Source: Algibacter luteus
GTDB lineage: Bacteria; Bacteroidota; Bacteroidia; Flavobacteriales; Flavobacteriaceae
Length of the DNA: 64,000 bases
Direction: 5' to 3'
Assembly: GCF_900141715.1 (NCBI RefSeq)
Contig: NZ_FQYK01000005.1
Location: 186,001-250,000 of the forward strand
Made by a program: the position numbers and the translations under genes. This document shows positions 1 through 64,000 of this stretch, in pieces (position 1 is the stretch's first letter; every line of letters starts with the position of its first letter). Under the pieces are notes generated by a model, which saw only the letters and a list, made by a program, of their open reading frames with translations, made no database searches and was not told the origin of the DNA.

Positions 1-43
1 CAAATACATCTACTTCAGTTTCAGTTGTTTTATTTTTAACCAT
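1..43 (-). CDS. Start of a possible DUF1801 (YdhG-like) protein, cut by window edge
   Basis: Only the first 14 codons are visible (MVKNKTTETEVDVF), reading out of the window. The opening resembles small DUF1801 proteins, which often begin with Lys/Thr-rich residues and a V..F(I/L)N segment. The gene follows site S1 in the same orientation as the other cassette genes, which supports it being the next cassette. Too little is present for a firm family call. Confidence 0.35.
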   Translation of the reverse strand, partial: MVKNKTTETEVDVF

Positions 44-76
44 TTCTTTAATTGTGTTAAGTGCTTTAAAATGCCT

Positions 77-202
77 GCCTATGTGTTCGTGTGTGATTTC
101 GGAGTAATAGAACTAAGATAGTAAATTAACAGAAACCTATAATTCAAAGCATCTAGTTTTCCGAATGAAATCAAGCGCAATAAACTATACGCGTTGTTGG
201 CG
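77..202. repeat. attC-like site S1 (decayed left core)
   Basis: The right end is intact (ATACGCGTTGTTGGCG, core GTTGGCG at 196-202). The left core reads CCTATG where AAC is expected, followed by a recognisable GTGTTCGTGTGTG arm. The central CC/GG hairpin is missing. The outer bases GTTGGCG pair with CGCCAAC at the left end of S2, which defines the cassette around 217-582. Confidence 0.65.
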
Positions 203-216
203 TGTCGTGGTTTAAT

Positions 217-582
217 TTAATTATTATAGTTTTGAATCTTTCGTTCGTCACGAATTTCACCTACATGATAATATGCTATAATTTGCTCAATGAGATTGTC
301 TTTTGCATAATACCATTCACTTACATCCAAACTAAATTCTTGACCTTGTTTCGCTGTATATCTTACACATGCTTTATTTGATTCATAAATTACATCGTGA
401 ATCTCAAATTCATATCCCAGAAATTTATCCTTATTTTCTTCAATTAAGTTTGTATACGCTTTTTTTCCTTCTATGATCCCGAAAGGGCTTGTGTGTTTGA
501 AATTTTCAGAGATTGGCAAATTAAGAAAATCACCTTTTTCCCATTTGTCAAACCATTGTTTCACTAAATCTTTTAAGTCCAT
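217..582 (-). CDS. SnoaL-like / NTF2-fold small protein
   Basis: This 121-residue protein has the length and pattern of the SnoaL-like NTF2 fold: an N-terminal helix (LVKQWFDKWEKGDF), a central FGIIEGKKAY turn, then beta strands with a conserved WYYAKDNLI segment near residue 90. NTF2-fold proteins of this size are usually cytoplasmic and act as small-molecule isomerases, hydrolases or ligand binders, so the substrate cannot be told. It is the only gene in its cassette, bounded by complementary GTTGGCG/CGCCAAC flanks. No signal peptide is visible. The start at 582 is the only Met that covers the whole fold. Confidence 0.6.
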   Translation of the reverse strand: MDLKDLVKQWFDKWEKGDFLNLPISENFKHTSPFGIIEGKKAYTNLIEENKDKFLGYEFEIHDVIYESNKACVRYTAKQGQEFSLDVSEWYYAKDNLIEQIIAYYHVGEIRDERKIQNYNN

Positions 583-613
583 TTTATAAATTAGTATCGC
601 AATTTAGTATGTG

Positions 614-748
614 CGCCAACGTGTTTGTAACAAATTAGTTGCGTGGTTTAGCCTCTAATTTAATAAACAATAACGAGCTCGAGAAAATTTAGAAGAAATA
701 ATCCAAACAAGAAACGGCCAAAGCAATGAATTATAAACGTTGTAGACA
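614..748. repeat. attC-like site S2 (degenerate)
   Basis: The left core CGCCAAC and following GTGTTTGTAA arm are clear, as is the right ATTATAAACGTTGTAGAC end. Arm pairing is imperfect because of a small insertion on the left. The right core appears to have lost one base (GTAGACA where GTTNNNN is expected). The central GNA hairpin is not present. Confidence 0.65.
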
Positions 749-756
749 ACTGGTTT

Positions 757-1269
757 TTATTTTGAATAAGCACCTGAAGAATATGTCAATTCATAACTAT
801 GCGTGTAGATTTCAAATACAATTCCAAACGGGTCTTCAACATAACACATTTTGAAAGGCTTGTCATTCGGATAGTATGCTCTTATTGGCATTCTTTGTTT
901 TCCTCCATAAGACAAAATTTTATCAATGAGTTCTTCAATATTTGGGTCTTGTATACAAAAATGAAATAGACCGGTATTGAAAGGATTAAATTCAGGTGCT
1001 TCTTTAATTCCATTCGGAAAAGAAAATAATTCTATTCCAATACCGTCAGAAGTTGCTAAATGAGCGATTTCAAACGACGTCCAATCGTTTCCGAAAACGT
1101 CAATGCACATTTGACCAATAGCAGTTTCCTTTTCTTTTTTGACTTCTGAAGGCTCCATAATTATGTACCAGCCCATTACTTCTGAATAGAATTTAACGGC
1201 CTCTTTTATATTTGGAACTGTTAATCCGATATGCGAAAATGATTTTGGATAATTTTTATTCGTTGTCAT
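757..1269 (-). CDS. VOC-family (glyoxalase/dioxygenase-like) protein
   Basis: This 170-residue protein begins with the vicinal-oxygen-chelate opening FSHIGLTVPNIKEAVKFYSEVMGW (residues 10-34) and has a second betaalphabetabetabeta half with LFHFCIQDPNIEELIDKI and an ending FKMCYVEDPFGIVFEIYT. Candidate metal ligands are H13, H103 and E153. Members include glyoxalases, ring-cleaving dioxygenases and resistance proteins; the substrate here is unknown. The gene is divergent from an HxlR-type regulator within the same cassette. That arrangement usually means the regulator controls the enzyme in response to a reactive electrophile or related signal. Confidence 0.75.
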   Translation of the reverse strand: MTTNKNYPKSFSHIGLTVPNIKEAVKFYSEVMGWYIIMEPSEVKKEKETAIGQMCIDVFGNDWTSFEIAHLATSDGIGIELFSFPNGIKEAPEFNPFNTGLFHFCIQDPNIEELIDKILSYGGKQRMPIRAYYPNDKPFKMCYVEDPFGIVFEIYTHSYELTYSSGAYSK

Positions 1270-1298
1270 AAGTTAAATTTTAGATTGCAAAAATAATC

Positions 1299-1306
1299 TA
1301 TATTTG
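1299..1306 (+). promoter_or_regulatory. Candidate -7 box TATATTTG for the HxlR gene
   Basis: It matches the Bacteroidota -7 consensus TAnnTTTG in the divergent intergenic region. A TTG lies upstream, but closer than the usual spacing. A second match, TAATTTTG (1386-1393), abuts the ATG and could give a leaderless transcript. Neither is proven. Confidence 0.3.
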
Positions 1307-1393
1307 CCTAATCGGCAATAACTTACTAAAAAGGAGTATAGTTACTAAAATGAGTAAAATAATGATAATCAATAATTTAAAGTTGTAATTTTG

Positions 1394-1702
1394 ATGAAAG
1401 AAAATAGTTGTCCATTAAATTATACTATGAAATTAATAGGAACAAAATGGAAACCTTTAATTCTATTTCATTTATTAGAAGGCGGTTTACGTTCAGGAAT
1501 ATTACAAAAGAAAATTCCAGAGATTTCAAATAAAATGTTTACACAAACAGTAAGAGATCTAGAAAAAGATGGACTTATTTCTAGAAAAGTTTTTCCTGTA
1601 GTTCCTCCTAAAGTGGAATACAGATTAACCACTAGAGGGAAATCACTTGAGAATATTTTAAGAAGTTTGGATAATTGGGGATTGGAAGATTGTCAGAATT
1701 AA
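1394..1702 (+). CDS. HxlR-family transcriptional regulator
   Basis: The 102-residue winged-helix protein shows the HxlR signature: an early Cys followed by MKLIGTKWKPLILFHL, then LRSGILQKKIPEISNKMFTQTVRDLEKDGLISRKVFPVVPPKVEYRLT, the recognition helix and wing. HxlR proteins often sense electrophiles or aldehydes through the N-terminal Cys (C6 here, in ENSCPLN). ATG at 1394 is preferred over a TTG one codon earlier. It is one of the few + strand genes in the array and sits back to back with the VOC gene, its probable target, in one cassette. Confidence 0.85.
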   Translation: MKENSCPLNYTMKLIGTKWKPLILFHLLEGGLRSGILQKKIPEISNKMFTQTVRDLEKDGLISRKVFPVVPPKVEYRLTTRGKSLENILRSLDNWGLEDCQN

Positions 1703-1729
1703 TTTAATGTGCTCGATTTCAAACTTGTT

Positions 1730-1862
1730 GTTTAACGGTTTTGTGAATGATTAGTTGCGTGTTTAAGCAACTAATTTAGCAAACAAAACCGAACGCGAGA
1801 AAATTCCGCAGGAATATTCGTAAGCAGTCTATAACAAGCAATGAATTATAAACTTGTTGTGC
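1730..1862. repeat. attC-like site S3
   Basis: The left core is GTTTAAC (1730-1736) and the right core GTTGTGC (1856-1862). The arms GTGAATGATTAGTTGC and AGCAATGAATTATAAAC pair with wobbles. The central hairpin ATTCCGCAGGAAT has a GCA triloop. The local alternative hairpin TTAGTTGC/GCAACTAA is also present. Confidence 0.8.
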
Positions 1863-1882
1863 CTGCCTAGGGTAGGTAGGCT
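1861..1882. repeat. Short imperfect palindrome GCCTGCCTA..TAGGTAGGC
   Basis: The palindrome overlaps the right core of S3 and lies just 3' of the following DUF6090 stop. It could act as a terminator hairpin, although no T-run follows on the minus strand. A related GCCTGCCTA sequence occurs in the decayed end of S1, and a longer perfect version lies at 50,389-50,408, so it may be a dispersed palindrome family. Confidence 0.45.
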
Positions 1883-1886
1883 ATCG

Positions 1887-2900
1887 TTATTCTTTAATTA
1901 GTATTTGAGTTATTATGCCATTACTTCTTTTCAGGAAGTGCTGCCCCTTTTCATTTTTGTATAACCTTATAATCGCAGCCCTACCGGCAAAATAAAAATT
2001 GTCTTGATGCCAATATAATTGCGTTTGGTTGTCTTCCGTTTTAATGAATAGTTCGTTGTTTTCAAAGATTAAGGAAAGCCTTTGGCGAATCTCAAGTCCT
2101 TCTGAATGGATGTAATCCCCTAAAAAGGATTCAACGTCATCTTTATTGGCTGAAAGTCTTAAAACTTCTGGAGTCTTGGAGCCATGATTCCCTAGTAACG
2201 AATCAATTTGATGGTACAGCTCTGTAGCCTCAAACCTGAATACAGATGATATAAAGGCCACACTTCGAAAGGCTTTCATGTACTCTGCCGTCCTGTTTTT
2301 CAAAAAAGGATCATCCAATAGATATTGTCTGGCTTCTTTTGTAGTAAAGTTGTTGAATTGATGTTCTGCATGATTTGGATCTATGTATGCCCGGTTATAT
2401 CTGCTGTCATCAGCTTTTGCAATTAAGGTGGCATTACTGTCGGTAATATCTTCTTGTGTTACCGTATATAAACCATTTAATCTAGGCATGAGCACAGAGT
2501 ATTTATCCGGCAAGTTTTCCAGATTGTCCATCAAGCGTTCATAACCTCCTCTATTAACACTAAAATTTACAAAACCATCATATGGACGTAACTCATAGGG
2601 TGTAGATTCCACCGTTAATAAGTCCTTATAAACCTTATAAGCCATTGAGTCTTTTCGAATAAAATGTTTGAATATTCGCTTGGAGTCTTTTATATCAATA
2701 AGAATATCTTCTTGTATCTGGGTAAGGATAGTTTTAATTTTTTGCTCGTTTTTAGACGCATTATAGGCATCATTTATGGCGACAGCAATCAAGATTCCTA
2801 TCACCACTAGAAAGATCTCACCAATGGCGTATTTAAAATACTTTCCAGCTTTATTTTTTCCCATAAGGTCGTATCTAATCTTTCTAAAAAACTTAATCAT
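1887..2900 (-). CDS. DUF6090-family membrane-anchored protein (paralogue 1)
   Basis: The protein has 337 residues. Residues 1-45 are the family hallmark: a basic N-terminus MIKFFRKIRYDL, then a single transmembrane helix around GEIFLVVIGILIAVAIN (28-44). Basic residues before the helix predict a cytoplasmic N-terminus and an exported C-terminal domain. The remaining 290 residues are mostly helical and end in a beta-rich part (LFIKTEDNQTQLYWHQDNFYF). No function is established for the family. With paralogue 4 it forms a longer subclass (about 340-350 aa); the other copies are about 240-260 aa. It lacks the usual INNWNE tail after the helix. Confidence 0.8.
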   Translation of the reverse strand: MIKFFRKIRYDLMGKNKAGKYFKYAIGEIFLVVIGILIAVAINDAYNASKNEQKIKTILTQIQEDILIDIKDSKRIFKHFIRKDSMAYKVYKDLLTVESTPYELRPYDGFVNFSVNRGGYERLMDNLENLPDKYSVLMPRLNGLYTVTQEDITDSNATLIAKADDSRYNRAYIDPNHAEHQFNNFTTKEARQYLLDDPFLKNRTAEYMKAFRSVAFISSVFRFEATELYHQIDSLLGNHGSKTPEVLRLSANKDDVESFLGDYIHSEGLEIRQRLSLIFENNELFIKTEDNQTQLYWHQDNFYFAGRAAIIRLYKNEKGQHFLKRSNGIITQILIKE

Positions 2901-2904
2901 ATAT

Positions 2905-3015
2905 CTAATTTAAGCATTTAGTTTGTCCGCAAGCCGCTTTCTCAACCAAATGTCCACTGGACATTCGATTTTGTTGCACAAAATTATGTTTCGATAATCT
3001 AAAGAATTTTATCAT
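2905..3015 (-). CDS. Small ORF of 36 codons preceding paralogue 1 (duplicated at 3823-3933)
   Basis: The ORF starts MIKFFRLSKHNFVQQN and ends ACGQTKCLN, four bases before the DUF6090 start. Upstream of its ATG is the leader normally found in front of DUF6090 genes. A second copy with a few substitutions and no frameshift precedes paralogue 2. It may be a real leader peptide or a DUF6090 5' end split by an insertion. The inner AATGTCC/GGACATT inverted repeat could form a hairpin. Confidence 0.35.
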   Translation of the reverse strand: MIKFFRLSKHNFVQQNRMSSGHLVEKAACGQTKCLN

Positions 3016-3039
3016 TGGTTAGCGGTTTCTGTTAATGAG

Positions 3040-3057
3040 CTATACACGGTGTTGTAC
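3040..3057. repeat. Truncated attC-like site (right arm only)
   Basis: The sequence CTATACACGGTGTTGTAC is the right arm plus core GTTGTAC of a site. It is joined directly to a DUF6090 leader (GGTTAGCGGTTTCTGTTAATGAG). The left core, left arm and central hairpin are missing, so a deletion removed most of the site. Confidence 0.65.
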
Positions 3058-3062
3058 TTTCG

Positions 3063-3818
3063 TTATTTCTCAATATCTTCTTCAATTAATACTATAGTTT
3101 TTTCTACTATGTCTAGAATATTTTTACAAATTGATGCTATATAGGAATTATTTGATGAAGCTAAAACATATGTATTTTTTAAACTTTTATCACCTTTAAT
3201 CATTTCAATATTCTGTTTTAATAAAATGGAATCATTTTTATCAAAATCCACTTTTTTTGCATTAAACATTAGCTCATAATCGATAGAATTAATATTTTTT
3301 TTATAAAGGAATTCGTGATACTCATATTTTAAATGTTCTTCCATCATTGCAAGTTGCACATATTTCGAATTTAAATTTAAAAGATGTTGTCGTATTTCAT
3401 TACTATTAATTAATGACAATTGACCGGAACTTTTAAGTTCACTAAATGAGTTGTTGTTCGGGTGATGAACTCTCCAAATAAATGCTCTGAACTGATTTTT
3501 ATTGAAAGAGACTAAATCTTGTTGTCTTTTTCCATCAATGTAATCCCTTATAGTATCAGAAGCTTTAGATTGTGATTCTTTAAATTTTATCATTTTTTCT
3601 AAAGCAATTATTTCCTGATTTAAATCTTGAAGAATATTATTTAGATGTACAATTTCATTTTTTCTCAAATCACTATTCTCTCGACTAATATTTAATTGCA
3701 AAGCAATCAAAATACCAATAACAACAAGTATAATTTCTCCAATGGCGTATTTGAAATACTTTCCAGTTTTATTTTTTTCCATAAGGTCGTATCTAATCTT
3801 TCTAAAAAACTTAATCAT
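3063..3818 (-). CDS. DUF6090-family membrane-anchored protein (paralogue 2)
   Basis: The 251-residue protein has an N-terminus nearly identical to paralogue 1 (MIKFFRKIRYDLMEKNKTGKY) and a TM helix at about residues 28-42 (GEIILVVIGILIALQLN). The C-terminal domain differs strongly from paralogue 1 and is helical and charged, with a central FIWRVHHPNNNSFSELKSSGQLSLI segment. The motif (N)xxF.EL..SG.L.LI recurs in paralogues 2, 3, 5 and others. The gene shares its upstream 120 bp with paralogue 1, which indicates a local duplication. Its flanking cores (GTTGTAC, GCATAAC) match only partly. Confidence 0.8.
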   Translation of the reverse strand: MIKFFRKIRYDLMEKNKTGKYFKYAIGEIILVVIGILIALQLNISRENSDLRKNEIVHLNNILQDLNQEIIALEKMIKFKESQSKASDTIRDYIDGKRQQDLVSFNKNQFRAFIWRVHHPNNNSFSELKSSGQLSLINSNEIRQHLLNLNSKYVQLAMMEEHLKYEYHEFLYKKNINSIDYELMFNAKKVDFDKNDSILLKQNIEMIKGDKSLKNTYVLASSNNSYIASICKNILDIVEKTIVLIEEDIEK

Positions 3819-3822
3819 ATAT

Positions 3823-3933
3823 CTAATTTAAGCATTTAGTCTGTCCGCAAGCGGCTATCTCAACCAAATGTCCACTGGACATTTGATTTTGTTGCACAAA
3901 ATTATGTTTCGATAATTTAAGGAATTTAATCAT
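3823..3933 (-). CDS. Second copy of the 36-codon small ORF
   Basis: It starts MIKFLKLSKHNFVQQN and ends TKCLN, the same length as the copy at 2905-3015, and again stops four bases before a DUF6090 start. Only a handful of substitutions separate the copies and the frame is kept. That is compatible with weak coding constraint or simply a recent duplication. Confidence 0.35.
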   Translation of the reverse strand: MIKFLKLSKHNFVQQNQMSSGHLVEIAACGQTKCLN

Positions 3934-3995
3934 TGGTTAGTTCTTTCACTAAAGTTAGGATAATTATTTTAATCCGTTCGAGTGAGAATAATGAA

Positions 3996-4128
3996 GCATA
4001 ACGTGTTTGTATAATCGTCAGTTGCGGGTTAATATGCGTTAATATTCGGTTAAGGACTGACGTTAGCAATTCCGAGTGGATTCGGACGTAGTCGAATCCG
4101 CCGTAATTGCGGTTATACATTGTTAGCC
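3996..4128. repeat. attC-like site S4
   Basis: The cores are GCATAAC (3996-4002) and GTTAGCC (4122-4128). The arms GTATAATCGTCAGTTGCGG and CCGTAATTGCGGTTATAC pair. The centre is a different hairpin, GGATTCG/CGAATCC with loop GACGTAGT, shared only with S17. The preceding bases 3940-3995 hold a longer DUF6090 leader with a TAACTTTA element on the minus strand, a weak -7 match. Confidence 0.8.
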
Positions 4129-4893
4129 TTTCGTTATTTCTTTATTAATTAAGTCAATAACTTTTTTGTTCAATTCTTTCATTCTTTTGTAATCATCGAT
4201 AATCAATGAATTCGTAAATACTGAAACGACAAATCCATTCTTAAAGACTTTATTATTAATCAGTCTATCTATTTCTTCCCTTGAAAGCTCTATCTTATTA
4301 TCAAATTCTCCATTGTTAGCATAGAAAACAAAGCTTTGGGCAAAAGGTTCTAAATCAACAGTTCTAAACCAAGGGTCATAAAAATAGTGCTCCATATCAT
4401 TTCTCAAATGCTCTCGATATGATATAATTTGTTTGTGGATTAAGTCTAAATTTAAAAGTTCATTTTTTATTGATGCGTTTGAGATTATTGTAAAATTTCC
4501 AGAATTCAATAATTCTACGAAAGTGTTGTTATTCCGCTGAAATTCTTGCCAGATGCCCACATTAAAGGTATGGAAGTTAAACATTTGAATATTCTCTACA
4601 GGCTTTCCATTAAAATGTTCAAGAGCAATTTGGGCAGAGTTCACTATACTTTCTCTAATACCAATGTAGCGTTCAAGTTCACTTTCTTCAAAAACTAAAT
4701 CACTCTTTAAATTTTTCAAGAATTGTACTTCTTTGGCTCTTTGTTTATTTAATTCGTTATTGTTGTTGATTTGTAATGCTATTAAGATTCCAATTACTAC
4801 AAGAACTATCTCTCCAATTGCATAAATTAAATACTTACTGAATTTATTTTCAGAAAGTAAATTTTGACGAATTTTTCTAAAGAATTTTATCAT
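4123..4893 (-). CDS. DUF6090-family membrane-anchored protein (paralogue 3)
   Basis: The protein has 256 residues. Its N-terminus (MIKFFRKIRQNLLSENKFSKYL) precedes a TM helix at 28-42 ending LQINNNN. The exported part contains NNTFVELLNSGNFTIISNASIKNELLNLD, the family's recurrent central motif. The last codons (ITKG, stop) lie in S4: the TAA stop is formed by the core GTTA itself. The flanks (GTTAGCC left, TCACAAC right) do not match, so this cassette was probably rearranged after capture. Function is unknown. Confidence 0.8.
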   Translation of the reverse strand: MIKFFRKIRQNLLSENKFSKYLIYAIGEIVLVVIGILIALQINNNNELNKQRAKEVQFLKNLKSDLVFEESELERYIGIRESIVNSAQIALEHFNGKPVENIQMFNFHTFNVGIWQEFQRNNNTFVELLNSGNFTIISNASIKNELLNLDLIHKQIISYREHLRNDMEHYFYDPWFRTVDLEPFAQSFVFYANNGEFDNKIELSREEIDRLINNKVFKNGFVVSVFTNSLIIDDYKRMKELNKKVIDLINKEITKG

Positions 4894-4917
4894 TGGTTAG
4901 CGGTTTCTGATAATGAA

Positions 4918-5049
4918 TCACAACGTAGTTGTATATGGATTGTTGCGTGGTTTAAGCACATAAATTAGCAAATAAAAACCGAATAGAAAATCCGCGAGGA
5001 TTTTCGTAAGTAGGCTAGAACCAGCAATAAATTATATACGGTGTTAGCC
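4918..5049. repeat. attC-like site S5
   Basis: The cores are TCACAAC (4918-4924) and GTTAGCC (5043-5049). The arms are GTATATGGATTGTTGCG and AGCAATAAATTATATAC. The central hairpin AAAATCC-GCGA-GGATTTT has a GNRA-type tetraloop. It belongs to the subfamily with S15, S16, S28, S29 and S33. Confidence 0.85.
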
Positions 5050-5112
5050 TTTCGTTATTTCTTGTTCAGTTTTGTTCTAGTAAGTTATGCTTTCTTAAAG
5101 AATTTAATCACA
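5050..5112 (-). pseudogene. Fossil 5' end of a DUF6090 gene fused to a cassette 3' boundary
   Basis: On the minus strand the bases read GTG-ATT-AAA-TTC-TTT-AAG-AAA (VIKFFKK), then a stop, then residues resembling the N-terminal L...NK region, and then the AAATAACGAAAGGC boundary seen 3' of other DUF6090 genes. This looks like an internally deleted paralogue left between S5 and paralogue 4. Confidence 0.4.
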
Positions 5113-6156
5113 GTTTTTCAATTTTATAAATTCACTAGTTATTTGTCCATTAACAATTGTTTTTACACTATAGACATTACCAGCATCATCTTTGGAAAAA
5201 TTAAAATTTATGATACTGGTTTTGTTAATTTTAGCAATAAAATCACCATTTTCATTTATAGACAAAAGTAAATGGGCAGTGCCAGAGTCTCCAAATGCTA
5301 AGAAGTTACCTTTTCTTTCAATAGTTATATCCAAGTCTATTCTTCCAGTTTTATAACAGCCGGAATAGGTCTCTAATTTGTCATTACTTATTTTTATAGC
5401 ATGTCTAGGCATAAATTTCGGTAAGGGTTTTTCTGAAAATATGGCGTCATGTAGTTCAGCGTAACTTATTATTGAAACAGATTTTAAAAAAATCAATGAT
5501 TCAATATATTTGATATTTCTTTCTTTATATGAGGCCACCATATTTTTAAATAATGCTTGTTCAACAAAAGCAAAGGCCTCCTTATTTGGCTTTTTGCTCA
5601 ATACATCATAATACCAAGGCTGGTTGAACATAAAGTTTTTTTTAATATCATCATTTAAATTTGTTAAAGACTCCATGGGTTCGTATACCTTTTCTGCATT
5701 ATAGGTGTATAAAGGGGTAAGGTTTTTAAGGATACTATTATATTTTTTCGGTATAATATTTATAGCATTCATTAAACTATTGTAATCATTAGTGGACTGA
5801 CTAAAATTATGACTCATTTTAAAAAAATCAGTTAACTCTCCATACTGAAAACCTGTTACTTCATTAATTTTATAATTGCTTTCTAATATTAGTTTTGCTA
5901 TTGAATCTTTTTTATTTAGATAGAAAATAGTACCGTCAATTGCTTTTATATCCTGCTCGAGTTCTTGCAAAACTTGTTCAAACAATGTTTCAATTTTGGC
6001 ATTGTTATTTTTATTCTCGTTCCAATTATTAATTTGAAGTGCAATGAGAATACCAATAACCACAAGAACAATTTCACCAATTGCGTATTTCAGATATTTT
6101 CCTGTTTTACCTTCTGAAAGTAAATTTTGTCTAATTTTTCTAAAGAATTTAATCAT
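5104..6156 (-). CDS. DUF6090-family membrane-anchored protein (paralogue 4, long form)
   Basis: The 350-residue protein has the canonical N-terminus MIKFFRKIRQNLLSEGKTGKY, a TM helix (28-43) and INNWNENK. The last 90 residues (LETYSGCYKTGRIDLDITIERKGNFLAFGDSG) form a beta-rich repeat-like domain also present in weaker form in paralogue 1, resembling domains that follow beta-lactamase-like folds in other Bacteroidota proteins. The middle is helical. A TACCTTTA element (6173-6180, minus strand) in the leader is a near match to a -7 box. It is probably a bitopic inner-membrane protein with an exported domain. Confidence 0.8.
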   Translation of the reverse strand: MIKFFRKIRQNLLSEGKTGKYLKYAIGEIVLVVIGILIALQINNWNENKNNNAKIETLFEQVLQELEQDIKAIDGTIFYLNKKDSIAKLILESNYKINEVTGFQYGELTDFFKMSHNFSQSTNDYNSLMNAINIIPKKYNSILKNLTPLYTYNAEKVYEPMESLTNLNDDIKKNFMFNQPWYYDVLSKKPNKEAFAFVEQALFKNMVASYKERNIKYIESLIFLKSVSIISYAELHDAIFSEKPLPKFMPRHAIKISNDKLETYSGCYKTGRIDLDITIERKGNFLAFGDSGTAHLLLSINENGDFIAKINKTSIINFNFSKDDAGNVYSVKTIVNGQITSEFIKLKNCD

Positions 6157-6172
6157 TAGTGGTTAGTTTCTT

Positions 6173-6180
6173 TAAAGGTA
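6173..6180 (-). promoter_or_regulatory. Candidate -7 element TACCTTTA upstream of paralogue 4
   Basis: It matches TAnnTTTG at seven of eight positions. Similar elements lie in the longer leaders of paralogue 6 (TACCTTTC, 10,593-10,600) and near 3950 (TAACTTTA). The short leaders of the other DUF6090 genes have none. No convincing -33 TTG was found at the usual distance. Confidence 0.25.
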
Positions 6181-6215
6181 GGATAATAAATGAATTTGGG
6201 AATTCTGATAATGAA

Positions 6216-6232
6216 GCACAACGTTGTTGTGC
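6216..6232. repeat. Collapsed attC-like site S6 (cores only)
   Basis: GCACAAC-GTT-GTTGTGC: both cores are present and perfectly complementary, but the arms and central hairpin are gone, leaving 17 bp instead of about 132. It separates paralogues 4 and 5. It could result from slippage or deletion across the long hairpin. Confidence 0.7.
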
Positions 6233-6237
6233 TTTCG

Positions 6238-7002
6238 TTATTTACATTCTTTTTCTTTTAATAATCCTATAGGTTCTTGCATTTCCTTTTTCAAATTTGA
6301 TAAATGTTGTTTCTGTCTAATGAGCATGGCAATAAAAAAAACTAGATTATCTTGAAACTTTACGAAAATTGGGTTATTGATCTCGTTTGTCCAATCATTT
6401 TTTGGCAATACCTCTAATAGTTCTTTGTCGAGCTCCTGATTAAGGTAATCAATATCTTGAAACCCAAAATCACATATTAATTCAAAATCACTCATTCTTT
6501 TGAGAATTTCATTCCTATTCTCTTGAAGTAGATTTAGAATATTGTTCAAAAATGTACTATGCTGAATGAGTCTGTTTTTAAGTTCTAAATCCCTCAACAG
6601 TTTTAGCTGTCCTGACGATGTTATGTCTTCAAAAGCAATATTACTGGGTACAAAAACGTCTTGTCTTAAAGCAATTACGAATTTATTAAGTATTTCACCT
6701 CTGTCATTAGGTAATTTGTTTAAATCTAATATTAGCTCTTTACAAAGCTTAATTTTATCAGTTGTGAGTTTTGAAGTTTCATCAATTAATTTGTCATTTA
6801 ACTCAAAGTCGTCTAAAATTCTACAGTAATAATCTGCTTCGGCATTTTTATTCTTTCGGTTTTCATTCCAATTATTAATCTGCAAAGCAATCAAAATTCC
6901 AATTACGACCAAAACTATTTCTCCGATTGCATATTTCAAATACTTTTCAGTTTTTCCTTCTGAAAGTAAGTTTTGACGAATTTTTCTAAAAAATTTTATC
7001 AT
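6238..7002 (-). CDS. DUF6090-family membrane-anchored protein (paralogue 5)
   Basis: The 254-residue protein has the conserved N-terminus MIKFFRKIRQNLLSEGKTEKY, a TM helix and INNWNENRKN. The C-terminal domain has the family centre FEDITSSGQLKLLRDLELKNRL and is otherwise unlike its neighbours. The 3' boundary is AATAACGAAAGCACAAC, the usual one for this family. It lies directly after the collapsed site S6, so it may behave as one cassette with paralogue 4. Confidence 0.8.
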   Translation of the reverse strand: MIKFFRKIRQNLLSEGKTEKYLKYAIGEIVLVVIGILIALQINNWNENRKNKNAEADYYCRILDDFELNDKLIDETSKLTTDKIKLCKELILDLNKLPNDRGEILNKFVIALRQDVFVPSNIAFEDITSSGQLKLLRDLELKNRLIQHSTFLNNILNLLQENRNEILKRMSDFELICDFGFQDIDYLNQELDKELLEVLPKNDWTNEINNPIFVKFQDNLVFFIAMLIRQKQHLSNLKKEMQEPIGLLKEKECK

Positions 7003-7026
7003 TGGTTAGCGGTTTCTGATAATGAA

Positions 7027-7157
7027 TCACAACGGTTTTGTGTATGGTTAGTTGCGTGTTTCAGCAACTAATTTAGTAAACAAAAACCTAATATAAAATC
7101 CGCGAGGATTTTCGTAAGTAGGCTAGAACTAGCAATAAATTATATACGGTGTTGTGT
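7027..7157. repeat. attC-like site S7
   Basis: The cores are TCACAAC (7027-7033) and GTTGTGT (7151-7157). The left arm is GTGTATGGTTAGTTGC and the right AGCAATAAATTATATAC. The central hairpin has a GCGA loop, and the TTAGTTGC/GCAACTAA alternative hairpin is perfect. The outer bases GTTGTGTGCA pair over 10 bp with TGCACACAAC at S8. Confidence 0.85.
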
Positions 7158-7164
7158 GCAGTTT

Positions 7165-7464
7165 TTATTCAGATATTCTTTTCTTCAAATCCATTCTTTC
7201 GTGCAATATTCTCGTTATTTCAACATAATTTTCGTTCAAAGTTCTGTAGAATATTATATGTCGATTTGTATTCATTCCGAGAAGTTGCTTTGATATTCCA
7301 TCGTAGAATTTTCCGATGTCTGGGTTTTCTGCAATTTCTTGACAATTAGAAATCAGTTCAGCGTAATATTTGTCAGCTTGTTTTTCCGACCAAACCTCAA
7401 AGGTATAATCCCAAATCTTTGATAAATCCTCAACAGCTTTGTTGGTCAATTTATATTTAGCCAT
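7165..7464 (-). CDS. parE: ParE-type toxin (RelE/ParE superfamily)
   Basis: The 99-residue protein matches ParE toxins: AVEDLSKIWDYTFEVWSEKQADKYY (helical hairpin), IGKFYDGISKQLLGMNTNRHIIFYR, and the C-terminal strand VEITRILHERMD. ParE toxins poison DNA gyrase; RelE relatives cleave mRNA, and the (I/L)LH.RMD ending favours ParE. It overlaps the end of the antitoxin gene by 8 bp, so the pair is co-translated. Toxin-antitoxin cassettes are known to stabilise large integron arrays. Perfect 10-bp matching flanks make this an intact cassette. Confidence 0.88.
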   Translation of the reverse strand: MAKYKLTNKAVEDLSKIWDYTFEVWSEKQADKYYAELISNCQEIAENPDIGKFYDGISKQLLGMNTNRHIIFYRTLNENYVEITRILHERMDLKKRISE

Positions 7465-7708
7465 TCGAGTGCTTTTTCGCTTTTAGAGATTCAAGATGTT
7501 TTTTTGGGTCAAAGTCGTGAGCTATTCCGCTGTCAATTCCTTCTTGAATAGCTTTTTTCAATGCAGTTACTTTACTTTCTTCTTCTTCTAAAAGTCTTAA
7601 TCCTGCACGAATAACTTCGCTAACGTTCTTAAATCTTCCTTCGCTTATGCAATTTTGCACGAATCGGTCAAAATAATTTCCAAGTGATATAGATGTGTTT
7701 TTGTTCAT
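7457..7708 (-). CDS. parD: ParD-type antitoxin
   Basis: The 83-residue protein has a ribbon-helix-helix N-terminus (NTSISLGNYFDRFVQNCISEGRFKNVSEVIRAGLRLLEEEE), typical of ParD/CC2985 antitoxins, and a flexible C-terminus (FDPKKHLESLKAKK) that would wrap the toxin. ParD proteins usually repress their own promoter. The upstream bases contain TTGGTATAATGACCAAATT, a partly palindromic stretch that could be the operator. Confidence 0.87.
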   Translation of the reverse strand: MNKNTSISLGNYFDRFVQNCISEGRFKNVSEVIRAGLRLLEEEESKVTALKKAIQEGIDSGIAHDFDPKKHLESLKAKKHSNG

Positions 7709-7771
7709 TTGAGTACTAATTTATCTCAAATATACCAAAAATTGGTATAATGACCAAATTCCCCAAATTGC

Positions 7772-7904
7772 ACACAACGTGTTTGTGTATGGTTAGTTGC
7801 GTGGTTCAGAAACTAATTTAACAAATAAATCACAGATAGAACATTCCGCAGGAATGTTCGTAAGTCGGCAGTGACCAAGCAATTAATTATACACGGTGTT
7901 GTGT
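7772..7904. repeat. attC-like site S8
   Basis: The cores are ACACAAC (7772-7778) and GTTGTGT (7898-7904). The arms are GTGTATGGTTAGTTGC and GCAATTAATTATACAC. The central hairpin ACATTCC-GCA-GGAATGT has stem bases different from other sites, yet still pairs. Confidence 0.87.
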
Positions 7905-7923
7905 GTGGTTTTTAAATACTTAT

Positions 7924-8499
7924 CTACTTCCTAGTCCAATTTGTGAAAATTAGTCGCAATTTTTTAACTCCAAAACTTATAAGCACTCCAAAAGCCGATG
8001 CCAAATAATTGAAACCAATATCGACAAAATCGAAAACTCGATAAGGTATAAAAAGCTGAATAAATTCGTCCAATAATCCAATAGTTCCTGCAGCCATAAT
8101 TGAGGTAAATACAGGAAATTTGACATTCACTCCATTAAGTCTCCTTTCAATTAATGCTTCATAAATTAATATTGAAAGTAATCCATATTCAAACATGTGA
8201 GAGCGCTCAGCGGTTGTGAGATCCATTCTTAACATTGCCATCCCATATACAGCTATCACTCCCGCATAAATCCAATACTCTAATCTCTTTCCTGAACTTT
8301 TCAATCCGCTGAATATGAATGCTAAAATCAAAACTAGAAATAAGTAAAAAGTGCTTTGTTCTATTATTCTACGTTCAATCATATAATCTATGAGTTGACC
8401 TCCAAAAAACAGAGTAGCATAGATTGCAATTAAAACCATTAACGCCCAAATCCATAATTTCCGTTCCCTTTCAGATGTGAAATTTTTCTTTTTTTTCAT
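7924..8499 (-). CDS. VanZ-family membrane protein
   Basis: The 191-residue protein has about five transmembrane segments. The ending GLLDEFIQLFIPYRVFDFVDIGFNYLASAFGV is the VanZ-like signature (E.(I/L)Q......R..D..D...N..G). VanZ-like proteins are integral membrane proteins of unclear biochemistry; the founding member raises teicoplanin resistance. A VanZ role in drug resistance here is not implied. It is a single-gene cassette with matching outer bases GTTGTGTGTGG and TTACACACAAC. Confidence 0.8.
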   Translation of the reverse strand: MKKKKNFTSERERKLWIWALMVLIAIYATLFFGGQLIDYMIERRIIEQSTFYLFLVLILAFIFSGLKSSGKRLEYWIYAGVIAVYGMAMLRMDLTTAERSHMFEYGLLSILIYEALIERRLNGVNVKFPVFTSIMAAGTIGLLDEFIQLFIPYRVFDFVDIGFNYLASAFGVLISFGVKKLRLIFTNWTRK

Positions 8500-8547
8500 T
8501 TATCAAACTGAGATGAAAATTAGGGTAATTGTTTTTTTTCAAATTAC

Positions 8548-8678
8548 ACACAACGGTCTTGGCTATGAGTAGTTGCGTGGGTTGGCATTTAACTTTGCAA
8601 GTATACAATTAGTTGGAAATTCCGTAGGAATTTCCAAAGTAGGCTAGAACAAGCAATTATTTATAGCCATTGTTAGCC
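8548..8678. repeat. attC-like site S9
   Basis: The cores are ACACAAC (8548-8554) and GTTAGCC (8672-8678). The arms GGCTATGAGTAGTTGC and GCAATTATTTATAGCC differ from the GTGTAT type but stay complementary. The central hairpin GAAATTCC-GTA-GGAATTTC is present. It belongs to the subfamily with S10, S11 and S21. Confidence 0.87.
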
Positions 8679-8686
8679 TTTGTTTT

Positions 8687-9625
8687 TTATTGTCCGAATT
8701 CTCGTAAAGGAACTTCTGCTTTGTTGAATTCAATTCCTAATTCTTGTTTTGCTTTATCATTTCTGTAAACGATTTTACCATTTCCATTAGGTTTTTCGTT
8801 ATTCAGCATTTTTGTAATGTCCGAAACTTTCCAGCTTTCACTGCTTAATAGATAGTTTTTTCCGTTTAATCCTTTTTTTATGGCCGAACTATAAATTCCG
8901 TCTGCAACATCTTTTACATCTACAATCGCAAATTCCGTATCTGTGTCAAATAACATTTGAACAAATGGATTTGGTGCAATTTTGTTTTTGAAAAGAAATT
9001 GTAAACCTGAAGAAGTTGAATCTTCTCTTTGTGATAATGATTTACCCATAACAGCAACAGGTGAAACACTTGTTATTTCAAAATCAGCATTTGGATGTTC
9101 TTCTATAAATTTCTCTACGGTTTGGTTAGCAATATATTTTGCCTGTGCATAAGGATGACTTTCTTCACTCATAAATGGTTGGTCAGATTCATCAATTGTA
9201 TCATCAGGACTCTTACCATTAGGAAGCAAAGGAAAATTTGTGTTATACGATGCTACAGAAGCAATGAAAACGACTTTTTCAATTCCTTGCGTTTCGTTTA
9301 TTACTTCAAGGAAATTTTCTGTTCCTTTAATAGTCGGGTCAAATAATTCAGTTTTTGGGTCTTGCACATCCAACTGAAAAGGTGTTCCACCGTGAACAAC
9401 TATGTCACAGCCTTTTGTGAATTCCTTCAACTGACTCTTGATTTCAACTTTTAAAGGAAGAATTTCAAGGTTTTCGGCATTCGGTAAATTTTTTAAATGG
9501 TCATATTTTTCACTTTTGGAAATATCGGTAGCTGATACTCTTACCTTAAATCCTTCCTGCAAAAATTTCTTTGTGGTATGACTTCCAATGAAGCCTGAAC
9601 CTCCAATAATTCCAACTGTTTTCAT
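8687..9625 (-). CDS. NAD(P)-dependent epimerase / dihydroflavonol reductase-like (extended SDR)
   Basis: The 312-residue Rossmann protein has the nucleotide site GIIGGSGFIGSHTTKKFL (residues 5-22) and an extended-SDR active site around residues 160-164 (YAQAK, Tyr and Lys of YxxxK). VVFIASVASYN carries the catalytic Ser region, and SPVAVMG follows the YxxxK. It is likely a cytoplasmic oxidoreductase or epimerase on a small carbonyl or sugar substrate that is not identifiable. The cassette is intact: AAAGGCTAAC and GTTAGCCTTT match over 10 bp. Confidence 0.8.
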   Translation of the reverse strand: MKTVGIIGGSGFIGSHTTKKFLQEGFKVRVSATDISKSEKYDHLKNLPNAENLEILPLKVEIKSQLKEFTKGCDIVVHGGTPFQLDVQDPKTELFDPTIKGTENFLEVINETQGIEKVVFIASVASYNTNFPLLPNGKSPDDTIDESDQPFMSEESHPYAQAKYIANQTVEKFIEEHPNADFEITSVSPVAVMGKSLSQREDSTSSGLQFLFKNKIAPNPFVQMLFDTDTEFAIVDVKDVADGIYSSAIKKGLNGKNYLLSSESWKVSDITKMLNNEKPNGNGKIVYRNDKAKQELGIEFNKAEVPLREFGQ

Positions 9626-9663
9626 ATTTTCTGATTTTGATTAGTTATGTTTTTCTAAATAAA

Positions 9664-9794
9664 GGCTAACGGTTTCGGCTATGAGTAGTTGCGTGGGTTA
9701 GCACGAAACTTTGCAAGTACACACCAAGTTGGAAATTCCGCAGGAATTTCCAAAGTAGGCGAGAACAAGCAATTACTTATAGCCATTGTTATGC
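9664..9794. repeat. attC-like site S10
   Basis: The cores are GGCTAAC (9664-9670) and GTTATGC (9788-9794). The arms are GGCTATGAGTAGTTGC and GCAATTACTTATAGCC. The central hairpin GAAATTCC-GCA-GGAATTTC is perfect. Confidence 0.88.
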
Positions 9795-9799
9795 TTTCG

Positions 9800-10576
9800 T
9801 TATTTATTCAGAGTTTCTAGTTCGTCTTCAATGTTTTTGGTCACTGCATTTATTTCCTCTAAGACCTCCATTTCGCTATTAATAATATTGCTCCTGTTAA
9901 AGAGCACTATCTGTAGAGTTTGTAATAATTCTTCGTCATTTACAAAGTTTTCGTAATTATTGATTGCTAATTTAGGAACTGACAATGTATCGGCAAATTT
10001 TGAGGGGTATTTCATTATTTTACTTTTATCTGGTTTCAGATACTTCGTCTGAAAGGGAAATAAAATTTTGGAAATATTATAATCTTGATTTTCCATTCTT
10101 GATTTGTCTTTCATACGCTCAAAACTTAATTGGAACAAATTTGTAATAGCAATTCGTAAGCTATCATTTGATAGGGTATTCAAACCAATAGTCTTGAGGT
10201 TTTCAAAACCACTTGTTTTAGGGAATACCTTTTGTTCTACCATTGACGCAATAAAGTGATTATTTATAATTTCAGAATTTTGCTCTTTACTTAAAATAGC
10301 TTTTATCAGATTTTGATTACTGGTCAAACAAAATTTATTTATTTGTACAGCTTGTAATATCTCTTGTTTAGTTTGACTTAAATCATTTTTTATTTCCTTA
10401 TAAATCTGTACTTCTTGTTTTTGAACTTTACGGTTTTCATTCCAATTATTAATTTGCAATGCAATTAGAATTCCAATAACAACCAAAATAATTTCCCCAA
10501 CTGCGTAAAGTATATATTTACTGAATTTGTTTTCAGTCAACATTTTTCGCCTAATTTTCCTAAAGAATTTTATCAT
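9800..10576 (-). CDS. DUF6090-family membrane-anchored protein (paralogue 6)
   Basis: The 258-residue protein has the N-terminus MIKFFRKIRRKMLTENKFSKYI, a TM helix at 28-42, then INNWNENRKVQKQEVQIY. The exported region has KTSGFENLKTIGLNTLSNDSLR, a variant of the family centre shared with paralogue 7, and a helical tail with INAVTKNIEDELETL. Its left core GTTATGC does not match the mutated right core GCACATC. A TACCTTTC element in the leader is a weak -7 candidate. Function is unknown. Confidence 0.8.
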   Translation of the reverse strand: MIKFFRKIRRKMLTENKFSKYILYAVGEIILVVIGILIALQINNWNENRKVQKQEVQIYKEIKNDLSQTKQEILQAVQINKFCLTSNQNLIKAILSKEQNSEIINNHFIASMVEQKVFPKTSGFENLKTIGLNTLSNDSLRIAITNLFQLSFERMKDKSRMENQDYNISKILFPFQTKYLKPDKSKIMKYPSKFADTLSVPKLAINNYENFVNDEELLQTLQIVLFNRSNIINSEMEVLEEINAVTKNIEDELETLNK

Positions 10577-10634
10577 TGATTAGTTGTTTCTTGAAAGGTA
10601 GAACAATTATTTAACTCGAGTGAGAGATAATGAA

Positions 10635-10764
10635 GCACATCGGTCTCGGCTATGAGTAGTTGCGTGGGTTAGCACTTAACTTTGTAAGTACACACCAAAA
10701 TGAAAATCCGCAGGAATTTCCAAAGTAGGCGAGAACAAGCAATTACTTATAGCCATTGTTGTGC
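10635..10764. repeat. attC-like site S11 (left core mutated)
   Basis: The left core reads GCACATC, so the invariant AAC is ATC. The right core is GTTGTGC (10,758-10,764). The arms GGCTATGAGTAGTTGC/GCAATTACTTATAGCC are intact. The central hairpin has a GCA loop with an imperfect stem. It may be crippled for recombination at the left core. Confidence 0.8.
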
Positions 10765-10773
10765 TTTCGTTAT

Positions 10774-10874
10774 TTTTCTAATTCTTTGGAAATGGCATTA
10801 TATATATATATATATATAATCATCTTCGATATTTTGATTAAATAACCCATATTCACTTCATCTAAAGTTGTATT
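10774..10874 (-). pseudogene. Remnant 3' end of a DUF6090 gene containing a TA microsatellite
   Basis: In a frame offset from paralogue 7, the minus strand reads ...LDEVNMGYLIKISKMII, then YIYIY encoded by about ten TA units (10,799-10,818), then NAISKELEK and a stop just before the usual AATAACGAAAGCACAAC boundary. The tail resembles other DUF6090 C-termini. Paralogue 7 now stops earlier at LDRLQN, so this is either a lost continuation after a frameshift or a separate fossil. Confidence 0.45.
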
Positions 10875-11647
10875 TAATTTTGCAACCTATCTAGTTCAGC
10901 ATCGATTAAAGTGGAAAGATTCTCAACATGGCCATACCACCTTTTGTACATTGCTAATTTCCACGCTCTCAATCTAATAGCATCCTGTAGTTTCATTAAT
11001 AGATGCTCATCATTTAAAAGTTTTTCATAATTCACGATTTTCTTGCTGTACAGCTTAATGCTGTCCCTTTTTGTAATCTTGTAATTATTGATATCACTAT
11101 CGGACAATGTGAGATATTTATCTGTTAATGGTTGCAAAAAACTAAAATTATGTCTTGGTGCATTGTGATATCCTAATAATTCTATTCTTTTAAATCCACG
11201 TTCATAAATAGTAATTATTTTTCTCCTTAAAGTGTCATTGGTGAGTGTTTCTAAACCCGCTGATTTTAAAGCTTCCAAACCTACAGACCTGGGGAAAAAT
11301 TGATCATCGCGATGAGCATTGCTTAAATAGCTTGAAACATCTCCATTTAAAGGTTTTCTTTTAATAATGTGATCTCTTAATTTAATCGAATTTTCCAGAT
11401 ATTCTGAATGTGTTTTTATACCAGATTTCCAGTCCCCTAGGACAGCTTTCAAATCAACTTTAATTTCTTTATAAATTTCGATTTCAACTATTTCCGTTTT
11501 TCTTGTTTCATTCCAATTATTTATCTGTAGAGCGATTAAAATCCCAATAACCACAAGTAATATTTCTCCAATTGCGTAAATCAGGTATTTACTGAATTTG
11601 TTTTCGGAGAGCAACTTTTGTCTGATTCTTCTGAAGAACTTTATCAT
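10874..11647 (-). CDS. DUF6090-family membrane-anchored protein (paralogue 7)
   Basis: The 257-residue protein has the N-terminus MIKFFRRIRQKLLSENKFSKYL and a TM helix 28-42. Its C-terminal domain is closest to paralogue 6 (FFPRSVGLEALKSAGLETLTNDTLRRKI and ...SDINNYKITKRDSIKLYSKKIVNYEKLLNDEHLLMKLQ). It may have lost a short 3' extension by frameshift (see the remnant at 10,774-10,874). The flanks GTTGTGC and GGCTAAC do not match. Confidence 0.8.
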   Translation of the reverse strand: MIKFFRRIRQKLLSENKFSKYLIYAIGEILLVVIGILIALQINNWNETRKTEIVEIEIYKEIKVDLKAVLGDWKSGIKTHSEYLENSIKLRDHIIKRKPLNGDVSSYLSNAHRDDQFFPRSVGLEALKSAGLETLTNDTLRRKIITIYERGFKRIELLGYHNAPRHNFSFLQPLTDKYLTLSDSDINNYKITKRDSIKLYSKKIVNYEKLLNDEHLLMKLQDAIRLRAWKLAMYKRWYGHVENLSTLIDAELDRLQN

Positions 11648-11667
11648 TAGTTTTTTTCTTTAATGGA

Positions 11668-11802
11668 GGCTAACGGTTTTGGCTATGGTTTCGTTACGGA
11701 ATGGTACGCGAGTATCATTCCGCCGTAACCATAAATTTAGCAAAAAGGCTCGAAATTCCGATTAGGAATTTCAGCCGTAATGAACTATAGCCGTTGTTGG
11801 CT
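11668..11802. repeat. attC-like site S12 (double-hairpin variant)
   Basis: The cores are GGCTAAC (11,668-11,674) and GTTGGCT (11,796-11,802). Inside is a strong hairpin GGTTACGGAATG/CATTCCGCCGTAACC whose loop contains TAC-GCGA-GTA. A second hairpin is GAAATTCC-GATTA-GGAATTTC. The outer arms GGCTATGG and CTATAGCC are kept. This is the most divergent full-length site. Confidence 0.75.
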
Positions 11803-11815
11803 GTAGTTATTGTTT

Positions 11816-12580
11816 TTATTCAGCAATTAAAAATTTAATAGTTGATTCGTGTACTTTCTTTTCAGTTGCCAGAGCAAAATGATTGGCCCCTTTTATTTCC
11901 AAGTACTCTCCATTAGGCAGGGTTTTAGCTACTTTTTCTCCTTTTCCAAGCACCAAATCCAATTCTCCACTAATGATAAGAGTTGGGATTTCAATTTTCG
12001 AAGCATTCTCTACTGTCAAACTTGGATATTTTCCTAAACTTAAAGCAATCATAGATTCTTTATCTAATCCCACTTCATTAATAAAATTCCAATATGCAGA
12101 TAAATGTTTTGGTAGGTGACTTGGGTAACTCTCATATGAAAATATTTTTGCAAAACCAGGCAAGAGATTTTCTAAAATATAAGGTGGAATTCCAATCAGA
12201 CCATTACCAGTAGCAATTAAAATTGCTTTAGAAAAATATCCAGGATATCTATATAATAAATCAAAAGCTATTAATGTTCCCATTGAATAGCCAAGTAAGA
12301 AAACTTTAGAAAATTTTAAGTGCTTAATTAAATTTATTACATCATTTGAGAAGTTTTCTGTTCCATAAAATTTTGGGTCATTACTTTTATCGCTCTCATG
12401 ATAACCACGAAAATTTATACCAATTACTTGAAATCCGTTTTCTGTTAAAGTCTCAATCCATCCAGTTTGTACATAGTTATAATTGAAATCAACTGCTCCA
12501 CCGTGAAGAAGTACTATTGGTTTTCCTTTGCCGTGAACTTCATAGCTTATTGTAACTTTATTTGTTGTGAATTTCGGCAT
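11816..12580 (-). CDS. Alpha/beta-fold hydrolase
   Basis: The 254-residue protein has all the expected elements: HGGAVDFNYNY oxyanion region (HGG at residues 26-28), the nucleophile elbow LLGYSMGTL (GYSMG, Ser about residue 98), an acid in ISGELDLV and the catalytic His in GANHFAL near residue 237. No signal peptide is present, so it is cytoplasmic. The close family could be an esterase, lactonase or haloperoxidase-like enzyme; the substrate is unknown. Its flanks GTTGGCTGTA and TACTGCCAAC match except for one base. Confidence 0.82.
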   Translation of the reverse strand: MPKFTTNKVTISYEVHGKGKPIVLLHGGAVDFNYNYVQTGWIETLTENGFQVIGINFRGYHESDKSNDPKFYGTENFSNDVINLIKHLKFSKVFLLGYSMGTLIAFDLLYRYPGYFSKAILIATGNGLIGIPPYILENLLPGFAKIFSYESYPSHLPKHLSAYWNFINEVGLDKESMIALSLGKYPSLTVENASKIEIPTLIISGELDLVLGKGEKVAKTLPNGEYLEIKGANHFALATEKKVHESTIKFLIAE

Positions 12581-12613
12581 TTATCTTCTTGTTTGGATGT
12601 TCGCTTTAATTAC

Positions 12614-12748
12614 TGCCAACGTGTTTGTGTATGGTTAGTTGCGTGGTTGAGCAACTAAATTAGCAAACTTTTACGAACCCGTGAAAATTCCGCAGGAATT
12701 TTCACAAGTAGGCACGTAAAAAGCAATTAATTATACACGTTGTTGCCA
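12614..12748. repeat. attC-like site S13
   Basis: The cores are TGCCAAC (12,614-12,620) and GTTGCCA (12,742-12,748). The arms are GTGTATGGTTAGTTGC and GCAATTAATTATACAC. The central hairpin GAAAATTCC-GCA-GGAATTTTC is perfect. Confidence 0.87.
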
Positions 12749-12752
12749 CCAG

Positions 12753-13406
12753 TTATTTTATTCCGACTACTTTTTCAATCTGTTCATTTTCATAATTAAA
12801 CTCCACAGTTTTCATTCTGTGAATTGGACTATCAATTCCTAAAATTAAATTACCACTAAATGACCTTAAATCTAAAACTCGAAACTTTTTCTTGTATTTA
12901 GTCAACGTTTGTTTATTTAAATCTACAATTCCAATTCTTTGAAATGTTCCACTAAAAAATGACTTTTCCCAAATCGGAATAGCAATTTTTAATCCATTTC
13001 TTGTCCAAATTGCAGGTCCACCACAATTGTTGTCAATTAAAATACTTTTATTCTCATTTGTTTTTATTCTACAAATTCCACGTAAAGGTGCTCCAATTCC
13101 GATTTCATTTAAGTCAGAGTATTCCAAAATAACTTTTTCGTCATTATTCAGACCGTTTGAGTTTTCATTCGGAAAGTCCCAAGCGTTTGGATATTTCAAT
13201 GAATCTATTGAATAGCCAATTATTCGGCTTATTGAAAGTTCATCAAATTTTAAAGCTTGTAAAATTGTTCTTGCTAAATACTTGTCTTTCTTTTTTGCTT
13301 TGTCAAATGTGTGCATTAATCCACTTGCAAAAAGACGTTCATTTCCCGTCATTCCACCAATTCCAATAACGCTATTTGCTTTTTCGTAAATTTCTTCTTT
13401 CGTCAT
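12753..13406 (-). CDS. Hypothetical protein, 217 aa
   Basis: I do not recognise this family. The N-terminal third is helical (residues 1-75, with an RLFASGLMHTFDKAKKKDKYLARTIL stretch). The rest is beta-rich, with DNNCGGPAIWTRNGLKIAIPIWEKSFFSGTFQRIGIVDLNKQTLTKYKKKFRVLDLRSFSG. That region reads like a blade or barrel that recalls WG/beta-propeller-like sensor repeats. No signal peptide or TM helix is present, so it is probably cytoplasmic. It is the only gene in its cassette. Confidence 0.7.
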   Translation of the reverse strand: MTKEEIYEKANSVIGIGGMTGNERLFASGLMHTFDKAKKKDKYLARTILQALKFDELSISRIIGYSIDSLKYPNAWDFPNENSNGLNNDEKVILEYSDLNEIGIGAPLRGICRIKTNENKSILIDNNCGGPAIWTRNGLKIAIPIWEKSFFSGTFQRIGIVDLNKQTLTKYKKKFRVLDLRSFSGNLILGIDSPIHRMKTVEFNYENEQIEKVVGIK

Positions 13407-13419
13407 TTCTCTAATTGGT

Positions 13420-13551
13420 GTACAACGGTTTTGTATATGAAAAGTAGCGGATTTTACTCACGGACTTTTCGATTTGGTACTGACCTTAAATTTATAAAAT
13501 TCATTTTCGATTAGGCGCTTAAACCGCTATTTTTTATATACGTTGTTGTAC
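13420..13551. repeat. attC-like site S14 (AAAAGTAGCGG type)
   Basis: The cores are GTACAAC (13,420-13,426) and GTTGTAC (13,545-13,551). The arms GTATATGAAAAGTAGCGG and CCGCTATTTTTTATATAC pair. There is no GNA central hairpin. The same subtype occurs in S27 and S31, and a longer relative is S25. The gene to its right ends inside it. Confidence 0.83.
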
Positions 13552-13922
13552 GCTGGCTTTTTTCCATTTTCTATTATTCTACATTGTTCAAAGTCCATTT
13601 CGGGATAAGCTTCATTTGCCCAATCACTTAACAACTTTAAAACGGGTAAAAGTCCAACTGCTTTTTCGGTTAATGAATATTCAACTCTTGGTGGAATTTC
13701 AGCAAAGGACTGTCTTAAAAGTAATCCATCATTTTCCAATTCTTTCAATTGATTAGTCAGTACTTTTTTTGAGATTGTAGGTATAAGTGCATTTAACATT
13801 CCAAATCGCATAGAACCATTAGATAGTAAATATAATATAATCGGTTTCCATTTGTTTCCAATTATGTTCATCGTATGCACAAGGGAACATGCATTTGGGT
13901 TGTCTATATATTTTCTTGCCAT
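13527..13922 (-). CDS. HxlR-family transcriptional regulator
   Basis: The 131-residue winged-helix protein has the HxlR core: C12 in NACSLVHTMNIIGNKWKPIILYLL, then FGMLNALIPTISKKVLTNQLKELENDGLL and the wing IPPRVEYSLTEKA. Its last codons (AYNNVYKK, stop) are read from the right arm of site S14, so the C-terminus is set by the recombination site. It is divergent from mdaB, a peroxiredoxin-like gene and an LtrA gene in the same cassette, which it probably controls. Related HxlR regulators (QorR, YodB) respond to quinones and diamide through the N-terminal Cys. Confidence 0.87.
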   Translation of the reverse strand: MARKYIDNPNACSLVHTMNIIGNKWKPIILYLLSNGSMRFGMLNALIPTISKKVLTNQLKELENDGLLLRQSFAEIPPRVEYSLTEKAVGLLPVLKLLSDWANEAYPEMDFEQCRIIENGKKPAYNNVYKK

Positions 13923-14027
13923 TAGTTACTTTTTGGTTACCACTATTTGTTCAAATTCAAACACTATAGTTTCTTTTATAAACTATTATTAGTTTCTTTG
14001 CGATACAAATGTAATTAAAAATTTAAA

Positions 14028-14609
14028 ATGAAAAATATTTTTATAATAAATGGACATCAAAAATATCCGTTTTCAGAAGGAAAATTAAACGCAAGTTTAA
14101 CTAAAAAAGCAGAAACCTACTTTAAGAGCAACGGTTACAATATCAAGAAAACTACAATGGAAGACAATTATAATGTCAATGAAGAAATTGAAAAATTCAA
14201 ATGGGCAGATGTGGTCTTCTTTCAAACTCCTTTAAACTGGATGGGTGTTAGTTGGTCATTTAAAAAATACATTGATGAAGTATTTTCGATGGGTATGATG
14301 GGCGAAATGTCTGATGGTGATGGAAGAAGTAAAGAAGCACCGAAGAAGAATTACGGATTAGGTGGAAAGTTAAACGGAAATTATATGATGTCAGTAACGG
14401 CTAATGCACCAAAAGAAGCTTTTAATAATCCAGAGGAAACTTTTTTTAATGGTATGAGTGAAGATGACTTACTAAAACCTATGCATCTTAATTTTAAATG
14501 GTTTGGTTTTGAACCATTACCAACTTTTGTGGCATATGATGTAATGAAAAACCCTGAAATAGAGAATGATTTTAATCGTTTTGAAAATCATTTAAAAGCA
14601 AACTTTTAA
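14028..14609 (+). CDS. mdaB: NADPH:quinone oxidoreductase MdaB-like
   Basis: The 193-residue flavodoxin-fold protein aligns well with E. coli MdaB: FIINGHQKYPFSEGKLN at the N-terminus, KWADVVFFQTPLNWMGVSWSFKKYIDEVF as the FMN/FAD loop, and a C-terminal FKWFGFEPLPTFVAYDVMKNP. It reduces quinones by two electrons with NADPH, which protects against redox cycling. It is cytoplasmic. It is the first of three co-directional genes divergent from the HxlR regulator, a classic quinone-stress arrangement. Confidence 0.9.
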   Translation: MKNIFIINGHQKYPFSEGKLNASLTKKAETYFKSNGYNIKKTTMEDNYNVNEEIEKFKWADVVFFQTPLNWMGVSWSFKKYIDEVFSMGMMGEMSDGDGRSKEAPKKNYGLGGKLNGNYMMSVTANAPKEAFNNPEETFFNGMSEDDLLKPMHLNFKWFGFEPLPTFVAYDVMKNPEIENDFNRFENHLKANF

Positions 14610-14619
14610 AGTATTAATT

Positions 14620-15138
14620 ATGAATAGACCAACACCAAAACATACAGCACCAGATTTACAATTCCCATTATTAGATGGAAATCAATGGAATTTAGCAGAC
14701 CAAAAACCAGGCAACTTTACTTTGGTTGTTTTTTACCGAGGATTACATTGTCCATTATGTAAAAAGTACTTACAACAATTACAAGAATTGTTACCCGAAT
14801 TTGAGCAAAGAGGCGTTAATGTTGTAGCTGTAAGTATGGATACCGAAAAGAGAGCTAGACTTTCTCGTCAAAAGTGGGAATTGTCTAATCTTACTTTGGG
14901 CTATGGTTTATCTGAAAAATCAGCCAGAGATTGGGCTTTGTATTTAAGTGCAGGAGTAAAAGATGGAGAGCCAAGTGAGTTTAGTGAACCAGGATTATTT
15001 TTAATTGACAATAGTAACCAAGTTTATTATTCAGCTATAAACAGTAATCCTTGGGGAAGACCATATTTACCATCTTTTGTAAAAGCGGTAGATTACATTA
15101 TTACAGCTCATTATCCAGCTCGTGGAGAAATGTTATAA
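14620..15138 (+). CDS. Peroxiredoxin-like (AhpC/TSA-type thioredoxin fold) protein
   Basis: The 172-residue protein has a thioredoxin-fold layout: APDLQFPLLDGNQWNLADQKPGNFTLVVFYRGLHCPLCKKYLQQL, with C46 and C49 in a CPLC motif where AhpC/TSA peroxiredoxins have their peroxidatic Cys. It lies 10 bp after mdaB and is surely co-transcribed. The CxxC form suggests an atypical thiol peroxidase or disulfide reductase. No signal peptide is present. Its role in redox defence is inferred from context. Confidence 0.85.
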   Translation: MNRPTPKHTAPDLQFPLLDGNQWNLADQKPGNFTLVVFYRGLHCPLCKKYLQQLQELLPEFEQRGVNVVAVSMDTEKRARLSRQKWELSNLTLGYGLSEKSARDWALYLSAGVKDGEPSEFSEPGLFLIDNSNQVYYSAINSNPWGRPYLPSFVKAVDYIITAHYPARGEML

Positions 15139-15166
15139 TTTCGTATATGTTAAAATATAGTTTCTG

Positions 15167-16300
15167 TTGAAGAAAACATTCAAATATTTAGTTCAAAATA
15201 GGCATGCCACATGGTTGGAGCTTTTTTTTGATTTGGTTTTTGTGTCCAGTATAGGTATTGTTACGCATCAACTTGCACATACGCATCATAATCATATAGA
15301 TCCTAAACAAATTTGGATGTTTCCTCTTCAATTCCTATCTATTTGGTGGATTTGGACGCTGCATACCTTATTTGCTAATCGTTTTGACACAGATAGTAGG
15401 TACCATAGAATTTCAAGTTTGGCTATCATGTTTTTAATGATAACAATGACTGCCTTTTTAGGTAGTGATTTATTTGAAAACTATGGGTTATTTATTGGCT
15501 TTTATGCAGTTATTCAAATCATTATAGCAGGCTTGTATATTAATTCTACTAAAGCACTTAATGAGTCAAAAGAGTATGCTAATAAATGCGGTATAATTAT
15601 AATTATTGGAACAATTATTATTGGTGCTTCATTTCTCTTCCCTGATCCTTATAGAGAAATTACTTTAGTTTTAGGAATCGTATTTGAAATGATAGCCTTT
15701 GTTATTGTAAGCAAAAACAAGATTGTGCCTCCAGTACATAAAGAGCATTTAGTTGAAAGAATTGGTCTTCTTTCCATTATACTTTTAGGTGAATCTATTA
15801 TTAGTTTAACAACAGCCTTAAGAGATATTAATTGGGATGTATTGAGTGTCATTGCTGCCGTAACTGGATTTATTATGATAGGATTAATCTGGTGGATTTA
15901 TTATGATAGCTTCCATATAATGGAAAGATTAAAAGCAATGAAGAATGGTTTTGCGCTTATTTATTCTCACTTCTTTCTTGCTATGGGATTTGTGATATTA
16001 GCTAATGTCATCAGACATGCTATTTTGAATGATTTAAACCAAAACGATTTTAGGGTACTGGCAATAGTGGGAATGTGTTTCTTTTATGTAGGAAAACAAA
16101 CCATATATTTTAAATTTTTACCACCTTTTAGAAAACCTATAGTTATCAATACACTTATTTGTGTTTTTATAACAGTGGGTTCAACGATTCTTCCAAAAAT
16201 TGAATATGCACTTATAGGAGTAACAATTGGAATGTTATACTACACAATAGGGAATTTTAAGTTTACATTGACAAAGGACGTGTCGAGGTTTTTGGATTAA
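15167..16300 (+). CDS. ltrA: Low temperature requirement protein A (LtrA) family membrane protein
   Basis: The 377-residue protein opens with RHATWLELFFDLVFVSSIGIVTHQLAH, the LtrA signature, followed by about ten hydrophobic segments. The conserved central LVERIGLLSIILLGESIISL block is near residue 200. LtrA proteins are integral membrane proteins named from a Listeria cold phenotype; their biochemistry is unknown. The start is a TTG at 15,167, 28 bp after the peroxiredoxin-like gene, with no better ATG. It is the last gene of this four-gene cassette. Confidence 0.85.
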   Translation: MKKTFKYLVQNRHATWLELFFDLVFVSSIGIVTHQLAHTHHNHIDPKQIWMFPLQFLSIWWIWTLHTLFANRFDTDSRYHRISSLAIMFLMITMTAFLGSDLFENYGLFIGFYAVIQIIIAGLYINSTKALNESKEYANKCGIIIIIGTIIIGASFLFPDPYREITLVLGIVFEMIAFVIVSKNKIVPPVHKEHLVERIGLLSIILLGESIISLTTALRDINWDVLSVIAAVTGFIMIGLIWWIYYDSFHIMERLKAMKNGFALIYSHFFLAMGFVILANVIRHAILNDLNQNDFRVLAIVGMCFFYVGKQTIYFKFLPPFRKPIVINTLICVFITVGSTILPKIEYALIGVTIGMLYYTIGNFKFTLTKDVSRFLD

Positions 16301-16329
16301 TAAAGATTTGAAACAGTCTTTCAGCTTGC

Positions 16330-16461
16330 GTACAACGTGTTTGTATATGGTTTGTTGCGTGGTTTAACCACTAAATTTAGCAAATAAAAACCGAATAGAA
16401 AATCCGCGAGGATTTTCGTAAGTAGGCTAGAACTAGCAATAAATTATATACGGTGTTAGGC
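16330..16461. repeat. attC-like site S15
   Basis: The cores are GTACAAC (16,330-16,336) and GTTAGGC (16,455-16,461). GCGTACAAC matches GTTGTACGC at S14 across the 2.8-kb cassette. The arms are GTATATGGTTTGTTGCG and AGCAATAAATTATATAC. The central GCGA hairpin is present. The local alternative hairpin is GTGGTT/AACCAC. Confidence 0.88.
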
Positions 16462-16469
16462 ACAGTTTT

Positions 16470-17213
16470 TTATAAACCTTGAATTACCTTTAGACAGAAT
16501 GCAATATTCATAGAATTTTCTCTAAACAACATAACTTCCTTTCCATCTGAATCGGTTATAAAAAACCTGTCCGGTAGATTTTTAGGTAGTTCTCCCGAAA
16601 GAGTGTTTACAAAAGCACAAGCCGTTAAAAATGCTCCTAAATCTGTTGGGTGACTACCATCTGGTAAATACAATTGTATATCTGGTCTTAATGTTTTAGC
16701 TAATTTCCAAGCTTCTCCAACCATAACAAGTCCACAATCACTTTCTTTTGATGCTTGTTGATACGATTCTGTTATTTTTTCTTGAAATTGTGGAAATTTT
16801 TTTGGTGGCCAAGGCACATATAAGTAAGGTTTAGCACCAGAAGCTTTAACTAGGTCAGATAACTTTTTAGAGTATTTGAAAAATTCGTCCTTTTTCTTAA
16901 CAGCTTCACTACTTGACCCTTGTAATACAACTATATCGTAATTTCCGTTAATTATTGCTTCTTTTGATTTAAGTCCTTTATTGCCATACCAATGGTCGCT
17001 CAATTTAGCTCCACCAGCAGTACTTTTAGAGGTTATTAATTTGACTTTAGTACTGTCTGAAATCAGAGAAACGAGATGTGGCAAATTGGAATAGTAAGTG
17101 TAACTGTTTCCAACAAATAAAACATTCAATGTATCTTTTTTAATTTGGGCTAAACATTCATTTGCTATTCCAAAAAAGAAAATTGTAATAAATAAGTTTT
17201 TAATAAATTTCAT
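16470..17213 (-). CDS. Exported SGNH-hydrolase-like protein
   Basis: The protein from the ATG at 17,213 (247 aa) begins with a signal peptide MKFIKNLFITIFFFG...CLAQ. The frame is open upstream to 17,270, but that stretch lies in site S16. LNVLFVGNSYTYYSNLPHLVSLI is SGNH block I (Ser in GNSYT), VVLQGSSSEA is near block III, and LYLPDGSHPTDLGAFLTACAF is block V with the catalytic Asp and His. These enzymes are esterases or acyl-hydrolases on glycans or lipids; the substrate is unknown. It is periplasmic. Flanks GTTAGGCACA and TGTGCCTAAC match perfectly. Confidence 0.82.
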   Translation of the reverse strand: MKFIKNLFITIFFFGIANECLAQIKKDTLNVLFVGNSYTYYSNLPHLVSLISDSTKVKLITSKSTAGGAKLSDHWYGNKGLKSKEAIINGNYDIVVLQGSSSEAVKKKDEFFKYSKKLSDLVKASGAKPYLYVPWPPKKFPQFQEKITESYQQASKESDCGLVMVGEAWKLAKTLRPDIQLYLPDGSHPTDLGAFLTACAFVNTLSGELPKNLPDRFFITDSDGKEVMLFRENSMNIAFCLKVIQGL

Positions 17214-17228
17214 AGATGCTTTAATTGT

Positions 17229-17360
17229 GCCTAACGTGTTTGTATATGGTTTGTTGCGTGTTTTAAGCACCTAATTTAGCAAATACAAACCGAATAGAAA
17301 ATCCGCGAGGATTTTCGTAAGTAGGCGAGAACTAGCAATAAATTATATACGGTGTTATGC
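17229..17360. repeat. attC-like site S16
   Basis: The cores are GCCTAAC (17,229-17,235, the closest match in the array to the classical RYYYAAC) and GTTATGC (17,354-17,360). The arms are GTATATGGTTTGTTGCG and AGCAATAAATTATATAC. The central GCGA hairpin is present. Confidence 0.88.
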
Positions 17361-17367
17361 TACGTTA

Positions 17368-18153
17368 TTAATTCCGTTTCTTTTTATCTTTTCTATCGCA
17401 ATAAACATAAATTAAATCATCGACTGCATTATCTCCCAATTCTTTCGCTTTCTTTAAATCTTTACAAGCACTTTTCGTTTCTTTTTTACTCGGTTGTAAA
17501 TTTCCGTTTCCAGTCAGAAGATTGATTTTCGCAGTTCCACGATTTGCAATAGATTCCACATAATTTGGTTTAAATTCAATTGCTTTTGAATAGTCAATTA
17601 TTGATTGCTCAAAATTCCGCAACATATCGTTCGCAGTTCCACGAATGAAATATAATTCAGGGTCTTTTGCGTTTATGGTAAAATATCTGTCACAATTTTT
17701 AATTACTTCTTCAAACTTACCTTGAGAATAATTAATTCGAGCGAGCCAATAAAGTGATGCTTCCATCATTCTATTGTTATTGTTTTTTACAACAACATAA
17801 TTAAAATCCTCTTTTGCTTTTTCTAAATTTCCAGCGTGCATTTGAGAAAGTCCTCTGTCTATAAATGAAGCCATATCAGTAATGTCCAACTTAATTGCTT
17901 CTGTAAAGTCAGATATTGCTAAATCATATTTTTTAATTCGGTCATATGATAGTCCACGATTTATGAAACAAGTTTTTCGAACAGTTTTTTCGTCCACCAT
18001 TTCCATCAATTCAGTATAATTTGAAATTGCCTCTTGAAATTTTCCTGATTTAAAATTCGAGTTTCCAGAAGTATATAATTCCGTCGCTTTATTCTGCGAA
18101 AAAGTTGTTGTGGAAACTAAAATTCCAATTAAAAGAATTAATGTTTGTTTCAT
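17368..18153 (-). CDS. Exported TPR-repeat protein
   Basis: The 261-residue protein has a signal peptide (MKQTLILLIGILVSTTTFSQ) and about five tetratricopeptide repeats: ATELYTSGNSNFKSGKFQEAISNY, FINRGLSYDRIKKYDLAISDF, FIDRGLSQMHAGNLEKAKEDF, a degenerate LARINYSQGKFEEVI, and YFIRGTANDMLRNFEQSIIDYSKAIEFKPNY. It ends in a Lys-rich tail. Periplasmic TPR proteins usually mediate protein contacts; the partner is unknown. The cassette is intact (GTTATGCTAC / GTAGCATAAC). Confidence 0.85.
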   Translation of the reverse strand: MKQTLILLIGILVSTTTFSQNKATELYTSGNSNFKSGKFQEAISNYTELMEMVDEKTVRKTCFINRGLSYDRIKKYDLAISDFTEAIKLDITDMASFIDRGLSQMHAGNLEKAKEDFNYVVVKNNNNRMMEASLYWLARINYSQGKFEEVIKNCDRYFTINAKDPELYFIRGTANDMLRNFEQSIIDYSKAIEFKPNYVESIANRGTAKINLLTGNGNLQPSKKETKSACKDLKKAKELGDNAVDDLIYVYCDRKDKKKRN

Positions 18154-18165
18154 AGGTCTAATGTA

Positions 18166-18298
18166 GCATAACGGTCTCGTATAACCGTCAGTTACGGTTT
18201 TAAAGTTAATAATTTTCGGTTAGGAACAGACGTTAGCAATTCCGAGTGGATTCGGACGTAGTCGAATCCGCCGTAATTGCGGTTATACATTGTTGTAG
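18166..18298. repeat. attC-like site S17
   Basis: The cores are GCATAAC (18,166-18,172) and GTTGTAG (18,292-18,298). The arms GTATAACCGTCAGTTACGG and CCGTAATTGCGGTTATAC pair almost fully. The centre has GGATTCG/CGAATCC with loop GACGTAGT, as in S4. Confidence 0.85.
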
Positions 18299-18307
18299 GT
18301 AGTTTTT

Positions 18308-18898
18308 TTACCATACGTAAAGCCAATATACTAATTCGTTTTCTTTTTCATTTGTGGCAATTCCTCTTGAATATCCATTTTTCCATTTTTCAGGTAGATT
18401 CTTTCCCGATGATAAATTTTCTTCTTGTAAATATTTTCCAGTTTTGGATTCAAATACATAAATTTTATGATATTCAGGTAGATATTTGCTATTCATTCCA
18501 AAGTCTCTTTCGTAAGAGTCGAAATTCGGTATGGGAATTCCATTTAATTTTTCAGAATAGTTGATAGTATCTCCAACTATTATAAAAATGCTATCTGTTG
18601 GTTTATAAGATTTAATCTTATTCAATTCCAGTTTGCGTTTAACTTTGTTAAATTCCATTGAATCCACTTGATGAGAGAAAATCATATTTGCCATTCCAAT
18701 TGCATAAACTCCTGAAGGATAACTTACGGAAAGCTTTTTTTCTTCTTTCAGTTCGCTCGGAAAATGGCCAGTTAAATCTCTTGAGAAAGTTCCAATTCCA
18801 TTTGCATAATTTTCCAAAAACTGCTTTTCTAATTCAGTTCTTCTATCGGTACAGGATACTAAAAGGATTATTAAAATTAAATAAATTGATTTTCTCAT
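18308..18898 (-). CDS. Hypothetical lipoprotein, 196 aa
   Basis: A lipobox is present (MRKSIYLILIILLVSC, Cys 16) and is followed by TDRRTELEKQF. The rest has no family I recognise: a helical first half with VSYPSGVYAIGMANMIF, then a beta-rich tail with SFDSYERDFGMN-like and YHKIYVFESKTGKYLQEE segments, ending NELVYWLYVW. It is probably a membrane-anchored periplasmic protein. Flanks GTTGTAGGTA and TACCTACAAC match over 10 bp. Confidence 0.75.
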   Translation of the reverse strand: MRKSIYLILIILLVSCTDRRTELEKQFLENYANGIGTFSRDLTGHFPSELKEEKKLSVSYPSGVYAIGMANMIFSHQVDSMEFNKVKRKLELNKIKSYKPTDSIFIIVGDTINYSEKLNGIPIPNFDSYERDFGMNSKYLPEYHKIYVFESKTGKYLQEENLSSGKNLPEKWKNGYSRGIATNEKENELVYWLYVW

Positions 18899-18916
18899 TC
18901 GGGTCAGTTAAATTAC

Positions 18917-19048
18917 CTACAACGGTTTGTGTAAGGATAGTTGCGTGATTAAGCAACTAACTTAACAAAAATGGAACGAACCAGAGGAAAATCCGCAGGA
19001 TTTTCCGAGTAGGCAAGAACCAAGCAATTATTTTTATACATTGTTGGC
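18917..19048. repeat. attC-like site S18
   Basis: The cores are CTACAAC (18,917-18,923) and GTTGGCA (19,042-19,048). The arms are GTGTAAGGATAGTTGCG and GCAATTATTTTTATAC. The central AAAATCC-GCA-GGATTTT hairpin is present. The following gene reads into its right arm. Confidence 0.86.
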
Positions 19049-19420
19049 AACTGTACTTTTATTTATTTTTAGTTCTTCAGTCCCAGAATAGTTCCATTTC
19101 ACTTTCCATAAGTCAGATTCCACTTTCTGTTTTATTTTTCCTTTATTGATAGTCAAACCAGCAAAAGAGGTCGGAATTCTCGTTTTAGAATTATTCGGAA
19201 TAATAAATATTGCGCTCGCATAAAATCCAAAGTACCGGAATTCGCAGTAGTCAATTTGGTCGGAGATTTTTTCTTTTAATTTTTCAATTATTTGCTCCCG
19301 AGTTTTCTTTCCGATTTCAGGTTTGTAAGGATTCCAATATTCATTAATTATTTTTCCCTTATCATTTTCAGATAACGAAATCCATTCTTCAAAATCATAT
19401 TCTCGATTTTTATCTGTCAT
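19034..19420 (-). CDS. Hypothetical protein with C-terminus encoded by the attC-like site
   Basis: The 128-residue protein is charged and has no signal peptide. It has an acidic helical N-terminus (YDFEEWISLSENDKGKIINEYWNPYKPEIGKKTREQIIEKLKEKI) and a beta-rich FYASAIFIIPNNSKTRIPTSFAGLTINKGK. I do not recognise the family. The last residues STVANNV and the stop come from the right arm of S18, as in the genes at 13,527 and 35,362. The cassette flanks match over 9 bp. Confidence 0.72.
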   Translation of the reverse strand: MTDKNREYDFEEWISLSENDKGKIINEYWNPYKPEIGKKTREQIIEKLKEKISDQIDYCEFRYFGFYASAIFIIPNNSKTRIPTSFAGLTINKGKIKQKVESDLWKVKWNYSGTEELKINKSTVANNV

Positions 19421-19431
19421 TCCTGTATTGT

Positions 19432-19566
19432 TGCCAACGGTTTTGTGTATGGTTAGTTGCGTGTTTCAGCAACTAATTTAGTAAACAAAAACGAACGCGA
19501 GAAAATTCCGAAGGAATTTTCCAAATAAGCAACGACCAAAGCAATTAATTATACACGTTGTTGCCA
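19432..19566. repeat. attC-like site S19
   Basis: The cores are TGCCAAC (19,432-19,438) and GTTGCCA (19,560-19,566). The arms are GTGTATGGTTAGTTGC and GCAATTAATTATACAC. The central AAAATTCC-GAA-GGAATTTT hairpin is present. It is nearly identical to S22, S23 and S24, including the GAACGCGAG block before the hairpin. Confidence 0.88.
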
Positions 19567-19576
19567 CACGTATTTT

Positions 19577-20302
19577 TTATGAAATCCAAGTGTCAATAAT
19601 CTTATCAATAATCCATTTACCTTGGTCATTTTTTCTTATGAAAACTCGAAAACCACTTCCGTTTAGAATTCCCATTCCAAATCCAGCATTTAGAACTCCG
19701 TAAGATTTATTTTTGTCAAATAATATTCGACTAAACCCAATCTTCGCTCCAATGTAAAAATCATATTTAGTTCTCCAGAATTCACGTCCTTTAGGGAATT
19801 CCGATTGATATTTGAATTTGAATTTTTTATTGTTAGCCTTTAACCTGGTTAAATCTATTTTGAATCCATTGTCCAATTCAATGTTTTTTGAATCTAAAAC
19901 TATGTTTTGGTTTTTAAAATGTTTAACTAACTCGTACATATCTTCTCTGTCAAAACGAGTAATAGAATCCGAAATAGCTAAATATATTGATGCTGTATCT
20001 CGGTTTAAGGAATCTTTTTTTCTTTTGTAATCTTTTATTGCTTGTATATAAACATCAGTCTTTTTATAAGCTTCAATAGCTTCATCTATACTTCCATATT
20101 TGTCAAAAAACTCTGGTGAAGGAGGTGGAGGAGGTGGAGATTTTCGCCTGTCGTCATAAATAGAATCTAAAATAGAAGGAAATATTTCATAGAAAACAGC
20201 TTGTTCAAATTCAGTTTCAGAAATAATTTTTTCTTGCTGACAATTCCAAAAAATTGAAGTCAAAACCAAAATTGCAAAAAATGTAGTTAGCGGTTTTCTC
20301 AT
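19577..20302 (-). CDS. Hypothetical lipoprotein, 241 aa
   Basis: A signal peptide with a probable lipobox (FWNC, Cys 21) is followed by QQEKIISETEFEQAVFYEIFPSILDSIYDD. A proline run (PPPPPPSP, about residues 55-62) separates it from a helical segment, followed by a beta-rich C-terminus (FGMGILNGSGFRVFIRKNDQGKWIIDKIIDTWIS). I do not recognise the family. It is probably exported to the periplasm or outer membrane. Flanks GTTGCCACAC and TGTGTGGCAAC match. Confidence 0.75.
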   Translation of the reverse strand: MRKPLTTFFAILVLTSIFWNCQQEKIISETEFEQAVFYEIFPSILDSIYDDRRKSPPPPPPSPEFFDKYGSIDEAIEAYKKTDVYIQAIKDYKRKKDSLNRDTASIYLAISDSITRFDREDMYELVKHFKNQNIVLDSKNIELDNGFKIDLTRLKANNKKFKFKYQSEFPKGREFWRTKYDFYIGAKIGFSRILFDKNKSYGVLNAGFGMGILNGSGFRVFIRKNDQGKWIIDKIIDTWIS

Positions 20303-20307
20303 ATGTG

Positions 20308-20439
20308 TGGCAACGTGTTCGTGTATGGTGAGTTGCGTTGGCTAGGACTAAGTTAGTAAACAAAAACGAACCAGAGGAAAATCCGTAGGATTTTCCGAGT
20401 ACACACAGAACAAGCAATTAAATATACACGTTGTTGTGT
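20308..20439. repeat. attC-like site S20
   Basis: The cores are TGGCAAC (20,308-20,314) and GTTGTGT (20,433-20,439). The left arm is GTGTATGGTGAGTTGCG and the right GCAATTAAATATACAC. The central AAAATCC-GTA-GGATTTT hairpin is present. Confidence 0.86.
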
Positions 20440-20482
20440 GTAGTATTTTGTTCATTATCAGAGGTTAATTTTATCATTCAGA

Positions 20483-20944
20483 TTAATTTGGTAAAAGATT
20501 TCTGAAATTTTCCCATACAACTGAATCGCCATTAATTTGAAAAGTCATAGAGTTCTTGAAAATAGAAGTAATAGCACCTATTCCAGCACCCAATCCTGAG
20601 AATACCAAGGTCCCTATTCCTGTATAGCCCTCAGTAAATGATTCATCTGTTCTGGTACTTAGAAGAATTACAGTGCCAGCACCAATTGATGAACCTATAA
20701 GTATATTATTGCCTACAGATCTCTTAGTTTTAATTGAACCTATACTATCAATTGAAATATTTATTGGTTTTTTATTTCTTCTTAATGTTAACGTAGTTTT
20801 GGTAGTTGACAGTAATTTTCCCTTAGCGATTTTCTTTCCATTTAAATTGTATATCCTCAAAAAAGTGTTCGATTTTAATTTTTTTTCTTGAGCATTAACA
20901 CTGAAACATAATAATAAGGTTAAAATGATGATTAAAGATTTCAT
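20483..20944 (-). CDS. Exported hypothetical protein with glycine-rich hydrophobic segment
   Basis: The 153-residue protein has a signal peptide (MKSLIIILTLLLCFSVNAQ) and a small beta domain (LRIYNLNGKKIAKGKLLSTTKTTLTLRRNKKPINISIDSIGSI). One or two Gly-rich hydrophobic stretches follow (NILIGSSIGAGTVILL, LVFSGLGAGIGAITSIF). The layout resembles small Bacteroidota envelope proteins, including the one at 43,478-43,954. Function is unknown. The cassette flanks match over 10 bp. Confidence 0.75.
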   Translation of the reverse strand: MKSLIIILTLLLCFSVNAQEKKLKSNTFLRIYNLNGKKIAKGKLLSTTKTTLTLRRNKKPINISIDSIGSIKTKRSVGNNILIGSSIGAGTVILLSTRTDESFTEGYTGIGTLVFSGLGAGIGAITSIFKNSMTFQINGDSVVWENFRNLLPN

Positions 20945-20997
20945 AATTATTTAAGTTATTAGCATTCAGTCAGTTTTTGGATAAGATTGGGTATTAC

Positions 20998-21128
20998 ACA
21001 CAACGGTCTCGGCTATGAGTAGTTGCGTGGATTAACACTTAACTTTGCAAGTACACCCCAAACTGAAAATCCGCGAGGATTTTCAGAAGTAGACGAGAAC
21101 AAGCAATTACTTATAGCCATTGTTGTGC
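20998..21128. repeat. attC-like site S21
   Basis: The cores are ACACAAC (20,998-21,004) and GTTGTGC (21,122-21,128). The arms are GGCTATGAGTAGTTGC and GCAATTACTTATAGCC. The central GAAAATCC-GCGA-GGATTTTC hairpin combines the arm type of S10 with the loop type of S15. Confidence 0.88.
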
Positions 21129-21137
21129 TTTCGTTAT

Positions 21138-21851
21138 TTATTCAAGTGTCTGTATATATTCATCTAATTGTTCTTTAAGTTTTTGGGCAAATTCATTCAT
21201 ATCCGTATAAATGTTAAGTTGTGTTTTCTTCGTCATCAATTGATAATTGATAATGTTATTGAGTTTTTTTTCTTTAATAACTCTAATCGTGTTTTCTTTT
21301 ACCAGTTCATTATTATTATCATATTCCATATACGATAAAACAGTCATATCCACATTTTCAAGAGCGGTAGACCTTCCATAATCTATTAATTCGTTAGTTG
21401 TAAGTCGTGCGCGATCATTGTAGAAACCTAATTTGTTTTTTAAATCTTTATCATCTATCAAATCAATACCTCCATTGGTTTTTAAATTAGCATAAGAATC
21501 ACCGAAGAGTATAGGAGTATCATTCCAAACTACTATTTCAAAAAACAGACTTAAATCTAATTCTTCAAATTCTCCTTGAGATAGTTTTTGAAGATAATCA
21601 ACTCTTTCTGGGTAACTTTTAATCTGGGATTCAAATAGATTGATATCATCTTTTAATTCGATCGACAATATTTTTAATTGCGTGATTACTTCTTTTTTTG
21701 AAATACGTTGGTCGTTCCAATTATTAATTTGAAGAGCAATCAAAATTCCGATAACAACTAGTAAAATTTCACCAATAGCATATTTAATATACTTTCCAGT
21801 TTTTCCCTCTGAAAGTAAATTTTGTCTAATTTTTCTAAAGAATTTTATCAT
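21138..21851 (-). CDS. DUF6090-family membrane-anchored protein (paralogue 8)
   Basis: The 237-residue protein has the canonical N-terminus MIKFFRKIRQNLLSEGKTGKYI and a TM helix. It has INNWND in place of INNWNE. The exported domain has the centre FGDSYANLKTNGGIDLIDDKDLKNKLG. Unlike the other copies it stands alone, 10 kb from the main cluster, and its flanks AAGCACAAC and GTTGTGCTT match over 9 bp. It is therefore the best example of the family as a complete, mobile cassette. Confidence 0.82.
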   Translation of the reverse strand: MIKFFRKIRQNLLSEGKTGKYIKYAIGEILLVVIGILIALQINNWNDQRISKKEVITQLKILSIELKDDINLFESQIKSYPERVDYLQKLSQGEFEELDLSLFFEIVVWNDTPILFGDSYANLKTNGGIDLIDDKDLKNKLGFYNDRARLTTNELIDYGRSTALENVDMTVLSYMEYDNNNELVKENTIRVIKEKKLNNIINYQLMTKKTQLNIYTDMNEFAQKLKEQLDEYIQTLE

Positions 21852-21875
21852 TGGTTAGCGGTTTCTGATAATGAA

Positions 21876-22010
21876 GCACAACGTTGTTGTGTATGGTTAG
21901 TTGCGTGTTTCAGCAACTAATTTAGTAAACAAAAACGAACGCGAGAAAATTCCGAAGGAATTTTCCAAATAAGCACTTGCCAAAGCAATTAATTATACAC
22001 GGTGTTAGCT
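21876..22010. repeat. attC-like site S22
   Basis: The cores are GCACAAC (21,876-21,882) and GTTAGCT (22,004-22,010). The arms are GTGTATGGTTAGTTGC and GCAATTAATTATACAC. The central GAA hairpin is present. The body is almost identical to S23. Confidence 0.88.
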
Positions 22011-22030
22011 ACAGTGATTATGCATAATGT

Positions 22031-22903
22031 TTAATTCCGAATGACTTTTCTGTCTCTTAAATTATATTTATCTCCACTTTTCAAAAAATAGAATAATTGG
22101 TTTTTATTTGGAAGTTCTTTTTGAGTTTCCTCATCGAATGGATTATGTTCAATTGACCAGAACGATTTGTCATAGATAATAACATAACTTTCTCCAATAA
22201 CTTCCAGAATATCTCCTTTGACCACAATAGCTGTACTCTCATCAATTCCGACACCCAAAAGTTCAGGTTTTTTCTCTAGGATTGTAAACATATCAAACTG
22301 TCTATTTCGGCTTAACACGTGTTGGTCAATAGCAATATTTGAAATAAATCCGAATCCAATTTCGTGGTCTCCCATCATTATTTGATTGTTTTTCGTATCT
22401 CCTCTTGCTAAATAGGAACCTTGTATAGTTGCGCCTGCTGACGAACCTGCAATTACGCCACCTCTGTCCAATAATTTTAATAGTTCCTTGTGTACTTTGG
22501 TATTTAAATAACTATCTGCAATTCTCCAATGTCTACCACCTGTAAAATAAATACCTGTAGCTTCTTTAATCGGTTTAACAAAATCATCTGTATTTACCTC
22601 AATAGAATCATTTGTATGTAGAACAGTAAAATTAGGTATTCCATATTCTTTGAAATTTCTTTTTAATAACAATGTATCTATTTCATTGTTCCTCACAAAC
22701 GCTGTTGGTATAACTACTATTTTTGCAGAATCTCCGCCAGCCAGTTTCCGAAATTCTTTCATAATATTAGTGTGTCCAATATCTCCACCACCAATCGCTA
22801 TAAGTGTTCCATTTTCATTTCCTGTAGTTACTTTATTTTCCTGTGCTATACATACAATAGGTAAGAGTAGTGTGATAAAAAATACGAATGATATTTTCAA
22901 CAT
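22031..22903 (-). CDS. Cyanophycinase-like peptidase (family S51)
   Basis: The 290-residue protein has a signal peptide (MLKISFVFFITLLLPIVCIAQ). S51 landmarks follow: LIAIGGGDIGHTNIM, IVVIPTAF, IYFTGGRHWRIADSY, the nucleophile GVIAGSSAGATIQG (Ser about residue 156), and MGDHEIGFGFISNIAIDQHVLSRNRQFDM with the acid and His. Cyanophycinases cleave the Asp-Arg polymer; exported relatives probably act on external cyanophycin or other beta-linked dipeptides. Flanks GTTAGCTACA and TGTAGCTAAC match. It is likely periplasmic or secreted. Confidence 0.87.
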   Translation of the reverse strand: MLKISFVFFITLLLPIVCIAQENKVTTGNENGTLIAIGGGDIGHTNIMKEFRKLAGGDSAKIVVIPTAFVRNNEIDTLLLKRNFKEYGIPNFTVLHTNDSIEVNTDDFVKPIKEATGIYFTGGRHWRIADSYLNTKVHKELLKLLDRGGVIAGSSAGATIQGSYLARGDTKNNQIMMGDHEIGFGFISNIAIDQHVLSRNRQFDMFTILEKKPELLGVGIDESTAIVVKGDILEVIGESYVIIYDKSFWSIEHNPFDEETQKELPNKNQLFYFLKSGDKYNLRDRKVIRN

Positions 22904-22945
22904 TTGTGGTTTTTAATTGTTCTACGTTAGTTTTTAGGTCATTGT

Positions 22946-23080
22946 AGCTAACGTGTTTGTGTATGGTTAGTTGCGTGTTTCAGCAACTAATTTAGTAAAC
23001 AAAAACGAACGCGAGAAAATTCCGAAGGAATTTTCCAAATAAGCAACGACCAAAGCAATTAATTATACACGGTGTTGCCA
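22946..23080. repeat. attC-like site S23
   Basis: The cores are AGCTAAC (22,946-22,952) and GTTGCCA (23,074-23,080). The arms are GTGTATGGTTAGTTGC and GCAATTAATTATACAC. The central GAA hairpin and the perfect TTAGTTGC/GCAACTAA alternative hairpin are present. Confidence 0.88.
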
Positions 23081-23093
23081 GTAGTTTTTTATT

Positions 23094-23876
23094 TTAAATA
23101 TCCTCCATTAAATTTTCCATTACTTGAATTTTACCAATCATATTTCGTTGGACACTTTTTGATTGATTTCTCAAATAATTTTGCTCAATAAAATCCGATA
23201 ATCTTTCAAAATCTTCATTTGTTTTTACGAAGATGTATTTGATATCTTTATAATTAAATTTTAGACTGCAATGTTCTTGTAAAATACTATTGTTATTTTC
23301 TCTTATATCAATGTTGTCAAAAATTTCTTTTTCTAAAAATGCTCTTATTTCTGGTATTTTTGAAGCTGCTTTTTCAATTTCTCCAAAAGGAACATATCTC
23401 CATTCTCTCTCGTCGTAAAAATTGTAAAGTTTATCTTGAAATTTACCATCTTTATACATATGTCCTTTTGATGACTTATAGTAATTTTTAAGAATTTGAA
23501 GTAAACCTAAAAATTGATTGCTTTCATCACTTACTTTCATTTCAAACGTCTTCCACAAAATAAATCTTATTAAGTCTGCAGTAGAACTATGTTCATAAAC
23601 ATAAGTTACAGGTGAAATTCCTTTCGAGCTTCCCCATTCTTTTGTCATTCCTAAGCCGAAGAATCCGTACTTATTTACGTGTTCACTTATTGAAGCAAGA
23701 CCAATGTCACAGAAACAAACCATTGGTTGGGCAACCATTTCAGAACCATTTGTAAAAGGTGTAAAAAAACCTATTTCTTCAATGCAATATCTGGGTGCAA
23801 AACCATTGGTTAAAATATTTTCTAAAAATTCAATTTTGGGTGTAATGTGGAATAGTGTATTTGCGCTTAAGTTCAT
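23094..23876 (-). CDS. AbiGi-like abortive-infection protein
   Basis: The 260-residue protein matches the AbiGi family: LFHITPKIEFLENILTNGFAPRYCIEE, then VAQPMVCFCDIGLASISEHVNKYGFFGLGMTKEWGSSKGISPVTYVYE, and an FYDEREWRYVP segment near residue 160. AbiGi is one half of the two-gene AbiG phage-exclusion system of lactococci. It is cytoplasmic. Five bases upstream ends a coiled-coil protein in the same cassette, so the pair is probably one operon and one defence system. No AbiGii homologue is visible. Confidence 0.75.
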   Translation of the reverse strand: MNLSANTLFHITPKIEFLENILTNGFAPRYCIEEIGFFTPFTNGSEMVAQPMVCFCDIGLASISEHVNKYGFFGLGMTKEWGSSKGISPVTYVYEHSSTADLIRFILWKTFEMKVSDESNQFLGLLQILKNYYKSSKGHMYKDGKFQDKLYNFYDEREWRYVPFGEIEKAASKIPEIRAFLEKEIFDNIDIRENNNSILQEHCSLKFNYKDIKYIFVKTNEDFERLSDFIEQNYLRNQSKSVQRNMIGKIQVMENLMEDI

Positions 23877-23881
23877 AGTTT

Positions 23882-24622
23882 TTATTCAATCAGTTTAGTT
23901 AAATCAACACTCGTAATTTCTTCAAATATTTGAGCAGCTAATTCCGTGTCAATTTTTCCCATTCCAAAACTTACAATCTTTCCAATAAGCATCATTTTCA
24001 AATCCTTTTTGCTGATTTTTTTACTTTTTCCTTTTAGTTGTTCAATTTCATCAAATATTATTTCTTGTCCATAACCCAGTTTCTCAAGTTTTTCCAATAC
24101 AGAGTTAATTCGGTCGTGAAGTTCAGTAAGTTCCTTTAGAGAGTAGTCAACATCGTCATCTGTTAATTCACTTTCTGGAACTTGGTAATTTTCAAATATA
24201 TTTTGTTGGCGTTGAATTTCAGAGTTTAAATTCCGAATGTTGCCCAATTCAGAACGATTGATTCTCTCTTTTTCTTTTAAAAAATTCAGTTCTTGATTCT
24301 GTCTTTTTTTTGTTTCACTATCGATTGCTTTTGTCAAGTAATCTTGATTTCGAGATAATTCTTTTCGTTTATCAGCCAGTTTTTTTTCAAAGTCAGCAAC
24401 TTTCGAACTTATACGAATTAGCTCTTTTGATTTACCATCTATTTGTCTTTGATAACTTTGAATTGTAGAAAGATTTTTCGTTGAGAAAGCTCTTTTAGAT
24501 AAATCATTGATTTTAGAATTCAAATCGACTTCTTTTTTCCTTTCAGCAACTTGCTTTTTCATTAAATCCGCAATTTGAGAATTTATTTGGCTGACTTTAT
24601 TTCTGTAACTACTTACTGACAT
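23882..24622 (-). CDS. Coiled-coil protein, putative partner of the AbiGi-like protein
   Basis: Residues 1-165 of 246 are long heptad-rich coiled coil (SYRNKVSQINSQIADLMKKQVAERKKEVDLNSKINDLSKR...). A short linker PESELTDDDVDY follows, then a helical C-terminal domain with KDLKMMLIGKIVSFGMGKIDTELAAQIFEEITSVDLTKLIE. I know no established family for the C-terminal part. It has no signal peptide. As the upstream gene of a two-gene cassette with the AbiGi-like gene it is a candidate sensor or antitoxin; this is inference. Flanks GTTGCCAGTA and TACTGGCAAC match. Confidence 0.72.
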   Translation of the reverse strand: MSVSSYRNKVSQINSQIADLMKKQVAERKKEVDLNSKINDLSKRAFSTKNLSTIQSYQRQIDGKSKELIRISSKVADFEKKLADKRKELSRNQDYLTKAIDSETKKRQNQELNFLKEKERINRSELGNIRNLNSEIQRQQNIFENYQVPESELTDDDVDYSLKELTELHDRINSVLEKLEKLGYGQEIIFDEIEQLKGKSKKISKKDLKMMLIGKIVSFGMGKIDTELAAQIFEEITSVDLTKLIE

Positions 24623-24643
24623 TATTGGTTGGGTTCAAATTAC

Positions 24644-24778
24644 TGGCAACGGTCTTGTGTATGGTTAGTTGCGTGTTTCAGCAACTAATTTAGTAAACAA
24701 AAACGAACGCGAGAAAATTCCGAAGGAATTTTCCAAATAGGCAACGACCTAAGCAATTAATTATACACGTTGTTGTAA
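24644..24778. repeat. attC-like site S24
   Basis: The cores are TGGCAAC (24,644-24,650) and GTTGTAA (24,772-24,778). The arms are GTGTATGGTTAGTTGC and GCAATTAATTATACAC. The central GAA hairpin is present. Confidence 0.88.
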
Positions 24779-24793
24779 GTAGTGTTTTTTTGC

Positions 24794-25588
24794 TTACCTG
24801 CTCAATTTTAGTATTCGGAATGCTCCTTGAATTACCAATGCAAAAACGATTGTTCCGATAATCAAATCAGGTTTACTCGAACTCAACCAATTTACCAAAA
24901 GTCCAGCGATTACTACGCCTAAATTGATAATCACATCATTCGAGGTGAAAATCATACTAGCTTTCATATGTGCCTCGTCTTTGCTTTTTGACTTTTGCAA
25001 AATGTAAAGACAAATTCCGTTTGCTATAAGTGCAAAAATAGAGACGATAATCATTGTTGAAAAATCGGGAAGTTTCTCGTCTCCAAAAAATCTCCTTAAA
25101 ACTTCTACAAATCCAATAATCGCAAGTGTTATTTGAAAATATCCAGCAAGTTTGGCAATCCGTTTTTTCTTTATTACTGTTCCGCCAACCGCAAACAAGC
25201 TAATTCCGTAAACAAAACTGTCCGCAAGCATATCTAAACTGTCGGCAACAAGTCCCATTGATTTTGAGATAATTCCTGTTGTCATTTCGATTATGAAAAA
25301 CGCGAAATTTATTGCAAGTACAGACCAAAGTAGCTTTTTCTGATTTTCGTTTTCTTTAAATTCCGTTTGGTCGGTTTCTTCCGTTGAGATTTTCTTTCCG
25401 CCTAAATTCAGTTCGATAACTGACTTTTCGATTTGGTCAATTTCTCCGCTGTGAAAAACGGTCAATTTTCGATTCGGAATGTCAAAGTCCAAATTGGCAA
25501 TACTTGAAATTCCGTCCAATTTCATTCGGATTAAATTTTCCTCCGATGGACAGTCCATTTTGGTAATTTCAAATATTGTTTTGTTCAT
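24794..25588 (-). CDS. Cation diffusion facilitator-type transporter with N-terminal ferredoxin-like domain
   Basis: The 264-residue protein has an N-terminal betaalphabeta domain (MNKTIFEITKMDCPSEENLIRMKL, with MDCPSEE resembling an HMA metal site with one Cys). About six TM helices follow from residue 87. SKSMGLVADSLDMLADSFVYGISL and MIFTSNDVIINLGVVIAG are the TM2 and TM5 signatures of CDF transporters. The Zn-type HxxxD in TM2 is replaced by ADSLD, so the ion may not be zinc. It is an inner-membrane metal exporter by family. Flanks GTTGTAAGTA and TACTTACAAC match. Confidence 0.85.
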   Translation of the reverse strand: MNKTIFEITKMDCPSEENLIRMKLDGISSIANLDFDIPNRKLTVFHSGEIDQIEKSVIELNLGGKKISTEETDQTEFKENENQKKLLWSVLAINFAFFIIEMTTGIISKSMGLVADSLDMLADSFVYGISLFAVGGTVIKKKRIAKLAGYFQITLAIIGFVEVLRRFFGDEKLPDFSTMIIVSIFALIANGICLYILQKSKSKDEAHMKASMIFTSNDVIINLGVVIAGLLVNWLSSSKPDLIIGTIVFALVIQGAFRILKLSR

Positions 25589-25614
25589 TCAAATTCGTGG
25601 GTTTTCGGCATTAC

Positions 25615-25811
25615 TTACAACGGTCTTGTGTATGAAACGTAGCGTATAAAAAGTCGCTAATTTTTCGGATTTAACACGAGCCGAATTTTTTATTTTTATG
25701 TTTAATTTTCTTTTCTAAATATAACCAAATAAAAAATTTGGCGTACTTTGTAAATATACAAAAACCTCTCGGAAAGCCTATAATAGCTATGTTTTATACA
25801 CGTTGTTGTAA
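25615..25811. repeat. attC-like site S25 (long form, 197 bp)
   Basis: The cores are TTACAAC (25,615-25,621) and GTTGTAA (25,805-25,811). The arms GTGTATGAAACGTAGCG and ATAGCTATGTTTTATACAC pair with mismatches. The middle is AT-rich and about 60 bp longer than usual, with no GNA hairpin. It is the longest site in the array. Confidence 0.75.
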
Positions 25812-25942
25812 GTAGTGCTTTTTACGTTCTGCTTTGTTTTCCGATGTTTGTTATTTAGTTCAAATGTGAGCGTTGGCAAGACATACTCTTTTGCAATTTT
25901 TGGCTTGTGTTTTGGCTGAAGCGAATTGCAAATGTGTATGGC
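25812..25942. repeat. Left flanking repeat of the restriction-modification gene
   Basis: The sequence contains GAGCGTTGGCAAGA (25,869-25,882 region), CTCTTTTGCAATTTTTGGCTT and AGTTCAAATGT. All three have counterparts in 29,011-29,120 on the other side of the gene, and GCGTTGGC recurs several times. The gene's own last codons (NANA, stop) use another GCGTTGGCATT copy. Nothing else is visible here. Confidence 0.55.
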
Positions 25943-28900
25943 TTATGCGTTGGCATTTTTCACTAATTCAATTTCTTCTTTAGTTAGTTCATAAAGTTCA
26001 TATACTATTTTGTCCATTTCATTATCATTCCGTAAAATAAGCGATTCGAGTTCTACAATTTTATCTTTCTCTTGGTTAAAATATTGTAACCATTCTGCTT
26101 CTTCACTAATTGCGATAGAGATTTTTAATCTTTTAAGCTCTTTTAAAAAGTCTTTAAATTCTAATTGATACCAATTTTGCAATTTTCTGCTAATTTTTTC
26201 CAATTCAAATTTCGATTTTAGAAGTGTCGAGAAATTATTAGCTAATGTTTCTACTTCCAATCTATACTTATTGGCGTTTTCTACTAAAACTTTTGTTTGA
26301 CTTACGTCTGTTATTTGTCTAAATGGTATTTTTTGAAGTAGTAAGTTATTCACACTTATATAGCCTCCAGCCATATGTTTATCGGAAAATTTATATCTAA
26401 AAAACCAATTAATTAGTTTAGAATTGATAATTAATTGGACTTGGTACAATTTGTCTAATTCTCCGCAAATACTATAAACACTTACAGCTGGTGCGTATTC
26501 CCCTTTCGAATCTAAAGACGCTTCAATAATTTTAGTCATTCCAGCTACCATAACTTTTGGTTTACAGAATAAAGCCCATTTACCTTCGGATATTATTTCT
26601 GAATCATAAGTTATAAATGGTTTTATGTAATCTTTCTTCTTGTATCTTGTTATGTTGTTGGTGAAAATATGTGGGTCAATACTGCCAGTAACTGTTAACC
26701 TTTTTGAATCATCATTTATTTTACCATCTGTAACACATTGAGCATAGTTGGTAAATTGAAATCCATTTATTCCTGGTTCAAAACTTAAATCATTGTTTAA
26801 GGTGTTTTTAGATTTTTCAATTTTTGAAATGATTGAATCACTCTCCTTGTCAATAGAATCTAAATACTTTAGATTAATGAAATCCCATTTTCGATGAATA
26901 CCAAACTCCTCAAAAGCACCTTGTTCTACAATTATTCTATCGACAGAATTTTGGTTCTTTTGTTTTTGTTTATTTTTTGAGATTGTTATAATTATAGGAT
27001 ATACAGAAGCGTCTGTAAAGACATTTATATTTGAATAATCTATAACTTCCTCAAATGTGTAGTTTTTGCTAATTAAGTCAAGTAAGCTTTTCGAGTATTT
27101 TGCACTTAAAAATTTATTAGGAATAATAAAAGATAGATATTGTTTTTCCTTAACTAATCGCATTCCTTGTTCAATAAATGGAATGAAAATGTCATAATTA
27201 CCAGATTGTGCACTTTCAAACTTATCATTCCAATGATTAATTTGGTTTTGCATTCCGTGTCTATGCATATCTTTATTGGATACGTATGGCGGATTTCCAA
27301 TAATAATATCAAAACCACCTTTGCTAAAAACATCAGGAAATTCTTTTTCCCAATTAAATGCTTTATCTCCTGCAATTTCTGGGTCTTCAATTAAGCTATT
27401 CCCACATTTTATATTGTCGCTTAAAGATGTTAGTTTTCTCCCTTTTTGAGCTGTATGTAACCATAATGCAAGTTTGGCAATTTCAATTGCCTCTTCATTG
27501 ATGTCTACGCCATAAATATTTTTCTCTAAAATTGCATTTTCAACATCACTTAAAACCAAAGCATCTTTGTTGTATTTAGCCGAGAGTTCATCAATAAACT
27601 TATGTTCTTCTAATAAAAACTCCAATGCTTGATTTAAAAAAGCACCAGAGCCACAAGCTGGGTCACAAATTGTCAATTGCAATAGCCAATCTCTATAAGA
27701 TTGAAGATTATCCAATCGTTTTCTGCTTCGTTGTTTTGCTGGTTGATAATTGTCATCGTTGATTTCAAGTTCTTTTTTCTTTGCTTCACAAAGTTTACCA
27801 ACCGTATTATCTACAATATATTTAGTGATATACTTTGGCGTATAAAAAACTCCTTCCTTTTTCCGTTTGGTTTTTCCTTTGTCATTCGGAATGCCAGCTA
27901 ATTCCAATTGAATTTCTTCAATTTCGGTTAGAGAATGTTCAAATATATGTCCAAGAATATTTACACTTACTTCGCTTTCAAAATCGTAGTTACTTAAATT
28001 TAATGTGTGCTTGAAAAGTAAGTCATCATTTATATTGATGTTGTCTAATATTTCATCAGATGCAAATAAACCTCCGTTATAAGCAAAAATAGCTTCTCTA
28101 ATTCCTCTTGCTGGACGACCTACATTTAAAACATTAAAATATTGCTTGAAAATTGAATATAATGGTTTGTGGTCTCCAAAATCTACATCGTCTTTCCATT
28201 TTTCAATAATTTGGTTAATTGAGTTTGGTGGAACTAATAACCTGTCTTCTGCGAAAAATATGAATAGGAAACGGTCAAGTAACTTTTGTGTTTTCTTAAA
28301 TAAAGTTAGTTTGTCGTATTCTGGATTTTCTTTTTGAATACTGTCAAAAATGTCGTTTCTAAATTCAGAGTAATCTTTGTAAAGCTTTTTGGTAATGTTC
28401 GCTTCTTGCTTTATAGATTCGTCTTTAATTTTTTTTGCAAGGTCTTTTAAAAGATACTTTGACGAAAGACAAAGCCAAAGTATTTCAAAGCGTTCTTTTG
28501 TGAGTTGAAATAGATTAAATTCCTCAAAATCGACTGCGTTGTCTATGTAAAATCGCAACTTTTCAAAGTTGGAAGTAATTACATAATTACAACCTGGTTG
28601 GTTGTTTTTATATCCAAATGCTTGAGTTTCTACTTTGCTTAAATCCGTTGTGTTTGTTCCTTTCAGTTCAATTACAGCAAGAGCTTTGTCGCCTTTTAAA
28701 ATTGCTCCATCTGTTTTTTTTGAACCTTTAAAGTTTTTTAACTCGGTTGTCAGATTAAAACTAGGTGTTGGGTTTTTAACGTAGCCAAAAACGTTTACGA
28801 ATAAGTCAATTAGAAATTCGCCTTGATACTGTTCCTCTTTGGAATTTCGGATGTTTTCTTGAATCGTCGGATTATGGAAATGGCTGGTAAATCGCTCGTA

Positions 28901-28972
28901 AGCTTGATTGACTTTTTCGGACTCCAATCCTTTTAAATATTTGTTTAGAACAGAGTTCTGAAATAAGCTCAT
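25943..28972 (-). CDS. Type IIG restriction-modification enzyme (fused endonuclease-methyltransferase)
   Basis: The 1009-residue single-chain enzyme has an N-terminal PD-(D/E)XK nuclease with D88 and E102-x-K104 in TDGAILKG...AVIELKG. A helical connector follows with FFAEDRLLVPP. The N6-adenine methyltransferase has FYTPKYITKYIVD, motif I DPACGSGAF (about 438-446) and motif IV NPPY (about 557-560). The C-terminal target-recognition domain runs from about 700 to 1009 with IPFRQI. These Eco57I-like enzymes both methylate and cut at one asymmetric site. At 3 kb it is far longer than usual cassette cargo. Its cores GTTGTAAGTA and TACTTACAAC still match, and repeats flank it. Confidence 0.9.
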   Translation of the reverse strand: MSLFQNSVLNKYLKGLESEKVNQAYERFTSHFHNPTIQENIRNSKEEQYQGEFLIDLFVNVFGYVKNPTPSFNLTTELKNFKGSKKTDGAILKGDKALAVIELKGTNTTDLSKVETQAFGYKNNQPGCNYVITSNFEKLRFYIDNAVDFEEFNLFQLTKERFEILWLCLSSKYLLKDLAKKIKDESIKQEANITKKLYKDYSEFRNDIFDSIQKENPEYDKLTLFKKTQKLLDRFLFIFFAEDRLLVPPNSINQIIEKWKDDVDFGDHKPLYSIFKQYFNVLNVGRPARGIREAIFAYNGGLFASDEILDNININDDLLFKHTLNLSNYDFESEVSVNILGHIFEHSLTEIEEIQLELAGIPNDKGKTKRKKEGVFYTPKYITKYIVDNTVGKLCEAKKKELEINDDNYQPAKQRSRKRLDNLQSYRDWLLQLTICDPACGSGAFLNQALEFLLEEHKFIDELSAKYNKDALVLSDVENAILEKNIYGVDINEEAIEIAKLALWLHTAQKGRKLTSLSDNIKCGNSLIEDPEIAGDKAFNWEKEFPDVFSKGGFDIIIGNPPYVSNKDMHRHGMQNQINHWNDKFESAQSGNYDIFIPFIEQGMRLVKEKQYLSFIIPNKFLSAKYSKSLLDLISKNYTFEEVIDYSNINVFTDASVYPIIITISKNKQKQKNQNSVDRIIVEQGAFEEFGIHRKWDFINLKYLDSIDKESDSIISKIEKSKNTLNNDLSFEPGINGFQFTNYAQCVTDGKINDDSKRLTVTGSIDPHIFTNNITRYKKKDYIKPFITYDSEIISEGKWALFCKPKVMVAGMTKIIEASLDSKGEYAPAVSVYSICGELDKLYQVQLIINSKLINWFFRYKFSDKHMAGGYISVNNLLLQKIPFRQITDVSQTKVLVENANKYRLEVETLANNFSTLLKSKFELEKISRKLQNWYQLEFKDFLKELKRLKISIAISEEAEWLQYFNQEKDKIVELESLILRNDNEMDKIVYELYELTKEEIELVKNANA

Positions 28973-29010
28973 AAAATTTTAATCGTTTTTCTCAAAGTTA
29001 ATATCATTTC

Positions 29011-29120
29011 GAGCGTTGGCAAGAAACAGCTCTTTTATTTTTTTCAGCTTTGGCTTTTCGCGTTGGCAAAAAAAATAAATGTGCTGTTTGCGCGTTGGCT
29101 TTTTTTAGTTCAAATGTTCA
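29011..29120. repeat. Right flanking repeat of the restriction-modification gene
   Basis: The sequence contains GAGCGTTGGCAAGAAACAGC, two further CGCGTTGGC copies and TTAGTTCAAATGTTC, the same elements as on the left side. The pair resembles a direct duplication made when the gene entered an older cassette or replaced its content. Confidence 0.55.
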
Positions 29121-29143
29121 TTTTATCACGATTTCTGCATTAC

Positions 29144-29275
29144 TTACAACGTTTCTGTATAAGAATAGTGCGGTTTTGCGTGCGAGGAATTTCCGCAGGA
29201 AATTCAGAAGTAGCAAAAGTGGACTATTCGTTGATTTAGCACTAAACTAAGCATTATTTTTATACGTTGTTGCCT
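29144..29275. repeat. attC-like site S26 (AATAGTGCGG type)
   Basis: The cores are TTACAAC (29,144-29,150) and GTTGCCT (29,269-29,275). The arms are GTATAAGAATAGTGCGG and AGCATTATTTTTATAC. The central GAATTTCC-GCA-GGAAATTC hairpin is present. It belongs to the subfamily with S32 and S34. Confidence 0.85.
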
Positions 29276-29579
29276 ACTGTAGTTTTTTCGTTTTTACTTT
29301 CTTAAAATTCTAAAAAAAAAATCGCGAAAAACAAACTAGCCAAAAATTCAGACGCATTTATTCCGTTCAGATTTTCAATTCAGCAAACTGGCTCAATTCC
29401 GCAAGAGTGAATTTCAGCGTTCAGATCTGATTTCCGCAACGTTTATAAATTCCGTATGAGTGGTAAGTCCGCAACAGGCTTAATTCAGATTTCGAGAAAA
29501 AAATTCAGCGTAGAGATTGGCAAAAGTCAGATGATTTTCAATTCCGTATTGCTCGCGCTTGAGTGGATTCCGCTATTGT
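29276..29579. other. Cassette without a protein-coding ORF (cassette 26)
   Basis: The sequence lies between S26 and S27 with matching flanks (GTTGCCTA / TAGGCAAC). Neither strand has a convincing ORF; the longest ATG frame on the minus strand I could read is about 15 codons. It is rich in recurring ATTCAG and TTCCGCAA/TTCCGTAT words. It could encode a small RNA, be a promoter-only cassette, or be decayed coding sequence. Confidence 0.6.
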
Positions 29580-29709
29580 AGGCAACGGTCTTGTATATGA
29601 AAAGTAGCGGATTTTAAGCACAATTTTTTCAGTTTAAACAGACCTTTTATTTATTCATTTTCTTTTGATTAATTGACTTAACCGCTATTTTTTATATACG
29701 TTGTTGGCA
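29580..29709. repeat. attC-like site S27 (AAAAGTAGCGG type)
   Basis: The cores are AGGCAAC (29,580-29,586) and GTTGGCA (29,703-29,709). The arms GTATATGAAAAGTAGCGG and CCGCTATTTTTTATATAC are as in S14. No GNA hairpin is present. Confidence 0.84.
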
Positions 29710-29739
29710 GTTGGTGTTTTTCTACCGTAACACCGTTTA

Positions 29740-30135
29740 TTATTTTAATCCAGTCCGTAAAAATACGCTTGTTAAATATATCCAAAATATCGTAAATACG
29801 ATGTGGATTGTTGTTTCAAAGGTCTTGCCTTTCCAAAGTTTCGTTGAATACACAAAGAGTTGAAAAATTAATCGGGTTGCCCAAAAAAATCCAAGTCCGA
29901 GTGCTATTGTTCTTCCAAATTTGGTTTGAGTTAAGTCTGTTGCAGATGTCAGACAAAGTAAGCCCATTAGAAATACCACAAAGGCAATGAAAAAGGTATG
30001 AACTGTCATCATTTGTCGGTTTATCAAACTCAAGGATTTTAGTTCTTCTTTCCAGCTAAAATATTTTGGAAAAAAGACGTGAATTGACGCTAAAGCCATT
30101 AATAAAACTCCAATAATTTTTAAGTGTACCTCCAT
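29740..30135 (-). CDS. Small integral membrane protein, 131 aa
   Basis: Four hydrophobic segments span nearly the whole protein: HLKIIGVLLMALASIHVFFP, MTVHTFFIAFVVFLMGLLCL, GRTIALGLGFFWATRLIFQL and TTIHIVFTIFWIYLTSVFL. No named family is recognised. It is the last gene of a four-gene minus-strand operon (DoxX-like, DUF2071, methyltransferase, this), starting 2 bp after the methyltransferase stop. Translational coupling is therefore likely. Confidence 0.78.
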   Translation of the reverse strand: MEVHLKIIGVLLMALASIHVFFPKYFSWKEELKSLSLINRQMMTVHTFFIAFVVFLMGLLCLTSATDLTQTKFGRTIALGLGFFWATRLIFQLFVYSTKLWKGKTFETTIHIVFTIFWIYLTSVFLRTGLK

Positions 30136-30137
30136 TG

Positions 30138-30887
30138 TTATTTAGACTCGAAAATTGACATAAACGGTGTGAATTTTGTTTCGTTGATTGATGTAAAACC
30201 AGCTTCTTTGAACGCCTTAACCCAAGTTGTTTTTGAAAAGAAATGTGTAAAGCCGATGGTAAAAGCAAAAAAGTTAGGTAAATCCCTTAAATGTTCCACC
30301 ATAATTACATTTCCATTGGGTTTGCAAACCCTTCTGCATTCTTTTAAAAACTGTATTTTTTCGTCTTGTTTCCGTATTTCGTGGATAGCTGAAAGTAAAA
30401 AAATGTTGTTAACCGAATTGTCTGATAGTGGAATTATATTTGATTTTATTTGTTCGGTGTTTGGATAGACCAAACTGACTTTTCTTGCTCTGATTATTGC
30501 AGGTTCTGTATGCTGTTTGGCATTGTAAAAATCATAAACTTGTAATTCTGATTTAGGCAAAACGTTTTTTATGATATAGCTTGTTTCATCAAAACCGGCA
30601 TTGATATTTAGATTAAGATTTTGTTTTGAATCGTCAAGATTTATTTTTTTTAGCCAGTCGAAATGATAGAAACCTGAAAAATCGTAAACGTAGGCGGAAA
30701 CGATTAAGGGCATTGTAAGACCGTAGATAAACCCACAAATGACCAACCAAAACAAGTTATTATTCCAGTTGAAAATATATTTGCTTCCAATAATTAGCAC
30801 CAAAGCAATTAGTCCAAACACGTAAAAATGCCTGTTGAAACTTAAGATATTAAGAACTCCCTGAAATTTTCGTCTGCTTATTTCCAT
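30138..30887 (-). CDS. Membrane-anchored class I SAM-dependent methyltransferase
   Basis: The 249-residue protein has two TM helices at about residues 18-70 (FYVFGLIALVLIIGSKYIF, LFWLVICGFIYGLTMPLIV). A Rossmann domain follows: SELQVYDFYNAKQHTEPAIIRAR in the SAM-site region and IIPLSDNSVNNIFLLSAIHEIR as a motif IV equivalent. ECRRVCKPNGNVIMVEHLRDLPNFFAFTIGFTHFF is a UbiE-like post-motif. The glycine-rich loop is atypical. The substrate is probably lipid-like given the membrane anchor; this is inference. Its first codons overlap the DUF2071 gene by 10 bp. Confidence 0.8.
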   Translation of the reverse strand: MEISRRKFQGVLNILSFNRHFYVFGLIALVLIIGSKYIFNWNNNLFWLVICGFIYGLTMPLIVSAYVYDFSGFYHFDWLKKINLDDSKQNLNLNINAGFDETSYIIKNVLPKSELQVYDFYNAKQHTEPAIIRARKVSLVYPNTEQIKSNIIPLSDNSVNNIFLLSAIHEIRKQDEKIQFLKECRRVCKPNGNVIMVEHLRDLPNFFAFTIGFTHFFSKTTWVKAFKEAGFTSINETKFTPFMSIFESK

Positions 30888-31612
30888 TTTTCAATTTTAC
30901 CTTTTTCCCAATGATATGGTATATTCTTAATCTCAAAAGCATTTGCCAGAACTATGTTTTGAAGTTTCAAACTGTTCAGAAAATCAAAATGGTAACTTTC
31001 CACTTTTACAGGTACGGGTTTCCAATTTTGTCGAACGCCCAAAATAGTAAGTATGGTTTTATCTTTTTTGTTAACGGTAAAAGTATGAGGCAAAGGACCT
31101 GCAAACTTTCGAGCATCCTTCCAGTCGGTAAACGGGGAGTTTTCAGGGATTTTTATTTCGTTATTAGTTTGTTCAACTGAAATTTGAAATTTTGATTGTT
31201 CGGATTTAATGGTTCGTAAATTTCCGTTTGTTGTTTTCGTGATGTCTGTTGTAGTGTAATTGTAATGTGTGAATACATTACCAAATAATTCCATTTTCTT
31301 TTTGTCAGTTTGCGATTTGATGATGTACAAACCTCTTAATCGTTTTCCCGCGTTGTTGGTGTAGCGGACAAAAATTCGATAACCGATTAGGAAGAAATCA
31401 TTACCCATAAATTTTGGAAAGCCCTTTGGTTTAAGCCCTTTTGTCTGAACCATTGCAATTGCTAAAAAAGCCCATTTGTCTTGAAAAGTGTCCAATTCCA
31501 AACATTTAGGAATGAAATTTTGAAGTTGTTCTTTGGGCACGGCAAAGGTCATAACCAACGAACTTTCAAAAAATGCTTCAACGGCAAACGGATGGTTTTT
31601 TAGGAAGTTCAT
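30878..31612 (-). CDS. DUF2071 (YqjF-like) protein
   Basis: The 244-residue protein matches DUF2071 with FFESSLVMTFAVPKEQLQNFIPKCLELDTFQDKWAFLAIAMVQTKGLKPKGFP, then GYRIFVRY...GLYIIKS and a C-terminal VESYHFDFLNS. The fold is acetoacetate-decarboxylase-like, but function is mostly unknown. It is cytoplasmic. It overlaps both neighbours (4 bp upstream, 10 bp downstream), so it belongs to a tightly coupled operon. DUF2071 next to a DoxX-like gene is a recurring pairing in bacteria. Confidence 0.82.
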   Translation of the reverse strand: MNFLKNHPFAVEAFFESSLVMTFAVPKEQLQNFIPKCLELDTFQDKWAFLAIAMVQTKGLKPKGFPKFMGNDFFLIGYRIFVRYTNNAGKRLRGLYIIKSQTDKKKMELFGNVFTHYNYTTTDITKTTNGNLRTIKSEQSKFQISVEQTNNEIKIPENSPFTDWKDARKFAGPLPHTFTVNKKDKTILTILGVRQNWKPVPVKVESYHFDFLNSLKLQNIVLANAFEIKNIPYHWEKGKIEKWK

Positions 31613-32004
31613 ATTGTGATAGGTGAGTTAGGTTTTTTGTTTAAAACAAATTCGTTGTAGTAAACAAGTCCGATGAATAGGAAAGCAAAAATAATATTTA
31701 GTTTTCCCCAGAGAAGCAAGTCAGGAACAGCAATAAATTCAATGATGTTCATTGTTGCAACAACTACCATTTGAAATATGGCGTTTAGTTTTGATTTAAA
31801 TTTTGTCAAAATCCAAATTGCCATTACAATTTCGGCAAGTCCGATGAGAATTGTTAGCATTCTGGAATAATCGTTTCCTAAAATTCGGGCAACAATTTCT
31901 TCGTGTCGGGGAACGAGGTTTAACACTTTGCAAAAAAGCCCATTCGCTATCCAAATGGCTGCAATAAGATAAATCAGTATTTTACTTTTTTTTTCGTTTG
32001 TCAA
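31609..32004 (-). CDS. DoxX-like membrane protein
   Basis: The 131-residue protein has four TM helices: ILIYLIAAIWIANGLFCKVL, LTILIGLAEIVMAIWILT, NAIFQMVVVATMNIIEFI and LNIIFAFLFIGLVYY. RHEEIVARILG lies between helices 1 and 2, the pattern of DoxX-like family proteins. It is the first gene of the four-gene operon. Function is unknown; DoxX relatives are linked to quinone or thiosulfate oxidation and oxidative stress. The cassette's outer bases match over 9 bp (ACTGCCAAC). Confidence 0.78.
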   Translation of the reverse strand: MTNEKKSKILIYLIAAIWIANGLFCKVLNLVPRHEEIVARILGNDYSRMLTILIGLAEIVMAIWILTKFKSKLNAIFQMVVVATMNIIEFIAVPDLLLWGKLNIIFAFLFIGLVYYNEFVLNKKPNSPITI

Positions 32005-32033
32005 TGTTTTTCGGGGTTTTCCTTCACACTTAC

Positions 32034-32165
32034 TGCCAACGGTTTTGTATAAGATTAGTTGCGTGGTTAAGCAACGAATTTAGCAAATACAAACCGAATA
32101 GAAAATCCGCGAGGATTTTCGTAAGTAGGCTAGAACCAAGCAATTAATTTTATACGTTGTTGGCA
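32034..32165. repeat. attC-like site S28
   Basis: The cores are TGCCAAC (32,034-32,040) and GTTGGCA (32,159-32,165), perfectly complementary to each other. The arms are GTATAAGATTAGTTGCG and GCAATTAATTTTATAC. The central GCGA hairpin is present. Confidence 0.88.
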
Positions 32166-32186
32166 ACTGGCTTTTCTTTCCGATTT

Positions 32187-33173
32187 CTATTTGTCAATCG
32201 AAACTAAAACTTTTTCAATTCCGAGTTTTTGCCATTCTCCATTTCTGAATTCTGGTCTTGACCTTAAATTTCCTAAAACTCCCGAAGTTTCTCTAAATCT
32301 GTTAGCATTCCAAACTTTTTGTTTAGAAGTTCCGTTTTTATAAAATGTCGTGATATAAGCTGTTTTGGTCAATAAAAGTCTCCTTTTAAATTCATATTCC
32401 GTTGACGGATTTAATTCAATTGGTAAAATTCCATTTGAATAGTCAACTATTCTTTCTTTAGAAAATTCTCTTTTTGGTAATTCACTTTGTGTTGGTAGTG
32501 CATTTTTTGCTCTAATCTCAATTCTCAAATTTTCCAAAACAGACTCAATTAATTCGCCATCATATTGGTCAAGAAAATCTTGTTTTATAAGTTCCGATAT
32601 TTTTTCTTGATAATTTTCATCGAGTAGTTTTTTTGTCAGTTCCTTGTGTTCCTCTCTGCGATTTAATTTTTTTAGTCCATTAAGAGTAAAATTCCGCAAT
32701 GATTCTTGGTTAAAATTTTCTTTAGCAAATATTTCGACAAATTTTAATCCTTTGTCATTATCCTTTGTGAACTTTATTGTTTCTAAAAGTATTGGGTCTT
32801 CTTGTTTTGCTAAATTTCCATCGTAAAAAATTTGGATTCCTTGTCCGATTAAAATTCCGTATTCGAGTTTTAACTGACGCATATATGAAAATAACTGTTG
32901 TTGGAATCTTGAATTAAGTGGAATGTTTGGTTGTTTAATTTCAATCACGAACAATTTTCTATTATCGGAATCTTTTATTACAAAATCAGGTGTAATTCTG
33001 TTTGAGGCACCAACTTGAAAGGAAGGTCGAATTTCTATATCTCCAGAATATTCTTTCCAATCCAAAACTCTTAAAGCTTGGACTACGTTTAGTTCAAAAT
33101 CACTTTCGCTAATATCAGTCCGAATATTGTCGGATAATATAAAGCAGATTTCATTCCATTTTTCGTTGTTCAT
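32187..33173 (-). CDS. HsdR_N-like (type I restriction R-subunit N-terminal) nuclease-domain protein
   Basis: In this 328-residue protein, residues 20-110 resemble the HSDR_N endonuclease domain: SESDFELNVVQALRVLDW, then RITPDFVIKDSDNRKLFVIEIKQP with D63, E78 and K80 as the PD-(D/E)XK triad, and QLFSYMRQLKLEYGILIGQGIQIFYDG. The C-terminal 200 residues are helical, then basic and beta-rich (VWNANRFRETSGVLGNLRSRPEFR). There is no helicase, methylase or specificity subunit nearby. It may be a stand-alone defence nuclease; partner and trigger are unknown. Cassette flanks match (GTTGCCAAC). Confidence 0.78.
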   Translation of the reverse strand: MNNEKWNEICFILSDNIRTDISESDFELNVVQALRVLDWKEYSGDIEIRPSFQVGASNRITPDFVIKDSDNRKLFVIEIKQPNIPLNSRFQQQLFSYMRQLKLEYGILIGQGIQIFYDGNLAKQEDPILLETIKFTKDNDKGLKFVEIFAKENFNQESLRNFTLNGLKKLNRREEHKELTKKLLDENYQEKISELIKQDFLDQYDGELIESVLENLRIEIRAKNALPTQSELPKREFSKERIVDYSNGILPIELNPSTEYEFKRRLLLTKTAYITTFYKNGTSKQKVWNANRFRETSGVLGNLRSRPEFRNGEWQKLGIEKVLVSIDK

Positions 33174-33202
33174 TTTCGATTTTCTCTGTTTTTTCAGCTT
33201 GT

Positions 33203-33334
33203 TGCCAACGTGTTTGTGTATGATTTCGTTGCGTGTTTGAGCAACTAATTTAGCAAATACAAACCGAATAGAAAATCCGCGAGGATTTTCGTAAGTAGGC
33301 GAGTACTAGCAATGAATTATACACGTTGTTACCT
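33203..33334. repeat. attC-like site S29
   Basis: The cores are TGCCAAC (33,203-33,209) and GTTACCT (33,328-33,334). The arms GTGTATGATTTCGTTGCG and AGCAATGAATTATACAC are a variant left arm with a looser match. The central GCGA hairpin is present. Confidence 0.86.
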
Positions 33335-33908
33335 ACAGTTTTTTATTCCGATTTATTGCAATTACCAAAGTTGAATTCGGTAAAAGTTTAATTGTTTTTC
33401 TAATTTTGCTGTCATAACGATTCATTAATTTTATTTCTTTCGTAATTCGGATAATGAGATATTCAGCACTCTTTTCAGATTCGTAAGAGTATTCAAGTCC
33501 GTTAATTATTAAATCACAAGCTCCATCTATTAACGATAAATCATAATATTCTCCATTGTATTCAATTCCGATTGAGTTTGAGTAAGCGTAGGTTTCGTAT
33601 TTAATTTCCGTCTTTCCGCTTGTTGTTTTTCCAGTATATTTTTTATAACTCACATCATAAACTTCATCTTCATCTTTTTCTATTTCCAATTTTGCGTAAC
33701 TGCCTTGAAAATCCAATAAAGACTCTTTGTTTTTAGAATTTTTCAGAATTAAAATCCCGTTTATAGTTCCACTAAATTTTCCCGATTCTAAATTTTGAAA
33801 AACAGATCCAAATCCGTTTCCATTAATTGAAAGAGAATCATTTTGTCCAAATAAGGGAATTGATATAATAATCAATAAAATTTGAATTTGAGTTCGGATG
33901 TTTTTCAT
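33333..33908 (-). CDS. Exported hypothetical protein, 191 aa
   Basis: The start at 33,908 (MKNIRTQIQILLIIISIPLFGQN) gives a clear signal peptide. The frame stays open to 34,160, but that part runs through a recombination site and a tandem repeat and is rejected. The mature part is beta-rich with Lys/Glu/Tyr (TINGILILKNSKNKESLLDFQGSYAKLEI; IEYNGEYYDLSLIDGACDLIINGLEY), and no family is recognised. The stop codon (CTG-TAG) lies at the S29 core. Flanks GTTACCTACA and TGTAGGTAAC match. Confidence 0.75.
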   Translation of the reverse strand: MKNIRTQIQILLIIISIPLFGQNDSLSINGNGFGSVFQNLESGKFSGTINGILILKNSKNKESLLDFQGSYAKLEIEKDEDEVYDVSYKKYTGKTTSGKTEIKYETYAYSNSIGIEYNGEYYDLSLIDGACDLIINGLEYSYESEKSAEYLIIRITKEIKLMNRYDSKIRKTIKLLPNSTLVIAINRNKKL

Positions 33909-33914
33909 AATTGT

Positions 33915-34047
33915 AGGTAACGGTCTAGTGTATGATTTCGTTGCGGAAAAATCCGCAGGATTCTTTCCGCTTGAGTAGAAAGATAACAAATGCGCGTGAA
34001 TTTTCGCTAGAAAATTCCGCAGCAATGAATTATACACAATGTTACCT
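33915..34047. repeat. attC-like site S30
   Basis: The cores are AGGTAAC (33,915-33,921) and GTTACCT (34,041-34,047), complementary to each other. The arms are GTGTATGATTTCGTTGCGG and GCAGCAATGAATTATACAC. The central hairpin GCGGAAAAATCC-GCA-GGATTCTTTCCGC is extended on the outside. Confidence 0.85.
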
Positions 34048-34354
34048 GTAGTATTGAACGGTGCGTTCTGCTTGCGTACTGCTTTAAAGTCTGCGTAACA
34101 TTCCGTTCTGTTTTTCAATCCGCGCAACCATTGGTTCTGTTTTTCAATCCGCGCAACCATCCGTTCTGTTTTTCAATCCGCGCAACATTCCACTTTTTTT
34201 TATCCGCTTAACAATCCGCTTTTCTTTTTAATCCGCGCAACATTTCACTTTTTTAAAATCCGCTAACAATTTGATTTTTTAAGACAATTTAGAAGGCAGG
34301 AGCGTAGTATATTTCACATTAAAATTCGCAAACCTGAGATGAGAGAAATATTAC
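34048..34354. other. Cassette without a protein-coding ORF (cassette 30)
   Basis: The sequence lies between S30 and S31 with matching flanks (GTTACCTGTA / TTACAGGTAAC, 9-10 bp). The left half is taken up by a 29-bp tandem repeat. The rest (34,270-34,354) is AT-rich. I see no ORF with coding character. An RNA or a regulatory cassette is possible. Confidence 0.6.
34103..34269. repeat. Tandem repeat, about 29-bp unit, six degenerate copies
   Basis: Three near-perfect units (CCGTTCTGTTTTTCAATCCG, then CGCAACCAT) at 34,103, 34,132 and 34,161 are followed by three diverged ones, each ending in ATCCGC(G/T)(C/T)AAC. The units are contiguous, so this is not a CRISPR array. Each unit ends in a CAAC like the core of the sites. 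Confidence 0.75.
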
Positions 34355-34486
34355 AGGTAACGGTTTAGTACATGAAAAGTAGCGTTTTTGAAAACGTTAT
34401 TTTCCGATGTTTAAATTTAATATTTTTTTGTTTTAGAAACATTCTATTTAACTAAATGAAGCTATTTTTTATGTACATTGTTGTGC
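34355..34486. repeat. attC-like site S31 (AAAAGTAGCG type)
   Basis: The cores are AGGTAAC (34,355-34,361) and GTTGTGC (34,480-34,486). The arms GTACATGAAAAGTAGCG and AGCTATTTTTTATGTAC pair: GTACAT replaces GTATAT of S14 and S27 on both sides, a compensatory change. No GNA hairpin is present. Confidence 0.84.
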
Positions 34487-34498
34487 TTTCGTACTTAA

Positions 34499-35236
34499 TC
34501 AACATCCCCAACTTGAATTATTAATTATTACTAATTGTTCTTTTTCTCCGTTCTCTTTTGTTCTAATAATTTTTAAGAATACTCGACTTATCCAAAACTC
34601 AATCGGAAGTTTATTAATTGAATCAGCCTTGTTAATTTCCTCTGTGATGTATTCTCCTTTTAATTTTAAAACTTCTCTTTTTATCTTTTCAAAATCACTC
34701 TCAAGTTTTTGTTCTTTAATTTTTCGATTGTAGTTTGATGTTTTAAAGAAAAAATTAGAAGAATCTTTTAATTTCTCATATTGTTCAATTTTTTTCCAAT
34801 TTTTCAGTTCTTGAAATTGTTTTTCTCCAACATAAACGGTCAAATTATTTTCTAAAGCTATAAATAACTCAAATTTGTCGAACTTATTTTTTGGTTGAAT
34901 TTCAATCAATCTATTCTCAAAATTAAATCCAAGTTCCTCATCAAATATTAGAGTGTCTTTATCAATAATAAAATTATCATTAAATGTTGAGTATCCATTA
35001 ATAATTAATTTATAATTGTCAAAATCTATTGATAATTTATTCAATTCATCATTTTCAGCTGACCTGAATTGTTCAAATTTTAACTCGTTATTTTTAAAAT
35101 TATTTTCATCTTCAGAATCGAGCTTTTCAAATTTGACTTTTGGTTCAATTTTAGTTGAATCAATCTTTTTTTCAGATTTATCTTTACAACTTAAAGTTGA
35201 AATCAGAATAATTAATATGAGTGTTATCTTTTTCAT
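34499..35236 (-). CDS. Hypothetical lipoprotein, 245 aa
   Basis: The start at 35,236 (MKKITLILIILISTLSC) gives a lipobox with Cys 17; an earlier in-frame Met at 35,251 lies against the site. A Lys/Glu/Asp-rich linker follows, then a beta-rich region (FDNYKLIINGYSTFNDNFIIDKDTLIFDEELGFNFENRLIEI). The helical tail has KKIEQYEKLKDSSNFFFKTSNYNRKIKEQKLESDFEKIKREVLKLKGEY. It ends NNSSWGC. No family is recognised. It is an envelope lipoprotein by its signal. Flanks AAGCACAAC and GTTGTGCTT match. Confidence 0.75.
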   Translation of the reverse strand: MKKITLILIILISTLSCKDKSEKKIDSTKIEPKVKFEKLDSEDENNFKNNELKFEQFRSAENDELNKLSIDFDNYKLIINGYSTFNDNFIIDKDTLIFDEELGFNFENRLIEIQPKNKFDKFELFIALENNLTVYVGEKQFQELKNWKKIEQYEKLKDSSNFFFKTSNYNRKIKEQKLESDFEKIKREVLKLKGEYITEEINKADSINKLPIEFWISRVFLKIIRTKENGEKEQLVIINNSSWGC

Positions 35237-35245
35237 CGGTATGAA

Positions 35246-35377
35246 GCACAACGTGTTTGTATAAGAATAGTTGCGGTTTTGTGTGCGAGGATTTTCCGAA
35301 GGAAAATCAGACGTAACAAAAGTGCAACTACCTTTGATTAAGCCTAAAATAGCAATTATTTTTATACGGTGTTGTGC
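35246..35377. repeat. attC-like site S32 (AATAGTTGCGG type)
   Basis: The cores are GCACAAC (35,246-35,252) and GTTGTGC (35,371-35,377), complementary to each other. The arms are GTATAAGAATAGTTGCGG and AGCAATTATTTTTATAC. The central GATTTTCC-GAA-GGAAAATC hairpin is present. The next gene ends inside its right arm. Confidence 0.87.
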
Positions 35378-35835
35378 ATAGTACTTTTATTCTTTTCATA
35401 AATCCATTTGGTCGTATAAATACTTAAAATTCCGCCTAAAATTGTAGCCCAACCAACAAAAATCCAACTCCACAAACAAAACACTAATACTCCAAAAATT
35501 CCTAGTAATGGGTCAATCGGTTGAGAAAAAAAATGTTCGTTCAAAATCCAATATCGGAAGTTCAATTCCAAGGTTATAATATACCAACACAGCCAATGAG
35601 AAATTAATCCAGTCATTATTGCCACAATTATATAACTCGTATGGTTAAATCTATTCTTTTTCTCAATTAGATATTTCGCAATTAGTTTTGCCGTTATAAA
35701 TCCAGAAATTCCAGAGTAGATATAGAAATAATCATAGTCTTTATTTGTTGTTGTATATGCAATCCAAATTCCAACAATAATTCCAATTACAGAAAATAAT
35801 AATCCAAATATGGTTGAGAAAGATTTGATTTTCAT
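35362..35835 (-). CDS. Integral membrane protein, 157 aa, C-terminus from the attC-like site
   Basis: Four TM helices are visible: TIFGLLFSVIGIIVGIWIAYTT, YFYIYSGISGFITAKLIA, SYIIVAIMTGLISHWLCWYII and LLGIFGVLVFCLWSWIFVGWATILGGIL. The tail KNKSTMHNTV and its stop are encoded by the right arm of S32. No family is recognised. Flanks TATGCACAAC and GTTGTGCATA match over 10 bp, so the cassette is intact. Confidence 0.77.
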   Translation of the reverse strand: MKIKSFSTIFGLLFSVIGIIVGIWIAYTTTNKDYDYFYIYSGISGFITAKLIAKYLIEKKNRFNHTSYIIVAIMTGLISHWLCWYIITLELNFRYWILNEHFFSQPIDPLLGIFGVLVFCLWSWIFVGWATILGGILSIYTTKWIYEKNKSTMHNTV

Positions 35836-35855
35836 TTAGGTCGTTTCGGTATTAT

Positions 35856-35988
35856 GCACAACGTGTTTGTATATGGTTTGTTGCGTGGTTTAAACAAGTA
35901 ATTTAGTAAATAATTACCGACAAAGAAAGTCCGCGAGGACTTTCGTAAGTAGACTAGAACTAGCAATAAATTATATACGGTGTTAGCT
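35856..35988. repeat. attC-like site S33
   Basis: The cores are GCACAAC (35,856-35,862) and GTTAGCT (35,982-35,988). The arms are GTATATGGTTTGTTGCG and AGCAATAAATTATATAC. The central hairpin AAAGTCC-GCGA-GGACTTT has an A-T to G-C type swap in the stem relative to S15, and pairing is kept. Confidence 0.88.
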
Positions 35989-36562
35989 ACAGTAATTTAT
36001 CTATCAATCTTACAAATTCCTCACCATTTTCATTCCGTTTCACAAACTTTCCATTTATTTTTTTGTAAGTAATTCCTCTAATATTAGTTTTTGTTATAAT
36101 TCCATTTTTGTCAAGTAAAAAGGTTTTAGGGAAACTGTAAATATTATAGTCGTTATGTATTTCTTTTGCATTTATAATATGGGTAAAATTAAATTCCCTT
36201 TTTCTTATAAACCTTCTAATTTCCTTCTTGCTATTATTAGTTATTGCTATAAAATTCACTTTATCAGAATATTTTGTTACTAATTCATTTAAAATTGGAA
36301 TTTCCTCTATACAAGATTTACAAGTAATACTCCAAGCTATTATTAATGTTGGTTTTCCTATTAATATTTCAGAATTAACTTTTTTATCTGCAAGTGTTTT
36401 TATGTCGTGAAAAATAAATTTTTCTCCAATTAATTCCTTTTTGTTCGTTTTTTTACTGTTGACAATTTCATTTGTATCAACTACTATTTTTTTTAGAGGT
36501 GTTTTTTCTACTTCTTGACAGCTTAAAAAGAAAATCAATAGTAATATTAATAAATTTCTCAT
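35987..36562 (-). CDS. TlpA-like thioredoxin-fold lipoprotein
   Basis: The 191-residue protein has a lipobox at MRNLLILLLIFFLSC (Cys 15). The thioredoxin fold shows LIGKPTLIIAWSITCKSCIEEIPILNELVTKY with a CKSC redox pair, then VNFIAITNNSKKEIRRFIRKREFNFTHII and the cis-Pro region YNIYSFPKTFLLDKNGII. It is predicted to be a periplasmic disulfide reductase tethered to a membrane, possibly for cytochrome maturation or protein repair. The stop codon TAG comes from the S33 core. Flanks TGTAGCTAAC and GTTAGCTACA match. Confidence 0.85.
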   Translation of the reverse strand: MRNLLILLLIFFLSCQEVEKTPLKKIVVDTNEIVNSKKTNKKELIGEKFIFHDIKTLADKKVNSEILIGKPTLIIAWSITCKSCIEEIPILNELVTKYSDKVNFIAITNNSKKEIRRFIRKREFNFTHIINAKEIHNDYNIYSFPKTFLLDKNGIITKTNIRGITYKKINGKFVKRNENGEEFVRLIDKLL

Positions 36563-36578
36563 AGTCGTTTTTTATTGT

Positions 36579-36711
36579 AGCTAACGGTTGGTATAAGAAT
36601 AGTGCGGTTTTGAGTCCGAGGATTTTCCGTAGGAAAATCGGAGTGACCAAATACGCACTAACCTTTAGATTTAGGATTAAACTTAAGCATTATTTTTATA
36701 CAATGTTGTAG
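36579..36711. repeat. attC-like site S34 (recombinase-proximal)
   Basis: The cores are AGCTAAC (36,579-36,585) and GTTGTAG (36,705-36,711). The arms are GTATAAGAATAGTGCGG and AGCATTATTTTTATAC. The central GATTTTCC-GTA-GGAAAATC hairpin is present. It is the last full site before the recombinase, so by integron logic it carries the most recently gained cassette on its right. Confidence 0.87.
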
Positions 36712-36726
36712 CACGTTTTTATTTAT

Positions 36727-36975
36727 TTAAGAGGTTTTTGTTCTTTCTCTAATTAGCATAAAACTCATAATTATAATAATACTTATTCCGACTACTAATA
36801 ATCCGTATTTGAATAATCCTGTTAATAAAAATGTTCCAAAACTCCCATACCTAAATTTGTTTGATTTTTCAACTAGTTCAGATATGATGTTAGAATTTTC
36901 TAAAAAAAAGAAAAAGACAATACATAATAAAGCAATAATGTAAAGTCTCACAATTTTATATTTTCTTTTATTCAT
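36727..36975 (-). CDS. Small membrane protein, 82 aa
   Basis: Two TM helices (IVRLYIIALLCIVFFFFLEN and FGTFLLTGLFKYGLLVVGISIIIIMSFMLI) are flanked by basic ends. No family is recognised. Its start overlaps the stop of the upstream gene by one base (TAATG), so translation is coupled. It belongs to the recombinase-proximal two-gene cassette. Confidence 0.68.
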   Translation of the reverse strand: MNKRKYKIVRLYIIALLCIVFFFFLENSNIISELVEKSNKFRYGSFGTFLLTGLFKYGLLVVGISIIIIMSFMLIRERTKTS

Positions 36976-37196
36976 TATAAATCATAGCTAGTCAGAACAA
37001 TAATTAGAACCACATAAAATACTGTGCCTAGACTCATCAAAATCAATTTTCGTCCCATTTTGTCGTCTTTACTTCGTTTAAGTCCTGAGTTATATGTTGG
37101 ATTATAAGTTCCACTTAATTTTACTAATATTAGATATACAGGTCCTAAAAAAAAGAGAACAATATCTGAGTCAGGGTATTTTTTTGATTCACTCAT
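36975..37196 (-). CDS. Small membrane protein, 73 aa
   Basis: One or two hydrophobic segments are visible (SDIVLFFLGPVYLILVKLSG and LILMSLGTVFYVVLIIVLTSY), with a basic middle (KRSKDDKMGRK). No family is recognised. It is the first gene of the array next to the recombinase, starting 16 bp from the outermost core GTGCTACAAC. Confidence 0.68.
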   Translation of the reverse strand: MSESKKYPDSDIVLFFLGPVYLILVKLSGTYNPTYNSGLKRSKDDKMGRKLILMSLGTVFYVVLIIVLTSYDL

Positions 37197-37208
37197 TGAT
37201 TCGCAAAT

Positions 37209-37240
37209 GTGCTACAACTTATTATATGTGGATAAATATA
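37209..37240. other. Candidate attI-like primary site at the recombinase end
   Basis: The core CTACAAC (37,212-37,218) matches GTTGTAG of S34, with outer bases GTGCTACAAC / GTTGTAGCAC identical over 10 bp, and so closes the last cassette. Beyond it is TTATTATATGTGG, which recalls a left arm (GTATATGG), but there is no second core, central hairpin or right arm before the recombinase stop at 37,253. A simple half-site like this is what an attI is expected to look like. Confidence 0.6.
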
Positions 37241-37252
37241 TTATTTAATTTC

Positions 37253-38443
37253 TTATTTCATTCCGTTTCGGGATGATAAGAGGAATTTTTCTTCCTCTTT
37301 TTGTGATTTTGATAATTGCTCTAAAGCGTTGTCTAAAGGACTTGTAATCGACAAAATATCTTTCCGTGCTACATGTGTATAAATCATCGTGGTTTTAGGG
37401 CTCGAATGCCCTAATAACTCCTGGATGTGTCTCAACCCAACACCGCGCTCTATTAAATGTGTCGCGTAACTATGCCTTAAAGTATGTGGCGTCACCTTTC
37501 CTAAAATCCCAGCTTTTTTACAAGATTGATACATAAATTTTCGAACACTACTAGCAGTGTACGCCTCCTTTTTCTGGCCTTCAATTAAATAAACCGTTGG
37601 TTTATATATTCTTAAATAATGATGCAACAAGGGCAATGTGCTTTCTGCTAAAACAACATACCTGTCTTTTCTGCCTTTGGCGTTTTTTATATGTATTTGT
37701 TTCCTGTCTATTTTTAAATCTTCAATTTTTAAATTAATTAATTCACTTATCCTTAATCCGGCCGAATAAATTAAAGCCAATATCGTTTTATGCTTTAAAT
37801 TCTCAGTCACTCGCAATAACCTTATCACTTCGTTTTGCGATAACACATTAGGAAGTTTTTTTGAAGCCGATGGGCGCATCAGTTTTAAATCGTCAATATG
37901 GGTATTCGGGTAAAAAACAATAAATAATTTCAAAGCACTTACAAATTGTCGTTGTGTGCTAATGGCATATTTTCGCTTTACAAAAACGGTTTCAATAAAT
38001 AATTCAACATCTCTATTATTCAATTTAGAAATATCCTTTGCATTGTAAAACTCTATAAAATCTGCCATAAAATGAGCGTAGGTATCAACGGTACTTTTGC
38101 TATAACGCTTCCCTTTTAAGTACAAATAAAAACCATTTAATAAGTTCTTGTTGTCTAGCGTCAAGTTTCTAATGCGTTTTTTAGGAAATTGTTTGGTTGG
38201 CATGCTCGTATCCAAAACAGCATCAGCATTCACCTTGGCTTTTCCCTTTAATAACTCAAGAACTAGCTTTAAATGTTCGGGCGTATTCTTTATATACCAT
38301 GTTTTTAGATTTTGACTCCATATAATTTCTGGAATGTCTCGCAGAATATTAATTAAAGTCGCATTATACTTGAAATTAATGGTAATTTGATGTGCCTTTC
38401 TATGATATTTACGATCTAAAGTAACTAAGGGCAATACGCTCAT
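37253..38443 (-). CDS. Tyrosine recombinase, putative cassette integrase (not canonical IntI)
   Basis: The 396-residue protein has an N-terminal domain (about 1-80) with LRDIPEIIWSQNLKTWYIKNTPEHLKLVLELLKG, of the kind found in many Bacteroidota recombinases. A core-binding SAM-like domain follows (about 95-180), then the catalytic domain with R231, K256, H320, R323, H346 and Y355, so it should be active. Only about 64 residues separate K256 from H320, close to XerD and without the insertion typical of IntI. The ending IYTHVARKDILSITSPLDNAL is of the SPLD type also seen near IntI. It is co-directional with the cassettes and stops 34 bp from the outermost core. Role as cassette integrase is inferred from position. 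Confidence 0.85.
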   Translation of the reverse strand: MSVLPLVTLDRKYHRKAHQITINFKYNATLINILRDIPEIIWSQNLKTWYIKNTPEHLKLVLELLKGKAKVNADAVLDTSMPTKQFPKKRIRNLTLDNKNLLNGFYLYLKGKRYSKSTVDTYAHFMADFIEFYNAKDISKLNNRDVELFIETVFVKRKYAISTQRQFVSALKLFIVFYPNTHIDDLKLMRPSASKKLPNVLSQNEVIRLLRVTENLKHKTILALIYSAGLRISELINLKIEDLKIDRKQIHIKNAKGRKDRYVVLAESTLPLLHHYLRIYKPTVYLIEGQKKEAYTASSVRKFMYQSCKKAGILGKVTPHTLRHSYATHLIERGVGLRHIQELLGHSSPKTTMIYTHVARKDILSITSPLDNALEQLSKSQKEEEKFLLSSRNGMK

Positions 38444-38586
38444 GTAATGAAATATTTTCTTAAAAATAATAAATTCCTACAAATAATCCATGTTCAAAAT
38501 TAGGAGTTTATCAACCATGTACATTTTATATATTTTAAAATGCATTATTTTATCTTACTTTTACATTCCACAAAAAAAAATCAAAT

Positions 38587-40545
38587 TTGATATCACCAGC
38601 ATCCATAGATCAAGTGTTTGAAACCGCCCGAGTAGAGGAGGTTATAGGTGATTTTGTGCAACTTAAAAAAGCAGGAAGTAATTTTAAAGGACTAAGCCCT
38701 TTTAGCGACGAGCGTTCTCCAAGTTTTATGGTATCGCCAGTGAAACAAATCTGGAAAGATTTCTCTACCGGAAAAGGTGGTACAGCCGTATCTTTTCTTA
38801 TGGAACACGAGCATTTTACCTATCCTGAAGCCATAAGATATTTGGCAAAAAAGTATAATATTGAGTTAGAAGAAACGCAGCAATCTTCAGAACAAAAAGA
38901 AAAAGCTAACGAGCGTGAAAGTTTGTATTTGGTAAGTGAATTTGCAAACGATTACTTCAAGAAAATACTTCATAAAACCGATCAAGGTAAGGCCATAGGC
39001 CTAAGCTATTTTAAAGAACGTGGTTTTACTGAAGAAACTATTAAAACCTTCGATTTAGGGTATGCCTTAAACGAATGGCAAGCCTTTACCGATGAAGCTT
39101 TAAAGCAAGGCTATAATATTGATTATCTGCAAAAAACTGGGCTTACCATTGTAAAAGAAGATAAGCGCTTTGATAGGTTTAAAGGGCGCGTTATGTTTCC
39201 TATAAAAAGCATGAGCGGACGTGTTTTAGGTTTTGGCGGACGTATTTTAATTTCCGATAAAAAAGCAGCTAAATATGTAAACTCGCCAGAGAGCGATATT
39301 TACCATAAAAGTAAAGTGTTGTACGGTATATATCATGCCAAACAAAGTATTGCTAAAGAAGATAATTGTTATTTAGTTGAAGGCTATACAGATGTCATTC
39401 AGTTTCATCAAACAGGAATAAAAAATGTAGTATCTTCTTCCGGAACTGCGTTAACTTCAGAACAAATAAGACTTATAAACAGACTTACCAAAAACATTAC
39501 CGTGCTTTTTGATGGTGATGCAGCTGGTATGCGCGCATCGCTTCGCGGGATAGATTTAATTCTAGAACAAGGCATGAATGTTAAGGTGTGTTCGTTTCCT
39601 GAAGGTGAAGATCCGGATAGTTTTGCGAAACAAAACACCCTTGAAGAGCTAAACACCTATTTAACCGAAAATGCTAAAGATTTTATTCAGTTTAAAGCCT
39701 CAATTTTATTTGAAGATTCTAAAAACGATCCTATAAAAAAGGCAGAAACCGTTCGCGATATTGTAAATAGTATTTCTAAAATTCCAGACCGAATTAAAAA
39801 AGAAATCTACATTCAAGAATGTGCCCGAATAATGGATATTAGTGAAGAAGTCCTCTTTAGTACTTTGGCGCAAATCAATAAAAAAGATGTTCAAGAAGAA
39901 AATAAAAGGTATAAAACTGAACAAAAAGCCTTCGATGTTATAAAACACGTACAACCTGTTAAAAAAGTTGATGTACAATATATCTTAGAACGAAAAATTA
40001 TTGAAGTGCTTTTGCTTTACGGTAATAAAACTGAAAATTTTGAAGACCTTGTTTTAAAAGAAAACGATAAAGGCGAATTGGTTTTAGAACCTGTAATCCA
40101 TCAAGCCAAAGTATTCGAAAAAGTATTTTTAGACTTGCAAGACGATGAAATGGAATTTAGTAATGAAAAGTTTAAAAACCTGTATTACACCATTATTGAT
40201 AGGTTGAACCAAGATCAAGAGTTTGAACTGAAAACCTTTGTAAATTCAGTAGACCAAGATATGGCTAATGAAATTACAACTATTTTAATGGAAGACGAGC
40301 GATATGCTCTAGACAATTGGAATAGAATGAATATTTTTCCTAAAGAAAAAACACACTCCATCGCACAATTGGTAAGCGAAACCATTTTAAGTTTGCGCTG
40401 TTTTTTAATCGACCAAAAGGTTAAAGAATTTCAGCAAGAAACACTACAAAATAAAATAGACTCGAATAGAAATATACTTGAAGAAGTAAAAGACTATTCG
40501 GGTCTAAAAATGTTGTTGTCTAGAAAATTAAACAGGGTATTGTAA
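38587..40545 (+). CDS. dnaG: DNA primase
   Basis: The 652-residue protein has a CHC2-like N-terminal domain (FKGLSPFSDERSPSFMVSPVKQIWKDFSTGKGGTAVSFLME) and a TOPRIM domain with VEGYTDVIQFHQTG and VLFDGDAAGMRAS (acidic E and DxD-type residues present). A C-terminal helicase-binding part follows. Expected zinc ligands are replaced: SPFS stands where CPFH is usual and no CxxC follows. The start is TTG at 38,587 (a TACTTTTA box lies at 38,556-38,563). It synthesises RNA primers at the fork. It is divergent from the recombinase and marks the start of the core genome. Confidence 0.95.
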   Translation: MISPASIDQVFETARVEEVIGDFVQLKKAGSNFKGLSPFSDERSPSFMVSPVKQIWKDFSTGKGGTAVSFLMEHEHFTYPEAIRYLAKKYNIELEETQQSSEQKEKANERESLYLVSEFANDYFKKILHKTDQGKAIGLSYFKERGFTEETIKTFDLGYALNEWQAFTDEALKQGYNIDYLQKTGLTIVKEDKRFDRFKGRVMFPIKSMSGRVLGFGGRILISDKKAAKYVNSPESDIYHKSKVLYGIYHAKQSIAKEDNCYLVEGYTDVIQFHQTGIKNVVSSSGTALTSEQIRLINRLTKNITVLFDGDAAGMRASLRGIDLILEQGMNVKVCSFPEGEDPDSFAKQNTLEELNTYLTENAKDFIQFKASILFEDSKNDPIKKAETVRDIVNSISKIPDRIKKEIYIQECARIMDISEEVLFSTLAQINKKDVQEENKRYKTEQKAFDVIKHVQPVKKVDVQYILERKIIEVLLLYGNKTENFEDLVLKENDKGELVLEPVIHQAKVFEKVFLDLQDDEMEFSNEKFKNLYYTIIDRLNQDQEFELKTFVNSVDQDMANEITTILMEDERYALDNWNRMNIFPKEKTHSIAQLVSETILSLRCFLIDQKVKEFQQETLQNKIDSNRNILEEVKDYSGLKMLLSRKLNRVL

Positions 40546-40547
40546 AA

Positions 40548-41177
40548 CTATACCTGTTGGCTAAGTTTTGCTTGGTTTACCAAATCAACTAAATTAGTAA
40601 CCTTAAGCTTTCTCATAAGTCGAGCTTTGTAAGTACTAACTGTTTTTTCGTTGATATCTAATTCCTTAGAAATTTCTTTGTTTTTTCTACCTATCGTTAG
40701 AAGTTTCAATACTTCAGCTTCTCTAGTAGAAAGTTTTTTGTAAAAAGCACCGCCTTTGTTTACTCGAGTACCTAAGGCTAGTTGCTGGGTTAAATCGTTA
40801 CTTAAATGAATACCACCATCATGTACTTTCAAAATGGCTTCATTAATAGTAATTACATTTACCGATTTGTTTAAATACCCTGCAGCACCAGCTTTAATGG
40901 CGTTTATGGCATAAACTTCTTCGGGCTGTGCACTAAGAATTACGGTTTTAATATCCGGAAAATCATTTTTTAAATGACGCAATACTGTAAGTCCGTTTAA
41001 TTTCGGAAAATCAGTTTCAGTCAAAATAATGTCTACTGGATTTTTCTTTACAAAATCTAAGATGGCTTCGCCATCGTTCACGCTTCCTACAACTTTGATG
41101 TTAGGAGAAGCAGAAAAAAGAACCTCTAGTCCCTTCCTCGTAATTGGGTGGTTGTCTGCTATTAATAATTTTATCAT
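40548..41177 (-). CDS. NarL/LuxR-type response regulator
   Basis: The 209-residue protein has a receiver domain with D8/D9 (LIADNHPITRKG), a phospho-acceptor position at TETDFPKLNG (D56 region) and K105 in YLNKS. The C-terminal LuxR HTH is LSTREAEVLKLLTIGRKNKEISKELDINEKTVSTYKARLMRKL. It is convergent with dnaG, separated by 2 bp. No sensor kinase is adjacent, so the partner is encoded elsewhere. The target genes are unknown. Confidence 0.92.
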   Translation of the reverse strand: MIKLLIADNHPITRKGLEVLFSASPNIKVVGSVNDGEAILDFVKKNPVDIILTETDFPKLNGLTVLRHLKNDFPDIKTVILSAQPEEVYAINAIKAGAAGYLNKSVNVITINEAILKVHDGGIHLSNDLTQQLALGTRVNKGGAFYKKLSTREAEVLKLLTIGRKNKEISKELDINEKTVSTYKARLMRKLKVTNLVDLVNQAKLSQQV

Positions 41178-41274
41178 AATTGAAAAGCTTTTTTAAATAA
41201 CTACGTGAGAGATAGTTAGGTTGAGAGAATAAGCTTGCTGTAAATGTAATACTTTTTTAAATAATCTGCAAAAA

Positions 41275-42063
41275 TTACTGTAAATTACTGGGAATTTCGC
41301 AAATCGGTATAGGGATCATCTTGTGTTTGTTAGAATTGTTATAGCGTTTATAAATTTTAAATACCTCTTGTTCTCTACCTTTAAAGTCGTTTGCTGTCTT
41401 GCCTTCATCATCCATTTTCATAGCCCACTCTAATTCTGGGTAAGATGCGCCAATTTGGTCTTCATCACTTCTGGCATCGCCAAATAAACCATCACTAGGC
41501 GCTGCTTTCATAATAGAATCTGGTACTTTTAAAAATTCACCTATTTGGTACACTTCAGATTTTAATAAATCGGCTATGGGGCTTAAATCGACACCACCAT
41601 CACCATATTTAGTGTAGAAACCAACACCAAAATCCTCCACTTTATTGCCTGTTCCGGCTACCAGTAATTTGTAAAGTCCTGCGTAATAATAAAGTGTGGT
41701 CATTCTTAATCTGGCGCGGGTATTGGCTAAAGCCATATCTACAGTGGCTTGGTCGCCTTCCATAAATATTTCAGTTTTAAATTCTTCAAAAACGGGAGTT
41801 AAATCGCAACGGGTTTCATCAACATTATCAAAGCGCTCAATTAACTGTGCAATATGCTCATGCGCTCTACTTACATGACTTTCGGCTTGGTGTATGGGCA
41901 TTTCTACGCATAAAACATTTAAGCCTGTTTTAGCACAAAGGGTAGAGGTTACAGCCGAATCTATGCCGCCAGAAACACCAACTACGAAACCATTTACGCC
42001 AGCATTTGTAGCGTATTCTTTTAGCCAATTAACAATGTGATTTACTATTTTTTCTGTTTGCAT
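41275..42063 (-). CDS. nadE: NH3-dependent NAD+ synthetase
   Basis: The 262-residue protein, the size of the ammonia-dependent form, has the PP-loop VVGVSGGIDSAVTSTLCA (ATP pyrophosphatase) and YYAGLYKLLVAGTGNKVEDFGVGFYTKYGDGGVDLSPIADLLKSEVYQIG, the deamido-NAD site. It lacks the N-terminal glutaminase domain. It makes NAD+ from deamido-NAD+ and ammonia in the cytoplasm. It is divergent from gldB. Confidence 0.95.
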   Translation of the reverse strand: MQTEKIVNHIVNWLKEYATNAGVNGFVVGVSGGIDSAVTSTLCAKTGLNVLCVEMPIHQAESHVSRAHEHIAQLIERFDNVDETRCDLTPVFEEFKTEIFMEGDQATVDMALANTRARLRMTTLYYYAGLYKLLVAGTGNKVEDFGVGFYTKYGDGGVDLSPIADLLKSEVYQIGEFLKVPDSIMKAAPSDGLFGDARSDEDQIGASYPELEWAMKMDDEGKTANDFKGREQEVFKIYKRYNNSNKHKMIPIPICEIPSNLQ

Positions 42064-42090
42064 TATAAATGAATTTTAATCTAAGAATAG

Positions 42091-42098
42091 TACCTTTG
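42091..42098 (+). promoter_or_regulatory. Promoter -7 box TACCTTTG for gldBC
   Basis: A perfect match to the Bacteroidota TAnnTTTG box, about 40-60 bp before gldB in the nadE-gldB divergent region. No clear TTG is seen at -33. Confidence 0.5.
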
Positions 42099-42155
42099 CA
42101 AACAAAAATAACCCATACACTCAATTTATAAAAATTTATGCCGTTTAAGTTTTCT

Positions 42156-43118
42156 ATGAAACCTACATTATTGTTTTTAATTATTGGAATAATGGCTGTT
42201 TCTTGTAAGAATGAAAGGTCTTTAGAACAAGATATCGCAAAAATAAATACCAATGTGCAAATAGAACGTTTTGATAGACTATTTGCAAATGTTGACTCCC
42301 TTAAATTAGATAATTTAAAGACGGCTTATCCTTTTATGTTTTCTGAAAAGTATCCAGATTCTTTATGGCTAGCTAAAAGTAATGATACCTTGCAAGTACA
42401 ATTGTTTGATGCTGTAGATGAAACTTTTGCTGATTTTGAGAACACAGAAACCGAAATAGAATCCTTATTCAATCATTTAAAATATTATTTTCCAGAGTTT
42501 AATCCGCCTAGAATTATTACTACAACTAGCGATGTAGATTACAGAAATAAGGTGATTGTTACAGATACCATTGCGCTTATAGCTTTAGATACGTATTTAG
42601 GCACAAGCCACGAGTTTTATAGTGGTATTGCAAATTATTTAAAAGCCAATTTAAATAAAGAACAAATTGTTGTCGATTTGGCTGAGGCTTACGCTAAAAA
42701 ATACACCTTTCAGCAAGAGCGTAAAACCTTGCTAGATGAAATGATTTACTTTGGTAAACTCTTATACTTTAAAGATGTTATGCTGCCTTTTAAAACCGAA
42801 GCGGAGCGTATAGGTTATACCGAAGCGCAACTTAAATGGGCTCAAGCTAACGAAAGTTATATTTGGCGTTATTTTGTAAGTAGAGAAATGCTATTTAGTA
42901 CAGATTCTAAATTACCGGGCAGATTTATAAATCCGGCACCGTTTTCAAAATTCTTTTTAGAAGAAATAGATACCGATTCACCAGGTAGAATAGGGCAGTA
43001 TATTGGTTGGCAAATTGTAAGAGCTTATATGAACCAAAACGATGTATCCTTAAAAGAAATGCTTATAAAAAGCACCGAAGATATTTTTAATAATTCTAAG
43101 TTTAAACCACGTAAATAA
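42156..43118 (+). CDS. gldB: Gliding motility lipoprotein GldB
   Basis: The start at 42,156 (MKPTLLFLIIGIMAVSC) gives a tight lipoprotein signal; an in-frame ATG at 42,138 adds six residues and cannot be excluded. The mature part matches GldB throughout: NTNVQIERFDRLFANVD, ALDTYLGTSHEFYSGIANYLKANLNKEQIVVDLAEAYAKKY and IGWQIVRAYMNQNDVSLKEM. GldB is required for gliding and the linked type IX secretion in Flavobacterium johnsoniae. The exact role is unknown. The gene is coupled to gldC by a TAATG overlap. Confidence 0.95.
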   Translation: MKPTLLFLIIGIMAVSCKNERSLEQDIAKINTNVQIERFDRLFANVDSLKLDNLKTAYPFMFSEKYPDSLWLAKSNDTLQVQLFDAVDETFADFENTETEIESLFNHLKYYFPEFNPPRIITTTSDVDYRNKVIVTDTIALIALDTYLGTSHEFYSGIANYLKANLNKEQIVVDLAEAYAKKYTFQQERKTLLDEMIYFGKLLYFKDVMLPFKTEAERIGYTEAQLKWAQANESYIWRYFVSREMLFSTDSKLPGRFINPAPFSKFFLEEIDTDSPGRIGQYIGWQIVRAYMNQNDVSLKEMLIKSTEDIFNNSKFKPRK

Positions 43119-43453
43119 TGGCAAATACAATAACTTCAAAAATAGAGCTTAATGTTGAATTGGATGAAAATCGAGTGCCAGAAAAACTGCACTGGACAGC
43201 TCAAGATGGAGGCATTACCAATGAAGAAGCTAAAGCTATGATGCTTGCCGTTTGGGACGCCAAAACCCAAGAAACATTGCGTATCGATTTATGGACCAAA
43301 GATATGCCGGTAGATGAAATGAAAGTGTTTTTTCATCAAACACTCGTGGCCATGAGCGATACCTTTTACCGCGCAACTCAAGATGAAAAAATGAGTGCGA
43401 CTATGAAAGATTTTTGCGATTACTTCGCCGAAAAACTAGAATTAAAGAAATAA
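43118..43453 (+). CDS. gldC: Gliding motility protein GldC
   Basis: The 111-residue soluble protein (SKIELNVELDENRVPEKLHWTAQDGGI, LRIDLWTKDMPVDEMKVFFHQTL) is characteristic of GldC. GldC enhances but is not absolutely required for gliding in F. johnsoniae. Its start overlaps the gldB stop by one base. Confidence 0.95.
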   Translation: MANTITSKIELNVELDENRVPEKLHWTAQDGGITNEEAKAMMLAVWDAKTQETLRIDLWTKDMPVDEMKVFFHQTLVAMSDTFYRATQDEKMSATMKDFCDYFAEKLELKK

Positions 43454-43477
43454 AAACTTAATCGTTTTTACGAAGAA

Positions 43478-43954
43478 TTAAAAATTCATAGATAAGCCTA
43501 ATCCGTTACTATTGGCGATTAAACTAAATTCTGGTTTCATCCAATTCGATGCTTTAGAGTCAACCGAGGCGTTATAAAGTTCTACCGCTTGGTTTATGTT
43601 TTTGTTAGCACGAGATGCGATTGGTATAGCAACCACGATAATACCTGCACCAACAGCAGCCAAAGTCCAATTCGGATTACCACCACCTATAGAATTCCCA
43701 ATAGGCCATCCTACGAGCCCGCCACCTACAAAACCTAAAACTCCAGATAAACTACGATTGGTTCTTCCTTTTTTCATGATTTCGAAGGCTTCATTGTTCG
43801 ATTCTATAATATTGGCCAAATCGCCAATAGAAATCAGTTCATCATTATAAGTGTATTTATAGCCTCCAAACACTTTTTCAATATCTATTTTTTGAGCGTT
43901 ACAAAAGGCTAGACTTAACATCATTAAGGTTAAAGTAAGAAATGGCTTTTTCAT
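43478..43954 (-). CDS. Exported hypothetical protein, 158 aa
   Basis: The start at 43,954 (MKKPFLTLTLMMLSLAFCNAQ) gives a standard signal peptide; the upstream Met at 43,978 is less likely. A short KVFGGYKYTYNDELISIGDLANIIESN segment precedes a Gly-rich hydrophobic part (VLGFVGGGLVGWPIGNSIGGG and LAAVGAGIIVVAIPIA). It resembles the cassette protein at 20,483-20,944 in layout. Function is unknown. It is convergent with gldC. Confidence 0.78.
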   Translation of the reverse strand: MKKPFLTLTLMMLSLAFCNAQKIDIEKVFGGYKYTYNDELISIGDLANIIESNNEAFEIMKKGRTNRSLSGVLGFVGGGLVGWPIGNSIGGGNPNWTLAAVGAGIIVVAIPIASRANKNINQAVELYNASVDSKASNWMKPEFSLIANSNGLGLSMNF

Positions 43955-44002
43955 TTTTTCAAGATTTAGGTTAAACATGTTGAGTGATGCTATCGTTTTT
44001 AT

Positions 44003-44626
44003 TTAAAGTTTTATGGGTATGTTTTCATTTAAATGATCAAGATATAAAATACCATTTAAATGATCTATTTCATGTTGAAAAATAATTGCTGTAAAACTCG
44101 ATATCGATTCGGTCTTTTGTTCGTTTTGCATGGTGTCATACGTAATTGTTATGGTATTTGCTCGATTATAAAGCGTTTTACTTCTATCAGGAATGGATAA
44201 ACAACCCTCGCGCATGGTCTGTTTTTGTTCAGAATAGGAAATAATTTTCGGATTTAAATAAACTTCAAACGGGAAGTTGTCTTTATCAAATCGCTGTACC
44301 CAAATGATGTTCTTTAAAATACCTACTTGAGGTGCCGCAATGCCAACACCTAAAGAAGTGCTATCTCTTACCGTGGCGTATAAACGCTTTATGAAATTTT
44401 GTAAAATGGGATTGTTAGCATCTGGTTTGATATAGCTGCTTTTCATTCTAAGCAACAAAGAATCTTTTTCATTAGTAATCTTATAAACGCGCATAGGTTT
44501 TAAGCTGTCTGCATTCATAATCATTTTAATTTCTTCTTCCGAAAAAGACTTTTTAGTTATGTTTTTCGAACTGGAACATCCAAAAACTAAAACCAATCCA
44601 AAAATTAAAATTAATTGTTTTCCCAT
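44003..44626 (-). CDS. Peptide deformylase-family protein with lipoprotein signal
   Basis: The 207-residue protein has all three deformylase motifs: GVGIAAPQVG (I), EGCLSIP (II) and HEIDHLNG (III), giving the metal ligands Cys and two His and the catalytic Glu. Unlike cytoplasmic Def it starts MGKQLILIFGLVLVFGC, an excellent lipobox (Cys 17), followed by a 40-residue linker. It would thus be anchored in the envelope, where ribosome-bound formyl-Met is absent. The normal def is presumably elsewhere. The export prediction comes from the sequence; its substrate is unknown. Confidence 0.87.
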   Translation of the reverse strand: MGKQLILIFGLVLVFGCSSSKNITKKSFSEEEIKMIMNADSLKPMRVYKITNEKDSLLLRMKSSYIKPDANNPILQNFIKRLYATVRDSTSLGVGIAAPQVGILKNIIWVQRFDKDNFPFEVYLNPKIISYSEQKQTMREGCLSIPDRSKTLYNRANTITITYDTMQNEQKTESISSFTAIIFQHEIDHLNGILYLDHLNENIPIKL

Positions 44627-44657
44627 CCTGGTGAGATAATTAAATGCCGATTATCGG

Positions 44658-45935
44658 CTACCATTCGTTTATTCTGTTAGAATCTAATTTAATAAAAATA
44701 AAAATGAGAATGGTAAAAGCCCATAATCCAGAACCACCATAACTAAACATGGGCAAAGGAATTCCAATGGTTGGTATTAAGCCCATTACCATACCTACAT
44801 TAATAAAAAAATGAATAAATATAATGGAAGCCACCCCATAACCGTAAACGCGACTAAACTGCGATTTTTGCAATTCTGCCAAATGCAGAATACGCAACAA
44901 TAATAAAACAAATACAATCACAACAAAGGCACTGCCTAAGAAGCCCCATTCTTCACCAACCGTACTAAAAATATAATCGGTATGTTGCTCTGGAACAAAT
45001 TTCCCTGTGGTTCGTGTGCCTTCCATAAATCCTTTTCCTGAAAAACCGCCCGAGCTTATGGCTTTTTCCGATTCGTTTAAATTATAAGCAAACGTGCGTT
45101 TCATTTGTTCAAGCTTTTCTGGATCTTTTTCCAAACGCAACCAAAGACTTATTCTATCTTGTTGATGTGGTTTTAAGATGCTCTCATAGAAAAATTTCAC
45201 GCCAAAAGAGATCGCTATGGCAACTAAAACAACGAATATAGATTGAAAAACGCGGAGTCTTTTTTTACTTAAAAAATGATAACCAATCACAAAAATTAAA
45301 GTCACAAATGATGCCAGTATAGCTCCGAATTTTAGAGAAAGAATGGAAACGATAATGGCACCAACACCAATGGTTAAGTAATATTTAGGTAAACCTTCGC
45401 GATATAAAACAAAAAAGAAGGCACCGTAAACAATTGTACTACCCGTGTCATTTTGAAGTAATACCAAAATGGCAGGAAGAATGATGATTGCAAATGTTTG
45501 CAATTGGTCTTTTAATGAATTTATATTCGTGTTAATATCACTTATGTGTTTAGCAACCGCGAGGGCTGTAGCCATTTTTGCAAATTCACTGGGTTGAATG
45601 GTCATGCCGCCAATAGCATACCACGACGTGGCACCATTTACATTTTTTCCAAATAGAAAAAGCCCGACCAAAGACAACATGGAAATGATGTAAATGACAC
45701 TAGAAAACCTTTCGAAAAACTTAGCATCAATAGCCAATAATAGTATAACTAAACCGAATGTGAGAAAAATAAAAACAAGCTGTTTACCAAAAGGCTGAGA
45801 GAAATCGAAATAATTGACGTCTGTTCCCGTATGAGAAGCCGATAAAATATTCAACCAGCCAAAACCAACCAATAAGAAGAAAAGAATGATGGTTATCCAA
45901 TCGAATTTAAAATGCCTGTTAGTTTCTCTAACCAT
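44658..45935 (-). CDS. rodA: Rod shape-determining protein RodA (SEDS glycosyltransferase)
   Basis: The 425-residue polytopic protein has SEDS features: GGMTIQPSEFAKMATALAVAK, LILPAILVLLQNDTGSTIVYG, and the C-terminal GVASIIFIHFFINVGMVMGLIPTIGIPLPMFSYGGSGL. It polymerises lipid II in the inner membrane together with PBP2. The start overlaps the mrdA stop by one base. It is the last gene of the mreBCD-mrdA-rodA operon. Confidence 0.95.
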   Translation of the reverse strand: MVRETNRHFKFDWITIILFFLLVGFGWLNILSASHTGTDVNYFDFSQPFGKQLVFIFLTFGLVILLLAIDAKFFERFSSVIYIISMLSLVGLFLFGKNVNGATSWYAIGGMTIQPSEFAKMATALAVAKHISDINTNINSLKDQLQTFAIIILPAILVLLQNDTGSTIVYGAFFFVLYREGLPKYYLTIGVGAIIVSILSLKFGAILASFVTLIFVIGYHFLSKKRLRVFQSIFVVLVAIAISFGVKFFYESILKPHQQDRISLWLRLEKDPEKLEQMKRTFAYNLNESEKAISSGGFSGKGFMEGTRTTGKFVPEQHTDYIFSTVGEEWGFLGSAFVVIVFVLLLLRILHLAELQKSQFSRVYGYGVASIIFIHFFINVGMVMGLIPTIGIPLPMFSYGGSGLWAFTILIFIFIKLDSNRINEW

Positions 45936-47872
45936 TAATTTTCAGTCTTTTTAATTCGGTTTAATTCTTTTTTTAAACGGTAATACTCTTGCTCTTCAAC
46001 AATTTGTAAGCTTGTATAGCCATTAATTTTAAAGGGTTCGCCAGAATAAGGTTTGGCATACTCATTTTCAAGGCTATGTTTTAAAAGCCATTCTTCTAAA
46101 TCACGTCTGGTAATATACCCTTTAATGTGTTTTTCTATCATTAAACTCGCTACTTTACCTGCAAATCTACTTCCCCAATACCCATTTTCAACAAAAACGG
46201 CAATAGCTATTTTCGGGTTGTCTTTAGGTGCAAAGGCTACAAATATAGAATGGTCGGTTAATTGCGTTTTTACGCTATCAATAATCGCAAAATTTTCAAC
46301 CGTTCCTGTTTTTCCACAAATATCAATATCCTTTACTTGCAGCGAAGAGGCGGTACCTTTTTTATACACTTGATACATACCTTCAATTACAGGTTCAAAA
46401 TGTTCCTTGTTAATACTAGTATATTTTGGTTTTGTAAATTGTTCCGGCAAGGTTTCGCCCTCAATATGTTTTATAATATGAGGGGTGTAATAATGCCCTC
46501 TATTGGCAATAGCAGCAGCCATATTTGCTAATTGTATAGGCGTTGTGGCTACTTCACCTTGCCCAATAGCGTTAGAAATGGTGTACGTGGAATAAAACGT
46601 ACTAGGATAAATACTTTTGTAATAGTCTCTGTCTGGAATTCTTCCTTTTTGACCCACATACAAATCGTTATTTAAGAACTGACCCAAGCCAAAACTTTGG
46701 GCGTGATTGCTCCAGGTATCAATTCCCTGGGAAGCGCTTCCAGTTTTATCTAAAATTTTTCTGTAAGTGGTCGCAAAATAAGCGTTACAAGACCGCTGTA
46801 TACCTGTAACCATATTATTTCGAGTGCCACGGTTACAATGGCATTTCATAAACCGATTTCCGTATTTATAACCTGCATAACATGTTACGGTCTCTTCAGG
46901 CGTTAAAACACCTTCTTGAAGCGCGATTAAAGCATTCATTAATTTAAAAGGAGAACCAGGTTCGTAAACACCTTGTAAACTTCTATTAAAAAGAGGTTTT
47001 GCAATGGAATCGTTATACAGTTTGGTGAAGTTTTTGGAGCGCGCTCTTCCTACCAATATATTCGGGTCGTAGGTTGGTGCCGCAACCATAGCTAGAATTT
47101 CTCCTGTTGAAGGTTCAATGGCAATTACACCACCGCGTTTATTTTTCATTAACAGTTCGCCATAAGCTTGCAATTCGGCGTCAATGGTTATGGTGATGTC
47201 TTTCCCTTGCACAGGTATGGTATCAAATTTACCATCTTTATAAGGGCCAATATTTCTATTAAAACGGTCTTTCTGAATGAACTTGATACCTTTTTCGCCT
47301 CTCAAGGTTTTTTCATAGGAGGCTTCAATACCTTGTTTTCCTATTAAATCACCCATTTTATAGTACGGGTCTCTTCTAATATTCGCATTGTTTACTTCAC
47401 CAATATCACCAAGGACATTGGCGCCTATAGTAGTTTCGTAATTACGTAACGATCTTTTCTGAATGTAAAACCCTTCATATTTCCGCATTTTTTCTTGTAA
47501 AACGGCATAATCTTCTTTGGATAAATGCGATACAAAAACAGAAGGTAATCGGGGTGAATAATGTCTTGCTCTGTTATACTTTTTTACGAATGTAGCTTTG
47601 TCAATTTTTAATAACGAACAAAACTCCAAGGTGTCTAAAGGTTTTACTTCTCGAGGAATAATCATCACATCATAGGATGGTTGATTCGCTACTAATAATT
47701 GCCCGTTTCTGTCGTAAACAAAGCCGCGTTTAGGGTAATCATATACCTTTCTAATGGCGTTATCTTCAAAAAGACTGTAATTATTAGAATCGTATACCTG
47801 CAGATAAAACAGTCTCGACAGAAATAATATGCCTACTGCTATTATCGATATAAAAAGTAATAATTGTCTCAT
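45935..47872 (-). CDS. mrdA: Penicillin-binding protein 2 (transpeptidase)
   Basis: The 645-residue protein has a short cytoplasmic tail, a TM anchor (LLLFISIIAVGILFLSRLFYLQV) and a dimerisation domain. The transpeptidase motifs are SxxK (GSPFKLMNAL), SxN (RSCNAYF) and KTG (CGKTGTVENF). It is the class B PBP that pairs with RodA for side-wall synthesis. It overlaps mreD by 4 bp. Confidence 0.95.
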   Translation of the reverse strand: MRQLLLFISIIAVGILFLSRLFYLQVYDSNNYSLFEDNAIRKVYDYPKRGFVYDRNGQLLVANQPSYDVMIIPREVKPLDTLEFCSLLKIDKATFVKKYNRARHYSPRLPSVFVSHLSKEDYAVLQEKMRKYEGFYIQKRSLRNYETTIGANVLGDIGEVNNANIRRDPYYKMGDLIGKQGIEASYEKTLRGEKGIKFIQKDRFNRNIGPYKDGKFDTIPVQGKDITITIDAELQAYGELLMKNKRGGVIAIEPSTGEILAMVAAPTYDPNILVGRARSKNFTKLYNDSIAKPLFNRSLQGVYEPGSPFKLMNALIALQEGVLTPEETVTCYAGYKYGNRFMKCHCNRGTRNNMVTGIQRSCNAYFATTYRKILDKTGSASQGIDTWSNHAQSFGLGQFLNNDLYVGQKGRIPDRDYYKSIYPSTFYSTYTISNAIGQGEVATTPIQLANMAAAIANRGHYYTPHIIKHIEGETLPEQFTKPKYTSINKEHFEPVIEGMYQVYKKGTASSLQVKDIDICGKTGTVENFAIIDSVKTQLTDHSIFVAFAPKDNPKIAIAVFVENGYWGSRFAGKVASLMIEKHIKGYITRRDLEEWLLKHSLENEYAKPYSGEPFKINGYTSLQIVEEQEYYRLKKELNRIKKTEN

Positions 47873-48375
47873 TTGGGTTTTCTACTAAAAATTATGGTTA
47901 CTACAACACTTAATAAAATAGTAAATATACTTGAGAATAACGTTTTTTGGAAGATTAAAATTATCTTAGAAATGCTAAATATTTCTAAAGTAAATAAAAC
48001 GAAATGATGTAACACTGTTAGAAATGTAAAATAGGTGAGTTTCGAACCAAAATCTACAGTATTAAATTTCACACTTTGGTGCTCGTAAACAGTGCCGAAA
48101 GAAGATTTTAAAATGACTGGGCGTGCATAGGCTATTAATACCGAAGCACCGGCATGAATACCACCTGTGTCTAAAAACATATCGATGGTTATACCTAATA
48201 AAAAACTAAGTAAAATAAGAATAATACGATTGTTTTTTACAGGAAATAATGCAATAAATAAAATGTAGATATAAGGGTTTATATACCCCAAAAAGTTAAT
48301 GTGGTTTAAAATTAAAACTTGCACAAACACTAAAGCAATAAATCTTACGGTATGTATGGAAAAAATACTGTTCAT
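47869..48375 (-). CDS. mreD: Rod shape-determining protein MreD
   Basis: The 168-residue protein is highly hydrophobic with about five TM helices. GITIDMFLDTGGIHAGASVLIAYARP is typical of Bacteroidota MreD. It is an inner-membrane part of the elongasome. It starts immediately after mreC (1 bp) and overlaps mrdA. Confidence 0.9.
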   Translation of the reverse strand: MNSIFSIHTVRFIALVFVQVLILNHINFLGYINPYIYILFIALFPVKNNRIILILLSFLLGITIDMFLDTGGIHAGASVLIAYARPVILKSSFGTVYEHQSVKFNTVDFGSKLTYFTFLTVLHHFVLFTLEIFSISKIILIFQKTLFSSIFTILLSVVVTIIFSRKPK

Positions 48376-49191
48376 TTAGTTATTGCTTAGTAGGTTTTCA
48401 ATCTCTTCCTTATCGGCATTTTCAATAATGTAAACATGCTCAACGCTGGTCATATCGTTAAACAACTTCACATTTATTTCATAATAATTTTCGGCTAAAT
48501 CCAGCTTAAAATCTTCAACAATCCCTACAGGAACGCCTTTCGGGAAAATCGAGGAACGCCCAGAAGTAACAATAGTATCGCCCTTGCTTACAGGTGCTAT
48601 TTTAGGAATGTCGATAAGTTGGTTGTATTCTGGCGATTTCCCATCCCAAGTTAAGGTCCCGAAATGATTCGATTTTTTTAATTGCGCACTAATTCTGCTT
48701 GTGGTATTTAAAATAGAAATAACCGCAGCATAATTAGCACTTGTTTTATCTACAATGCCTATAATGCCTTTACTTGAAATAACTCCAAAATCTTGCTGTA
48801 CACTATCGTTTCTGCCTTTATTTATAGTTAAAATATTATTACTAAATGAGTAACTGTTTTTTATAATATTCGCGGTGTAAAAACGATACAATTGTTTAAA
48901 CATAACACTGTCGGTAAAAACAGAATCGGCATGTATTTCAGAGTTTCTTAAAAGCACGCGTAAGCGCTTGTTTTCTTCTGAAAGTAGCTCATTTTGCGAC
49001 CTTAAATCAAAATAACTATTGATGTTGTTTAAAGAATTGTAAACGCCTCCAGTTAAAAAATTAGCCGAATTTATAAACTTACTTTTATGGTAAGAATGTG
49101 TTTGAATGGTAAACAAAAGCGATAAACCAAACAGCAACAAGAACAACAAAAAGTTTTTGTTTCTTATTATAAAATTAATAATCTGTTGCAT
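48376..49191 (-). CDS. mreC: Rod shape-determining protein MreC
   Basis: The 271-residue protein has a TM anchor near residues 14-30, a coiled coil (SQNELLSEENKRLRVLLRNSEI) and a periplasmic beta-barrel part (LTINKGRNDSVQQDFGVISSKGIIGIVDKTSANYAAVISILN; VTSGRSSIFPKGVPVGIV). It bridges MreB and the transpeptidase. It lies 23 bp after mreB. Confidence 0.95.
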   Translation of the reverse strand: MQQIINFIIRNKNFLLFLLLFGLSLLFTIQTHSYHKSKFINSANFLTGGVYNSLNNINSYFDLRSQNELLSEENKRLRVLLRNSEIHADSVFTDSVMFKQLYRFYTANIIKNSYSFSNNILTINKGRNDSVQQDFGVISSKGIIGIVDKTSANYAAVISILNTTSRISAQLKKSNHFGTLTWDGKSPEYNQLIDIPKIAPVSKGDTIVTSGRSSIFPKGVPVGIVEDFKLDLAENYYEINVKLFNDMTSVEHVYIIENADKEEIENLLSNN

Positions 49192-49214
49192 GGGTTATAT
49201 ACCTGTTTGGAGCT

Positions 49215-50243
49215 CTATTTTATCAATACACTTTTGTATTTAGGTAAATTTTTAAGTGTAATACCAGTTCCTCTCACTACCGCACGTAATGGGTCTTCAG
49301 CAATGTAAACAGGTAAATCTGTTTTTTGCGATAAACGTTTATCTAAACCGCGCAACATCGATCCACCACCAGCTAAATAAATACCTGTATTGTAAATATC
49401 TGCAGCCAATTCTGGAGGGGTTTGAGATAAAGTTTCCATTACCGCATCTTCAATACGAAGTATCGATTTATCTAAAGCTTTAGCAATCTCTCTGTACGAG
49501 ATAGAAACTTGTTTAGGTTTTCCAGTTAATAAATCACGTCCTTGAACACTCATATCTTCTGGCGGCAGCTCTAAATCTTCAGTAGCCGCACCTATTTGAA
49601 TTTTTATTTTTTCAGCAGTACGTTCTCCAACGTATAAGTTGTGTTGCGTACGCATGTAATACACAATATCATTAGTAAAAACATCACCCGCAATTTTAAC
49701 CGATTTATCGCAAACAATACCACCTAAGGCAATTACCGCAATTTCTGTAGTACCACCACCTATATCTACCACCATGTTTCCTTTAGGTTGCATAATATCA
49801 ACACCAATACCAATAGCCGCAGCCATAGGTTCGTGTATTAAATACACTTCTTTACCATTCACACGTTCCGCACTTTCTTTTACCGCACGCATCTCCACTT
49901 CTGTAATCCCCGAAGGAATACAAATTACCATTCGTAATGCAGGCGTAAAAAACTTCTTTTTAAGCGCAGGTATGTTTTTAATAAACATACTTATCATTTG
50001 TTCAGAAGCATCAAAATCGGCAATTACACCGTCTTTTAACGGACGTATTGTTTTAATATTTTCATGAGTTTTTCCTTGCATTAAGCTGGCTTCCTGCCCA
50101 ACGGCAATAATTTTACCAGAAATGCGATCGCGAGCCACTATCGATGGCGCATCAACAACAACCTTGTCATTGTGAATTATAAGTGTGTTTGCAGTACCTA
50201 AATCTATTGCAATTTCTTCAGTTAAGAAGTCAAAAAATCCCAT
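49215..50243 (-). CDS. mreB: Actin-like rod shape protein MreB
   Basis: The 342-residue actin-fold ATPase has EIAIDLGTANTLIIHNDKVVVDAPS (phosphate 1), VDIGGGTTEIAVIALGGIV (phosphate 2), and LAGGGSMLRGLDKRL (adenosine). It forms membrane-associated filaments that guide cell-wall growth. It is the first gene of the rod operon; the upstream gap of 308 bp holds a dispersed palindrome. Confidence 0.96.
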   Translation of the reverse strand: MGFFDFLTEEIAIDLGTANTLIIHNDKVVVDAPSIVARDRISGKIIAVGQEASLMQGKTHENIKTIRPLKDGVIADFDASEQMISMFIKNIPALKKKFFTPALRMVICIPSGITEVEMRAVKESAERVNGKEVYLIHEPMAAAIGIGVDIMQPKGNMVVDIGGGTTEIAVIALGGIVCDKSVKIAGDVFTNDIVYYMRTQHNLYVGERTAEKIKIQIGAATEDLELPPEDMSVQGRDLLTGKPKQVSISYREIAKALDKSILRIEDAVMETLSQTPPELAADIYNTGIYLAGGGSMLRGLDKRLSQKTDLPVYIAEDPLRAVVRGTGITLKNLPKYKSVLIK

Positions 50244-50388
50244 GTGTTATTAAAAATTATTAGTGGTTTTAAATCGAATGTTGTAAATGTAATAAAAGTA
50301 AATAAATATATATGTTTTATGGTATTCAAATTTCATTTAAGCTTAAACTCAATACGCTAAACGCATTTCAACGATAATTGTTTGGGCG

Positions 50389-50500
50389 CCTGCCTGCCGG
50401 CAGGCAGGTTACCACAAGGGTCGGGCTTTCCGCTATATCTTTTTTACAGAAAAAGTAAAAAAGGATGCCGCTGCAATCCCTAACGCACTTGCTAGTTATC
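50389..50500. repeat. Perfect palindrome plus probable dispersed intergenic repeat
   Basis: A perfect 20-bp palindrome of CCTGCC/GGCAGG units (50,389-50,408) is followed by a GC-richer stretch (GGTCGGGCTTTCCGCTATAT, then GGATGCCGCTGCAATCCC). This stands out from the AT-rich surroundings and looks like a flavobacterial interspersed repeat. It sits between purH and mreB and could also act as a transcription attenuator. The rest of the gap (50,244-50,551) shows nothing else. Confidence 0.5.
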
Positions 50501-50551
50501 ATTCAGTTAAATCAAAACCGTTAGTCCGTTCAAGTATAATTGAGGTCTCTT

Positions 50552-52084
50552 TTAATGCTTAAAGTGACGTGTACCAGTCATTACCATAGCAACACCATTA
50601 TCGTTACAATAATCAATACTTAGTTGGTCTTTTATAGAGCCACCAGGTTGAATTACTGCAGAAATTCCTGCATTGTTGGCAATTTCAACACAATCCGGGA
50701 AAGGAAAGAACGCATCGCTAGCCATTACAGCACCATTTAAATCGAATTTAAAAGTCCCAGCTTTATGAATGGCTTGCTCTAAAGCATCAACACGACTTGT
50801 TTGTCCGGTACCACTAGCGCATAACTGCTTGTTTTTAGCTAAAACAATGGTGTTCGATTTGGTGTGTTTACATATTTTCGATGCAAAAATTAAATCGTCT
50901 ATCTGTGCCTGAGTTGGGGCAGTAGTCGTTACATTTTTTAAATCTTCAGCCTTATCGGTAATGTTATTTCTATCTTGTACTAAAACACCATTCAAGCAAC
51001 TTCTTACGTTGGTTTGTGGCATTTCAACATCATGAATTTTTAATAAAATTCTATTCTTTTTACCTTTAAGAATGTCTAAAGCTTCAGCAGAAAACGATGG
51101 CGCAATAACCACCTCACAGAATAATTTATGAATTTCTTCAGCCGTAGCTAAATCAATTTCTTTATTACTAATTAACACACCACCAAAAGCAGAAACAGGA
51201 TCGCCAGCTAAGGCATCAACATAAGCTTGATGTAATGTTTCGCGTTGTGCTAAACCACAAGCATTATTGTGTTTTAAAATCGCAAACGTTGGGGCATCAT
51301 TTTTAAACTCTAACATTAAATTTACTGCGGCATCAACATCTAAAAGGTTGTTGTAACTCAATTCTTTACCGTGAAGTTTGGTGAATAATTCGTCAAAATT
51401 CCCAAAGAAAAAACCGCGTTGGTGTGGGTTTTCACCGTAACGTAGCACCTTGCCGTTAGTTTCGCTAATTTTTAAAACTGCTTCATCATGGTTTTGGTTA
51501 AAGTAATTAAAAATTGCAGTATCGTAATGCGATGATACGTTAAATGCTTTTCCTGCAAATCGTTTTCTGTCTTCTTCAGAAATGCTTCCATTATTTTTTG
51601 AAATCAACTCTAAAAACTCTGCGTAATCATCAACAGACGAAACACATATCACATCAGCATAATTTTTAGCTGCTGCTCGAATTAAAGAAATACCACCTAT
51701 ATCAATCTTTTCAATAATATCTTGATTGCTAGCACCCGAAGCTACTGTTTTTTCAAACGGATATAAATCAACAATAACCACATCAATTTGTGGGATTTCA
51801 TACTCCGATAATTCAGCAACATCACCGTCGTGGTTTTGTCTGTTTAAAATACCACCAAATACCTTTGGATGCAACGTTTTTACACGACCACCAAGAATAG
51901 ATGGGTAAGAAGTTACATCTTCCACAGGAACAACATTAACGCCTAAATCGTTTATAAATTTCTCGGTACCACCAGTAGAATAAATGGTCACACCTTGTTT
52001 GTCTAGTTCTTTTACAATGGGTTCTAAACCGTCTTTACTAAATACAGAAATTAAAGCCGATTTTATTGTTTTTTCGTTGCTCAT
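50552..52084 (-). CDS. purH: Bifunctional AICAR transformylase / IMP cyclohydrolase
   Basis: The 510-residue protein has an N-terminal MGS-like IMP cyclohydrolase domain (ALISVFSKDGLEPIVKELDKQGVTIYSTGGT; GGRVKTLHPKVFGGIL) and a C-terminal transformylase domain (RYGENPHQRGFF; ILKHNNACGLA; SDAFFPFPD). It carries out the last two steps of IMP synthesis. It is co-directional with and upstream of mreB, a common flavobacterial order, with its own promoter. Confidence 0.96.
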   Translation of the reverse strand: MSNEKTIKSALISVFSKDGLEPIVKELDKQGVTIYSTGGTEKFINDLGVNVVPVEDVTSYPSILGGRVKTLHPKVFGGILNRQNHDGDVAELSEYEIPQIDVVIVDLYPFEKTVASGASNQDIIEKIDIGGISLIRAAAKNYADVICVSSVDDYAEFLELISKNNGSISEEDRKRFAGKAFNVSSHYDTAIFNYFNQNHDEAVLKISETNGKVLRYGENPHQRGFFFGNFDELFTKLHGKELSYNNLLDVDAAVNLMLEFKNDAPTFAILKHNNACGLAQRETLHQAYVDALAGDPVSAFGGVLISNKEIDLATAEEIHKLFCEVVIAPSFSAEALDILKGKKNRILLKIHDVEMPQTNVRSCLNGVLVQDRNNITDKAEDLKNVTTTAPTQAQIDDLIFASKICKHTKSNTIVLAKNKQLCASGTGQTSRVDALEQAIHKAGTFKFDLNGAVMASDAFFPFPDCVEIANNAGISAVIQPGGSIKDQLSIDYCNDNGVAMVMTGTRHFKH

Positions 52085-52160
52085 TAGTGTTTTGTTAGTT
52101 TTCTAAAATGAAATTATTGCTTGTTTTTCAGGGTTTTAGCATGAATTTTTCAATGCTCTG

Positions 52161-52189
52161 CAAAAGTAGTTATTTCCTTTAAAAAACAA
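52161..52189 (-). promoter_or_regulatory. Promoter of purH
   Basis: On the minus strand, TTG (52,189-52,187) and TACTTTTG (52,168-52,161) are separated by 18 bp, a good match to the Bacteroidota -33/-7 promoter. The 5' UTR would be about 70 bp. Confidence 0.6.
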
Positions 52190-52222
52190 GCCCCGAATTA
52201 TCAAAAAACGGGGTATTTTTTT
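52181..52222 (-). terminator. Rho-independent terminator after the GAF gene
   Basis: On the minus strand CCCCG pairs with CGGGG across a 13-base loop and is followed by CTTGTTTTTT. It lies 26 bp past the GAF gene stop. Its T-run doubles as the -33 region of the purH promoter. Confidence 0.65.
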
Positions 52223-52247
52223 AACGAAAAATGGAAGTTGTTAACAA

Positions 52248-52703
52248 CTATAAAATTTCAGAAATTTTTTGGCAAACAAACTCTAAAAATCGCTCGTCGG
52301 CTTCAGTAAATGGGTCTGGTGTATTCGAATCGATATCTATCTGTCCAATATTTTCACCTTTCACAAAAATAGGAACCACAATTTCTGCTTTTACCGTAAT
52401 ACTGCATGCTATATAATTATCTTGTGCCGATACATCGGGTACCACAAAATTTTGGTCACTTACTGCTACTTGTCCGCAAATCCCTTTCCCAAAAGGAATT
52501 ACCGTATGGTCTGTGGGCTCACCTACATAAGGACCTAATAGTAATTCTTCTTTTTGCCCATTTCTAAAATAAAAACCAACCCAGTTGTAATATTTAATGT
52601 TGGTTTTAAGTAAATCGCAAACCGCTAATAGGCGCTCATCAACCGTTTTAGTGCTGTTCGAGATAATGTTTTCAACTTGTGGTTTTAAGGTTTCAAAAAT
52701 CAT
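52248..52703 (-). CDS. GAF-domain protein, free methionine-(R)-sulfoxide reductase-like
   Basis: The start at 52,703 (MIFETLKPQVENIISNS) gives 151 residues; the open frame upstream reaches into the divergent xrtF region. The GAF fold shows YYNWVGFYFRNG, LLLGPYVGEPTDHTVIPFGKGICGQVA, VPDVSAQDNYIACS and VVPIFVKGENIGQIDIDSNTPDPFTEADERFLE. Cys in KGICG and in YIACS are at the fRMsr catalytic positions. It is likely to reduce free Met-R-sulfoxide. Confidence 0.86.
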   Translation of the reverse strand: MIFETLKPQVENIISNSTKTVDERLLAVCDLLKTNIKYYNWVGFYFRNGQKEELLLGPYVGEPTDHTVIPFGKGICGQVAVSDQNFVVPDVSAQDNYIACSITVKAEIVVPIFVKGENIGQIDIDSNTPDPFTEADERFLEFVCQKISEIL

Positions 52704-52774
52704 AACTTTAAAAGTTTTGGTAAATGTATTTAAAAAGGTGTAATTTCGATATTCTGTTACACAAAAATTTATAA

Positions 52775-53326
52775 TTGAAATCACTTTTCGTTAAATATAA
52801 GTCGGTAATAAAATTTATCATGACATTTTTGGTGGTGTATGTGGTGCTTTCTGTTTTTTATAAATTGTACTTGCAATATTCTGATGGCTCTAAATTTTAC
52901 CCCGATTATGTAACCAACTTAGTGGCTATTCAAAGTCAAGAGTTGTTACAATCTTTCGGCTATCAAGCACAGGTATTACCGCATCCCGATGAACCATCTA
53001 TGAAACTGATTTTAAATGGCGAATATCTCGGGCGAATTATTGAAGGCTGTAACTCCATTAGTGTAATTATCCTTTTTGTGTCTTTTATTGCAGCGTTTTC
53101 TGGAAAACTGAAAACGACATTTTTCTATATTTTGTCGGGTAGCGTTTTAATATACATTGTTAATTTATTGCGTATTGTTGTTTTAACTGTCGGGTTGTAT
53201 CATTACCCAGAGTATGGAGATGTGTTACATACCGTAATATTTCCGGCTATTATTTATGGAATGGTATTTTTACTGTGGATTTTTTGGGTGAATAGATTTT
53301 CTAAATTTAATAAAAAGCATGCATAG
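52775..53326 (+). CDS. xrtF: Exosortase family protein XrtF
   Basis: The 183-residue membrane protein has the exosortase active-site Cys in IIEGCNSISVIILFVSFIAAF (Cys about residue 92), the Arg in YIVNLLRIVVLTVGLYHYPEYGDVLHTVIFPAIIYG, and the His in the same segment. The start is a TTG at 52,775. Exosortases process or attach proteins with PEP-CTERM-like tails; the XrtF substrate is not well defined. It overlaps its partner gene by 8 bp. Confidence 0.93.
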   Translation: MKSLFVKYKSVIKFIMTFLVVYVVLSVFYKLYLQYSDGSKFYPDYVTNLVAIQSQELLQSFGYQAQVLPHPDEPSMKLILNGEYLGRIIEGCNSISVIILFVSFIAAFSGKLKTTFFYILSGSVLIYIVNLLRIVVLTVGLYHYPEYGDVLHTVIFPAIIYGMVFLLWIFWVNRFSKFNKKHA

Positions 53327-53747
53327 AGCTACTAAATTAATATTGATTTCAATACTCATATTGATGCTGATGTTAATTCGGTATTTTGAAGACGTGTTGT
53401 TCTATGATCCCTACTTAACTTTTTTTGAAAACGATTATTTGTACATTGATAGTCCAAGACGGGAAGTGCTTAAATTGGTTGCCTTTACAACTTTGCGCTA
53501 TTTGCTGAATACACTCATTTCTCTAGCAATACTGTTTGTTGTTTTTAAGGATAAAAGCATTATAAAATTTTCAACATTGGTGTATGCAGTCGCCTTTTTT
53601 ATTTTGATGCTTTTCTATTTGTATTTTGTTATCAACCCAAGACAAGAAGATTATTATTTGTTTTTTAATATCAGAAGGTTTTTAATTCAGCCTATTATAT
53701 TAATTCTGTTACTGCCCGCATTTTACTATCACAAGCTTAAAAATTGA
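53319..53747 (+). CDS. Exosortase F system-associated membrane protein
   Basis: The 142-residue protein has four TM helices and conserved R(Y)FED and PRQEDYYLFFNIRRFLIQPIILILLLPAFYYH segments typical of the partner of XrtF in Flavobacteriaceae. It is translated from a start inside the 3' end of xrtF. It may be a substrate-recognition or structural subunit. Confidence 0.9.
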   Translation: MHRATKLILISILILMLMLIRYFEDVLFYDPYLTFFENDYLYIDSPRREVLKLVAFTTLRYLLNTLISLAILFVVFKDKSIIKFSTLVYAVAFFILMLFYLYFVINPRQEDYYLFFNIRRFLIQPIILILLLPAFYYHKLKN

Positions 53748-53792
53748 ATGTTAATCATTTGATAAAGTCAACCGCTTCACTTCAAAATTTTG

Positions 53793-53800
53793 TATTTTTG
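53793..53800 (+). promoter_or_regulatory. Candidate -7 box TATTTTTG for the metal-handling operon
   Basis: It matches TAnnTTTG and lies just before the GTG at 53,805, so the first transcript may be nearly leaderless. No TTG is seen at the normal -33 distance. Confidence 0.4.
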
Positions 53801-53804
53801 TATT

Positions 53805-54206
53805 GTGATAAAAGCCATTTTACATAAAACGTTTTCAGTAACTTTAGCATTACTCGTGTTGTTTTCAACGGTATCTTTTACCATTGAAAAGCACTATTGT
53901 GGTGATGTTTTAGTTGATGTTGCAGTATTTACTGAAGCTGAAAAATGCGGTATGGAAGCTATGGAAATGCTTCAGAAAAAAACCTGCTGTAAAGATGAGG
54001 TAGACGTTGTAAAAGGACAAGACCAACTTAAATTCTCTTCTTTTGATGATTTAGAATTTGAAAAAGTTCAGTTTCTGACAGCTTTTCTCCACACTTATAT
54101 TCATGGTTTTGAAAGTTTACCTAAAGAAACCATACCTCATAAAGATTATTCTCCACCCAATTTGGTCACCGATATTCAGGTGTTAGATCAAGTTTTCTTG
54201 ATTTGA
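53805..54206 (+). CDS. HYC_CC_PP family protein (metal-associated small exported protein)
   Basis: The start is uncertain: GTG at 53,805 is preferred because the frame upstream to 53,790 overlaps the -7 box. A hydrophobic N-terminus (SVTLALLVLFSTVSFTIE) precedes KHYCGD, then KKTCCKDE and a late HKDYSPPNL. These are the HYC, CC and PP motifs that name the family. Such proteins are small exported proteins found with copper or other heavy-metal genes in Bacteroidota. It heads an operon with two HMA proteins and a TonB receptor, so metal binding is likely. Confidence 0.8.
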   Translation: MIKAILHKTFSVTLALLVLFSTVSFTIEKHYCGDVLVDVAVFTEAEKCGMEAMEMLQKKTCCKDEVDVVKGQDQLKFSSFDDLEFEKVQFLTAFLHTYIHGFESLPKETIPHKDYSPPNLVTDIQVLDQVFLI

Positions 54207-54287
54207 TTTATTAATTTTTTTTCTGAAATAGATTCGGAATCTATTTCCATTGAAAATTTTATTTAAAAATTGATAATCAAATAAATC

Positions 54288-55016
54288 ATGAAACATACAT
54301 ATACAATTACAGGCATGACCTGTAATAATTGCAAGGTGTCAGTTGAAGAAAATCTCAACAAGCTAGATCATGTCGTTAATGCAGCGGTAGATTTAGAAAG
54401 GGCTGAAGCTACCATTGAAATGTCTAAACATATTCCAGTCGAAACACTTCAAAAAACATTGCCAAATAAATATACAATTTCTGAAAAACATAAGATAAAT
54501 GTGTTTAAATCTTCAGGGGTTGTTGAACAAGAAAAAACCGATTTACAACAATTATTTCCATTGTTTTTAATCTTTGGGTACATTACCATTGCGTCTGTTA
54601 TTCTCAATTACAATCCGTGGAATAGTAGCGAATTTATGCTCGATTTTATGGGCTTATTTTATATTGTCTTTAGCTTCTTTAAAATGCTTGATTTAAAAGG
54701 ATTTCCAGAATCGTTTAGAGTGTACGATCCTGTTGCTAAAGTAGTTCCTGTTTACGGTTGGGTGTATCCTTTTATTGAAACCATTCTTGGTGTGATGTTC
54801 TTAATGCGTATTGAAATTCCAATAGCATTAATCATTACCTTAATTATTTTAGGAATCACCACGATAGGTGTTACTAAAACATTACTTGATAAAAAAGCGA
54901 TACAATGTGCTTGCCTAGGAACAGCATTAAAACTGCCCATGACTAAAGCAACCTTTATTGAAAACTCGATCATGATTGTGATGGCTATAGTTATGTTAAT
55001 AAAAACCTTCAATTAA
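54288..55016 (+). CDS. HMA-MauE fusion (metal-binding membrane protein)
   Basis: In this 242-residue protein, residues 1-65 are a heavy-metal-associated domain with the metal site GMTCNNCK (CxxC). Residues 85-240 form four TM helices resembling MauE/DoxX (VVPVYGWVYPFIETILGVMFL; CACLGTALKLP). MauE-like proteins support thiol-disulfide transfer; the fusion suggests reductive handling of a metal such as copper at the inner membrane. It is followed by the TonB receptor with 1 bp spacing. Confidence 0.87.
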   Translation: MKHTYTITGMTCNNCKVSVEENLNKLDHVVNAAVDLERAEATIEMSKHIPVETLQKTLPNKYTISEKHKINVFKSSGVVEQEKTDLQQLFPLFLIFGYITIASVILNYNPWNSSEFMLDFMGLFYIVFSFFKMLDLKGFPESFRVYDPVAKVVPVYGWVYPFIETILGVMFLMRIEIPIALIITLIILGITTIGVTKTLLDKKAIQCACLGTALKLPMTKATFIENSIMIVMAIVMLIKTFN

Positions 55017-55017
55017 A

Positions 55018-57258
55018 ATGAATCAGTTTTTATATATACTATGGCTATTCCCAATTATGGTTTTGTCTCAGGATAAAATTACAGGTGTAGTCTTTGAAGC
55101 CAACGATAAAAATCAAGAAATAGCATTGGCAGGAGCCAATGTGTATTGGTTAAATACCGAAGTTGGAACAGTAACCGATATTGATGGTAAGTTCAATTTA
55201 ACCTACAAACCAGAGTACAAAAAGCTTATTATTAGTTACGTTGGCTTTAAAACCGATACGTTAACCATCAATGGGCCAAAAACTATTAAACATTGGTTAC
55301 AATCCACAGATAATTTGGATACTGTAACTATAAAATCTAGAAAGCAAACAACGGCAAAATCGTTCTATAAAGCCACAAATGTAATTAATGTAAGTAGTGA
55401 TGAGTTGTTGAAAGCGGCCTGTTGTAATCTTTCTGAAAGTTTTGAAACCAACCCGTCTATCGATGTTAATTTCGCCGATGCCATTTCAGGAACACGACAG
55501 ATAAAAATGTTAGGATTAACAAGTCCGTATATTTTGATTGCTACTGAAAATATTCCATCCATTCGTGGTGCGTCGCAAGCTTACGGATTGAGTTTTATTC
55601 CCGGAACATGGGTGGAAAGTATTCAAATTACCAAAGGTGCAGGAAGCGTAGTGAATGGTTTTGAAAGTATTGCAGGCCAAATTAATACGGAGTTGGTCAA
55701 ACCATTTACCGATGATAAATTGTTTGTTAATTTATATGGCGCATCAAGCGAACGTTTAGAACTCAATACACATATAAATACGAAAGTGAATGATAAGTGG
55801 CATACTGGCTTGTATATCCACGGGAATACACATAACAAGGAACACGACGTTAACAACGATGGGTTTTTAGATATGCCGAAATTCAATCAAATCAATCTGA
55901 TGAATCGTTGGCAGTACATCGATACCGAAAAAGGGTTTGTAAGTTTCATTAATTTGAAGTTTTTAAACGACGAAAAGCAAACGGGCCAGTTAGATTTTAA
56001 TCCGGATACCGGCAAACTAACAACCAATGCCTGGGGCAGTGAGATTGACACACAACGCTATGAAATATCAACCAAATTTGGTTATGTAAATCCTGAAATT
56101 CCATGGCAAAGTTTAGGAGTTCAAACGGCATTTAGTAGCCATAAACAAGATTCATATTTCGGATTGAATTCTTATGATATTACCCACAATAGTTTATATG
56201 CGAATGCCATTTATAATTCTATAATTAGCGATTCTCGACATAAAATAAAAACCGGAATTAGCTATACTTACGATCATTATGATGAGCAGGTAAATGCCTC
56301 TGATTATGAACGAACAGAAAACTCTGTTGGTGCCTTTTTTGAATACAGTTTTGATAATTTAGAATTGCTCAATCTAACAGCAGGGGTTCGCGTAGATCAC
56401 CATAATTTATTAGGTACATTTATAACACCTCGAGTGCACGCGCGCTATTCACCTTGGAGTAAATCGGCCTTTAGGGCTTCATTTGGAAGAGGAAAACGAA
56501 GTGCTAATATTTTTACTGAAAACCAGCAACTATTTTCAACATCCAGACAAATACAAATTTTGGATATTGGCGGAACAATTTATGGCTTGGATCCAGAAAT
56601 TGCATGGAATTATGGATTTTCATATTTACAAGGATTCAATCTTTTTGGAAGAAAAGCAGATATCACCTTTGATTATTATAAAACCGATTTTAAGAATCAA
56701 GTGGTAGTAGATTGGGAAACACCTACTGAAATAAATTTTTACAACCTTAATGGCAAGAGTTTTGCCAATAGTTTTCAAGTAGAATTGAATTATAATGCTT
56801 TTGAAGGATTCGATTTAAGAACCGCCTACAAGTTTTATGATGTAAAAACAGATTATAATTCTGGACGATTAGAAAAACCATTAACACCCAAACACAGAAT
56901 TTTTGCTAATATGGGTTATGAAACAAAACAAGAAGTTGAAGAATCTGGACATTGGAAATTTGATATTACCTATAATTGGTTGAGCGATCAGCGTTATGCT
57001 TCAACAGTAAGTAACCCTGTGGAATATCAGTTGCCAGAAAGAACACCAACCGTGGCGACTTTAAATGCGCAAATTACAAAGGTATTTTCGCCAAGATTTG
57101 AAGTATATTTAGGGGGTGAAAACATAACCAATGTAAGACAGCCAAATCCTATTTTAGGGGCTGATGATCCTTTTGGTGCGAATTTTGATTCTACTTTTGT
57201 ATATGGCCCCATTTTTGGGAGTATGTATTATGCAGGATTACGATATAAATTAAATTAA
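55018..57258 (+). CDS. TonB-dependent outer-membrane receptor
   Basis: The 746-residue protein has a signal peptide (MNQFLYILWLFPIMVLSQ) and a carboxypeptidase-like regulatory domain (ITGVVFEANDKNQEIALAGANVYWLNTEVGTVTDIDGKF). The plug includes ISGTRQIKMLGLTSPYILIATENIPSIRG and GAGSVVNGFESIAGQIN. A C-terminal barrel ends in YYAGLRYKLN. AACC in LLKAACCNLSESFETNPS is typical of the Bacteroidota group linked to copper or other metals. It is the likely metal-complex importer of this operon. Confidence 0.93.
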   Translation: MNQFLYILWLFPIMVLSQDKITGVVFEANDKNQEIALAGANVYWLNTEVGTVTDIDGKFNLTYKPEYKKLIISYVGFKTDTLTINGPKTIKHWLQSTDNLDTVTIKSRKQTTAKSFYKATNVINVSSDELLKAACCNLSESFETNPSIDVNFADAISGTRQIKMLGLTSPYILIATENIPSIRGASQAYGLSFIPGTWVESIQITKGAGSVVNGFESIAGQINTELVKPFTDDKLFVNLYGASSERLELNTHINTKVNDKWHTGLYIHGNTHNKEHDVNNDGFLDMPKFNQINLMNRWQYIDTEKGFVSFINLKFLNDEKQTGQLDFNPDTGKLTTNAWGSEIDTQRYEISTKFGYVNPEIPWQSLGVQTAFSSHKQDSYFGLNSYDITHNSLYANAIYNSIISDSRHKIKTGISYTYDHYDEQVNASDYERTENSVGAFFEYSFDNLELLNLTAGVRVDHHNLLGTFITPRVHARYSPWSKSAFRASFGRGKRSANIFTENQQLFSTSRQIQILDIGGTIYGLDPEIAWNYGFSYLQGFNLFGRKADITFDYYKTDFKNQVVVDWETPTEINFYNLNGKSFANSFQVELNYNAFEGFDLRTAYKFYDVKTDYNSGRLEKPLTPKHRIFANMGYETKQEVEESGHWKFDITYNWLSDQRYASTVSNPVEYQLPERTPTVATLNAQITKVFSPRFEVYLGGENITNVRQPNPILGADDPFGANFDSTFVYGPIFGSMYYAGLRYKLN

Positions 57259-57268
57259 AACAAATAAA

Positions 57269-57622
57269 ATGAAAAAATTAATAATTATAGCTTTAATGCT
57301 AATCGGGACATTATCCTTTGGGCAAAATAAAAATGCCAAAGCTTCTCTTGAAGTAGATGGAGTTTGTGGCATGTGCAAAGCACGAATTGAAAAGGCATGT
57401 TTAAATACCAAAGGCGTTAAGTTTGCCGATTGGAATATTGATACCCACGAGCTAAAATTAATTTTCGATGCACGCAAAACAGATGTTGAAACTATTGAAA
57501 AGCAAGTATTAGCTGCGGGTCATGATACCAAGGCATTTAAAGCTACTGATGAAGCTTACGCTTCCGTTCATGCCTGTTGTAAATATCGTGATGATGAGGT
57601 TATAGATGACCACAAAGATTAA
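57269..57622 (+). CDS. Exported heavy-metal-associated domain protein
   Basis: The 117-residue protein has a signal peptide (MKKLIIIALMLIGTLSFGQ) and an HMA fold with the metal site GVCGMCKARIE (CxxC). A C-terminal HACCKYRDDEVIDDHKD tail is rich in Cys, His and Asp. It is a probable periplasmic metallochaperone. It lies 10 bp after the TonB receptor and ends the operon. Confidence 0.9.
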   Translation: MKKLIIIALMLIGTLSFGQNKNAKASLEVDGVCGMCKARIEKACLNTKGVKFADWNIDTHELKLIFDARKTDVETIEKQVLAAGHDTKAFKATDEAYASVHACCKYRDDEVIDDHKD

Positions 57623-57664
57623 ATCACATAGCTTTATTTGATATAGATTTTAAGTTTATCTAGA

Positions 57665-58006
57665 ATGCCATATAGAATTTATGTTGTTGAATTAAAAAAA
57701 CGGGTTTATAGTGAAAATGCTAAATTTCGGGCCGCAAATCCGCAGTTTAATGGCGTTTTGGAATGTTTGTATGTCGGTATGACTAGCAAGTCACCAAAAG
57801 AACGTTTTCTTCAGCATAAAACTGGTTATAGAAACAAAAAAGGCTATAAGTTATCGTCTAATATTGTTGAGAAATATGGCTCTTATTTAAGACCGAGCTT
57901 ATATAATCATATCGACCCTCTTGCTACTCGAGAAGAAGCACTTAAAATGGAAAAAGCTTTAGCTTTAGAGTTACGCCGACAACGCTACGCGGTTTGGTTT
58001 AACTAA
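57665..58006 (+). CDS. GIY-YIG-like nuclease-fold protein
   Basis: The 113-residue protein contains YRIYVVELKKRVY...CLYVGMTSKSPKERFLQHKTGYRNKKGYKL, where the second Tyr-Val-Gly and R-F...H follow the GIY-YIG pattern with a long insertion. EEALKMEKALALELRR supplies the late Glu. The first strand reads YRIYVVE rather than GIY. It may be a DNA repair or housekeeping nuclease; no partner is obvious. It is convergent with groEL across a bidirectional terminator. Confidence 0.7.
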   Translation: MPYRIYVVELKKRVYSENAKFRAANPQFNGVLECLYVGMTSKSPKERFLQHKTGYRNKKGYKLSSNIVEKYGSYLRPSLYNHIDPLATREEALKMEKALALELRRQRYAVWFN

Positions 58007-58025
58007 AAAATAATTTGTTGCAAAT

Positions 58026-58063
58026 AAAAAAACGCTTCAAAATGAATTGAAGCGTTTTTTTTT
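58026..58063. terminator. Bidirectional rho-independent terminator between the GIY-YIG-like gene and groEL
   Basis: AAACGCTTCAA and TTGAAGCGTTT form an 11-bp stem with a short loop, with A-run and T-run on either side. It serves both convergent genes. Confidence 0.85.
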
Positions 58064-58089
58064 ATATGATTTGTGTGTCGAAGTTTCGA

Positions 58090-59822
<1,733 letters not shown>

Positions 59823-59823
59823 T

Positions 59824-60099
59824 TTAAATAATAGCCAATATGTCGCTTTCGCGCATGATTAAATAATCGTTTCCTTCTAATTTAAGCTCTGTTCCAGCGT
59901 ACTTTCCATATAAAACGGTATCACCAACTTTAACTGTAATCGGGTCGTCTTTTGTGCCAGGTCCGGCAGCTACAACAGTTCCTTTTTGTGGTTTCTCTTT
60001 TGCATTATCTGGAATTATAATTCCTGATGCCGTTTTAGTTTCGGCGGCAGCTGGTTCAATTAGAACTCTATCTGCTAATGGTTTAATGTTTAATGCCAT
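59824..60099 (-). CDS. groS: Co-chaperonin GroES (Hsp10)
   Basis: The 91-residue protein has the mobile loop [29 protein letters not shown] and a C-terminal [28 protein letters not shown]. It is the lid for GroEL. Confidence 0.97.
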
Positions 60100-60212
60100 T
60101 TTTTATATGTTTTTGATTTTAAAAATTTTTATTAACGCTTATGCGTTATGCTAAAAATGTGCCAATGCTTCCGAACTGACAAACTTACAGACTCTTCTAC
60201 CGATTGGTAGAA

Positions 60213-60250
60213 ATAAAAAATGCCAACTGTTAAGGTTGGCATTTTTTGTT
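60213..60250 (-). terminator. Rho-independent terminator after secG
   Basis: On the minus strand, AATGCCAACC pairs with GGTTGGCATT approximately (stem ATGCCAAC/GTTGGCAT), followed by TTTTTTATTT. It lies 15 bp past the secG stop. Confidence 0.8.
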
Positions 60251-60264
60251 TTGTTTTATGTCGC

Positions 60265-60624
60265 TTAGTTACCCGTTGAATCTGCAGGGGTAGCCGTTGT
60301 ATTATCTGTAGCAGCAGGAACTGCTGGTAAAGGTTGTGCAGTTTGTGTATCAGGATCTAAGGCTTTAGATTCTGTATTAGCTGAACCACCTCTGTCAATA
60401 GCTACATTTGATATAAGTATTAAAACCAATAATAATGTTGCTAATGTCCAGGTACTCTTGTCTAAAAAGTCGGTTGTCTTTTTAACACCTCCTAATTGTT
60501 GTGTGCCACCACCACCAAATGACGATGATAAACCTCCTCCTTTTGGGTTTTGCACCATGATTACTACAACTAGTAAAAATGCTACAACGACGATAAGGAC
60601 TAAAAATATTGTAAACGTACTCAT
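60265..60624 (-). CDS. secG: Preprotein translocase subunit SecG
   Basis: The 119-residue protein has two TM helices (FTIFLVLIVVVAFLLVVVIMVQ and STWTLATLLLVLILISNVAI) separated by NPKGGGLSSSFGGGGTQQLGGVKKTTDFLDK, the SecG loop. A Thr/Ala/Pro-rich tail follows. It is part of the SecYEG channel. Its start overlaps the upstream stop by one base. Confidence 0.94.
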   Translation of the reverse strand: MSTFTIFLVLIVVVAFLLVVVIMVQNPKGGGLSSSFGGGGTQQLGGVKKTTDFLDKSTWTLATLLLVLILISNVAIDRGGSANTESKALDPDTQTAQPLPAVPAATDNTTATPADSTGN

Positions 60625-61565
60625 TATGATTTATTATTTTGTTCTTGTAATTGTTCTACCGCTTTAATTTGGTTTGCAAAGAAACTACTTTTTTCTGGAT
60701 ATTTCAAACTTAAAATTTTATAAGATTGAATAGCTTTTTTGTAATTTTTTTGTTCAACATAAATACGTGCTAAAGTCTCTGTCATTAAAGACTCTGGCTG
60801 TATCATTTGGGCTTGTGCTAAGTTTATATTTGGCGTACTCGTTTTGCTCGGTTTGATTTTTGGATTTTCTGAAATAAATTTATCAATTAGTTCAAATTTC
60901 TTTTCTTTATTCAAACTTTCAGAAGTTTTATTTTCAACGGGTTCTTCTTCTTTAGTTGATCTTTTTATAGGCTTGAAATGCGCTAATTTTAGCCATGCAT
61001 TGAAAGAATGCTTTTCTTTTTTATCAAACTTAAGAGGTTCTCCTAATTTTAAAATATCTTCTGCTGAAGCTTCTTGGGTTTTGGTTTCTTCGGTTACGTT
61101 TTCAATAGCTTCAGATTCATCTAGTCTGAAGCTTGACACCTTAATTGGTCTGGGTTCTTTAGGTTGAAATAAAGTAGGGTCTAAAACACCAGCAGTTTCT
61201 TTTATTTGTTGTTTTAAGGCATCGTCAATAGCAACACTTTTATTTACTGAAAGATCTTCAATATCAACACTAATGCCTTTGAGGTTTTCTGTATTGCTTT
61301 TTATATGTTTTGAAACTTCATTTTGAATAAAAGCATCCGATGTAATAAAGTCGAATAGTATGCTTCTATCAGTAGTGTAAGCAGCAGTTGTTTTGAGTTC
61401 TTGATTATAAGAAATACTACTTTGGTTTTTTAAACCTTTAAGGTAAATGGCGCGTGCCGGTTGAAAATAAGGATAGGCGTCAATAATAGATTTTACATCC
61501 TCGATTTGCCCATGAGATATGGCTTGAGGGTTTTGTAATAAATATGTAAAATCTGTTTGATGCAT
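60624..61565 (-). CDS. Conserved flavobacterial hypothetical with C-terminal TPR-like motif
   Basis: The 313-residue soluble protein has a conserved opening (FTYLLQNPQAISHGQIEDVKSIIDAYPYFQPARAIYLKGLK). A long charged, low-complexity middle follows, then one TPR (ESLMTETLARIYVEQKNYKKAIQSYKILSLKYPEKSSFFANQI). It has no signal peptide. Function is unknown, but its place between lptE and secG is conserved in the family, which suggests an envelope-biogenesis link. Confidence 0.82.
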   Translation of the reverse strand: MHQTDFTYLLQNPQAISHGQIEDVKSIIDAYPYFQPARAIYLKGLKNQSSISYNQELKTTAAYTTDRSILFDFITSDAFIQNEVSKHIKSNTENLKGISVDIEDLSVNKSVAIDDALKQQIKETAGVLDPTLFQPKEPRPIKVSSFRLDESEAIENVTEETKTQEASAEDILKLGEPLKFDKKEKHSFNAWLKLAHFKPIKRSTKEEEPVENKTSESLNKEKKFELIDKFISENPKIKPSKTSTPNINLAQAQMIQPESLMTETLARIYVEQKNYKKAIQSYKILSLKYPEKSSFFANQIKAVEQLQEQNNKS

Positions 61566-61592
61566 TGGTTTATCCCAATTTAATTAAAAATT

Positions 61593-62108
61593 TTACCATT
61601 TTGCTAATGTAGCATTAAAAATATCTTGAGTTAGGCGTTCAAATATTTCTTCGTGCGCTGTGGTTTTTTGTGAGCCTATAAGCTGTTCGCTTCCTGGATA
61701 ATCATAAAAGAATGTAAAACTTTGTTCTAAATCGTCTTCTTCTTTTTTTCTGTTGAAAAACCTCAGTTTTACACCAATAGTTAATCTGTTTTGAGCTGCC
61801 GTATTATCAGAGGTTGCTGTAGTTGGCGAGATTCTATATTCTGTAATTTCACCTTCATAAACCAAATCGCCATTAGATGGAACCAATCGTAAGTTCGTTT
61901 GATTTTGTATTAGATCTTCTAAAGCCAATTTAAAATCTCGTTCTAATCCTGGTTCAACTAATAACGCCGTATTTTCAAACCTATTGACTTGATAAGTCTC
62001 CGTTCCCGGAGGTATGGACGCACCCGTAAAAGAGTAAATGCCACAACCTACAAGCGTAAAGCAGATAGTTAAAAATAAAAAAGGGATACTATATTTTTTC
62101 ATATTCAC
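61593..62108 (-). CDS. lptE: LPS assembly lipoprotein LptE
   Basis: The 171-residue protein has a lipobox in FLTICFTLVGCGIYSFTGASIPPGTETYQV (Cys 22). The LptE fold is shown by FENTALLVEPGLERDFKLALEDLIQNQTNLRLV, YEGEITEYRISP and LTIGVKLRFFNRKKEEDDLEQSFTFFYDYPGS. It is an outer-membrane partner of LptD for LPS insertion. Confidence 0.92.
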   Translation of the reverse strand: MNMKKYSIPFLFLTICFTLVGCGIYSFTGASIPPGTETYQVNRFENTALLVEPGLERDFKLALEDLIQNQTNLRLVPSNGDLVYEGEITEYRISPTTATSDNTAAQNRLTIGVKLRFFNRKKEEDDLEQSFTFFYDYPGSEQLIGSQKTTAHEEIFERLTQDIFNATLAKW

Positions 62109-62153
62109 AAATTCTGATGAAATAAGAACTTTAGTTTCTTGTTTAACGATAAG

Positions 62154-63434
62154 TTATAAATCGTATTGTTTTATCTTTCTGTACAACGTACGTTCGCTAA
62201 TGCCTAATTCTGCAGCTGCTAATTTACGTTTTCCGTTGTGACGTTCAAGCGATTTTTTAATTAATTCTAATTCTTTGTCTTGTAATGATAAGGTTTCTTC
62301 TTCTTCAATTTCTTCAGCAAAATAATACTTATCTTGAACTGGAGTTGCTTCTTCTTCGGTAGTTTTATGCTCTGGAATAGCAATAATATCGTCGTTTATG
62401 GTGTTTTCTTCAAAATCTAAATCCATGTCCTGCTCCTCTTCATCATTGCCATAAATTTTTTGGATTAAGCTCTCGTTATTTTTTTCAACATCCTTAACAT
62501 TGCCATTTTTCATTAATTCTAGCGTTAACTTTTTTAGGTCGTTTAGGTCGCTTTTCATATCAAAAAGAACTTTGTACAAGATTTCGCGTTCGCTGCTAAA
62601 ATCGCTTTGAGATTTTGATGTTTTTATAACCGCAGGCAAGTTTGTATTTGCAGTAGCTGGTAGGTACCCACGCAATGTTTCAGCAGAAATAGTTCTGTTT
62701 TGCTCTAATACAGAGAGTTGTTCTGCAATGTTTCTTAACTGTCTTATATTACCAGCCCATCGGTGTTTCAATAAAACTTGTACAGCATTATCGGTTAATT
62801 TAATGGTAGGCATTTTGTATTTCAGTGCAAAATCACTAGCGAATTTTCGGAACAATAAATGAATATCTTCTTGACGATCTCTTAGTGGAGGTAAATGAAT
62901 ATCTACCGTGCTTAATCTATAATATAAATCTTCTCGAAATTTTTCTTTTTCAATGGCTTCGAACATATTCACGTTTGTAGCGGCTACAATACGTACATTG
63001 GTTTTTTGTACTTTACTGGAACCTACTTTTATGAATTCACCATTTTCTAAAACACGCAATAAACGCACTTGAGTTGTTAAGGGCAATTCGCCAACTTCAT
63101 CTAGAAAAATGGTTCCGCCATCAGCTACTTCAAAATACCCTGCACGGGTTTGTGTGGCACCTGTAAAAGATCCTTTTTCATGTCCAAATAACTCACTGTC
63201 TATGGTGCCTTCTGGTATGGCACCACAGTTTACAGCAATGTATTTATTGTGCTTTCTATGAGATAATTGATGTATTATTTTAGGAATACTTTCTTTACCA
63301 ACACCACTTTCTCCAGTTACTAAAACCGAAATATCTGTAGGTGCTACTTGAATCGCCTTTTCAATAGCACGATTTAGCGCTGGTGCATTACCAATAATAC
63401 CAAAACGTTGTTTTATAGCTTGAACTGATTCCAT
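62154..63434 (-). CDS. Sigma-54-interacting transcriptional activator
   Basis: In this 426-residue protein the AAA+ domain begins near residue 15 with no receiver domain before it: Walker [15 protein letters not shown] in place of the usual GAFTGA (Ser is frequent in this group), Walker [14 protein letters not shown] and the R finger region [10 protein letters not shown]. An acidic, Glu-rich linker (about 320-375) precedes the Fis-type [33 protein letters not shown]. It activates RpoN-dependent promoters; without a sensor domain its control is unclear. It is upstream of lptE in the same operon. Confidence 0.93.
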
Positions 63435-63526
63435 GTTTATTTAGATGAGAGAATCAAGAAACAAGAGTTTAGACTTTAATTGTGGGGTCTATTTTCTCTA
63501 TTCTATTTTCTCTGTGCTTTTTTTAA

Positions 63527-64000
63527 TTAATTATTCTCACTCAACCCAATACCCTCGCCAATAAGCGTTGCACTGGTGCAATCTGTAACTTTTACATTTA
63601 CAAAATCGCCTACTTTATAGTTTGCTTTTGGAAACACACAGACAATATTTTGAGGTGTGCGACCAGACCATTGGGCATCTGATTTTTTTGATTCTTTTTC
63701 AATTAAAACTTCCACAGTGGTGTTAAGCCATTCTTTGGTTTTAATTTCACTGTGAATGCGTTGTAAGTCTACTATATCTTGTAGTCTACGTTTTTTAATT
63801 GCTTCAGGAACATCGTCTTTCATATTTCTACCTGCCATAGTTCCAGGACGCTCAGAATAGGTAAACATATAACCGAAATTATATTTTACATAATCCATCA
63901 GTGAAATGGTATCTTGAAAATCGGCTTCCGTTTCGGTAGGAAAACCAACAATCATATCTTGACTTATAGCACAATTTGGAATAATTTTTCGGATGTTATC
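63527..64000 (-). CDS. miaB: tRNA methylthiotransferase MiaB (3' part, cut by window edge)
   Basis: The frame stays open to the window end, so the N-terminal cluster domains lie outside. The visible part starts DNIRKIIPNCAISQDMIVGFPTETEADF, the end of the radical-SAM core, then MFTYSERPGTMA and a C-terminal TRAM domain (VEVLIEKESKKSDAQWSGRTPQNIVCVFP...VKVTDCTSATLIG). MiaB adds the methylthio group of ms2i6A37 in tRNA. Confidence 0.94.
   Translation of the reverse strand, partial: DNIRKIIPNCAISQDMIVGFPTETEADFQDTISLMDYVKYNFGYMFTYSERPGTMAGRNMKDDVPEAIKKRRLQDIVDLQRIHSEIKTKEWLNTTVEVLIEKESKKSDAQWSGRTPQNIVCVFPKANYKVGDFVNVKVTDCTSATLIGEGIGLSENN

What the first reader, a model, noticed from the sequence alone, without database searches (positions are those of the whole stretch)
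77..37218. A 37-kb integron-like cassette array in a flavobacterium
Seen: 33 full-length palindromic sites (nearly all 131-135 bp) plus two defective ones separate almost every gene, with core AAC/GTT ends, co-varying arms and cargo that is functionally unrelated. Known: integrons, including superintegrons of Vibrio, show exactly this alternation of small cassettes and attC sites. Inference: this is a sedentary integron-like system, possibly a separate class, since the sites do not follow RYYYAAC strictly and the enzyme is not IntI.
Basis: partly seen in the sequence, partly recalled or inferred. Interest (0 to 1): 0.95.

Follow-up and report, generated by a model that had tools for sequence, protein, structure and literature searches.

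The report
Integron-like gene cassettes without IntI
A likely flavobacterial chromosome carries a row of mostly unrelated genes, each followed by a DNA site predicted to fold into a hairpin, behind a recombinase gene, and the two ends of most gene units match each other; this enzyme, which lacks the domain that defines integron enzymes, therefore likely captures and shuffles genes the way integrons do.

Summary
In detail: 32 complete stem-loop sites and three degenerate ones separate the genes from 37218 down to about 77. Decisive test: the two ends of the SAME cassette are complementary (6.56 of 9 letters over 32 cassettes; the two sides of one site 3.72; shuffled 3.23, 0 of 20,000 as high). 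It repeats in 159 cassettes elsewhere (7.23 against 3.27 and 3.21). Stem pairs co-vary. Near-identical duplicate cassettes match from GTT to the next GTT; one cassette recurs in two other genera. The recombinase (37253-38443) heads the array, sits beside dnaG in four genomes, and lacks the IntI-specific domain (box-to-box span 69 aa, against 111 in 20 of 20 IntI). Sites occur in 260 of 299 own-family species searched. In my trees IntI lies within or beside this patch-less clade. A Parabacteroides rAID-type array obeys the same end rule (7 of 7), and a 2026 Riemerella paper reports unexplained capture of a gene with a 140-bp attC-like tail. Verdict: works like an integron, is not an IntI integron; likely a separate class found across Bacteroidota. 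Recombination itself is inferred, not shown.

The parts
37253..38443 (-). tyrosine recombinase, 396 aa: predicted N-terminal alpha/beta extension (about 1-80), SAM-like domain, catalytic domain without the IntI-specific insertion; head of the array, same direction as the cassettes
37216..37252 (-). attI-like junction: 34 nt after the recombinase stop, then GTT (37218-37216) opening cassette 1; ATATAA upstream, as in many other loci
36583..36707 (-). attC-like site 1
35860..35984 (-). attC-like site 2
35250..35373 (-). attC-like site 3
34359..34482 (-). attC-like site 4
33919..34043 (-). attC-like site 5
33207..33330 (-). attC-like site 6
32038..32161 (-). attC-like site 7
29584..29705 (-). attC-like site 8
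29148..29271 (-). attC-like site 9
25619..25807 (-). attC-like site 10, long form (189 nt)
24648..24774 (-). attC-like site 11
22950..23076 (-). attC-like site 12
21880..22006 (-). attC-like site 13
21002..21124 (-). attC-like site 14
20312..20435 (-). attC-like site 15
19436..19562 (-). attC-like site 16
18921..19045 (-). attC-like site 17
18170..18294 (-). attC-like site 18
17233..17356 (-). attC-like site 19
16334..16457 (-). attC-like site 20
13424..13547 (-). attC-like site 21
12618..12744 (-). attC-like site 22
11672..11798 (-). attC-like site 23
10639..10760 (-). attC-like site 24 (right core reads GAT instead of GTT)
9668..9790 (-). attC-like site 25
8552..8674 (-). attC-like site 26
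7776..7900 (-). attC-like site 27
7031..7153 (-). attC-like site 28
6220..6228 (-). degenerate site: left and right core fused, arms deleted
4922..5045 (-). attC-like site 29
4000..4124 (-). attC-like site 30
3030..3053 (-). degenerate site: left arm only
1734..1858 (-). attC-like site 31 (altered left spacer)
618..744 (-). attC-like site 32 (left core TAC)
77..198 (-). degenerate last site: intact left core, right core lost
24774..25619 (-). cassette (cation-efflux gene) that recurs in two other genera with other neighbours
23076..24648 (-). cassette with AbiGi-family gene and a second ORF
25807..29148 (-). cassette with a 1009-aa MmeI/Eco57I-like restriction-modification protein
7153..7776 (-). 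cassette with ParD/ParE toxin-antitoxin pair
13547..16334 (-). cassette with an HxlR regulator in array direction and flavodoxin, AhpC and LtrA genes running against it

Best explanation
This is a chromosomal integron-like cassette array in which a tyrosine recombinase without the IntI-specific domain likely inserts gene cassettes at an attI-like site next to its own gene and likely excises them at attC-like sites predicted to fold into hairpins. Each cassette runs from GTT through a short leader and usually one ORF to a 6-nt end box, AAC and its own stem-loop. Shown directly: cassette ends are complementary within a cassette and not within a site; similarity of near-identical duplicate cassettes begins and ends at GTT, which puts the exchange point at the C/GTT edge; stems co-vary; the recombinase heads the array in 19 of 20 own-family loci. 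Inferred: that this recombinase does the work, that it acts on the folded bottom strand (window + strand), and that a one-strand exchange is resolved by replication, as for IntI. The inference on strand choice rests on a G.T pair kept only on that strand and on its more stable computed fold.
For: Same-cassette end matching in the window and in 159 cassettes elsewhere. Covariation in 31 window sites and 150 other sites (the second alignment is fitted to the model and leans towards it). Pair 24-125 is G.U on the bottom strand in 145 of 146 sites with letters. With DNA energies the bottom strand folds better in 30 of 31 window sites and 149 of 159 others (sites over 140 nt or with N left out). 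Cassette plus its stem-loop duplicated as one unit in L043, L045, L053, L093, at 94.8-99.8% body identity. Cation-efflux cassette at 91.6% over 847 bp in L050 and 84.5% over 769 of about 845 bp in L053. Longest ORF in cassette sense in 221, antisense in 12, none of 60 aa in 26 of 259 cassettes. TATAA/TATAG motif before the cassette-1 GTT in 14 of 17 other loci where the junction was found, out of 21 tried. dnaG-nadE-gldB synteny in L033, L035, L039 with different cassettes. R231, H320, R323, H346, Y355 invariant in 50 aligned sequences (catalytic roles recalled).
Against: No recombination has been observed here. In the window 7 of 34 cassettes have ends matching 4 or fewer of 9, all in the distal 13 kb, as expected of decay but not proven so; elsewhere 6 of 159. 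The cation-efflux cassette has the same body but a different stem-loop subtype in L050, which a simple unit-transfer model does not explain. Duplicates L045_9/10 differ in the spacer just before GTT. 260 of 299 genomes have sites but only 110 of 299 have a recombinase at E<=1e-70, so arrays may have lost it, use a more divergent one, or borrow one. On the Chryseobacterium plasmid the end rule gave no chain at 6 letters, although four weak site matches lie behind the enzyme. No same-species strains were available for a gain/loss comparison.
Confidence: 0.85

Rival explanations
1. The sites are recombined as ordinary double-stranded DNA by this recombinase (loxP- or dif-like pairs of arms), and the long palindrome reflects two inverted binding arms rather than a folded single strand.
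Against: The 6 nt next to the exchange point differ freely between sites (same-site match at background), which a two-strand exchange needing a shared overlap would not tolerate if the overlap lies there; a loop of about 75 nt is kept; G.T pairs are kept on one strand only.
Confidence: 0.15
2. The hairpins are interspersed repeats (REP- or MITE-like, or transcription terminators) that spread between genes by another route; the nearby recombinase is incidental.
For: 11 sites lie outside the array, sites occur in many genomes where no recombinase passed 1e-70, and high-scoring sites recur across genera.
Against: A repeat inserted between genes gives no complementarity between the two ends of the intervening gene block, no unit-length duplication ending at GTT, and no fixed position 3' of one recombinase.
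Confidence: 0.03
3. It is an ordinary IntI integron whose IntI lies elsewhere in the genome; the adjacent recombinase is unrelated.
For: IntI above the model's cut-off occurs in 85 of 296 Bacteroidota genomes.
Against: None over the cut-off in the window's own genome, nor in any own-family genome among the over-cut-off rows listed. In G334 the IntI is on another contig while R1 sites lie beside a patch-less recombinase. No R1 site in 20 IntI loci of 2.6-4 kb (short flanks, a weak test). R boxes do not follow RYYYAAC.
Confidence: 0.02

Closest known systems
IntI integrons and Vibrio-type superintegrons
   Same: Sedentary array, recombinase at one end, attI-like edge, one-gene cassettes mostly in one direction, sites predicted to fold with exchange at the GTT edge, end boxes restored within the cassette, toxin-antitoxin and phage-defence cargo, more stable bottom strand.
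   Different: Enzyme lacks the IntI-specific domain (69 against 111 aa) and carries about 95 extra N-terminal residues; end box is 6 free nt plus fixed letters, not RYYYAAC; strand asymmetry comes from kept G.T pairs in a 16-bp stem, with no kept bulge seen; the recombinase points towards the array in the own-family loci (the opposite of the usual IntI layout, recalled).
rAID, recombinase-associated acquired interbacterial defence clusters of gut Bacteroidales (PMC12247911: abstract, passages and section 14 read)
   Same: Predicted tyrosine recombinase, co-oriented short genes, conserved intergenic motifs. The Parabacteroides distasonis plasmid array (L125), which I take for rAID by its layout and T6SS-immunity genes, has short hairpins and the same-cassette rule in 7 of 7 cassettes, and its recombinase falls in the same clade.
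   Different: Described as an immunity-gene system of Bacteroidales; cargo in the window is mixed and shows no T6SS-immunity domain in the ORFs scanned; the L125 hairpins are about 45 nt, with ATTA in place of GTT in 7 of 8. The paper calls the mechanism of rAID biogenesis an area of active research and its main text does not contain the words integron or attC.
Homology-independent gene capture in Riemerella anatipestifer (PMC13148043: passages and section 11 read)
   Same: A gene entered the chromosome with 27 bp before and 140 bp after it; the 140 bp are predicted to fold like attC; the landing locus holds relE, an HTH regulator and a cation diffusion facilitator gene.
   Different: No recombinase was named there; I had no sequence of it and could not test that it is the same system.
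Archaeal XerA / bacterial XerCD
   Same: Fold and catalytic domain; NCBIfam model NF040815 passes its cut-off by half a bit.
   Different: The XerA and XerCD rows fall outside the clade that joins this family with IntI (100/97, 100/99); cassette arrays with Xer are not known to me (recalled).

Membership tests
IntI integron | integrase with the IntI-specific additional domain (as used by IntegronFinder, PMC9668308 passages) | tested here: not met
   KGxKDR-to-HxLRH span 69-70 aa in 29 of 29 family members, 111 in 20 of 20 IntI; TIGR02249 positions 179-239 unmatched, 203 bits against cut-off 265
IntI integron | R boxes RYYYAAC / GTTRRRY | tested here: not met
   15 of 156 cassette ends and 14 of 156 starts fit
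IntI integron | foldable recombination sites with conserved arms and variable loop | tested here: met
IntI integron | cassettes as units whose ends re-form one site when circular | tested here: met
   by sequence; circles not observed
IntI integron | attI beside the integrase gene | tested here: met
   junction found in the window and 17 of 21 other loci tried, TATAA/TATAG motif in 14 of those 17; function not tested
IntI integron | recombination of the single-stranded bottom strand | not testable with these tools
   only indirect support
IntI integron | cassette promoter Pc | not tested
   no promoter analysis made
IntI integron | integrase inside the IntI clade | tested here: not met
   IntI rows form their own clade, 100/99 or 100/100, in three trees; the window lies outside it
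rAID | predicted tyrosine recombinase upstream of co-oriented short genes with conserved intergenic motifs | tested here: met
rAID | cargo of orphan T6SS immunity genes, order Bacteroidales | tested here: not met
   Pfam on 40 array ORFs shows mixed cargo and no SMI1/KNR4 or Tdi1 match at E<=0.001; named nearest relatives are flavobacteria

The most novel reading that the evidence does not exclude
Integrons are one late branch of an older class of gene-capture arrays in Bacteroidota. Patch-less recombinases already moved cassettes at folded sites, and IntI arose inside this clade when one lineage gained the IntI-specific domain. Flavobacterial arrays, rAID immunity arrays and the unexplained attC-like resistance-gene capture of Riemerella would all be the same machinery, invisible to integron finders that require IntI.
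Probability: 0.5. Interest if true: 0.96.

Novelty: new variant of a known kind. Interest (0 to 1): 0.92.

Why it matters
Integron searches demand the IntI domain, so these arrays would be missed: IntegronFinder 2.0 adds one complete integron in Bacteroidetes proper, Salinibacter ruber M1 (PMC9024848, passage), while sites of this class are in 260 of 299 own-family species searched here. It would supply a mechanism for rAID growth and for homology-free gene capture in Riemerella. It also makes the origin of integrons testable: whether folded-site cassette exchange came before the IntI domain. A relative of the recombinase lies beside tet(X3) on an Acinetobacter plasmid, so the clade may bear on resistance-gene flow as well.

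Tried and rejected
The repeat finder for inverted arms of 30 found nothing: arms have mismatches and long loops. A first energy scan of all AAC...GTT pairs was swamped by noise and dropped for pattern-based cores. The genus holds only this one genome, so strain comparison was impossible; I used the syntenic dnaG locus and two congeneric pairs instead. In those pairs the recombinase aligns at 72% and 70% DNA identity and the remaining matches are site-sized (57-196 bp), with no cassette body shared in the stretches fetched; the species are distant, so this is supporting and not decisive. The genome-contig scan gave one good relative (L033, Algibacter, 66%) and one weak one.

The R1-free end rule was also tried on 17 further recombinase loci of the phylum (L103-L114, L116-L120): only L109 (chain 7) and L103 (chain 4) stood out, L107 and L110 reached 3, the others 2 or 1, while shuffles reached 2 in these loci and 3 once elsewhere. 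R1 hit 5 of those 17. On plasmids L081, L123, L124 and L126 the rule gave a chain of 1 at six letters; R1 gave four hits of 28-44 bits in L081, one of 39 bits in L126 and nothing convincing in L123 and L124. So plasmid carriage is weakly supported, and counts outside the own family rest partly on single weak hits. My first automatic reading of rAID sites was misregistered and missed sites (10 of 40 matches); one search uses eight sites read by eye and gives 8.71 of 10 against a permuted mean of 6.41 (three letters are constant), 1 of 5040 permutations. The AlphaFold model is only moderate (pLDDT 78.5, pTM 0.50), so I draw little from it; the N-terminal extension was not searched on its own. 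In phage records the rows listed (10 of 58 records) are relatives of 37% identity or less. No flavobacterial integron-like system appeared in the titles and abstract starts listed by the searches (107 listed 20 of 106); a 2019 Nature paper on AID systems may have compared rAID with integrons (recalled, not held).


Full report
WHAT IS THERE. All sites lie on the minus strand, which is also the coding strand of nearly all array genes. Read in that direction, a typical site is nnnnnnAAC, 3-4 nt, TGTAT...TTGC, a loop of about 75 nt, GCAA...ATACA, about 6 nt, GTT. There are 32 complete and three degenerate sites between 37 kb and 0.1 kb. The covariance model R1, built from 31 of them, finds 43 in the whole genome at E<=1e-3: 32 in this array and 11 elsewhere, singly or in pairs. 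The stem co-varies: 11 of 19 pairs change on both sides. In 150 sites from other loci (147 distinct) 12 of 19 do, with 98.4% of cells paired; 1 of 500 shuffles reaches the count of 12, none reaches the other measures (that alignment is fitted to the model, so it leans towards it).

THE DECISIVE TEST. In an integron the letters after GTT at the start of a cassette pair with the letters before AAC at the end of the SAME cassette, because they meet only in the circle; in the array they are one cassette length apart. In 32 window cassettes with both flanking sites, 6.56 of 9 letters match within a cassette, 3.72 between the two sides of the same site, and 3.23 when shuffled; 0 of 20,000 shuffles reach the observed value. 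In 159 cassettes from other loci the figures are 7.23, 3.27 and 3.21, with a maximum of 3.59 in 5,000 shuffles. Position by position, letters 1 to 6 pair in 143-155 of 156 cassettes, while letter 8 is a kept mismatch: A at every start (156 of 156) and mostly C at the end (124 of 156). A detector that knows nothing of the stem, only this rule, chains ten cassettes in the window. Against: 7 of 34 window cassettes, all in the distal 13 kb, match at 4 or fewer of 9, and 6 of 159 elsewhere.

UNIT OF MOVEMENT. Recent duplicates inside single arrays (L043, L045, L053, L093; bodies 94.8-99.8% identical) match from GTT through the body and the 3' stem-loop to the next GTT, and differ on both sides. This puts the exchange at the C/GTT edge and says that the stem-loop belongs to the preceding gene, as in integrons; one further pair, L045_9/10, differs already in the spacer before GTT. 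The window's cation-efflux cassette (846 bp) recurs in two other genera, at 91.6% over 847 bp and 84.5% over 769 bp, with other neighbours. One thing does not fit a simple picture: between the window and L050 the bodies match while the stem-loops are of different subtypes.

THE ENZYME. The 396-aa recombinase has the residues that I recall as catalytic, invariant in 50 aligned sequences. TIGR02249 (IntI) matches only in two pieces, skipping positions 179-239, and stays under its cut-off (203 against 265 bits). From KGxKDR to HxLRH there are 111 residues in 20 of 20 IntI, 69-70 in 29 of 29 members of this family, and 73-77 in four XerC/XerD-like proteins. Of 17 further relatives 15 could be measured and have 66-78. 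The first 80 residues form a predicted alpha/beta domain. So by the accepted definition this is not IntI.

LAYOUT. Of 20 own-family recombinase loci (L033, L035-L048, L050-L054), 19 have sites, always 3' of the gene and in the same direction, none 5' in the flank available, which ranged from under 1 kb to 17 kb (for L053 the gene lies just outside the stretch). The 20th (L037) runs into a contig end 162 bp after the gene. The junction of cassette 1 lies 34 nt after the stop codon in the window. In the 17 of 21 other loci where I could find it, it is 30-48 nt from the end of the frame in 12 and 93-372 nt in five, with TATAA or TATAG just before GTT in 14. In L033 (Algibacter), L035 and L039 the recombinase sits beside the same dnaG, response-regulator, nadE and gldB genes as in the window, yet none of their roughly 32 cassettes in my set (first cassettes not included) matches a window cassette over 70% of the shorter one; most of these come from L049, the continuation of L039.

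STRAND. On the window plus strand (the 'bottom' strand) one pair of the stem is G.T in 145 of 146 sites and another in 133 of 146. On the other strand these are A/C mismatches. With DNA energies the bottom strand folds better in 30 of 31 window sites and 149 of 159 others. That is the strand preference known for attC, reached here without a kept bulge. It is an inference that the enzyme uses it.

DISTRIBUTION. In 299 species of the own family (taken for Flavobacteriaceae from its named members), 260 have sites at E<=1e-4 and 110 have the recombinase at E<=1e-70; several of the latter carry in-frame stops. In 296 Bacteroidota, 66 have R1 sites, 48 of them outside the own family and many of these with one or two weak hits; 85 have a true IntI. 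In G334 and G449 (another family of the phylum) a shorter patch-less recombinase stands beside R1 sites and points away from them, the usual integron layout. L109 and L103 have arrays with their own site types; 15 other phylum loci tried did not stand out. A Chryseobacterium plasmid carries the recombinase and four weak site matches behind it, but did not pass the end rule.

PHYLOGENY. With XerC/XerD and two archaeal XerA as outgroups, this family and IntI together form one clade (100/97; 100/99). Trees joining this family with XerA, or IntI with XerA, are rejected at p-AU 0.024 and 0.027. IntI itself is tight (100/99 or 100/100). With wider sampling IntI falls inside the patch-less recombinases, with backbone supports 86/79, 90/94, 89/48 and 96/88. 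In one search, which had fewer rows, the two were sisters (81/36 for this family); the family's own unity was weak (24/72). I therefore hold nesting as likely but unproven: the outgroup is thin and the two archaeal rows are partial.

RELATION TO KNOWN SYSTEMS. The Parabacteroides array L125 has the layout described for rAID. Its eight hairpins, read by eye, give seven cassettes; all seven have matching ends (8-10 of 10 letters; permuted mean 6.41), and only 1 of 5040 permutations, the true order, does as well. This makes rAID part of the same class, in my reading. In Riemerella anatipestifer a gene integrates without homology together with 27 bp before it and 140 bp after it that are predicted to fold like attC, between relE, HTH and cation-diffusion genes, and its authors leave the mechanism open (PMC13148043, section 11). 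The window holds a ParDE pair, HxlR regulators and a cation-efflux gene as cassettes. I could not test the Riemerella sequence itself.

CARGO. Besides those: SnoaL, glyoxalase, eight DUF6090 proteins, VanZ-like, epimerase, hydrolase, flavodoxin/AhpC/LtrA, TPR, peptidase S51, AbiGi, MmeI-like restriction-modification, methyltransferase, DUF2071, HSDR_N_2 and thioredoxin-like; 12 of the 40 ORFs scanned have no Pfam match (the restriction-modification protein was scanned).

VERDICT. It works like an integron. It is not a member of the IntI integrons, since defining features were tested and not met. Best read as a separate, widespread class.

Noticed in passing
G000 C5, C7, C9, C14 (11 places): Isolated or paired sites outside the array, like single-cassette insertions at secondary places; not examined further.
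   Followed up: no
L125 (Parabacteroides distasonis plasmid), 9287-14376: rAID-type immunity array whose cassette ends obey the same-cassette rule in 7 of 7 cassettes.
   Followed up: yes
L123 (A. baylyi pJAT2044); 47 of 64 plasmid records are Acinetobacter: A patch-less recombinase 48% identical to the Chryseobacterium plasmid enzyme lies between an IS91-like transposase and tet(X3); it falls in the same clade; no array found. Only this record was opened.
   Followed up: partly
window 1887-11647 and 21138-21851: Eight DUF6090 proteins on separate stretches of the array, some with near-identical leaders (for example 2784-3029 and 3702-3947, 90%): an expanding paralogous cassette family.
   Followed up: no
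L083, L085: In another Bacteroidota family the patch-less recombinase (about 280-306 aa, no N-terminal extension) points away from the array.
   Followed up: partly
relatives (for example G127, G049, G219, G164, G262): Several family recombinases carry one or two in-frame stops, suggesting loss of the enzyme while sites persist.
   Followed up: no
window 24774-25619 against L050 cassette 2: Same cassette body with a different stem-loop subtype: sites may be exchanged independently of the gene.
   Followed up: partly
L054 11636-13276: Cassettes 1 and 2 of this array are identical over 636 bp in tandem, and three consecutive sites score alike: a fresh duplication.
   Followed up: no
window 50415-50497 (-): Flavo-1 RNA (RF01705), the only Rfam match above gathering score in the window.
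   Followed up: no
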